Shown here one piece after another: positions 1 through 24,852 of a DNA stretch of 24,852 nucleotides. Each line of letters starts with the position of its first letter. Position 1 is the stretch's first letter. The notes beneath the pieces were generated by a model that saw only the letters and a list, made by a program, of their open reading frames with translations, made no database searches and had not been told where the DNA came from. Both the position numbers and the translations under genes were made by a program. The stretch spans positions 1 through 24,852 of the IMG/VR virus record IMGVR_UViG_3300017746_000140; one strand, written 5' to 3'. This stretch comes from a virus.

Positions 1-380
1 AAACAGTAGCACAATACGTCAGTACTGAAGTTAGTTATAACACAGGTACAACTACATTGTTTGAGGCTCCGGCTGATAGCATGATTTACAGCATCTCTGT
101 AGATGTTGGTAGTCCTTGGGTTAGTGCTGACGATAATACAACAATTATCATAGGCGACTCAGGAGATACTGATAGACACTTTGGAACAGGTGATGCTGAT
201 ATGACGCAAACATTCCAATTTCAAAGTTCGCACCAACATATATACAGTTCTGCAACAGATGTTACAGCCACTATAGCGGCAGGTAGTGCCAGTAGTGGAA
301 CAGCAGTAGTTACAGCGATTGTAATTGTACAGGCTGGAGTTACTAGTAATATTGCTAGAGATTACGGTTCAGTTGCGTAA
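1..380 (+). CDS. C-terminal part of a probable phage structural protein (5' end outside the window)
   Basis: The reading frame is open from base 3 to the TAA at 378-380, with no stop back to the window edge, so this is the tail of a longer gene. The visible ~125 residues are rich in Ser, Thr, Ala, Gly and Asp with alternating hydrophobic residues, and have almost no Lys. This composition is typical of beta-rich tail fibre or other virion proteins and unlike the Lys/Glu-rich genes that follow. A strong intrinsic terminator lies directly downstream, so it ends a transcription unit. No domain family is recognisable; a virion role is inferred from composition and from the lysozyme next door. Confidence 0.6.
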   Translation, partial: TVAQYVSTEVSYNTGTTTLFEAPADSMIYSISVDVGSPWVSADDNTTIIIGDSGDTDRHFGTGDADMTQTFQFQSSHQHIYSSATDVTATIAAGSASSGTAVVTAIVIVQAGVTSNIARDYGSVA

Positions 381-401
381 GTATAAGTAGAAACAAATTT
401 A

Positions 402-430
402 AAAGCACATCTTCGGGTGTGCTTTTTTTT
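402..430 (+). terminator. Rho-independent terminator with UUCG tetraloop
   Basis: A 10-bp stem (402-411 with 416-425, one G-U pair) closes a C(UUCG)G tetraloop and is followed by a T run to 430. It lies 21 nt after the stop of the partial upstream gene and before the lysozyme promoter, separating two transcription units. Confidence 0.93.
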
Positions 431-448
431 GGCAAAAATAAGGAAACT

Positions 449-456
449 GATAAATA
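449..456 (+). promoter_or_regulatory. T4-like late promoter GATAAATA for the lysozyme operon
   Basis: GATAAATA lies just after the terminator and 8 nt before the lysozyme ATG. It matches the T4 late consensus TATAAATA at 7 of 8 positions. An AAGGAA sequence nearby is upstream of the motif and too far from the ATG to be its ribosome binding site. Confidence 0.6.
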
Positions 457-464
457 CACACATA

Positions 465-941
465 ATGTTTAAAAATTTATTTAAGGATACCAAATTGAAT
501 AGAGAAGCCGTATTTGAACAACTTAAAATTGATGAAGGAGTAGTATATGAACTCTATAACGACCATCTTGGGTACCCGACCTTTGGAGTCGGTCATCTTG
601 TCCTCGAAAGTGACAAGGAATTCGGAAAACCAATTGGAACTCCAGTTGACGAAGAACGTGTCAGGAACTGTTTTGAACGAGACCTTGATATTGCCATCTC
701 CGAGTGTGAACTTTTATACGAAGACGGGAGATTTGGAGACTTACCTGACGAGGTCCAGCAAATCTTGGTTAATATGATGTTCAACATGGGCAGAACAAGA
801 TTAAGTAAATTTAAAAAAATGCATAAAGCAATATTAGAAAGTGATTGGAAAACTGCCGCAGTTGAAGGTAGAGATTCACGTTGGCACAAACAAGTTACTA
901 ATAGAGCAGAAAGATTAATGAAAAGATTAGAGGAAGTATAA
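465..941 (+). CDS. T4-type lysozyme (glycoside hydrolase family 24)
   Basis: This 158-residue muramidase would cleave the MurNAc-GlcNAc bond of peptidoglycan at lysis, or during DNA entry if attached to the virion. The catalytic triad of T4 lysozyme (Glu11, Asp20, Thr26) is reproduced with identical spacing: Glu24 in IDEG, Asp33 in YNDHLGY and Thr39 in TFGVGHL. Downstream NMMFNMG and the C-terminal SRWHKQVTNRAERL match the T4 helical domain. The ATG at 465 is preferred because the longer frame would start at 417 inside the terminator. There is no signal peptide, as in T4 E lysozyme, so a holin would be needed for release. It is the first gene of a coupled operon, its stop overlapping the next start as TAATG. 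Confidence 0.93.
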   Translation: MFKNLFKDTKLNREAVFEQLKIDEGVVYELYNDHLGYPTFGVGHLVLESDKEFGKPIGTPVDEERVRNCFERDLDIAISECELLYEDGRFGDLPDEVQQILVNMMFNMGRTRLSKFKKMHKAILESDWKTAAVEGRDSRWHKQVTNRAERLMKRLEEV

Positions 942-1312
942 TGAAACTTAATGAAGTAATAGTTCAAGAGCAAAGCGAAGAAGAAATGAAAGCAGAATTA
1001 AAAAGGCTTCAACCTATTGCTGATAAGTTAGAATTTGCTAAAGAAGAAGCAAGAGATATTACTAAAGCAATCAAATATGAAAATACAACAAGTGAAATAA
1101 TGATTGGATTAGGTGGTCTTGCAGAAAAACTTGGCATTGATGAAAAAGAATTAGACTACTACGAAAATAGAGTACGTGAAGCAAGAAATCAATTAGAGTC
1201 TGCTGTTTATGAAATGGAAGAAGTTTTTGAAGACAAGTACAGAGATGTAGCAAATAAAATTGAAAATATTGAAATGGATTTAGAAGATTTAGAATATGAG
1301 AGAAGACAATGA
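941..1312 (+). CDS. Small acidic coiled-coil phage protein
   Basis: The 123-residue product is rich in Glu, Lys and Leu and almost lacks Gly and Pro. Residues ~12-55 and ~70-123 look like long amphipathic helices with heptad patterns, so a coiled coil is likely. It starts at the TAATG overlap with lysozyme, behind an AGAGGAAG ribosome binding site. It ends in an ATGA overlap with the next gene, so it is translated as part of the operon. The N-terminus MKLNEV resembles that of the next genes (MKLTDF, MRLFEV, MKLFDF). No enzymatic motif or family is recognised. A scaffold or core-like assembly role is a guess from composition and neighbours. Confidence 0.75.
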   Translation: MKLNEVIVQEQSEEEMKAELKRLQPIADKLEFAKEEARDITKAIKYENTTSEIMIGLGGLAEKLGIDEKELDYYENRVREARNQLESAVYEMEEVFEDKYRDVANKIENIEMDLEDLEYERRQ

Positions 1313-2121
1313 AACTAACTGACTTTAACGAATCATTTAGACATTATACTGTTAAGCATAAACGTACTGGTAAAAAGTACAAAGTAACTGCTATGCATGA
1401 TAAAAGTGCAATAGATAAAGCAAAGGCACAACATGGTGGAACAGCATCACGTTATACTGGCACTAGTAGTGATGATTTTGAAATAGTTGAAGGCAGAAAG
1501 AAACAAGTTAAAGCAAATAGTAAAAAACCTAAGTTAGTAAAACCTAACACAGGGCATGAAAGTCCTCATCCATACCAAGGCAAACTAGTAGGTGAGCAAA
1601 AGAATAAACCAAAAATGCCTAAACAAAATAATCCAGTAGCAAAGAATTCACGCAATATGAGTGGTGCTGGTGCCCATAAGTCAACAAAAGATTATGACAG
1701 AAAAAAAGAAAAACAAGATTTAAAAAAGTTTGACTTTGATGAAGGTACATACGTTGCACAAAAGTCTGAAGTTATAGATTCTATATTGAGACAATTAAAA
1801 GACAAAGCACAAGATGATGACAAATTAATGAGACATTTAGCAAAATTAGTAAACAAAGATGCTAAACCTAGATTTCACAACAAACCACAAGGAAGATTTG
1901 AATTAAGTCCTATTGAGGAAGAAATTAGAAACACTTGGGAAGTTCGTGAAATAATGACAGAAGAACAATTCGATGAAGCCGCAGGTGAAAAAGATGCCTG
2001 CTATCACAAAGTTAAATCCAGATACAAAGTTTGGCCCAGTGCTTACGCCAGTGGTGCATTAGTACAATGCAGAAAGAAAGGTGCGGCAAATTGGGGTAAC
2101 AAATCTAAGAAGAAAAAGTAA
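1309..2121 (+). CDS. Basic phage protein with a conserved Cys-containing C-terminal module
   Basis: The product has 270 residues and is Lys-rich. Residues ~11-62 form a small domain (YTVKHKRTGKKYKVTAM) that ends in the motif IVE-G, which fits the T4 prohead protease consensus (I/L)xE|(G/A). A low-complexity Lys/Pro/Asn linker follows. Residues ~226-268 form a compact module with ACYHKVKSRYKVWPSAYASG and a second Cys in VQCRKKGAANWG. I associate this module from memory with T4-like marine phage proteins of unknown function. The gene is joined by an ATGA overlap upstream and TAATG downstream. Nucleic-acid binding or packaging inside the head is possible given the basic charge, but this is inference. 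Confidence 0.75.
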   Translation: MKLTDFNESFRHYTVKHKRTGKKYKVTAMHDKSAIDKAKAQHGGTASRYTGTSSDDFEIVEGRKKQVKANSKKPKLVKPNTGHESPHPYQGKLVGEQKNKPKMPKQNNPVAKNSRNMSGAGAHKSTKDYDRKKEKQDLKKFDFDEGTYVAQKSEVIDSILRQLKDKAQDDDKLMRHLAKLVNKDAKPRFHNKPQGRFELSPIEEEIRNTWEVREIMTEEQFDEAAGEKDACYHKVKSRYKVWPSAYASGALVQCRKKGAANWGNKSKKKK

Positions 2122-3230
2122 TGCGTTTATTTGAAGTATATCAAGCAGAAGACAATGTCACTCAACTAGCAGAGCCTGGTGCATTCCGTAAGGAATGGAA
2201 AATACCACATGACGAAGTAGAGTCAGTTATTACTCAATGGATAAATCAAGAAGACCACATAGAGTTAAGCAATGGTATGCATATACTCAGTGGTGAGAAT
2301 CATGGATATGATGACAACGAAGCACTTGTTATTGGTCAGGACAATAAAATACTAGACCATGATTCAGACATAGTTGATTTAATGCAACAATTTACACCTA
2401 TTGAGATAGATCCAAGTATTGCAGAAGCAATAGTTGAAAAATGTTGGAAAGGTTATCAAAAGAAAGGTATGAAGACTATGTTTGGTAAACGTGTTCCTAA
2501 TTGTGTTAAGAAAGAAGCAGTTGAAGAAGCAGAAGAAATTACTTCAGGTGATAGAAACATTGCACTTACTTTACCAAGAGGTGAAATGAAAGTTCTTAAA
2601 GCAGAAGATGACGAATATGACAGAGGACTTTTAGTTAAACTACTAGATGATGGTGGTTATGATATGGCATACTGGTATGAAAAGCATGTGCCGTTTGAAG
2701 TAGAAGTTTTAGTAGATGGTAAATCAATTAAAAAAGATGCAAAAACTGTAACAATGAAATTTCATCCTGAACTTGATGGTATGATGGATAAAGTAAACAA
2801 ATTTAGAATGTATGACTTAGAAGCAGACATAAAAGATTTAAGAGACAAACTTGAGAAAGCAAAAGTAAATGAAACTTTAGAGTTTGCTCAAGACTTCAAT
2901 GCATTATTAAATGGTATTGAGGAAGACCTAGCAAATAGAAAGCAGGAATTGAACGATGACCTTAAGGCTTGGTTTGGTAAAGGTAAAAAAGGTGGAGCCG
3001 GTGGCGGTGGCTGGGACGCCTATAATACTAAAGGTGAACGTGTAGGTAAATGCGGAGATACTAAAAGTAAAGCAAAGCCTAAATGTTTATCTAAAAGCAA
3101 AGCCGCAAGTCTAAGAGCCAAAGGTGGTAAGAGTGCAATAGGTTCTGCAGTTAGTAAAAAACGTAGACAAGATCCTAATAAGAATAGAAAAGGTAAGGCT
3201 AAGAACGTTAGCAATACCAAAGGGAAGTAA
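2121..3230 (+). CDS. Phage protein with CWKGYQKKGMKTMFGK motif and basic C-terminal tail
   Basis: This 369-residue protein has a mixed N-terminal region (1-100). Next comes the motif CWKGYQKKGMKTMFGK with a second Cys in PNCVK (residues 108-129), then an acidic middle and a helical segment at ~230-285. After a Gly-rich hinge (GKKGGAGGGG), the tail from ~299 is very basic, with WDAYNTKGERVGKCGDTKSK and PKCLSKSKAASLRAKGG (Cys311, Cys322), ending in Lys/Arg/Asn repeats. The CWKGY and GKCGDTKSK elements recur in marine T4-like phage proteins as I remember them. The tail suggests contact with DNA or another polyanion. It begins at a TAATG overlap and is followed 2 nt later by the next gene. Function unknown. 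Confidence 0.75.
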   Translation: MRLFEVYQAEDNVTQLAEPGAFRKEWKIPHDEVESVITQWINQEDHIELSNGMHILSGENHGYDDNEALVIGQDNKILDHDSDIVDLMQQFTPIEIDPSIAEAIVEKCWKGYQKKGMKTMFGKRVPNCVKKEAVEEAEEITSGDRNIALTLPRGEMKVLKAEDDEYDRGLLVKLLDDGGYDMAYWYEKHVPFEVEVLVDGKSIKKDAKTVTMKFHPELDGMMDKVNKFRMYDLEADIKDLRDKLEKAKVNETLEFAQDFNALLNGIEEDLANRKQELNDDLKAWFGKGKKGGAGGGGWDAYNTKGERVGKCGDTKSKAKPKCLSKSKAASLRAKGGKSAIGSAVSKKRRQDPNKNRKGKAKNVSNTKGK

Positions 3231-3232
3231 TT

Positions 3233-3490
3233 ATGAATTGGCTATTAATACTAACATTAAAAAGTGTCCTATCCAGTATCATTGGAAGTAGTTTTTATCA
3301 ATGGTTTAAAAATACTAAAGTAGGTGTTTGGTTCCAAGTAAAAATGGACAACACTATGGAATGGATAGCAAAAAGATACGACATTGAGATTGCTAGTAGA
3401 GAAGAAAAATGGTTAGCACAATATCCATTACTTGCAAAAAGAATAGTTACTCTTGAAAAAGAAGTAGCAAAACTCAAAAAAACCAAATAA
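3233..3490 (+). CDS. Small phage protein with N-terminal hydrophobic segment
   Basis: The 85-residue product starts with a hydrophobic stretch (residues 1-20, LLILTLKSVLSSIIGSSF) that could be a membrane anchor or amphipathic helix. An aromatic patch follows (FYQWFKNTKVGVWF), then a charged helical C-terminus ending KEVAKLKKTK. It is the last gene of the lysozyme-led overlapping cluster, 2 nt after the preceding stop. I recall similar short proteins in T4-like marine phages, without a known function. A holin-like role next to lysozyme is conceivable, but only one hydrophobic segment is visible, so I do not assign it. Confidence 0.7.
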   Translation: MNWLLILTLKSVLSSIIGSSFYQWFKNTKVGVWFQVKMDNTMEWIAKRYDIEIASREEKWLAQYPLLAKRIVTLEKEVAKLKKTK

Positions 3491-3512
3491 TATATTATTA
3501 AAACTATTTTTA

Positions 3513-3567
3513 ACTAAATACATGCATCAAAACAACACTGATGTATGTGTTGTTCACTTCAGGTGAA
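3513..3567 (+). promoter_or_regulatory. 5' leader with competing hairpins and a sequestered ribosome binding site
   Basis: A weak late-promoter-like ACTAAATA lies at 3513-3520. A 10-bp hairpin (3520-3529 with 3539-3548, one G-T pair) has a loop containing AACAAC. That sequence can instead pair with 3547-3554 as a perfect 8-bp hairpin (3531-3538 with 3547-3554), so the two folds exclude each other. A third short hairpin (TTCAC 3553-3557 with GTGAA 3563-3567) contains the AGGTGA ribosome binding site at 3561-3566, just before the ATG at 3568. No T run follows, so these are not terminators. The arrangement suggests translational control of the basic protein gene. Confidence 0.4.
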
Positions 3568-3723
3568 ATGGCTAAAGCAGTAAGAAAATCAACAAGACAC
3601 GTTACAAGAAAATGTAGTAGCATTGGACAAGGTGGTCGTGGTAGACGTACTAAAATAGGACAGTCTACTATGAACAAGCATAAAAAACGTTCCCATAAGC
3701 CTTATAGAGGTCAAGGGAGATAA
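3568..3723 (+). CDS. Very basic 51-residue phage protein
   Basis: The product is rich in Arg, Lys, Gly and His (RKSTRHVTRK, GGRGRRTKIG, NKHKKRSHKPYRGQGR) and resembles a ribosomal-protein or nucleic-acid-binding peptide. The start at 3568 is chosen over the upstream in-frame ATG at 3541 because AGGTGA at 3561-3566 is correctly spaced for it, while the upstream ATG lies inside a predicted hairpin. I recall equivalents in marine T4-like phages (MAKAVR...KYRGQG), function unknown. Binding of DNA or RNA is inferred from charge alone. The next gene starts 2 nt after the stop. Confidence 0.75.
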   Translation: MAKAVRKSTRHVTRKCSSIGQGGRGRRTKIGQSTMNKHKKRSHKPYRGQGR

Positions 3724-3725
3724 CA

Positions 3726-3956
3726 ATGCCAGTCAAATTCGGTCCATCAATAAAAAAATTCGCAAAAGGTAGTAGAACAAAGTGGCATTGGGAACATGAC
3801 TACATCAAAGCAAAATCAAAAGAATTTTTATTCGAATATATCAATAAAGAAGGTGCAAAACCTAAAACAAGAATCAAATGTATCAAAGAATTAGAACGTA
3901 GGGGCATTGATATTAATTGGGCACCTATTTCAGACCAGCAACAAGAAAACGAATAA
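3726..3956 (+). CDS. Small basic phage protein of unknown function
   Basis: The 76-residue product is Lys-rich with a central helical part (KAKSKEFLFEYINKEGAKPKTRIKCIKELERRGIDI) and a polar tail. The pattern of a region around HWEHDYI followed by a K-x-C-x-x-E-L-x-R-R-G helix is one I recall from T4-like marine phages, without a function. It follows the 51-residue basic gene by 2 nt, so the two probably form one translational pair. A late promoter motif for the next gene lies just downstream. Confidence 0.7.
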   Translation: MPVKFGPSIKKFAKGSRTKWHWEHDYIKAKSKEFLFEYINKEGAKPKTRIKCIKELERRGIDINWAPISDQQQENE

Positions 3957-3968
3957 TTTGCTAAAAGT

Positions 3969-3976
3969 GATAAATA
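3969..3976 (+). promoter_or_regulatory. Late promoter motif GATAAATA, 6 nt before an ATG
   Basis: GATAAATA ends 6 nt before the ATG at 3983. No Shine-Dalgarno sequence lies between them or just upstream. If transcription starts as in T4 late promoters, the mRNA would begin at or next to the start codon. Confidence 0.6.
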
Positions 3977-3982
3977 GTTTAC

Positions 3983-5959
3983 ATGAAACTATTCGATTTT
4001 ACATCAGATAAAAACAAACTATCATCAAAGATAACAGAAAGCAAAACTGTAGTCCAAGAAGAATCTATCAACGAGTCTTTACAAGCATTAGCAAAACATG
4101 TTAAAGAAGGCAGTTCACTATGTGCAAGTCCTTTTAGACATGGAAGTAAAGCATACCTCGAAACATTCCAGTTAGCAAAAAAACTACGTGAAGCAGGTTC
4201 ACTTCCTGAATTAGATTGGGAAAGTGAAGAAATGCTTGCCACAGACGTAGGTGAAAGTGTAAAATTAAAGAATGGTGAAACAGTTTGGCTAGATATTCCT
4301 TACTTAAATGAAGATGAAGATGATAATGGCATGATTGGTGAGCCTGACAACTACTATGATGCTGAAGAAAGAAAACAAGCATACAACGATTTACAAGATG
4401 CATTACAAGGCAATTATATGGACGACTACATCAAAGATGGTGATTGTCCTGCATGTGGCGGTTCAGGTTATATGGACGGTGAAGAAACATTTATTAATGA
4501 TGATGGTGAAGAGGAAGAAAGTTCAGAGTGCGATGGCTTTGGCAACTACGGTTGTGACGAAGGCGAAATGACTTACGGCAGTGATGGACCAAGTTGGGTA
4601 GAAATTATTAAACATGACGAAAGTAATGCACAAAGACAAAAATCAAAAGACGAATATCCAGGTGATGAAGAAGTTATAAAACAAGTTGCTAGTTATATGA
4701 AAAGAATGGATGATCCTAGAATGGCATATCAACAAATGCAGGCAGACTTTCCACACATGGGTAGAGGACAACGAAGTGAAATATTAGGCAAAGCATCTAA
4801 AATGGCATTTGGTGAAGGTGTAATGGATATGGATTGGAAATCATCACGTGAACTAGATATGTCCTTACCATTGATTAAGTCATATAGTACACCAGAAGAA
4901 AATGCAGTAGGCAAAATTTTAGGTAAAGCATTAGATAAAAAAGATTGGGAAAAATACTCCCCACAAGAGTTATTTTCAGAATTAGAAAGTGTCAATCCAG
5001 CACTAGCAGATGACATTGCCAAAATTGCTAAAATTGTTTACAAAGTACAATTAGAAGAAAGAGCATACAAAGATGTTGGTGTTGCAGATGTTCATACAGA
5101 TGCTAGAGGTAAAGAATTCAAATTTGATAAAGACAGTAAAAAGTTTAAATCAATGGATGGCGAAGAAGCAGATCCTAAAACTAAAGTTGGTAAAGAGTTA
5201 ATGAGAAAACGTAGGAATGCAATGAAAAAATCAAGTCCTAGTTATAATAAAAAACCTGCACCTAAGAAAGGTGGATTTTTATCAAACCTCTTTAATGACG
5301 CAATTAGTGAAGGTGAAGAAAGAAGTATTATACGTGATGCCGTAGTACAACAACTAGTAGATACATTTGGTGAACAACCAGGTTTGTATGCAGACAATAA
5401 AGAAGACCTAGAAGCAAAAATGTATTCAGACCTAGAAGCAATGGATGTTGAAGATGTTGTTGATCCAAGAATGGAAGTAGGCGGACAACCAATAGGAGAC
5501 TTTGCCAGTGGTAGAGTGTTAGATGTTGTCAGTGCAAATGAAGTTATAGAAGACGCATTACAGCATGTAAACTTAAATGACATGGAAGATTTTGACGAAG
5601 GCAAATCCCCACACAAAAAAGGAACAAAGAAATATAAAAAACACATGGCGGCTATACATGCCGGTGAAGGTGTTACCAACGAAGCAGAATACAACGGTAA
5701 AGACGTAGAACTTAATAAACCAAAACGAGGCGGTAGTAAAAAATACTACGTTTATGTAAAAAATCCAAAAACAGATAGAGTCAAAAAAATATCTTTTGGA
5801 GATGTTACAGGTCTCAAGACAAAAGCAAATAATAAGAAAAGAGCAAAATCATTTGCGGCTAGACACAACTGTGAAAAGAAAAATGATAAAATGAAAGCAG
5901 GCTATTGGGCATGTCGTTTACCACGTTATGGTTTAGTTAAAGGTGGTAAATGGTGGTAG
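3983..5959 (+). CDS. Large multi-module phage protein with Cys motifs and basic C-terminal module
   Basis: This 658-residue protein has several modules. An N-terminal domain (~1-110) is followed by an acidic linker. A partial DnaJ-like zinc motif follows: CPACGGSG at 155-162, then a degenerate partner with Cys183 and Cys191. A helical part (~228-280) contains QADFPHMGRGQRSEILGKA. Residues ~405-435 are a basic linker, and ISEG at 441-444 fits a prohead protease site. SPHKKGTKKYKKHMAAIHAGE lies at ~542-562. The C-terminal module (~586-658) has KKYYVYVKNPKTDRVKKISF, Cys630, Cys644 and WACRLPRYG. I recall these last two elements from T4-like marine phage proteins. It may be an internal head or core component; function is not established. 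It has its own late promoter motif. Confidence 0.75.
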   Translation: MKLFDFTSDKNKLSSKITESKTVVQEESINESLQALAKHVKEGSSLCASPFRHGSKAYLETFQLAKKLREAGSLPELDWESEEMLATDVGESVKLKNGETVWLDIPYLNEDEDDNGMIGEPDNYYDAEERKQAYNDLQDALQGNYMDDYIKDGDCPACGGSGYMDGEETFINDDGEEEESSECDGFGNYGCDEGEMTYGSDGPSWVEIIKHDESNAQRQKSKDEYPGDEEVIKQVASYMKRMDDPRMAYQQMQADFPHMGRGQRSEILGKASKMAFGEGVMDMDWKSSRELDMSLPLIKSYSTPEENAVGKILGKALDKKDWEKYSPQELFSELESVNPALADDIAKIAKIVYKVQLEERAYKDVGVADVHTDARGKEFKFDKDSKKFKSMDGEEADPKTKVGKELMRKRRNAMKKSSPSYNKKPAPKKGGFLSNLFNDAISEGEERSIIRDAVVQQLVDTFGEQPGLYADNKEDLEAKMYSDLEAMDVEDVVDPRMEVGGQPIGDFASGRVLDVVSANEVIEDALQHVNLNDMEDFDEGKSPHKKGTKKYKKHMAAIHAGEGVTNEAEYNGKDVELNKPKRGGSKKYYVYVKNPKTDRVKKISFGDVTGLKTKANNKKRAKSFAARHNCEKKNDKMKAGYWACRLPRYGLVKGGKWW

Positions 5960-5962
5960 AAT

Positions 5963-6232
5963 ATGAGCGATCCCTATACTCAAATCAATATAACAGATAG
6001 CACATTTGAAAGAATATTCGATTTGTCCGTAGACAACGAAGAACTTGTTTGGCACAGAGACAAAAAAACTAGATTTGTAAAAGTATTAGAAGGTGTAGGC
6101 TGGCAATTCCAATTTGATAACGAACTACCAAAAGAAATAGGGCCAGGCTCTACTATCCACATAAACAAAAAATGTTATCATAGACTAATCAAAGGTTCTA
6201 CTCCACTTAAGGTGAGAATTGTAGAACTATGA
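5963..6232 (+). CDS. Small cupin-like phage protein
   Basis: The 89-residue product has the strand and turn pattern of a minimal cupin barrel: VWHRDKKTR, VKVLEGVGWQFQFD, a turn at LPKEIGPGSTIHI, then CYHRLIKG and a final strand VRIVEL. His52-like (WHRD) and His (YHR) positions could bind a metal, but the canonical Glu-containing cupin motif 1 is incomplete. I recall close relatives in marine T4-like phages. The gene starts 3 nt after the previous stop and ends in an ATGA overlap with the nucleotidyltransferase-like gene, suggesting coordinated translation. Ligand unknown. Confidence 0.7.
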   Translation: MSDPYTQINITDSTFERIFDLSVDNEELVWHRDKKTRFVKVLEGVGWQFQFDNELPKEIGPGSTIHINKKCYHRLIKGSTPLKVRIVEL

Positions 6233-7809
6233 AAAAAATAGTAATATACCCAGGAAGATTTCAACCCATGCTACCTCATCATGAGATAGTGTACAAAAAA
6301 CTACAGGCTGAATTTCCAGGTGCAGGAGTTTATCTTGCTACATCAGATAAAGTAGAAGGCAGTAAAAGTCCTTTTAATTTTAAAGAAAAAGCAGAAATAA
6401 TAAGCCAAATGTATGACGTTCCTATGGATCATGTTATACTTGCACCGCAACCTTACCTTGTAGATTCATACAAAAAGAATTTTGATTTAGAAAATACTAT
6501 GGTTATTTTTGCTGTAGGAGAGAAAGATACTGACTGTTTTCCAATGAATAATATAGATGATAGTACTGGTTTAGACATGACTGTGCGAGGAGAACCTCGT
6601 CCAAAGTACTATCAGATGATAAATACATTAGAGCAACATCCTGCTTTACCAATGGAGGAAAGAGGATATATTCATATAGCACAAACTGTTAAAAGTGCAG
6701 ATGAAGTTGCTAGTGCAAGTGCTTTTAGAAAAGCATTCACAAGTGTTGAAGACATTGAAAAAAGAAAACAAGTATTCGAACAATACATGGGTACTTACAA
6801 TGAAAGAGTTTTTAATCTTTTCAATAACAAATTAATAGGTGATAAAATGAGCGAAATGATAGAAGTAATGAAATATTTGTCAGGTTTAACTGAAGCCGCT
6901 CCTGTTCAATACGGAGACTTAGATGTTGACACAGGTATGAAGGACAGTGAAGATGACGATTATGAAACAAAACCAGGCTATGAACAAGATAGTATGATTA
7001 ATCAATTAGGTAAAGTAATTGATAGTGAAGAGGCTGGTAAAGATGCTGAAGACATGAAGATTAAAAATTTTAAACCAGTAACTAGTGTAAAAACTGATGA
7101 TGGTAAAGAAATGGATATGACTCCTGGTCAAGCAAAAGCATTAAAGAAAATGATGGACATGCTACCAACTAATAGAGGTGGCGAAGAACAATCACCTAGA
7201 GAAAAGTTTTTAGATGCAATCCAGAGCTCCGAAGGATTAGCAAATATGTTAGATTTCGCAAAAAGCAAAAACCTAGTAGATGAAGATGTTGAAAAAGTTG
7301 AAATGCCAACTATAGATTTATCAGACATTAGAGATGACTATAGTGTTAATGTCGAAGAAGGCAGACTAAAAGATGTTATCATAGATGCTATGGAAATGGA
7401 CCCAGAAGAATTTAAAAAGGAATATGGCGATTCATTTGACCAAGAAGAATTAGTAAAACAATATGACTCAAATCATCCAGACTATGAAGACCAACCAGAA
7501 CCAGAAATGGAAAGTGCACCAGAAGGTGAACCAAGTCAAGAAGATGAAATGTATAACAAGTTAATCACTGCATACGAAAACAGTGAAGAAGACTTAGCAG
7601 AAGTTTTAGGCATGAGTATGGAAGACTTAGACACTGAACTAACTGACCTTTCATTAGAAATGGGTAAGCACATGGATGATGACAGAGATGAAATCATACA
7701 AAGATACATTGAAGATACTGTTGACAATGCAGATTACAAAGACCATGGTGAAATGGATTATGATATGGCTGACATGGAAGAAATGAAAAAATTAGCAGGA
7801 TTAGTGTAA
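6229..7809 (+). CDS. Nucleotidyltransferase-like domain fused to a long acidic tail with LAGL motif
   Basis: Residues 1-~205 resemble the cytidylyltransferase/NMN-adenylyltransferase fold. The first strand and P-loop equivalent is IVIYPGRFQPMLPHH, and VIFAVGEKDTD and VASASAFRKAF (near 159-170) match the GEKD and SS(T/S)xxR regions. The catalytic HxGH motif is altered: the first His is Leu15 and the Gly is His17, so activity is doubtful. I recall the same GRFQPMLPHH form in cyanophage proteins annotated as cytidylyltransferases. Residues ~210-526 are strongly acidic and helical. SGLTEAAP at 218-224 fits the (L/I)xE|A prohead protease consensus, and the protein ends KKLAGLV. The gene is coupled to both neighbours by ATGA and TAATG overlaps. 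A structural or scaffold-like role is plausible. Confidence 0.8.
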   Translation: MKKIVIYPGRFQPMLPHHEIVYKKLQAEFPGAGVYLATSDKVEGSKSPFNFKEKAEIISQMYDVPMDHVILAPQPYLVDSYKKNFDLENTMVIFAVGEKDTDCFPMNNIDDSTGLDMTVRGEPRPKYYQMINTLEQHPALPMEERGYIHIAQTVKSADEVASASAFRKAFTSVEDIEKRKQVFEQYMGTYNERVFNLFNNKLIGDKMSEMIEVMKYLSGLTEAAPVQYGDLDVDTGMKDSEDDDYETKPGYEQDSMINQLGKVIDSEEAGKDAEDMKIKNFKPVTSVKTDDGKEMDMTPGQAKALKKMMDMLPTNRGGEEQSPREKFLDAIQSSEGLANMLDFAKSKNLVDEDVEKVEMPTIDLSDIRDDYSVNVEEGRLKDVIIDAMEMDPEEFKKEYGDSFDQEELVKQYDSNHPDYEDQPEPEMESAPEGEPSQEDEMYNKLITAYENSEEDLAEVLGMSMEDLDTELTDLSLEMGKHMDDDRDEIIQRYIEDTVDNADYKDHGEMDYDMADMEEMKKLAGLV

Positions 7810-8426
7810 TGCCTATAGATTTTAAATCTGCTGGCATGAAAAGAGCCGGAGCCAGAGATGCAAGTGTTTCTAAAGGTAAACAATTTGGTATAGGAAACTT
7901 TTTTGCCTGGGCAATGGAAAAATATCCTAAAATGACATTAGGTCAATTAGAAGCAAAAATGCCTAGTTTAGAAAGAGAATACGGACAAGAAAAGGCTATG
8001 AGGAAAGAACGTCCTGATGAAAAGCCTAGTGTAACTCCAGCATTTGATGATGAAAAAGAGTTAAACAAAGCAAAGGGTATAGAAATGCCTGATGCATTTG
8101 AAAGTGACATAGCAAGAATTAAAAAACTTGCTGGACTTAACGAAGATGAACAAACTGTAACCAAAATAGCAATTGGACATGTTGATGATGAATCAGACAT
8201 GTTAAGAAAAGAATTATACAAAATCGGCAAGTATAGTGTTGAACTATACAAGATGTTAGGCGAACTACCTAACGGAGATTTCCCCCACTGGTGGCAAGGA
8301 AAAGTAATAAAAGCAGGAGAATATATAGGCTCTGCTAAACATTACTTAGAAGGAGAACTATTTGCTCCTGAACAAGACTTACCAGAACCAGACGACAAAG
8401 ACGACCTAAATCCTTCAGGCGTCTAA
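7809..8426 (+). CDS. LAGL-motif phage protein with conserved HVDDE...DFPHWWQ domain
   Basis: The 205-residue product has an N-terminal region with FAWAMEKYPKMTLGQLEAKMP (~32-52) and a charged linker. The motif IARIKKLAGLNEDE at 101-114 (L-N-E|D, close to prohead protease sites) comes next. A helical C-terminal domain contains IGHVDDESDMLRKELYKIGK and GDFPHWWQGKVIKAGEYI (~122-180). The C-terminal domain is one I recall from marine T4-like phages, function unknown. It starts at a TAATG overlap with the acidic gene upstream, and both share the KKLAGL motif, so the two products are likely partners or share processing. Confidence 0.75.
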   Translation: MPIDFKSAGMKRAGARDASVSKGKQFGIGNFFAWAMEKYPKMTLGQLEAKMPSLEREYGQEKAMRKERPDEKPSVTPAFDDEKELNKAKGIEMPDAFESDIARIKKLAGLNEDEQTVTKIAIGHVDDESDMLRKELYKIGKYSVELYKMLGELPNGDFPHWWQGKVIKAGEYIGSAKHYLEGELFAPEQDLPEPDDKDDLNPSGV

Positions 8427-8435
8427 TTCAAATCT

Positions 8436-8463
8436 AATAAATACTGTTATAATTAAATAACAG
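8436..8463 (+). promoter_or_regulatory. Late promoter motif AATAAATA plus leader hairpin
   Basis: AATAAATA (8436-8443) lies 29 nt before the ATG at 8473. It is followed at once by a perfect 7-bp hairpin, CTGTTAT (8444-8450) with ATAACAG (8457-8463) around a 6-nt loop. The AGGA ribosome binding site (8462-8465) overlaps the 3' edge of the hairpin, so folding could affect initiation. Confidence 0.5.
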
Positions 8464-8472
8464 GAACCAATT

Positions 8473-9225
8473 ATGACAATTGAAGCATACATTCCAAAAC
8501 ATGCATATTTTTCAACATCACTTACACCAACAAACATGGATGTTGATACATATGAAAATTCAAAAGTATTAGAATTATATGGTAATGCTGGTACACTTTT
8601 AAACGATCCAGAGAATAGAGTTAAAGAAGAAAACTATACAGTTTTTGATAGTGACCAAGAAGCAATAGACCAAGGTAAAACAGATTTTCCTGATGCTGAT
8701 TTTAGAATGTGGAATAGACATAATCAAATGAATCACCCAAGTGGTAATGTTGATGAACCTATGCCTTTTAAAGATGGTGAGATGTTTGATTGTATTTTTT
8801 CATATATGAAAACTGCTAACGTAGATCCTGAAATTTTAATGGCAGATTTACAAACTTGTTATGACCATCTAAATCCAGGTGGTATTATTTGTATGGGTGT
8901 GTTTATGCGTGAAGTAGCACTTAACTACTTTGTTGTTAGACGTACACATGAATATGGTATGTTAGAACCTACATTAGTTGAAAGCACAGAAAACAGTGAT
9001 GTTTTTTGTCTTATTAACAATGATGATGTGAGAGTTGATATTGATAGAGTTCCTACTGAGGGTGATGATGCAGTTGTAGAAGCAACACACTTTACATGGT
9101 TTTGGCATAATGAAGCATTAACTAATAGATTAAAAACTGCATTTCCAGATGCAACAATTCACACAAGACGACTTCCGCCTATGTGGACATTACAAAATCC
9201 TTTGGTTATTGAAAAGTCTCTATAG
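8473..9225 (+). CDS. Class I SAM-dependent methyltransferase-like protein
   Basis: Residues ~30-45 (KVLELYGNAGTLL) match motif I of Rossmann-fold methyltransferases (VLELGxGxG, here with Tyr-Gly-Asn). VFDSDQEAI fits the acidic end of strand 2, FDCIFSYMKTANVD the motif IV region, and LNPGGIICMGVF the strand-5 LxPGG motif, in the order expected for Methyltransf_11-type proteins. The 250-residue length fits a single domain plus a C-terminal extension (THFTWFWHNEALTNRLK). An AGGAAC ribosome binding site precedes the ATG. Substrate unknown. It is the last plus-strand gene and its 3' end overlaps the convergent minus-strand gene by 20 nt. Confidence 0.75.
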   Translation: MTIEAYIPKHAYFSTSLTPTNMDVDTYENSKVLELYGNAGTLLNDPENRVKEENYTVFDSDQEAIDQGKTDFPDADFRMWNRHNQMNHPSGNVDEPMPFKDGEMFDCIFSYMKTANVDPEILMADLQTCYDHLNPGGIICMGVFMREVALNYFVVRRTHEYGMLEPTLVESTENSDVFCLINNDDVRVDIDRVPTEGDDAVVEATHFTWFWHNEALTNRLKTAFPDATIHTRRLPPMWTLQNPLVIEKSL

Positions 9226-9904
9226 TATCTTTGCCAAGACTGGCAATCAAATGTATTCTTTCTGAATCACTATAATTAGTAGCACAATGAATTTTACTAG
9301 TATTAAGTAGATAACTACTTCCTGCTTTAAAGTGTGCCATCTCTAAAGGAACTGTTTCTCCCTCATCTTTAGGTGTACCAAAGTTATCGGGCCAGTTTAC
9401 CAAGAAGCATCTATTATTTGTTACCATTGGAAAATGTAATCTCCAATCTAGAATAGCACCTGTTGTATTAAGTGTTTGCATTAAAAAACTTCCGTCTTTA
9501 TGTATGCTTAAAGTTGTTCTTGGAGGCAAAATACTTATTCTCCATCTATAAACATCTTTAAAACTATTAACAAATTCTTCTAAATATAATCCTTGTATTT
9601 GTTTTATAGGGTGAATAAATTGTGTTTCATCTAACATTTCATTTGAGTCATCACCTACTTGTGATGTAAGTACACCTTGCTTACCTTGTGCACCTGTTTT
9701 GTTTACATAAGTTTTACCTGCTATACCGTCTGTCCAATCATCGCTGTTTGGTTTAGATGCAGTAATACATATATTACGGTATGCTAGAGCTTCATACTGC
9801 GTGTTTACTGCTTGTTCTTTGATAGTATGATATACATGGTTCACATCATTACGCAACTTCATGTAATCAAAGTCTACAGTTATTTTTTTAAACACATCTA
9901 TCAT
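9206..9904 (-). CDS. Aspartyl/asparaginyl beta-hydroxylase-like 2OG-Fe(II) oxygenase
   Basis: This protein has the jelly-roll oxygenase signature: SIHKDGSFL gives the His-x-Asp iron ligands (His135, Asp137 from this start). RLHFPMVTNNRCFL follows (Arg155, His157), and LNTSKIHCATNYSDSERIHL supplies the distal His206 and the Arg216 expected to hold 2-oxoglutarate. The RxHxP and HCATN...R patterns are those of the Asp_Arg_Hydrox family, which hydroxylates Asp/Asn side chains. The start at 9904 is preferred because it forms an ATGA overlap with the upstream GH6 gene; a start at 9922 is also open. It is the last gene of the minus-strand unit from 11876. Substrate not identifiable. Confidence 0.85.
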   Translation of the reverse strand: MIDVFKKITVDFDYMKLRNDVNHVYHTIKEQAVNTQYEALAYRNICITASKPNSDDWTDGIAGKTYVNKTGAQGKQGVLTSQVGDDSNEMLDETQFIHPIKQIQGLYLEEFVNSFKDVYRWRISILPPRTTLSIHKDGSFLMQTLNTTGAILDWRLHFPMVTNNRCFLVNWPDNFGTPKDEGETVPLEMAHFKAGSSYLLNTSKIHCATNYSDSERIHLIASLGKDTIETFQ

Positions 9905-10845
9905 TGTTTTAATCCACACCATTCACATTTTTTGTCTATTGGTACATGTACTATATATCCCCTTATTTGACAACGGTGTGCCCAAAATGAAGGACTTTGT
10001 ATAGAGTTACTAACTAATTCTTCTGCCATAGAACCCCAAAACTTTCCTGCTTTTGGTCCTTTATTCTTTTTACCATCACTCTCGCCTGGTATTTTAACCC
10101 ACAGAAAAGCATCACAATGTTCTTCTTCAGTATTACATGTAGGCTCTTTACCTAATGCTCTGCCAGGTGGGTTACACCATTCATTGCCTAGAGGACCTTT
10201 ACCATTACGACTTGTATCGATTACAAAATAATCATTTGGTCTGTGTTCGCAAACTTTTAAACTCCACTCCATAGATTCTTCTGTGCTTCTGTAATTACTT
10301 ACATTTACTGCAAAACCTCTTACTTTATTATTGCTTACATTGTTTAAAAGGTTTGCGGCTTCTTTAGGACTTAGCCAATTGCTATGACCAATATCTATAT
10401 AAACGTATGCTTCGCTTTCCTCTGTGAGAACTTTAAGTCCTTCTTTAATTAAGTTTAATCTATATTCTGATTGAGTAGGTTCCATATGTGTTGTATGTGG
10501 TAATGCATCTGGTTCGTATATAATAATAGGTTTATGCCCTTTTATACCCTCACAGAACTCGTGTATAAACATTAAATATTCACTAGCATCTTTGGCACCA
10601 CCTTTGCTATAATGTCCCATATCTCTATTAGGTAAATTATATATTACAAAGTATGGTAAGTTTGGTGCAGTTCGTTTTAGAAATCTTTTGAGACTCTTTT
10701 GTAAGTTCTTTACAGGTTTTCCTTTTTTAGAACCATACCAAAATGCTACTGGGTGTTCAAATATTCTACTTGATAAAGGAAAGTTTATTCTGTGGTCTTT
10801 GACTCTGTCGAAATCGTTTACCCAGAAAGGATAATTAAGTGCCAT
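9901..10845 (-). CDS. Glycoside hydrolase family 6 (cellulase/cellobiohydrolase family)
   Basis: The 314-residue protein carries the GH6 landmarks in order: VIYNLPNRDMG with Asp75, IIIYEPDALPH with the catalytic-acid Asp113, VYIDIGHSNWL, VRGFAVNVSNY, FVIDTSRNGKGP with EWCNPPGRALGKEPT, and DAFLWVKIPGESDG with Asp258. These correspond to Asp175, Asp221 and Asp401 of Trichoderma Cel6A. GH6 enzymes hydrolyse beta-1,4-glucan with inversion. There is no signal peptide or carbohydrate-binding module; the length is that of a bare catalytic domain plus a ~40-residue tail with Cys residues (CEWC). It overlaps peptide deformylase by 11 nt and the oxygenase gene by 4 nt. Whether it acts on virion contact, at lysis or inside the cell is unknown. 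Confidence 0.93.
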   Translation of the reverse strand: MALNYPFWVNDFDRVKDHRINFPLSSRIFEHPVAFWYGSKKGKPVKNLQKSLKRFLKRTAPNLPYFVIYNLPNRDMGHYSKGGAKDASEYLMFIHEFCEGIKGHKPIIIYEPDALPHTTHMEPTQSEYRLNLIKEGLKVLTEESEAYVYIDIGHSNWLSPKEAANLLNNVSNNKVRGFAVNVSNYRSTEESMEWSLKVCEHRPNDYFVIDTSRNGKGPLGNEWCNPPGRALGKEPTCNTEEEHCDAFLWVKIPGESDGKKNKGPKAGKFWGSMAEELVSNSIQSPSFWAHRCQIRGYIVHVPIDKKCEWCGLKQ

Positions 10846-11386
10846 TTTCTAATTGTTGCAAGGCTAAATCATTCTGCAAGATTTTAAACTGTTTATCACG
10901 TTTTTTAATTGCACGTTTAAGTTTCATATCACTTGCATATTCCAAATATAGTTTACCATTTAAATGGTCTAACTCATGTTGGAAACATCTTGCATCCATC
11001 CCTTCTAACCAATCTTCAACAACTTGTTGGTCATGCGTTTGGAATTTAACTTTAACTTTTGCTGGTCTAGTTACTATAAAATATAATAAAGGAAATGTTA
11101 AGCAACCTTCTTCTATTGCAACTTCTTCTTTACTAAACTCTAATATCTCAGGATTAAATACCCCAACATCTTCGCCTGAAGCAAAAGTCATAACAAACAT
11201 TCTATAACCCATACCTAATTGTGGTGAAGCAAGTCCTATACCAAACCTATCTTTCATAAGTTGTATCATTTCTTCTTCACGTTTTTCCCAATCTGCATTT
11301 TTATCATCAAATGGATTTACACTTGCAATTGAATGAAGTGCAGGATTTTTTGGATCAACTAGTTGTATTTTAAAATCTTCCGACAT
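10835..11386 (-). CDS. def: Peptide deformylase
   Basis: This 183-residue enzyme would remove the formyl group from nascent N-terminal Met. All three metal-site motifs are intact: GIGLASPQ at 49-56, EGCLT at 93-97 (Cys95 ligand) and HELDH at 137-141 (two His ligands and catalytic Glu). EGCLT in place of the bacterial EGCLS is a small variation. Unlike minimal phage deformylases of ~130 residues, it has an N-terminal extension and a basic C-terminal helix (MKLKRAIKKRDKQFK). Its start overlaps the end of the upstream membrane-protein gene by 17 nt, and its end overlaps the GH6 start by 11 nt. Deformylases are common in marine T4-like phages. Confidence 0.95.
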   Translation of the reverse strand: MSEDFKIQLVDPKNPALHSIASVNPFDDKNADWEKREEEMIQLMKDRFGIGLASPQLGMGYRMFVMTFASGEDVGVFNPEILEFSKEEVAIEEGCLTFPLLYFIVTRPAKVKVKFQTHDQQVVEDWLEGMDARCFQHELDHLNGKLYLEYASDMKLKRAIKKRDKQFKILQNDLALQQLENGT

Positions 11387-11876
11387 ATTTCTTTTTGTTT
11401 TGTTTGTTATGTATAGGTATTATTTCTGCTAGTTCAGGAGTAACTGCCTTTTGTATTGCATAAAATACACTTGCAAACACTACCGTACTCGCTAATAATC
11501 TTAAATCAAATATCAATGCTTCTGGTGATAATGGTGGAAAAGGCCCAGGAATATTAATAATTAAGTGCCATAAAACAACACTTAATACAGAAGAACCCAT
11601 TAGTGTTGAGTACTGTCCGTTATTTAAAACCCTGGATACGACTCCTATAAGAGCCATTAATCCGTAAGTCAGCCACATAGTGCTATAAAACCCTAGAAAT
11701 ATATCTGTTATAAACATAATACTCACAGGTAAAAACATTTGTAATTGTCTATTTGATGTTAAGTATGGCATAAAAACTGCCATTGCAATAAGAGGTGTAA
11801 TATTAGGAGGCAGTATAAATCTGCTTAATAAAATACAACCTAATAATAAACTAGCACTCTTAAAGAATTCTTTCAT
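11370..11876 (-). CDS. Multi-pass inner-membrane protein resembling DUF6580
   Basis: The 168-residue product has about five hydrophobic segments. Its order matches what I remember of the DUF6580 membrane family: RFILPPNITPLIAMAVF, then MFITDIFLGFYSTMW with the conserved D-x-x-L-G-F and Tyr, a Gly-rich helix (LMALIGVVSR) and a C-terminal LSVVLWHLIINI region. Members are bacterial membrane proteins with an ECF-transporter-like look; the function is not known to me. The C-terminus is charged (NKQNKKKYVGRF). The gene has a late promoter motif 5 nt before its ATG and leads a unit with deformylase, GH6 and the oxygenase. Confidence 0.75.
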   Translation of the reverse strand: MKEFFKSASLLLGCILLSRFILPPNITPLIAMAVFMPYLTSNRQLQMFLPVSIMFITDIFLGFYSTMWLTYGLMALIGVVSRVLNNGQYSTLMGSSVLSVVLWHLIINIPGPFPPLSPEALIFDLRLLASTVVFASVFYAIQKAVTPELAEIIPIHNKQNKKKYVGRF

Positions 11877-11877
11877 G

Positions 11878-12093
11878 CTAATATTTATCAGGAACTAAAT
11901 GGGTAGGTACAAATTTTACAACACCTTCCTCTTCGATAACAACATACAAGTCTCCCATCTGACATTTGAGATGTTTTCCTGTAATTTCTTCGTCGAATTC
12001 TATTGTGCCGTTACTTCTTAATCTAAAGTGGTAATCGTGAAATCTAACTGAGCCTGGATCTGTTTCTAGATGAAACTCTCTGCGTTTGAACAT
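11878..12093 (-). CDS. Small hypothetical phage protein (71 residues)
   Basis: The product is short, acidic and probably beta-rich (VRFHDYHFRLRSNGTIEFDEE, LYVVIEEEGVVKFV). A clear AAGGAC ribosome binding site lies 5 nt before the ATG, and a late promoter motif lies 27 nt upstream. Its last codons (Asp-Lys-Tyr-stop) contain the late promoter octamer of the next gene. No family recognised. Confidence 0.7.
   Translation of the reverse strand: MFKRREFHLETDPGSVRFHDYHFRLRSNGTIEFDEEITGKHLKCQMGDLYVVIEEEGVVKFVPTHLVPDKY
11882..11889 (-). promoter_or_regulatory. Late promoter motif GATAAATA inside the end of the preceding gene
   Basis: Read on the minus strand, GATAAATA ends exactly 5 nt before the ATG at 11876 and overlaps the final codons of the 71-residue gene. 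There is no Shine-Dalgarno sequence before the membrane-protein start. Confidence 0.6.
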
Positions 12094-12120
12094 AATAAGT
12101 CCTTACTGTTATTATACAAG

Positions 12121-12128
12121 TATTTATT
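12121..12128 (-). promoter_or_regulatory. Late promoter motif AATAAATA with leader
   Basis: AATAAATA on the minus strand lies 27 nt upstream of the ATG at 12093. The intervening leader holds the AAGGAC ribosome binding site. It overlaps the stop codon of the 91-residue gene. Confidence 0.5.
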
Positions 12129-12402
12129 ATGCGGTGCCTCTACAGTAGGCATCAATTAGGTTATCTCCTGTGAGTTTTTCACCAATAATCCTAATTAATT
12201 TGCCATTCTGTTCTCTTCTAATAGTGCCGTCATTAAATTCAGTATCTGTTACTGCACCATTTTCAAAATCTTTTACAGATTCTTCTGTTTCGTAATGCAT
12301 AGATGTTAGTGAATGGACATGCAAAGATTTAATGGTTTTGGACCATTCCTCTGCTTCAAGCAAAAGTCTTTGCCTTTCTACCCTGTAATCAAATTCTCCC
12401 AT
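12127..12402 (-). CDS. Hypothetical phage protein (91 residues)
   Basis: The product begins with a charged helix (YRVERQRLLLEAEEWSKTIKSL) followed by a region with possible beta strands (TEFNDGTIRREQNGKLIRII). No family or catalytic motif is recognised. The ATG has no Shine-Dalgarno sequence but sits 5 nt after a CATAAATA octamer, like several other genes here. Confidence 0.7.
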   Translation of the reverse strand: MGEFDYRVERQRLLLEAEEWSKTIKSLHVHSLTSMHYETEESVKDFENGAVTDTEFNDGTIRREQNGKLIRIIGEKLTGDNLIDAYCRGTA

Positions 12403-12407
12403 AATAT

Positions 12408-12415
12408 TATTTATG
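12408..12415 (-). promoter_or_regulatory. Late promoter motif CATAAATA
   Basis: CATAAATA on the minus strand ends 5 nt before the ATG at 12402 and includes the stop codon of the upstream gene. The spacer and start (ATATT-ATG) are the same as those before the PAAR gene at 24806. Confidence 0.5.
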
Positions 12416-12929
12416 CGGCTTTATGAACTTCCTCTAACAGTTGAGGATCTTTTTGGTCGAACCAACCGTTTTTGGTTTTATACTGACATTTATAGTCATC
12501 TCTAGTGTTACCTACACCAGGTGTCCATTGCTCAGCCTTACCAGTAATGCCATCTGCATAATGAGTATATTCAGGATGGGGAGTGTGATGGGTACGACAC
12601 TTCCATTGCTTGTCTTCATAAAAGAACTGCACCGGAGTTTCCCAAGGTTCACATATTGGACCCTTGCCGTCGCCATTTTTACCAAGTTCACGTATCTCCC
12701 AATCCAGGATATATTCTTCAAATCCTTCGTTAAAGGATTCAATAAGTTTAGTAAGGGTTGGGATACCTCCATTAGCAATCGTATTGATTTGCGTGGAAGT
12801 TAAATCATCAACAAAGTAAGTACAGCCACCCTTGAATTTCCAATAAGGTTCAGAAGTACCATGCACATAACCTTCGTCATGAGCCGCATAGTTCTCTCTG
12901 TATTGTGTGTGTATTACTAATGTTTGCAT
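12411..12929 (-). CDS. Conserved phage protein (TQYRENYAAHD family), probably early
   Basis: The protein is 172 residues from the ATG at 12929. This start is chosen because AGGAGA lies 6 nt upstream, and because the longer frame from 12974 begins upstream of the predicted transcription start, inside the -10 region. The N-terminus has VIHTQYRENYAAHDEGY, followed by YWKFKGGCTYFV, a central part with WEIRELGKNGDGKGP, and many aromatic, His and Cys residues (KCRTHHTPHPEY). I recall the first motif from marine T4-like phages without a known function. It has a near-consensus sigma-70 promoter, so it is likely expressed early, and it is the end of the early island. Confidence 0.8.
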   Translation of the reverse strand: MQTLVIHTQYRENYAAHDEGYVHGTSEPYWKFKGGCTYFVDDLTSTQINTIANGGIPTLTKLIESFNEGFEEYILDWEIRELGKNGDGKGPICEPWETPVQFFYEDKQWKCRTHHTPHPEYTHYADGITGKAEQWTPGVGNTRDDYKCQYKTKNGWFDQKDPQLLEEVHKAA

Positions 12930-12964
12930 AAATTCTCCTACCTTTTTATTTAAACTATGTACAT

Positions 12965-13018
12965 AGTATAGCAAATTTGGGGGTACGAGTCAACCTTTTT
13001 TTCACTTTTTTTGGTAAA
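12965..13018 (-). promoter_or_regulatory. Sigma-70-type promoter TTGACT-N17-TATACT with upstream A tracts
   Basis: On the minus strand the -35 box TTGACT is at 12988-12993 and the -10 box TATACT at 12965-12970, separated by 17 nt. Two A runs (12994-13018, each 7 A or close) sit just upstream where an UP element would bind the alpha subunits. The predicted start is near 12958, giving a ~29-nt leader with AGGAGA before the ATG at 12929. Confidence 0.82.
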
Positions 13019-13021
13019 AAA

Positions 13022-13096
13022 TGGTACTCCGTAGGAGAGTCGAACTCCTGTTGCCGAGATGAAAACCCGGTGTCCTAACCACTAGACGAACGGAGC
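13022..13096 (-). tRNA. tRNA-Glu (UUC)
   Basis: The minus strand folds as a full cloverleaf: acceptor GCTCCGT/ACGGAGT, a D arm, anticodon stem CCGGG/CTCGG with loop TTTTCAT (anticodon TTC), T arm AGGAG/CTCCT with loop TTCGACT, discriminator A and an encoded CCA at 13022-13024. GAA codons are very abundant in the plus-strand genes. It lies 4 nt after tRNA-Thr in the same transcript. A T run follows the CCA and could aid termination. Confidence 0.95.
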
Positions 13097-13100
13097 AGGA

Positions 13101-13176
13101 TGGAGCTCGGGATAAGATTTGAACTTACGACCTGAGGTTTACAAAACCCCTGCTCTACCAACTGAGCTACCCGAGC
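13101..13176 (-). tRNA. tRNA-Thr (UGU)
   Basis: The minus strand forms acceptor GCTCGGG/CCCGAGC, D arm GCTC/GAGC, anticodon stem GGGGT/ACCTC with loop TTTGTAA (anticodon TGT), T arm GTAAG/CTTAT with loop TTCAAAT, discriminator T and an encoded CCA at 13101-13103. It is the first tRNA of the pair, and its 5' end lies 4 nt after a long inverted repeat. Confidence 0.95.
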
Positions 13177-13180
13177 TCGG

Positions 13181-13304
13181 ATTAGAAAGTATAGTACACT
13201 TAAGGAACTTTACTGGGCACGGTTAAAATCTACTCTTGTTTCGTGGTGTGTTTTACCACACTACCCCACCTAATATACGAAATACCACACGGATACTTTC
13301 TAAT
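13181..13304 (-). ncRNA. Candidate structured RNA (~124 nt) between the tRNA promoter and tRNA-Thr
   Basis: A perfect 12-bp inverted repeat (13293-13304 with 13181-13192) encloses ~100 nt. The consensus promoter just upstream predicts transcription starting at 13304, exactly the first base of the repeat. The other arm ends 4 nt before tRNA-Thr, where RNase P would cut. The enclosed part can form smaller helices: GGTAAAA (13251-13257) with TTTTAACC (13221-13228, one bulge), or alternatively GTGGT/ACCAC (13255-13259 with 13243-13247). No open reading frame of useful length fits. This suggests a stable small RNA co-transcribed with the tRNAs. T4 also encodes stable RNAs of unknown role in its tRNA cluster. 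Function here is unknown. Confidence 0.55.
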
Positions 13305-13310
13305 ATATGT

Positions 13311-13338
13311 ATTATACTGATTTTTTGTTAAATGTCAA
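13311..13338 (-). promoter_or_regulatory. Consensus sigma-70 promoter TTGACA-N16-TATAAT for the tRNA unit
   Basis: On the minus strand the -35 box TTGACA is at 13333-13338 and the -10 box TATAAT at 13311-13316; both are perfect matches and the spacer is 16 nt. The -35 box contains the TGA stop of the 85-residue gene. The predicted start is at 13304. Confidence 0.88.
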
Positions 13339-13592
13339 GAACTTTGTTTGTTTGCTTCTGCTTCATTGAATGCATGTTTGAGTTTTATCTTTTCAATGAA
13401 TTCTGCTATATTGTCGATTTCTTCTAGTCTTATTAATGCTTCTTTAGGAGTCATCTCTCCTGTCCTTGCTACAGTTGTTGCTATGTGTATTAAGTCATGT
13501 CTACCAATACCATGCTTTCTGCAGATTGCCTGTACGTCAGGATCTTTCTGTTCTACTATGTCTTGGATCTTCTTTCGAATTATTTTTGGCAT
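13335..13592 (-). CDS. Small helical phage protein (85 residues)
   Basis: The product is mostly helical and charged, with RKHGIGRHDLIHIATTVARTGEMTPKEALIRLEEID in its middle, a pattern I recall from T4-like marine phages with no assigned function. The KHGIGRHDL segment could be a helix-turn element, but no DNA-binding motif is convincing. It starts at a TAATG overlap with the glycosyltransferase upstream, so it is the last gene of the early glycosyltransferase operon. Its stop codon is embedded in the tRNA promoter. Confidence 0.75.
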   Translation of the reverse strand: MPKIIRKKIQDIVEQKDPDVQAICRKHGIGRHDLIHIATTVARTGEMTPKEALIRLEEIDNIAEFIEKIKLKHAFNEAEANKQSS

Positions 13593-14512
13593 TAAAGACT
13601 TATCTTTGTATCATCAGGTAATCTTCTATCTGAATCATTATTATCGTTATTCTTATTTATGCTATCAAACTGACCTGCACCCTTAGGTTTGTGATTGTTT
13701 ATGTCATCAAAAGGATTAACCTTACCATTAACAAAGTCTTCAAACGGACTAGGAGCAGTATGCGTACCAATCTTCTTTAAGAACCAATCTATTTTACTTG
13801 CATGATGCATTCTTGCTTGTACCATATTTGGATGATTAAAGTCTTGTGGATCTTCTGGATTGCCTTCCATGTATTTTCTATTTTCAAATGTTTCGTCATC
13901 ATTGCCACCAGTAAGGTCTGCTCTATCATGTAAAACTTCAATGTTAATTCTTTCGAATATACCATTCATCCTAGCAATAACACTTACCCAAGTATCATTT
14001 TGTGCATTAACACTCCAAGCATCACATAATGTAAACCAGTCTGCAGGTATAAGTGGGAAGATTGCAAAAGGATGGTCATGATTGTCTTTAGGTGCTAGAC
14101 ACTTAAATTGACCATCATATTTTTGAATTTCAACTTCCCAATCTTTTGTTTGCATAATTGCATCATCATTCCAAAGGAATAACCATGCCCCTGTACTTGA
14201 GTGACAAAGTAAGTTTACATAAACATTTAATTGTTCATATCCTAAAGGTTTAAAAACTTTGGCTTTACAGGCACAACCCCATTTTTTCATAAAGTTTCCT
14301 GCTTCGTTGTTTACCCAATCAATACTTTCTTGGTCATCGTCATCTACACCTAGCATGATTTCAATCTTTGCTGGATTATTTGCATTTTCTAAAAGGCTTG
14401 TAAGACTTTTTTCTAATGCTCCACTTGTTACTCTGCCTCTAGTAGGTAGTATAATACTAACTACACCACCATCCGGATTTAGTATTTCTTGATTAACTTC
14501 TTCCTTTGCCAT
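13592..14512 (-). CDS. Family 2-like glycosyltransferase
   Basis: The 306-residue product has a GT-A start: VVSIILPTRGR at 17-27, then IEIMLGVDDDD at 50-60 at the end of the next strand. LFLWNDDAIM at 111-120 is positioned as the metal-binding DxD equivalent. This is the nucleotide-sugar-binding half of GT2-like enzymes. The C-terminal ~100 residues are polar (Asn/Asp-rich, NKNNDNNDSDRR) and probably disordered. It lies 2 nt after another glycosyltransferase and shares its early promoter, so both may modify DNA, virion or host surface glycans. Donor and acceptor cannot be read from sequence. Confidence 0.8.
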   Translation of the reverse strand: MAKEEVNQEILNPDGGVVSIILPTRGRVTSGALEKSLTSLLENANNPAKIEIMLGVDDDDQESIDWVNNEAGNFMKKWGCACKAKVFKPLGYEQLNVYVNLLCHSSTGAWLFLWNDDAIMQTKDWEVEIQKYDGQFKCLAPKDNHDHPFAIFPLIPADWFTLCDAWSVNAQNDTWVSVIARMNGIFERINIEVLHDRADLTGGNDDETFENRKYMEGNPEDPQDFNHPNMVQARMHHASKIDWFLKKIGTHTAPSPFEDFVNGKVNPFDDINNHKPKGAGQFDSINKNNDNNDSDRRLPDDTKISL

Positions 14513-14514
14513 AT

Positions 14515-15465
14515 CTATCCTGTTATAAGTTTTCTAATGTTTCCACGGAATGTATAATGTCCTACATGGTTTAGTCCAGTACGTGGATCTAAAAATACTT
14601 CTCCGCCCATTTGTTGCCATAGTCTACAAAATGTATAATCCTCAGACAAATAACGTCTGCTTTCAGGATCAATCATTGTGTCGAACAATGCATACATGTG
14701 TTTTTCAAATTTTGCATCAACATTAATGTCATTTGCATATTTTAATTCTGGATGATTGTCAAACATTTTCTGAATTACATCTCTTTGAATACACATAAAT
14801 CCTGTTCCAGCATCTTTAAGTTTAATTAAATTATCTCTAATTTGAATTTGATTTAAAGGTTCGCCATTATCATCTGTGCAGAATTCAAAGTTTACAACAT
14901 AGTTTGAACTATGTCCTTCAATTGTTTCTGTTGTTTCACTCTCATTACGTCTTGCGGCATCTATAATGCTTTGCCAATTAATTGCTTTTTTAGGATAAGC
15001 ACCTACTGTAATTGGTCTATCATATGCTACCATTCTAAGTAAATCGTTCGGATCAAATTCAATATCTGCATCAATAAAGAATAAATGCGTTGCTTCTGGA
15101 TGTTCCATAAAGAAACTAACAAGTGTATTACGACCTCTAGTAATAAGACTTTCATTTGCTAATGTGCTAACAGTAAATTGAATATCATATTTGTTACAAA
15201 GAATTGCTAATCTCATCATACTTCTAAAATAAGGTTCGCCAATTTGTCCACCATAACATGGTGTTGCTATAAAAATATGTTTATTTCTTAGAACTTCGAT
15301 TGGTATTTCAATCTTTGCATCAAGCAATTTATGTAATACATCTTCTTGATTAGGTTCTACATCTGCTGTGACTTTGTTGTCATCTGCTATAGGTGTTGAT
15401 GCTTGTGATTTTGATTGTTTGGGTGTTTTAGATTTATTCGCCCTGCGTTGTTTTCTATTTGCCAT
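14515..15465 (-). CDS. GT-A-type glycosyltransferase
   Basis: This 316-residue protein has a basic, low-complexity N-terminus (1-45, RKQRRANKSKTPKQ). The GT-A core begins with HIFIATPCYGGQ at 63-74, then NESLITRGRNTLV at ~104-116 and LFFIDADIEF at 128-137 with the DAD metal motif. DRPITVGAYPKK, GTGFMCIQRDVI and EDYTFCRLWQQMGG follow, all typical of family-2-like transferases seen in marine phages. The ATG at 15465 has AGGA 6 nt upstream and a near-consensus sigma-70 promoter, so the gene is probably early. It is followed by a second glycosyltransferase and the 85-residue gene. Confidence 0.85.
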   Translation of the reverse strand: MANRKQRRANKSKTPKQSKSQASTPIADDNKVTADVEPNQEDVLHKLLDAKIEIPIEVLRNKHIFIATPCYGGQIGEPYFRSMMRLAILCNKYDIQFTVSTLANESLITRGRNTLVSFFMEHPEATHLFFIDADIEFDPNDLLRMVAYDRPITVGAYPKKAINWQSIIDAARRNESETTETIEGHSSNYVVNFEFCTDDNGEPLNQIQIRDNLIKLKDAGTGFMCIQRDVIQKMFDNHPELKYANDINVDAKFEKHMYALFDTMIDPESRRYLSEDYTFCRLWQQMGGEVFLDPRTGLNHVGHYTFRGNIRKLITG

Positions 15466-15493
15466 TTGTAATCCTGTATAAAACTATGTGTGT

Positions 15494-15521
15494 ATTGTAC
15501 AGTATTTACTCTAAAAGTCAA
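15494..15521 (-). promoter_or_regulatory. Sigma-70-type promoter TTGACT-N16-TACAAT
   Basis: On the minus strand the -35 box TTGACT is at 15516-15521 and the -10 box TACAAT at 15494-15499, with 16 nt between. The predicted start near 15487 leaves a ~22-nt leader containing AGGA (15472-15475) before the glycosyltransferase ATG at 15465. Confidence 0.8.
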
Positions 15522-15542
15522 GTAGAAAGGAAAAGTATTGGT

Positions 15543-15710
15543 TTATTTTTGGTCGGGCTTTCTGGAAATGAATTGGTTTAGTTTTTCTGCTTCTTTGATT
15601 ACATCTTCGGTCGATGGCATAAGGTCTGGCTTATTAGCCTGAGCCTGTAATATCAACCTTGCTTCTTGAATAAGTTCTAACCTTATTTCATATGGTGTTT
15701 TGTTAGACAA
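15543..15710 (-). CDS. Small phage protein (55 residues) with TTG start
   Basis: The product reads (M)SNKTPYEIRLELIQEAR... and ends in KEAEKLNQFISRKPDQK. I recall the TPYEIRLELL...IIKEAEKLN pattern from small T4-like marine phage proteins. The only sensible start is TTG at 15708-15710, 9 nt after a strong AGGAGA site (15720-15725), and a late promoter octamer lies 29 nt upstream. The downstream half of the frame fills an otherwise empty 280-nt gap. Function unknown; it is helical and charged. Confidence 0.75.
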   Translation of the reverse strand: MSNKTPYEIRLELIQEARLILQAQANKPDLMPSTEDVIKEAEKLNQFISRKPDQK

Positions 15711-15739
15711 TTTAATTGTTCTCCTACATTTACAACAGT

Positions 15740-15747
15740 TATTTATC
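15740..15747 (-). promoter_or_regulatory. Late promoter motif GATAAATA for the TTG-start gene
   Basis: GATAAATA on the minus strand shares its G with the TAG stop of the upstream gene and lies 29 nt before the TTG start. The leader contains AGGAGA. Confidence 0.6.
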
Positions 15748-16463
15748 TAATTTTTGAATAATGTACCTCCTTGGTACTTCCTATAACAGACGTTAATATC
15801 AGAAAAATCTTCCACTGCACAACTTAAAACAACTCTATCAACATTGCTCAATTCGTTATAGCCTCTATGAAAAATCATTGTGTTATAAAATGCAGGAACT
15901 GTAGGCTTATCCCATTTACATAATATGTCCGTATTTTCCATATCTGTTTTTGTAACAAATCCATGCTTTTCATTATCACGTGGATCAACATTTTTAAATC
16001 TAGGAAACGTTGCCCATTGACCTTCCATTACATCTGCATCACCAAATACAGGAAAGTTTAATGCACATTGTCTTGTATGAAAAACAGGACCTTCACAATG
16101 CCATCTGCTGTTTACATTAGCAGGAGTTCTTAACATTAATATACTAGTAAATTTTAAATTTAAAGTATCTCCTAAAAACTCTTTCATGCGTTTACTTAAA
16201 TCAAAATTAACTTCTTCATATAAATTTACTTCTTTAAAATCACGTTTGTCTTGTGAACTATTTTCATCAACCTTAATAAAACTTTGATACCAGTTTGCAC
16301 TTAAACTTCGACTATTACCTTGTTCTACTTTATCTTGTGTTTTAACATCATCTTGTGCTTCATGTCTTTGTTGTTCACTTACAAAATATTCTTTTACGTC
16401 AAAAGGTATTTCAGGCATTTCTGGTACTTCGAAATAATATGGTAATTCTATTCTTTGATTCAT
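15747..16463 (-). CDS. Putative HxE-type 2OG-Fe oxygenase-like protein, paralogue A
   Basis: This 238-residue protein opens with LPYYFEVPEMPEIPFDV, shared with its two upstream neighbours. The core holds SRWHCEGPVF (His122, Glu124), RQCALNFPV, FYNTMIFHRGYNE (His199) and DRVVLSCAVED (Arg210), and it ends with a LFK(N) C-terminus. The order H-x-E ... H ... R fits a jelly-roll Fe(II)/2-oxoglutarate oxygenase or a related cupin fold, with Glu in place of the usual Asp; this is inference. It overlaps paralogue B by an ATGA junction and has no promoter of its own. Residues ~30-95 are the most divergent part among the three copies. Confidence 0.75.
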   Translation of the reverse strand: MNQRIELPYYFEVPEMPEIPFDVKEYFVSEQQRHEAQDDVKTQDKVEQGNSRSLSANWYQSFIKVDENSSQDKRDFKEVNLYEEVNFDLSKRMKEFLGDTLNLKFTSILMLRTPANVNSRWHCEGPVFHTRQCALNFPVFGDADVMEGQWATFPRFKNVDPRDNEKHGFVTKTDMENTDILCKWDKPTVPAFYNTMIFHRGYNELSNVDRVVLSCAVEDFSDINVCYRKYQGGTLFKN

Positions 16464-17173
16464 TTAAAAAGTTTTCCTTGCTCATACACTTTATGTATTG
16501 CATGTATATCTATGTTTTCTTGCAAAGCAATACTTAAAATAGTTCTGTGCTGATTGCAATCTTCATTTACGCCTCTATGTAAATACATTGTATTATAAAA
16601 AAATCCTCTATTTAATACGTCACTTACATAAGTTCCATTATCATAAACTTCCATTTCATTTAAAAATTCAGACTTTACATATCCTTTTGTTTCTACTTGT
16701 TCTGGAGGTAAGTCTCCCCAAAGTTTACAATATCCCCATTCTGCTTTTGTTTTGTTAAGTTCACCTTCAACTAAAAAGTTTAATGCACACCTTCTACTAC
16801 GCAACATAGGTCCTTCACAATGCCACCAACCATTTTGACCTGGCAATGTTCTTAATAAACTTACACTTGTCATTCTTACAGTAAATGTGTCTTTAGCCCA
16901 TTCCCTTAATAATTTACTCATTTCAGGATTTTGTTCTTCTGTCATTCCTGTACCTTTACTTAAAGAAGAACCTTGTACTTTGTTTGCATCAGTTCCACCA
17001 AAGCCCTGTAAGTACCAACCTGCTTCTTTTGATGCAGTTTTACCTTGTTGTATTTTGTCTAAGTAATCTGAGTTACCATCAAATATCTTATCATCGTCTT
17101 CTTGATCCACATATTTCATTACATCAAAAGGCAACTTTATCTCTGGTACTTCAAAATAATACGGTAAGCTCAT
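16460..17173 (-). CDS. Putative HxE-type 2OG-Fe oxygenase-like protein, paralogue B
   Basis: The 237-residue product parallels its neighbour: SLPYYFEVPEIKLPFDV at the N-terminus, AGWYLQGFGG, WWHCEGPML (His118, Glu120), RRCALNFLVEG, FYNTMYLHRGVNE (His199), and RTILSIALQ (Arg210), ending GKLFK. His199 and Arg210 fall at the same residue numbers as in paralogue A. The start has no Shine-Dalgarno sequence but is 6 nt after an AATAAATA motif. The substrate is unknown; conserved Trp and Cys next to the HxE motif may shape the pocket. Confidence 0.75.
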   Translation of the reverse strand: MSLPYYFEVPEIKLPFDVMKYVDQEDDDKIFDGNSDYLDKIQQGKTASKEAGWYLQGFGGTDANKVQGSSLSKGTGMTEEQNPEMSKLLREWAKDTFTVRMTSVSLLRTLPGQNGWWHCEGPMLRSRRCALNFLVEGELNKTKAEWGYCKLWGDLPPEQVETKGYVKSEFLNEMEVYDNGTYVSDVLNRGFFYNTMYLHRGVNEDCNQHRTILSIALQENIDIHAIHKVYEQGKLFK

Positions 17174-17179
17174 TTATTA

Positions 17180-17187
17180 TATTTATT
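17180..17187 (-). promoter_or_regulatory. Late promoter motif AATAAATA
   Basis: AATAAATA on the minus strand overlaps the stop of the upstream paralogue and ends 6 nt before the ATG at 17173. The surrounding sequence is very AT-rich, so confidence is lower than for the GATAAATA copies. Confidence 0.45.
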
Positions 17188-17764
17188 TAAAAAGTTTATC
17201 ACTTTTATACAAGTTATAAACTTCATCAATATCTTCCCTAATTGCGGCACTAATAACTAATCTATTCCAACCTGTAAAATTAAATACTCTGTGCCAATGC
17301 ATAGTATTATAAATTGTTGCTTTGCCTGGTGTCATTCTGTGTTCTGCTAAAACATCTAGATTTTCATCTTCCCACCAAGTAGGTTCTTTGTCATTATTTT
17401 CAATATCTTCGTTTAGTCCTCTTGTTGCCCATTGAACATAACTGCGTTCAAAGTCTCCTGAGACCATAAAATTTAATGCACATTTACGACCAAATGTTCC
17501 TGGTCCTTCACTATGCCAAGGACTAGAGGAATTACACATTGTATTTAAAAGAGTTAAACTTCCAACGGGTATTGTTAGTTTACTTTCTAAATACGTTTTT
17601 ACTTCTGCATACCAATTTTCAGGTACAACTCTATACTGAAAACTATTTCCGCCCAAACCTAATCCTGAAGGCGACATATAATCAGCAGGGTGCTGAACAT
17701 ATGGTTTATCTTCCACATCAAATGGTAATTCTAATTGCGGTATGTCAAAGTAATATGGGACCAT
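17183..17764 (-). CDS. Putative HxE-type 2OG-Fe oxygenase-like protein, paralogue C (shorter)
   Basis: The 193-residue product is the first and shortest of the three copies. It keeps VPYYFDIPQLELPFDV, PENWYAEV, PWHSEGPGTF (His84, Glu86), RKCALNFMVSGD, IYNTMHWHRVFNF (His158), NRLVISAAIREDID (Arg168) and the ending DKLFK. It lacks ~35-45 residues between the N-terminal motif and the core. The putative metal ligands are kept, so it is not simply decayed. The ATG at 17764 is 5 nt after an AATAAATA motif and has no Shine-Dalgarno sequence. Confidence 0.75.
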   Translation of the reverse strand: MVPYYFDIPQLELPFDVEDKPYVQHPADYMSPSGLGLGGNSFQYRVVPENWYAEVKTYLESKLTIPVGSLTLLNTMCNSSSPWHSEGPGTFGRKCALNFMVSGDFERSYVQWATRGLNEDIENNDKEPTWWEDENLDVLAEHRMTPGKATIYNTMHWHRVFNFTGWNRLVISAAIREDIDEVYNLYKSDKLFK

Positions 17765-17769
17765 ACTAC

Positions 17770-17777
17770 TATTTATT
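17770..17777 (-). promoter_or_regulatory. Late promoter motif AATAAATA
   Basis: AATAAATA on the minus strand ends exactly 5 nt before the ATG at 17764, in the 18-nt gap after the 60-residue membrane protein gene. Confidence 0.5.
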
Positions 17778-17782
17778 GGTGT

Positions 17783-17965
17783 TTAAAAGACTTGATCCAG
17801 TAAATAGAACGACAATAACATAAACCCTAAACTGCAAACTTGCATTACAGATGCTATTGCAACAATCTGTAAGGATTTGTCTGCCCAAGGTTTGAGGTTA
17901 GTTTCATTCCATTCTTTTATTTCTTCTGGTGTTGCATCTCGATATTTTCTAGTTTCTTCTCTCAT
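17783..17965 (-). CDS. Small membrane protein (60 residues)
   Basis: The product has a charged N-terminal half (REETRKYRDATPEEIKEWNE) and one hydrophobic segment at ~33-57 (IVAIASVMQVCSLGFMLLSF), so a single-pass membrane protein is likely. No ribosome binding site is seen; its ATG follows the stop of a 29-residue hydrophobic ORF by one base, suggesting reinitiation. Holin, antiholin or host-membrane roles are possible but unsupported. Confidence 0.65.
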   Translation of the reverse strand: MREETRKYRDATPEEIKEWNETNLKPWADKSLQIVAIASVMQVCSLGFMLLSFYLLDQVF

Positions 17966-17966
17966 A

Positions 17967-18056
17967 TTATAATATATTTGCTATTGTTAAGATAGCAATT
18001 ATCACAGGTACTTCCCATGGTAAAATTATTAAACCTAGTATAATAGCCTGTTTCAT
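17967..18056 (-). CDS. Hydrophobic 29-residue micro-ORF
   Basis: The frame encodes MKQAIILGLIILPWEVP followed by IIAILTIANIL, nearly all hydrophobic, consistent with one membrane helix. AGGA lies just before the ATG, which overlaps the stop of the preceding micro-ORF as ATGA. Its stop is one base before the 60-residue membrane protein. The coupled arrangement supports translation despite the size. Confidence 0.5.
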   Translation of the reverse strand: MKQAIILGLIILPWEVPVIIAILTIANIL

Positions 18057-18139
18057 GTTCCTGGTGTTAATGCAAAAATGCTTACTACAAATATGGATAT
18101 TAGTGTAAATAATTCCGCTTTATCTCTTATTTTTTCCAT
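18053..18139 (-). CDS. Hydrophobic 28-residue micro-ORF
   Basis: The frame encodes a charged start (MEKIRDKAE) and a hydrophobic segment (LFTLISIFVVSIFALTPG), fitting a single membrane helix with the N-terminus inside. An AGGA sequence lies 9 nt before the ATG. The stop overlaps the next micro-ORF start as ATGA. Confidence 0.5.
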   Translation of the reverse strand: MEKIRDKAELFTLISIFVVSIFALTPGT

Positions 18140-18206
18140 CTTCAATATTCCTGTGTATATAGTGTTTGTTTTCAATATCTCTAAGACTTCTCATTACTCC
18201 AGCCAT
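18120..18206 (-). CDS. Soluble 28-residue micro-ORF with strong ribosome binding site
   Basis: The frame encodes a charged peptide (MAGVMRSLRDIENKHYIHR...). A strong GGTGGGAG sequence lies 5 nt before the ATG. It overlaps the upstream 36-residue frame and the downstream membrane micro-ORF in different frames, so at least one of these may be spurious. Function unknown. Confidence 0.45.
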   Translation of the reverse strand: MAGVMRSLRDIENKHYIHRNIEDGKNKR

Positions 18207-18291
18207 AGTATCTCCCACCTGTATAGAGAATAGGAGAGAACTTAAAAGTATTGAACGTTTTACTTGTATCATCTTTAAGGGAGAATAACAT
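18181..18291 (-). CDS. Possible 36-residue micro-ORF at the head of the small-gene cluster
   Basis: The frame encodes MLFSLKDDTSKTF then KFSPILYTGGRYYGWSNEKS, an aromatic and Gly-rich sequence that looks protein-like. It is the first ATG frame after the TATAAATA promoter, which lies 29 nt upstream, the same spacing as other leadered late genes. There is no strong ribosome binding site, and it overlaps the following micro-ORF by 26 nt. Confidence 0.4.
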   Translation of the reverse strand: MLFSLKDDTSKTFNTFKFSPILYTGGRYYGWSNEKS

Positions 18292-18320
18292 AAACAAAAC
18301 TTATTGCTTACTATAGTTTG

Positions 18321-18328
18321 TATTTATA
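18321..18328 (-). promoter_or_regulatory. Exact T4 late promoter consensus TATAAATA
   Basis: TATAAATA on the minus strand lies downstream of the radical SAM gene and upstream of the micro-ORF cluster, 29 nt before the first ATG. It is the only exact match to the T4 consensus among the motifs listed here. Confidence 0.6.
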
Positions 18329-18363
18329 ATATATTATAATTTAAGTTATAAAAGACTATTTTT

Positions 18364-19416
18364 TTATAACGTCTTTGTTATGCTGATGTCATTTAGGTTG
18401 TTACAAAATTCAAAAGGACATGAATAATGTTCTATTGGCAATTCTAATTCTTTAATTTGTGTAATGTTTCCAAAACTTTTTGCTCCACACCAACTGCTAA
18501 TTATCTCTCCATGCATATCTATATTAAGACCTTCTGATCCTAAATGGCAATTCATTCCGCCAAACTTATTAAGTCCTTCATTTATAATTTGATGACTTTG
18601 AACATACTTTACAGTTCCATCATCATACTTAAATTCAGTTGACCAATATTTAGGATCACCCTTTACATGGGTAGGTGTGTTATCTTCCATAGGAGTAGGA
18701 TTAGGTTTTACTCCTGGACGTTGCATAATTTCTATTTCTTCAGGTGTATAGTTGTACCATGTTTCTTGTGTATCGTAATTGTTATTGTCTCCAAGTAATT
18801 TTTTATACATTGTTTTAACAGCAATACTTACATCAAATACACTTTGTCTACCATTGTTATCATTAAAAGAATCTCTTAATTCTTCGCCAAAGTCATATAG
18901 TTCGTTTACTTGACCACTTATGCCGGCTATACTTATATCTACCGTTACGTGACCTCTTAGGACGTCTACAACCTCTTTAAAATGTTGTTTATCCATAGTT
19001 AAAGGATGATATGTTAATACAACACCTTGTAAGAAGTTTCTTGCTTCTTCCCACCAACGTACAGTTCTACTACCATTCGAATATACAGTTACATTTGCTT
19101 TATAGTCATATAAACTTTGTAATATTTCTTCAAAGTCGGGTATAGTTGTTACTTCTCCGCCTATAAGTTCCCAATGCATTGCACGAACTTTTTCTTCTCC
19201 ATTATGAATGTAAGTATGTGCTTTATAATAATCGCAAACTTTTTGAATTGTTTTTAGATAAACATCTTTTGACATCCAAGGATTTGTGCCGTCATGTAAT
19301 ATTGTTGGGCAGTAGTCACAAGAGAAATTACAGGTGTTACCCATACTCCATTGAATGTTTACTGGATTATTTGGTGCGTGATAATGTGGTCCTACAACCG
19401 ATATGAGTCTACTCAT
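18364..19416 (-). CDS. Radical SAM protein with C-terminal auxiliary Cys cluster
   Basis: The 350-residue product has the CxxxCxxC cluster motif at Cys29, Cys33 and Cys36 (CNFSCDYC), preceded by NIQWSMGNT, and a GGEVTT motif (~86-91) equivalent to the SAM-binding GGE. VTVYSNGS and VVLTYHP fit successive barrel strands. The C-terminal region has Cys290, Cys310, Cys333 and Cys338 with a GNI turn, resembling a SPASM or twitch domain that binds an auxiliary Fe-S cluster, as in peptide-modifying enzymes. It would start a radical reaction from S-adenosylmethionine. The substrate is unknown; no obvious precursor peptide is adjacent, although micro-ORFs lie just downstream. It has its own GATAAATA motif 5 nt before the ATG. 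Confidence 0.9.
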   Translation of the reverse strand: MSRLISVVGPHYHAPNNPVNIQWSMGNTCNFSCDYCPTILHDGTNPWMSKDVYLKTIQKVCDYYKAHTYIHNGEEKVRAMHWELIGGEVTTIPDFEEILQSLYDYKANVTVYSNGSRTVRWWEEARNFLQGVVLTYHPLTMDKQHFKEVVDVLRGHVTVDISIAGISGQVNELYDFGEELRDSFNDNNGRQSVFDVSIAVKTMYKKLLGDNNNYDTQETWYNYTPEEIEIMQRPGVKPNPTPMEDNTPTHVKGDPKYWSTEFKYDDGTVKYVQSHQIINEGLNKFGGMNCHLGSEGLNIDMHGEIISSWCGAKSFGNITQIKELELPIEHYSCPFEFCNNLNDISITKTL

Positions 19417-19421
19417 ATCAA

Positions 19422-19429
19422 TATTTATC
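19422..19429 (-). promoter_or_regulatory. Late promoter motif GATAAATA for the radical SAM gene
   Basis: GATAAATA on the minus strand lies in the 18-nt gap between the hydrolase stop and the radical SAM ATG at 19416, ending exactly 5 nt before it. No Shine-Dalgarno sequence lies close to the ATG. Confidence 0.62.
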
Positions 19430-19434
19430 GTATA

Positions 19435-20292
19435 TTAGGAGGTTAGTTTGTTAATGATATCGTTTATAATCTGTTCTGTAGCCATTTGGTCATAAGACAT
19501 TTGTGCATTTACACGTTCCCAATTAGTATCTTCCCAAATTTTTCCTTTTTGTATCCAACTATAAACTTCTTTTAATTCTGTAGGGACAGGAAAAGGTGCA
19601 TGATGATTTACAATAACGTTCTCTGCTACTTCGTTATCATAGCCAGGTTTACAAAATCCGTGTACACAATCAAAAAATTCTACATATTTACTATTTGTTT
19701 CATCTGCAAATATTTTACTTTTTTCTGCACTGGTCCAATTATCTTCTGCACCATGATAGCAAGTTACATCGTAATCTTTTGCTTTGTAAAATGCTTCTTC
19801 AAAGGGCCACAAGTTTCCATAGCATAATGCAAAGAATGTTTCTTTAGGTAATGTTTCGTTGTAATGTGCAATAACATTTGCAACTGTATCAGCACCCCAA
19901 CTAAAACCAACTAATGCTAGTTTATTTAAACTTAATCCTGCAAACATATTACTGTGATTTTCGCATAAAAATTTATATGCTTCTACAGTTTCTAATGCTC
20001 TCATTCTAGGACTTACATATCCACTAAAGTCACTCCAGCCAATGGCTTCCATACTTCTTCCTGTAAAACTGTCTACACATAAAGTTGCAATACCCTGTCT
20101 GCCTAAACTGTCAACAAATAAATCGGTATCACTGCCTAGTCCACCTGAACCATGACTAATAATACATAAAGGTTGATTGCCCGCAAACTTATCTGGTACA
20201 ACTAATTGACATCCTATTCTAATAGGAGTATCATCCCAAAAAATGTTTTTGGAACTTTGTACTTGAAATAAAACTCTTTTTATATTTTTCAT
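19435..20292 (-). CDS. Alpha/beta hydrolase (dienelactone hydrolase-like)
   Basis: The 285-residue enzyme shows the fold landmarks: ISHGSGG at 45-51 as oxyanion loop, LVGFSWGAD with nucleophile Ser131 in GxSxG, HGAEDNW with Asp184, and CVHGFC with His211. The order and spacing match dienelactone-hydrolase-type esterases. No signal peptide is seen, so it is probably cytoplasmic. It could hydrolyse an ester, thioester or lipid; next to two desaturases a lipid-related substrate is attractive but unproven. It starts at a TAATG overlap and is the last gene of the operon from 24513. Confidence 0.88.
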   Translation of the reverse strand: MKNIKRVLFQVQSSKNIFWDDTPIRIGCQLVVPDKFAGNQPLCIISHGSGGLGSDTDLFVDSLGRQGIATLCVDSFTGRSMEAIGWSDFSGYVSPRMRALETVEAYKFLCENHSNMFAGLSLNKLALVGFSWGADTVANVIAHYNETLPKETFFALCYGNLWPFEEAFYKAKDYDVTCYHGAEDNWTSAEKSKIFADETNSKYVEFFDCVHGFCKPGYDNEVAENVIVNHHAPFPVPTELKEVYSWIQKGKIWEDTNWERVNAQMSYDQMATEQIINDIINKLTS

Positions 20293-20894
20293 TAACTTAA
20301 CTCTTTAAATTTTTCAAAATACATTCTCCAAACTACTTGGGGAACGGTATAAAATTCTGTTATGCCTTCTGGCTCTGCAATGCCTTTACGTTTCCACCAG
20401 TTCCTAGCAACATAGTCTGTAATTGTATTACTGCTTCTAACATAATTATCAGCATAGGCTTTATTGGCTAAAGTGGTTCCAAAGGTTGCTTTAAAGTTAG
20501 GTTGTTTACTTGCCCAATCACAATTGAAGTAAAGTAGTCCATCAAACTCAGGCATTTCACCTCTGCCGTATCTTCTACTTTTAGTCATTGGTATATCTGC
20601 ATTAGGTATCCTACAAAGTCTAGTCCAAATTCTATAGTAACCTTCTTTGTATTCTGGCATGTATTGTGTTCCTGCTACTGCATAAATCTTTTGTGTAGGG
20701 ATATGTATCATGCAATGATATTGTATTTCATCTACTTTCATTGCTTCAGGCGAGGAATTATTTTCGTATCCTAAATCTTTTGCTACTTGACAAAACTCTT
20801 CCAAAGCAGGAAGCCATTTATCGTTGTATTCAATACAACCTATTTCGCCATTGAAAAATGTTCTTAAGATTTCTTTATTGCTGATATCAACCAT
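20292..20894 (-). CDS. Unknown protein in the lipid-gene operon
   Basis: The ~200-residue product contains IYAVAGTQYMPEYKEGYYRIWTRL (a possible paired-strand core), SRRYGRGEMPEFDGLLYFN, ARNWWKRKGI and a final GITEFYTVPQVVWRMYF. The strand pattern loosely recalls an acyltransferase of the GNAT type, but no acetyl-CoA motif is convincing, so no function is assigned. The ATG at 20894 is used (AGG nearby) rather than 20918, reducing the overlap with the desaturase to 31 nt. It is coupled to the hydrolase by a TAATG overlap and may act on the same pathway. Confidence 0.7.
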   Translation of the reverse strand: MVDISNKEILRTFFNGEIGCIEYNDKWLPALEEFCQVAKDLGYENNSSPEAMKVDEIQYHCMIHIPTQKIYAVAGTQYMPEYKEGYYRIWTRLCRIPNADIPMTKSRRYGRGEMPEFDGLLYFNCDWASKQPNFKATFGTTLANKAYADNYVRSSNTITDYVARNWWKRKGIAEPEGITEFYTVPQVVWRMYFEKFKELS

Positions 20895-21631
20895 CTGCCT
20901 ACATCCATTTCGTACCACTTAGTATTAAAGTTTAACCTTCTTGGTCTATAATGATGATTGTTATGTAAACTTTCACCCCAAGTAAATAATGCCAACCAAG
21001 GATTATTTGTACTATTATTTTTCATTGGAGTTGTTTCGTACGTCATACCTTTTATAGGAGTATGACCAAGTACATTAACAATACCACTTATAATAACACT
21101 TAAAAAACTTGCATTTAAACTTGCAAGTATATATCTTCCATCAAACCACCAAACTGTCAATAATGATATAATTAACAAGTTTAATATGATTAACACATAA
21201 TAATTTTTATGGCACCACAATGCAAACGGATCTAATTGCCTTCTAATTTTAAAAATTTCTTTTCTGGCAAATTCATGATTCTCTTTGTGGAATATCCAAC
21301 CAAACAATGCATAAAATATGCCTTTAGTTGGAGTATGTACATCTTTGTTTGTATCTGTGTGTGCGTGATGACTTCTGTTATGTATAAGACTCCAAGTCAC
21401 CGGAGAGCCTTGAGCTCCTTGACAACCTAAATAAAGTAAAAACTTTCTTATTGGTTCCCATGTTTCGAATGAACTATGGCTATGTAGTCTATGAAAGCCT
21501 ACACTTATGCCGTATCCACTATAAAGTATTGTAAAAAATATGGTAGCACATAATAACTGCGTACTACCATTCGCTATACTCCATAGCAAAGATATGAATG
21601 CTACAGGAAGAAATAGTAAATAAAATAGCAT
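20864..21631 (-). CDS. Membrane fatty acid desaturase (first of two in sequence order)
   Basis: The 255-residue protein has the three His boxes of the membrane-bound desaturase family: HRLHSH at 47-52, HNRSHH at 84-89 and HNNHH at 223-227, which hold the di-iron site. Hydrophobic segments at ~1-20, ~27-45, ~143-163 and ~168-188 flank them as in Delta-9-type acyl-lipid or acyl-CoA desaturases. It would insert a double bond in host acyl chains using O2 and an electron donor; position specificity cannot be read. It starts at a TAATG overlap with the second desaturase and shares its operon with a hydrolase. Confidence 0.93.
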   Translation of the reverse strand: MLFYLLFLPVAFISLLWSIANGSTQLLCATIFFTILYSGYGISVGFHRLHSHSSFETWEPIRKFLLYLGCQGAQGSPVTWSLIHNRSHHAHTDTNKDVHTPTKGIFYALFGWIFHKENHEFARKEIFKIRRQLDPFALWCHKNYYVLIILNLLIISLLTVWWFDGRYILASLNASFLSVIISGIVNVLGHTPIKGMTYETTPMKNNSTNNPWLALFTWGESLHNNHHYRPRRLNFNTKWYEMDVGRWLISAIKKS

Positions 21632-22455
21632 TATTTCTTTAACCCCTTAATAACCCAACTACTGATATCTATTTCACTCCAGTGCTGACTATTATTTGTT
21701 GCATTCCAATACCTGTGATGATTGTTATGTAACATTTCACCCCAAGTTAAAATTGCACCTATTCTGTTATTGACACTATTATCTTTTGTCTCAAAATTTC
21801 TATAGCCAAACCAACTGTAATGGCTAAGTGCAGTAACAGTACTTGTATTCATTAATGTTGCCCATATACCAAATACAATTCCGTATAGTGCAACTTGCCA
21901 ACCAAATAGTAACCATGCTAAACCAACTGTTCCATAATTTATTACTAAATGATTATCGTTTAAAAATGCGTAATATTTGTCATTTACAAAATTACGTCTT
22001 ATGTATTTTACTAAAACACGTCTATCAATGTGTTCATCAAAGTATTTTTGTTCTCTGTGCCAAGTTAGAAATGCATGAAAGAAACCTTGTAAAGGACTAT
22101 GTGGGTCACCTTCTTGGTCTGCGTTTTTATGATGTCCATTGGTGTGTATCATTACCCAAGGAAAAATTGCACCGTATCCATTAAACACACTACATGTTGT
22201 CATAATACGTTCTTTCCATTTAGGCATTTCAAATGCGGCATGACCCCAATATCTATGTAAGCCAATTGCCATACCAACACAACCAAATAGGAAGTATGTG
22301 ATAAGTCCTAACCATAGATAATTCCAGTCACCGTTATATGCCATTATTGGTATTATACTCCAACCCACTATTTGAATTGGTAGAGTGTATAACCAAAAGT
22401 TTGCTTTTGCTTTATCTTTAAAAAAGTTTGTTAATGAAGTCAAAATTCGTTTCAT
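21631..22455 (-). CDS. Membrane fatty acid desaturase (second of two in sequence order)
   Basis: The 274-residue protein has HRYWGH at 67-72, HTNGHH at 104-109 and HNNHH at 243-247, plus four hydrophobic stretches (~20-40, ~45-65, ~170-190, ~190-212). It is clearly related to its neighbour but diverged, sharing LTWGE-x-LHNNHH and the WxExDxxxWxIxxxKK ending. This suggests an old duplication or two separate acquisitions. The start at 22455 overlaps the upstream gene by 38 nt, unusually long for this window, and has no evident ribosome binding site, so the true start could be downstream. Likely modifies host membrane lipids. Confidence 0.92.
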   Translation of the reverse strand: MKRILTSLTNFFKDKAKANFWLYTLPIQIVGWSIIPIMAYNGDWNYLWLGLITYFLFGCVGMAIGLHRYWGHAAFEMPKWKERIMTTCSVFNGYGAIFPWVMIHTNGHHKNADQEGDPHSPLQGFFHAFLTWHREQKYFDEHIDRRVLVKYIRRNFVNDKYYAFLNDNHLVINYGTVGLAWLLFGWQVALYGIVFGIWATLMNTSTVTALSHYSWFGYRNFETKDNSVNNRIGAILTWGEMLHNNHHRYWNATNNSQHWSEIDISSWVIKGLKK

Positions 22456-23374
22456 GATGTTTTTGTAACATTTCCTTTAGTCTAGTGTCTACTTTTACTG
22501 TATATTGTAAACTAGCATACTTTAAGGTCAAAGGCCCAAATGGTGCTAATCTTTGTCTTAGTGTATTATCGTATTTATCATGTCCGAAGTAACTTTTAAG
22601 CATTTCAATGCCTATTAACTTTTGAGTAGTGGGTTTTATGTCAAAACCTGCTTGTTTTATAGTTCTGACTTCATATTGATAATATCTATGAGGTGCATTA
22701 TCAACAAAGTCTTGCGTTTGTGATTTTAAAACTTCACCATAACTTTGTGTAAACATCCAACTGCTGTACATGTCTACATAATGTTCTTGGAAGTTTGTGT
22801 ATTCTTTACCGCTAACTTCAGCGGCATGTTCTTGAGTTTGGTGTGGGACAAATGGCATAAACCCATTGTTTTTTGTTCTTGTCCAATCACTGTTACTAAC
22901 ATGCATCATAAAGCCTGGATAAACAATACAACAATCTGGTAGTAAATCAAAAAACTTTCCTGCTATAGTCATTTGTGGTTGTGTAGTAGGAAATTTTTCT
23001 CCATAGTATTCAAATTCATCTCCGTCAAATAATGCTGGAACATCTATAGGAAACAACTCATATTTTATTCCTCTCGCTTCACAATATGCAATGCTACAAT
23101 CGTTTTCACGTTTACTTAAATCGTTACTTAAAACAGGAATGGCGGCAACAAAATCTATGCCTGCCATTCTAAATCCTTGCATAGCAATTTGTGAATACAT
23201 GTGTTGTACACTATAATCACACCACACATATAAATCTTTGCTGAATTTTTGTCTAATCTTTTTGGCTGTTTCAATTGCTTCAATAAATGGAGAACGAGGA
23301 ATTACATCTGGTGCTTGAACAAACATATCAACATTTTGCCCATTTCCAAATTCACTAAATGTTACACCTCTCAT
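22418..23374 (-). CDS. PP-loop/asparagine-synthase-like protein lacking the SGGxDS motif
   Basis: The 318-residue protein follows the layout of ATP-pyrophosphatase domains. LYVWCDYSVQHMYSQIAMQGFR occupies the place of the SGGxDS loop and its helix. FVAAIPVLSNDLSKRENDCSIAYCEARGIKYELFPIDV follows, as in the strand-helix that carries a nearby cysteine region, and PQMTIAGKFFDLLPDCCIVYPG matches the later conserved strand. The loop reads CDYSVQ rather than SGGxDS, so nucleotide binding is doubtful. The remainder is alpha-helical with many aromatic residues. It starts in an ATGA overlap with the subtilase-like gene and overlaps the desaturase. The assignment rests on pattern only. Confidence 0.5.
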   Translation of the reverse strand: MRGVTFSEFGNGQNVDMFVQAPDVIPRSPFIEAIETAKKIRQKFSKDLYVWCDYSVQHMYSQIAMQGFRMAGIDFVAAIPVLSNDLSKRENDCSIAYCEARGIKYELFPIDVPALFDGDEFEYYGEKFPTTQPQMTIAGKFFDLLPDCCIVYPGFMMHVSNSDWTRTKNNGFMPFVPHQTQEHAAEVSGKEYTNFQEHYVDMYSSWMFTQSYGEVLKSQTQDFVDNAPHRYYQYEVRTIKQAGFDIKPTTQKLIGIEMLKSYFGHDKYDNTLRQRLAPFGPLTLKYASLQYTVKVDTRLKEMLQKHHETNFDFINKLF

Positions 23375-24513
23375 TCGAACTCCCTGTATAAATGTAAATC
23401 ATTTAGATTGTAAGTTCTTATAAAAGGGTCGCCTGGTTCTAATAATTTTACAGGTCTTGCCATTGGTACCCAATACTCTCTCATTGTAAATGGAGGAGCA
23501 TCATATGGTCTATTAAAATATTTGTGTTTAACATCTTCGTATGTTAATTTATTATCTGCATCACAACTAATCATATGATATTCAAATAATTGTCCATTTA
23601 TATCTGCTTGAAATCTATGAAACATATTTGTTTTGAATTTAAAAGTTCCATACAACCACCCACTATTTGTATCAAATGTAATTCCACGTGGCATGTCTAA
23701 TCCCATGTCTACATATCTTGCATCTACAAAATCTTCTAATTGTACACCACCATACAAAACACTAACTTGGTCACCTGGTCTAACAGGTATTAAGTGTTCT
23801 CCTGCACAATATCTTAAATTGGATACAGGATTAAATTCATAGTATTTAGGCTTGTTAGACGGCGTCTGTGCAAGTCTAAGAGGCCAAGGAGCATTACGGA
23901 CACTACTATCACTGTAATATCCTAGTTCATAATTAAGTTCTAATTGTTTATGTACCATCTTTGTACAAATGTTATGGACTGCTTTATTGCTGTTTGGTTC
24001 ACTAGGATCAATTACATCATATATATCTATCCAGTTTTGATAGTATCCATCATGTTTATTTCCGCCTACTCTAACAACACCATCTACTGCAACTGGACTT
24101 ATATCTATAACAGGCAAATCCTTGTTCCCACCAGCACAAACTACCATATGCCCTGCTTTTAAAAGTTGTTCTATACGATAATCTACTATATAATTACGGT
24201 CCATTTGCCAACTAAAACACAATATCTTGGGCTCTTGTACCGCTAAAAGGTCTAATTTTTCTATGAGTGGTGCAAGTGTATCTTCGGCTGAAACAGTTGT
24301 ATATGACGTTGTATGACGTTCATAGACGTCGATATACGCACAATCTTCATTAGATTGCATACTTAATACCGAATAACTGCTAGTTATAGCGGAAATAACA
24401 TTATATTCGCTTATTTCACAGTCTATGAGATATGTGTTATGTTTAAAAGATTGTATTATTTCGACAGGAAATGAAGATACGTCGATTGAATCATTAAATT
24501 GAATTATAAGCAT
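23371..24513 (-). CDS. Subtilase-like protein without a clear triad, fused to an Ig-like domain
   Basis: Residues ~55-165 resemble a subtilisin-family core: KILCFSWQ, a helix, then GHMVVCAGGNKD (the oxyanion AAGN region) and AVDGVVRVGG (equivalent to the V-x-VGA strand). I cannot identify the catalytic Asp, His or GTS-Ser motifs, so it is probably not an active protease. Residues ~225-330 hold LIPVRPGDQVSVLYGG and MPRGITFDTNSGWLYGTF, the signature of the He_PIG Ig-like fold (LPxGLxxDxxTGxIxGTP). A virion or tail-associated binding protein is plausible. It is the first gene of the overlapping operon down to the hydrolase. Confidence 0.6.
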   Translation of the reverse strand: MLIIQFNDSIDVSSFPVEIIQSFKHNTYLIDCEISEYNVISAITSSYSVLSMQSNEDCAYIDVYERHTTSYTTVSAEDTLAPLIEKLDLLAVQEPKILCFSWQMDRNYIVDYRIEQLLKAGHMVVCAGGNKDLPVIDISPVAVDGVVRVGGNKHDGYYQNWIDIYDVIDPSEPNSNKAVHNICTKMVHKQLELNYELGYYSDSSVRNAPWPLRLAQTPSNKPKYYEFNPVSNLRYCAGEHLIPVRPGDQVSVLYGGVQLEDFVDARYVDMGLDMPRGITFDTNSGWLYGTFKFKTNMFHRFQADINGQLFEYHMISCDADNKLTYEDVKHKYFNRPYDAPPFTMREYWVPMARPVKLLEPGDPFIRTYNLNDLHLYREFE

Positions 24514-24519
24514 AGTTAA

Positions 24520-24527
24520 TACTTATC
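24520..24527 (-). promoter_or_regulatory. Variant late promoter GATAAGTA
   Basis: GATAAGTA on the minus strand, one base off GATAAATA, ends 6 nt before the ATG at 24513, in the 29-nt gap after the PAAR gene. It is positioned like the other no-Shine-Dalgarno genes. Confidence 0.35.
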
Positions 24528-24542
24528 TGTGGAAGGGGTAGT

Positions 24543-24806
24543 TTAACCGGCAAATACGGTACTAGCACCATTGGCGGCATGACCACAACTTGCGGCATCA
24601 CCTGCTCTGGTAACTGATTTGCCTGTTGCAAATACTGTAGTACTTGTACCAACTATTTTAGGTGCGGCATGAGGAGCCTTACCATGTCCTGCTACTGCAT
24701 CACCTATTAAAGATACTCTATTACCTTCAGCATAAACTGTGGATGCACCTGGGCCTAGAATAGCCGCTCCGGCTTGATTTGCTGATGTTCTACTTATTGC
24801 TGGCAT
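24543..24806 (-). CDS. PAAR-repeat spike-tip protein
   Basis: The 87-residue product is a PAAR-type protein: MPAISRTSANQAG, GASTVYAEGNRVSLIGD, GHGKAPHAAP, TVFATGKSVTRAGD and CGHAANGASTVFAG form repeated strand-turn units. His and Cys residues sit in the tip-binding positions (GHGxxPH and CGH). In T4 the equivalent protein (gp5.4) caps the central spike and pierces the outer membrane. The ATG at 24806 is preferred over the TTG at 24821 because the late promoter octamer GATAAATA occupies that position. It is the first gene after the palindromic terminator. Confidence 0.88.
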   Translation of the reverse strand: MPAISRTSANQAGAAILGPGASTVYAEGNRVSLIGDAVAGHGKAPHAAPKIVGTSTTVFATGKSVTRAGDAASCGHAANGASTVFAG

Positions 24807-24811
24807 AATAT

Positions 24812-24819
24812 TATTTATC
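24812..24819 (-). promoter_or_regulatory. Late promoter motif GATAAATA for the PAAR gene
   Basis: GATAAATA on the minus strand ends exactly 5 nt before the PAAR ATG at 24806 and follows the terminator palindrome by 3 nt. No Shine-Dalgarno sequence is present. Confidence 0.65.
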
Positions 24820-24822
24820 AAA

Positions 24823-24848
24823 AGAAAAGGGGCCTAGGCCCCTTTTCT
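24823..24848. terminator. Perfect 26-bp palindrome, probable bidirectional terminator
   Basis: The arms 24823-24835 and 24836-24848 are exact reverse complements (AGAAAAGGGGCCT and its complement), giving a GC-rich core with A and T runs on both flanks, so it can work on either strand. On the minus strand it would end transcription from genes right of the window just before the PAAR promoter. Confidence 0.8.
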
Positions 24849-24852
24849 ATGT

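Follow-up and report, generated by a model that had tools for sequence, protein, structure and literature searches.

The DNA analysed here, referred to as the window, is a stretch of 24,852 nucleotides from a T4-related phage, probably a marine one. Octamers with the core ATAAATA, or a variant of it, lie upstream of a lysozyme gene, a PAAR gene, a DUF6580 gene, a radical SAM-like gene (Pfam score 29.1, cut-off 29.5) and several others, either 5-8 nt (short class) or considerably farther (long class) from the start codon. The octamers and the associated hairpins are as follows.

401-430, plus strand: intrinsic-terminator-like hairpin and T run, upstream of the putative lysozyme promoter
449-456, plus strand: octamer GATAAATA, 8 nt upstream of the lysozyme ATG (gene 465-941), for which a leader of some 3 nt is predicted
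3969-3976, plus strand: octamer GATAAATA, 6 nt upstream of the ATG of gene 3983-5959
8436-8443, plus strand: long-class octamer AATAAATA, 29 nt upstream of the ATG of gene 8473-9225; Shine-Dalgarno present
11882-11889, minus strand: octamer GATAAATA, 5 nt upstream of the ATG of gene 11370-11876 (DUF6580)
12121-12128, minus strand: long-class octamer AATAAATA, 27 nt upstream of the ATG of gene 11878-12093; Shine-Dalgarno present
12408-12415, minus strand: octamer CATAAATA, 5 nt upstream of the ATG of gene 12127-12402
15740-15747, minus strand: long-class octamer GATAAATA, 29 nt upstream of the TTG of ORF 15543-15710; AGGAG present
17180-17187, minus strand: octamer AATAAATA, 6 nt upstream of the ATG of gene 16460-17173
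17770-17777, minus strand: octamer AATAAATA, 5 nt upstream of the ATG of gene 17183-17764
18321-18328, minus strand: octamer TATAAATA, no convincing gene at 29 nt
19422-19429, minus strand: octamer GATAAATA, 5 nt upstream of the ATG that opens gene 18364-19416 (radical SAM-like)
24520-24527, minus strand: variant octamer GATAAGTA, 6 nt upstream of the ATG at 24513, gene 23371-24513
24812-24819, minus strand: octamer GATAAATA, 5 nt upstream of the PAAR ATG (gene 24543-24806)
24825-24845, minus strand: terminator-like hairpin whose T-rich tail enters the PAAR octamer

Octamers and start codons in the window

All octamers named in an initial annotation of this DNA were found in the window at the places and distances it gave. 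Three of the 15 ATAAATA cores were absent from its list (plus strand, 6618-6625; minus strand, 13654-13661 and 22572-22579), and all three lie within ORFs. The octamer at 18321, which had been taken for a long-class promoter, lost its supporting gene, because the ORF that begins at the ATG 29 nt on is shorter than 40 codons. Matches to sigma-70-like promoters occurred at chance level only, and two window proteins (one of 193 amino acids and the radical SAM-like protein) had no match among the phage records. The palindromic stem of the hairpin upstream of lysozyme (401-426) was also scored on the minus strand.

The annotation had held that the spacing of the octamers, and not their number, is the evidence, and this was borne out. 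Enrichment of the octamer as such was rejected, since the 15 cores in the window correspond to a chance expectation of 14.5 (sd 3.7). Five of them lie exactly 5 nt upstream of an ATG that opens an ORF of at least 87 codons, and three more have a gap of 6-8 nt, giving eight at 5-8 nt. Neither the five at 5 nt nor the eight at 5-8 nt were reached in any of 24,851 rotations of the window, and 7-mers of the same composition gave 0.09 and 0.57, respectively. It might be argued that A/T-rich spacers between packed genes, together with TAA stops inside ATAAATA, create such a spacing by themselves, and a core total at chance level agrees with this idea; the rotations contradict it, as do the controls in the relatives described below, and its probability is practically nil.

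The spacing was also followed in homologues. A distance of 5 nt was found in all three homologue starts of gene 11370-11876 (100% identity, the same phage; 80%; 58%) and in both of those of the radical SAM-like gene (89% and 57%), so that it is kept at 57-58% identity despite changed flanks. In gene 3983-5959, 6 nt were kept in four of five homologue starts (100% identity, the same phage; 82%; 81%; 44%), the fifth being without an octamer. The PAAR gene showed 5 nt in two of four homologue starts, 6 nt in one and 17 nt in one, and its arrangement of hairpin and octamer recurs in a related contig, G001. The G001 homologue of gene 23371-24513 (93%) carries an identical GATAAGTA at 6 nt, and a homologue at 46% identity carries TATAAATA at 6 nt. 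More mixed were gene 12127-12402 (six homologue starts: 5 nt in two, one of them the same phage, 6 nt in one, none in three), gene 16460-17173 (eight homologue and paralogue starts: 6 nt in two, 5 nt in two, none in four) and gene 17183-17764 (nine homologue and paralogue starts: 5 nt in two, 6 nt in two, none in five), although in the last case all three relatives at 60-93% identity show 5 or 6 nt. Among 47 distinct lysozyme homologue starts, the octamer lies at 7-9 nt in 10 and at 29-34 nt in 6, and none is present within 37 nt in 31; these and the other homologue starts without an octamer count against the interpretation favored below. In the long class, six homologue starts of the gene at 8473 had distances of 24, 25, 27, 29 and 29 nt (one 29 being the same phage) or no octamer, and a homologue of ORF 15543-15710 has the short arrangement, at 5 nt.

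Two spacing classes in related contigs

The annotation had staked its reading on a peak at 5-6 nt across the whole genome, and such a peak was found when IMG/VR relatives of the window were pooled. With the reservation that these contigs are related and their counts not fully independent, 121 distinct genes have the octamer at 5 nt, compared with a mean of 2.5 and a maximum of 6 for 20 compositionally identical 7-mers made by permutation, many of which contain TAA; at 6 nt, the numbers are 27 and 4.2 per control 7-mer. Among single-base variants of the core, none approaches this peak; GTAAATA alone stands out clearly, with 6 genes at 5 nt and 5 at 6 nt over a background of 0.29. Distances of 9-14 nt are nearly empty, with 6 genes where a control 7-mer yields about 22 (18 after scaling to equal site number). 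The long class, which had been thought to sit at a fixed 27-29 nt, turned out to be part of a broad spread of about 15-45 nt, while its octamers at 8436, 12121 and 15740, each with a Shine-Dalgarno sequence, stood as described.

The two classes differ sharply in translation signals. Counting the related genes of the window and G001 without thinning, as was also done for the initiator counts, a Shine-Dalgarno sequence was present in 1 of 66 short-class genes of the lineage and in 47 of 55 long-class genes (Fisher p 6e-24). Exceptions in the short class occur in the SAR11 phage HTVC008M (2/12) and in contig G004 (2/3). Given that the octamer sits in the usual Shine-Dalgarno position of genes lacking one, it could be an A/T-rich ribosome-binding element rather than a promoter, and the spacer has a G preference of its own at -2 (59 of 121; in the long class, this position is G in 16%), a feature of which the promoter gives no account. 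However, the same octamer, with the same bias toward G as its first base (60% and 58% in the two classes), also lies 15-45 nt upstream of genes with a Shine-Dalgarno sequence, where it would be useless to the ribosome, and the avoidance of 9-14 nt likewise speaks against such an element. So does the initiator signal: a YR step at octamer+5/+6, the distance known from T4, follows 59% of 70 long-class promoters versus 26% of controls, with at most 41% at ten other offsets. We therefore give a translation signal very little probability.

In the leadered class this step suggests that transcription starts at octamer+6 in this lineage as well. In the short class the purine of the step is the A of the ATG, and all 44 genes with a 5-nt gap have a pyrimidine at -1, compared with 348 of 729 octamer-free genes. 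Since the T4 octamer has been placed at -13 to -6 (PMC1524935), and with the long-class step at the corresponding distance, the proposal that +1 falls on the A of the ATG whenever the gap measures 5 nt is supported at the level of sequence.

Terminator-like hairpins were seen in the 90 nt upstream of 9 of 74 short-class genes, 6 of 67 long-class genes and 19 of 1229 octamer-free genes; they accompany promoters of either class. In some cases, as in that of PAAR, the tail extends into the octamer and a leader has no space, an arrangement that again disfavors a ribosome-binding element; in several cases it stops just short of the octamer. These tails bear as well on the possibility that the promoters are real but produce normal leaders, the true start codons lying downstream or transcription starting farther upstream. 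Starts derived from ORFs are indeed uncertain, and in a lysozyme homologue at 91% identity (L028), 31 nt separate the octamer from the aligned ATG. On the other hand, the N-termini of homologues agree for the radical SAM-like gene and gene 11370-11876, all nine 5-nt cases in HTVC008M are starts annotated by others, and neither the invariant pyrimidine at -1 nor the start codons at 5 nt (121 ATG, no GTG, no TTG) would be expected if these ATGs were not starts. The ATG-only usage is in itself weak evidence, because 190 of 198 HTVC008M genes start with ATG (7 with GTG, 1 with TTG). Normal leaders throughout seem unlikely to us, if somewhat less so than a translation signal.

Distribution among phages

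The short class occurs frequently in the window's lineage and also in HTVC008M, where 9 of 45 octamers lie exactly 5 nt upstream of an independently annotated ATG. These nine HTVC008M genes start at 6280, 7562, 19456, 31132, 49760, 75559 and 142360 (plus strand) and at 18916 and 16007 (minus strand). The sheath, portal and protease genes of this phage have octamers at 61, 30 and 19 nt, from which leaders of about 56, 25 and 14 nt are predicted. Six other genomes have few short-class genes, and T4, Syn9, S-PM2, C48C1 and PA5oct almost none. Thus, the idea that many late mRNAs are leaderless may hold for that lineage and HTVC008M, but not for T4-like phages in general, and a general trait of the T4 superfamily or of its jumbo members was rejected. 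In T4, none of 65 cores has an ATG (ORF of at least 50 codons) at 5-8 nt while 30 ATGs lie at 15-40 nt, 15 of 19 long-class genes have a Shine-Dalgarno sequence, and the bare pattern without an ORF filter matches once. The cyanomyoviruses S-PM2 and Syn9, for which the late motif NATAAATA has been described (PMC2984593), share their motif with the window's lineage but have one short-class gene with 59 cores and none with 38 cores, respectively. An ATAAATA late motif before structural genes has also been predicted for the jumbo phages CBB and GAP32 (PMC5259590). CBB falls into one terL clade with the window's relatives G003, G007 and G008, and PA5oct, the closest to these three in the terL tree, has 1 short-class and 23 long-class genes. 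Bare octamer-N5-ATG matches, against reversed-pattern controls, numbered 8 versus 4 in PA5oct, 5 versus 2 in Atu_ph07, 2 versus 0 in CBB (378 kb), and 0 in Phosso and XaC1.

The host alone as cause is not supported, because HTVC008M and Mosig, with 12/7 and 7/23 short/long genes, share the host strain HTCC1062. A phage-encoded bS21 was found in 8 of 15 records (HTVC008M, Mosig, Melnitz, G001, G003, G004, G007 and PA5oct), yet it is a weak candidate, because short-class genes are few in three of the carriers (Melnitz, G004 and PA5oct). No phage IF3 was found among the 15 records.

As to the late-transcription genes, a gp55 homologue is present in G003 (28% over 142 residues to HTVC008M gp55, E 4e-12; 45% over 278 to a PA5oct frame), the only one of six lineage contigs with a match; the others, including G001, G005, G007 and G008, are partial contigs. 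Both gp33 and gp45 are annotated in HTVC008M, and neither was found in G003 with HTVC008M queries. The window fragment itself yielded none of 13 HTVC008M core genes sought, among them gp55 and gp45. Short-class genes of G003 include terL (31% to HTVC008M terL), and four of six further short-class proteins scanned match virion families; virion-type annotations are carried by 6 of 12 short-class genes in HTVC008M.

Probable late promoters at the start codon

Taken together, these patterns make it very probable that T4-type late promoters are set such that +1 coincides with the start codon, and that many late mRNAs of this lineage are leaderless. The octamers, with a strict core resembling TATAAATA, would be late promoters recognized by a sigma factor of the gp55 type, and for many of them +1, six bases past the octamer, would be the A of the start codon or lie within about 3 nt of it. 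A transcript with +1 at or by the start codon would therefore begin with AUG, lack a Shine-Dalgarno sequence and need leaderless initiation. The remaining late promoters, 15-45 nt upstream, would give ordinary leaders, mostly with a Shine-Dalgarno sequence; one promoter type may thus serve two late translation modes. The leaderless mode would let the promoter fit into short intergenic gaps, whose median is 18 nt. Of the genes for which leaderless translation had been predicted, PAAR and the radical SAM-like gene, both at 5 nt, remain good candidates, whereas lysozyme, at 8 nt, would not be strictly leaderless.

The T4 late promoter (TATAAATA; gp55 with gp33 and gp45) shares with the window's lineage the octamer core, its strictness and the initiator signal six bases past the octamer; unlike T4, the window's lineage mostly has G as the first octamer base and apparently uses the start codon as +1. 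A promoter box about 10-12 bp upstream of the start codon, as found here, is a described sign of leaderless ('TA-led') bacterial genes (PMC3160421), in which a -10 element of sigma-70 type, and not a phage late promoter, forms the box. Leaderless starts reported for S. meliloti are all AUG (PMC3616915). Among phages, the lambda cI mRNA starts with AUG (PMC3160421), but this is a single gene, whereas here a large share of a T4-type late programme would be leaderless. A paper on AR9 remarks that phage mRNAs are 'often leaderless' (PMC5312081); the leaders it gives for AR9 itself measure 26-491 nt, unlike those proposed for the window's lineage.

No T4-type late programme largely without ribosome-binding sites was found in the literature searched. 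It is conceivable, but in our view a long shot, that two distant T4-superfamily lineages, those of the window and of HTVC008M, independently built a leaderless late programme and reshape host ribosomes, e.g. through phage bS21, to favor leaderless late mRNAs that outcompete Shine-Dalgarno-led host mRNAs. If the favored interpretation is true, a simple promoter rule would be available for such phages, including those of SAR11, and start codons and operon maps would be corrected; for pelagimyophages, late-promoter prediction has been reported as unsuccessful (PMC7029224). Leaderless initiation would moreover be testable in an isolate, HTVC008M on SAR11. Two classes in one genome, with orthologues switching between them, constitute a natural experiment on when leaderless translation suffices.

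Octamer-to-start spacing

The window, a virus record of 24,852 bases with a G+C content of 34%, holds 15 copies of ATAAATA, the core of the T4-type late-promoter octamer, against 14.5 expected from shuffles, and the number of cores is therefore no evidence. The initial annotation had held that the spacing, not the count, is informative. Its octamer positions were all confirmed, and its argument stands: five cores lie exactly 5 nt upstream of an ATG whose ORF runs to 87-350 codons, with two further cores at 6 nt and another at 8 nt, while 24,851 slides of all cores around the window placed at most three at 5 nt. Three other cores fall within ORFs (+ 6618, - 13654 and - 22572), and the one at - 18321, earlier taken for a long-class promoter, has no convincing gene.

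Pooled IMG/VR loci, with duplicates dropped by the first 12 residues, gave 121 distinct ATG-start genes at 5 nt, 27 at 6, 8 at 7 and 14 at 8, a mere six at 9-14 nt, and a broad class from 15 nt on. Twenty 7-mers of the same composition gave, at 5 nt, a mean of 2.5 and at most 6, and left no gap. The spacing between octamer and start is thus real and strongly non-random. The peak proposed at 5-6 nt was recovered in relatives; of the two fixed distances claimed, the short one is sharp, but the long one is broad. No GTG or TTG start was found at 5 nt in the pooled loci; in S. meliloti, every leaderless start was reported to be AUG (PMC3616915).

Genes with an octamer 5-8 nt (short class) or 15-40 nt (long class) before the start; G numbers are the genomes and contigs compared
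Genome: short, long
Window: 8, 3
G001: 13, 16
G003: 27, 35
G005: 10, 7
G007: 12, 9
G008: 14, 12
HTVC008M: 12, 7
Mosig: 7, 23
RHph_I1_18: 4, 16
P-HM1: 3, 16
Melnitz: 3, 18
P-SSM4: 3, 23
G004: 3, 24
C48C1: 1, 13
S-PM2: 1, 25
Syn9: 0, 20
T4: 0, 30
Immuto: 2, 5 (106 cores; below the control expectation of 4.1 and 11.8)

The short class is common in two distant lineages and scarce in several others. It is all but absent from T4, Syn9 and S-PM2, unlike the window lineage and HTVC008M; in Mosig, RHph_I1_18, P-HM1, Melnitz, P-SSM4 and G004, it reaches 3.6-6.4 times the control expectation, in small numbers.

From its relatives, we infer that the window derives from a T4-superfamily phage. Two IMG/VR contigs of 25 and 31 kb (3300017727_004667 and 3300017783_005237), whose lysozyme and 658-aa proteins are 100% identical to the window's, are probably this phage sampled elsewhere. 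The nearest distinct large contig is 3300020421_002402 (G001, 110 kb). Among 26 window ORFs of at least 120 aa, 25 match compared genomes other than G001, and a 340-kb contig (G003) is the best match for 17 of those 25. The closest terminases to that of G003 are those of PA5oct-like phages, followed by those of Phosso and Atu_ph07 (best 30 of 2510 phage records). In the terL tree, G003, G007 and G008 form a clade (99/99) that adjoins PA5oct with incomplete support (88/93), distant from the SAR11 phage HTVC008M; the latter joins Melnitz and Mosig (89/88) within a cyanomyovirus clade (100/100). Because terL was sought but not found in the window, G001 and G005, these were placed by shared genes. 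From kinship, the IMG/VR contigs are probably marine.

Predicted transcription start and translation mode

Transcription start sites typically carry a pyrimidine-purine step. In the long class of the lineage, this step peaks at octamer+5/+6 (59% of 70; controls, 26%), and at none of the ten other offsets does it exceed 41%. Across twelve other genomes, 41% of 222 cases carry it at octamer+5/+6, against 24% in controls. The base before the ATG is a pyrimidine in 44/44 short-class genes versus 348/729 octamer-free genes, and in 118 of the 121 pooled genes at 5 nt. Together, these two features would place +1 on the A of the short-class ATG; the T4 octamer was reported to span -13 to -6 (PMC1524935). 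Lysozyme, earlier called leaderless, would be near-leaderless, as its 8-nt gap predicts a leader of about 3 nt. A "G" occupies position -2 in 59 of 121 short-class spacers, about half, and in 16% of the long class at the same place, a preference of the window lineage for which the promoter does not account.

Shine-Dalgarno sequences (AGGA, GGAG or GAGG within the Shine-Dalgarno window) were scored in 851 ORFs of at least 100 aa from six lineage genomes, each ORF being taken from its most upstream ATG and genes common to the window and G001 not being thinned. They precede 1/66 ORFs with an octamer at 5-8 nt, 47/55 with one at 12-45 nt, and 243/730 of the remainder. At annotated HTVC008M starts, the figures are 2/12 (short class), 9/11 (12-60 nt) and 89/175 (rest). 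The predicted mRNAs would be either leaderless or equipped with a leader able to hold a ribosome-binding site, with almost no intermediates.

A terminator-like hairpin occurs in the 90 nt upstream of 9/74 short-class, 6/67 long-class and 19/1229 octamer-free genes (short class versus octamer-free, Fisher p 1e-5), and of 2/12, 0/4 and 3/221, respectively, in HTVC008M. Such hairpins flag promoters of short and long class alike. For several short-class genes, the T tail reaches nearly to the octamer. Short-class genes have a median gap of 18 nt to the preceding same-strand ORF, and long-class genes one of 61 nt. Two hairpins in the window are:
24845-24825, upstream of the PAAR gene (24543-24806, -): terminator-like, T tail nearly into the octamer
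401-430: hairpin preceding the promoter of the lysozyme gene (465-941, +)

A promoter box about 10 bp upstream of the start is a reported hallmark of leaderless bacterial genes (PMC3160421), and a leaderless reading of the short class is the best supported. On this reading, the short class is a new variation on T4 late promoters. Published examples include the late promoter NATAAATA of cyanomyoviruses (PMC2984593), a predicted late motif, ATAAATA, upstream of structural genes in CBB and GAP32 (PMC5259590), and 15 late promoters assigned in Melnitz (PMC9004378); in pelagimyophages, the usual method reportedly failed to predict any (PMC7029224). No title or abstract among the matches listed, which cover subscription literature thinly, concerned leaderless late mRNAs of T4-type phages.

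Conservation and genes served

The 5-nt spacing is retained, with altered flanks, in homologues of the radical SAM-like gene (57% protein identity) and of 11876- (80% and 58%); among homologues of the long-class gene 8473+, spacing ranges from 24 to 29 nt. Genes can also switch class: a PAAR orthologue (L018) has its octamer at 17 nt with AAGGA, and a homologue of 15710- (L133) has one at 5 nt. No octamer lies within reach in 31/47 distinct lysozyme homologue starts, nor in 3/6 homologues of 12402-, 5/9 of 17764- and 4/8 of 17173- (paralogues included), and these starts were counted against conservation.

In HTVC008M, which was annotated independently and whose annotation includes gp55, gp45 and gp33 homologues, 9/45 octamers lie exactly 5 nt upstream of an annotated ATG. 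The genes encode a 2OG oxygenase, CsgF, tail tube cap, baseplate wedge, baseplate wedge initiator, hypothetical protein, regulator, DNA end protector and tape measure. A further three octamers are 7 or 8 nt from the start, and the head-tail adaptor gene follows one of them; six of these 12 genes bear virion-type names and six bear others. The G003 short class includes terL (31% to that of HTVC008M). Six more proteins were picked from its 27 for family search. Four of them hit families of virion proteins (virion structural protein, head-tail adaptor, tail tube and, with a weak match, tape measure); the remaining two hit no functionally characterised family. Three adjacent window genes (15747-17764, -) share a PYYF start and cross-hit in homology searches, and look like paralogues; two have a short-class octamer, and the two scanned (15747-16463 and 17183-17764) had no Pfam match.

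Possible host and other window genes

Two window genes, both on the minus strand, lie close together:
10835-11386: peptide deformylase
9206-9922: Asp/Asn beta-hydroxylase-like protein

Since these two, and the bS21 encoded in G001, are reported among the pelagimyophage core genes (PMC7029224), they hint at a SAR11-type host. Phage bS21 occurs in 8/15 records (G001, G003, G004, G007, HTVC008M, Mosig, Melnitz and PA5oct), none being found in T4, Syn9 or S-PM2, and its correspondence with the short class is loose. The protein encoded at 9901-10845 (-) clearly belongs to glycosyl hydrolase family 6 (Pfam E 2e-53) and looks like unusual phage cargo. Adjacent genes at 20864-22455 (-) encode a pair of fatty-acid-desaturase-like proteins, one exceeding the Pfam cut-off and the other, without a Pfam match, judged alike by eye. 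Adjacent tRNA-Glu and tRNA-Thr genes lie at 13022-13176 (-).
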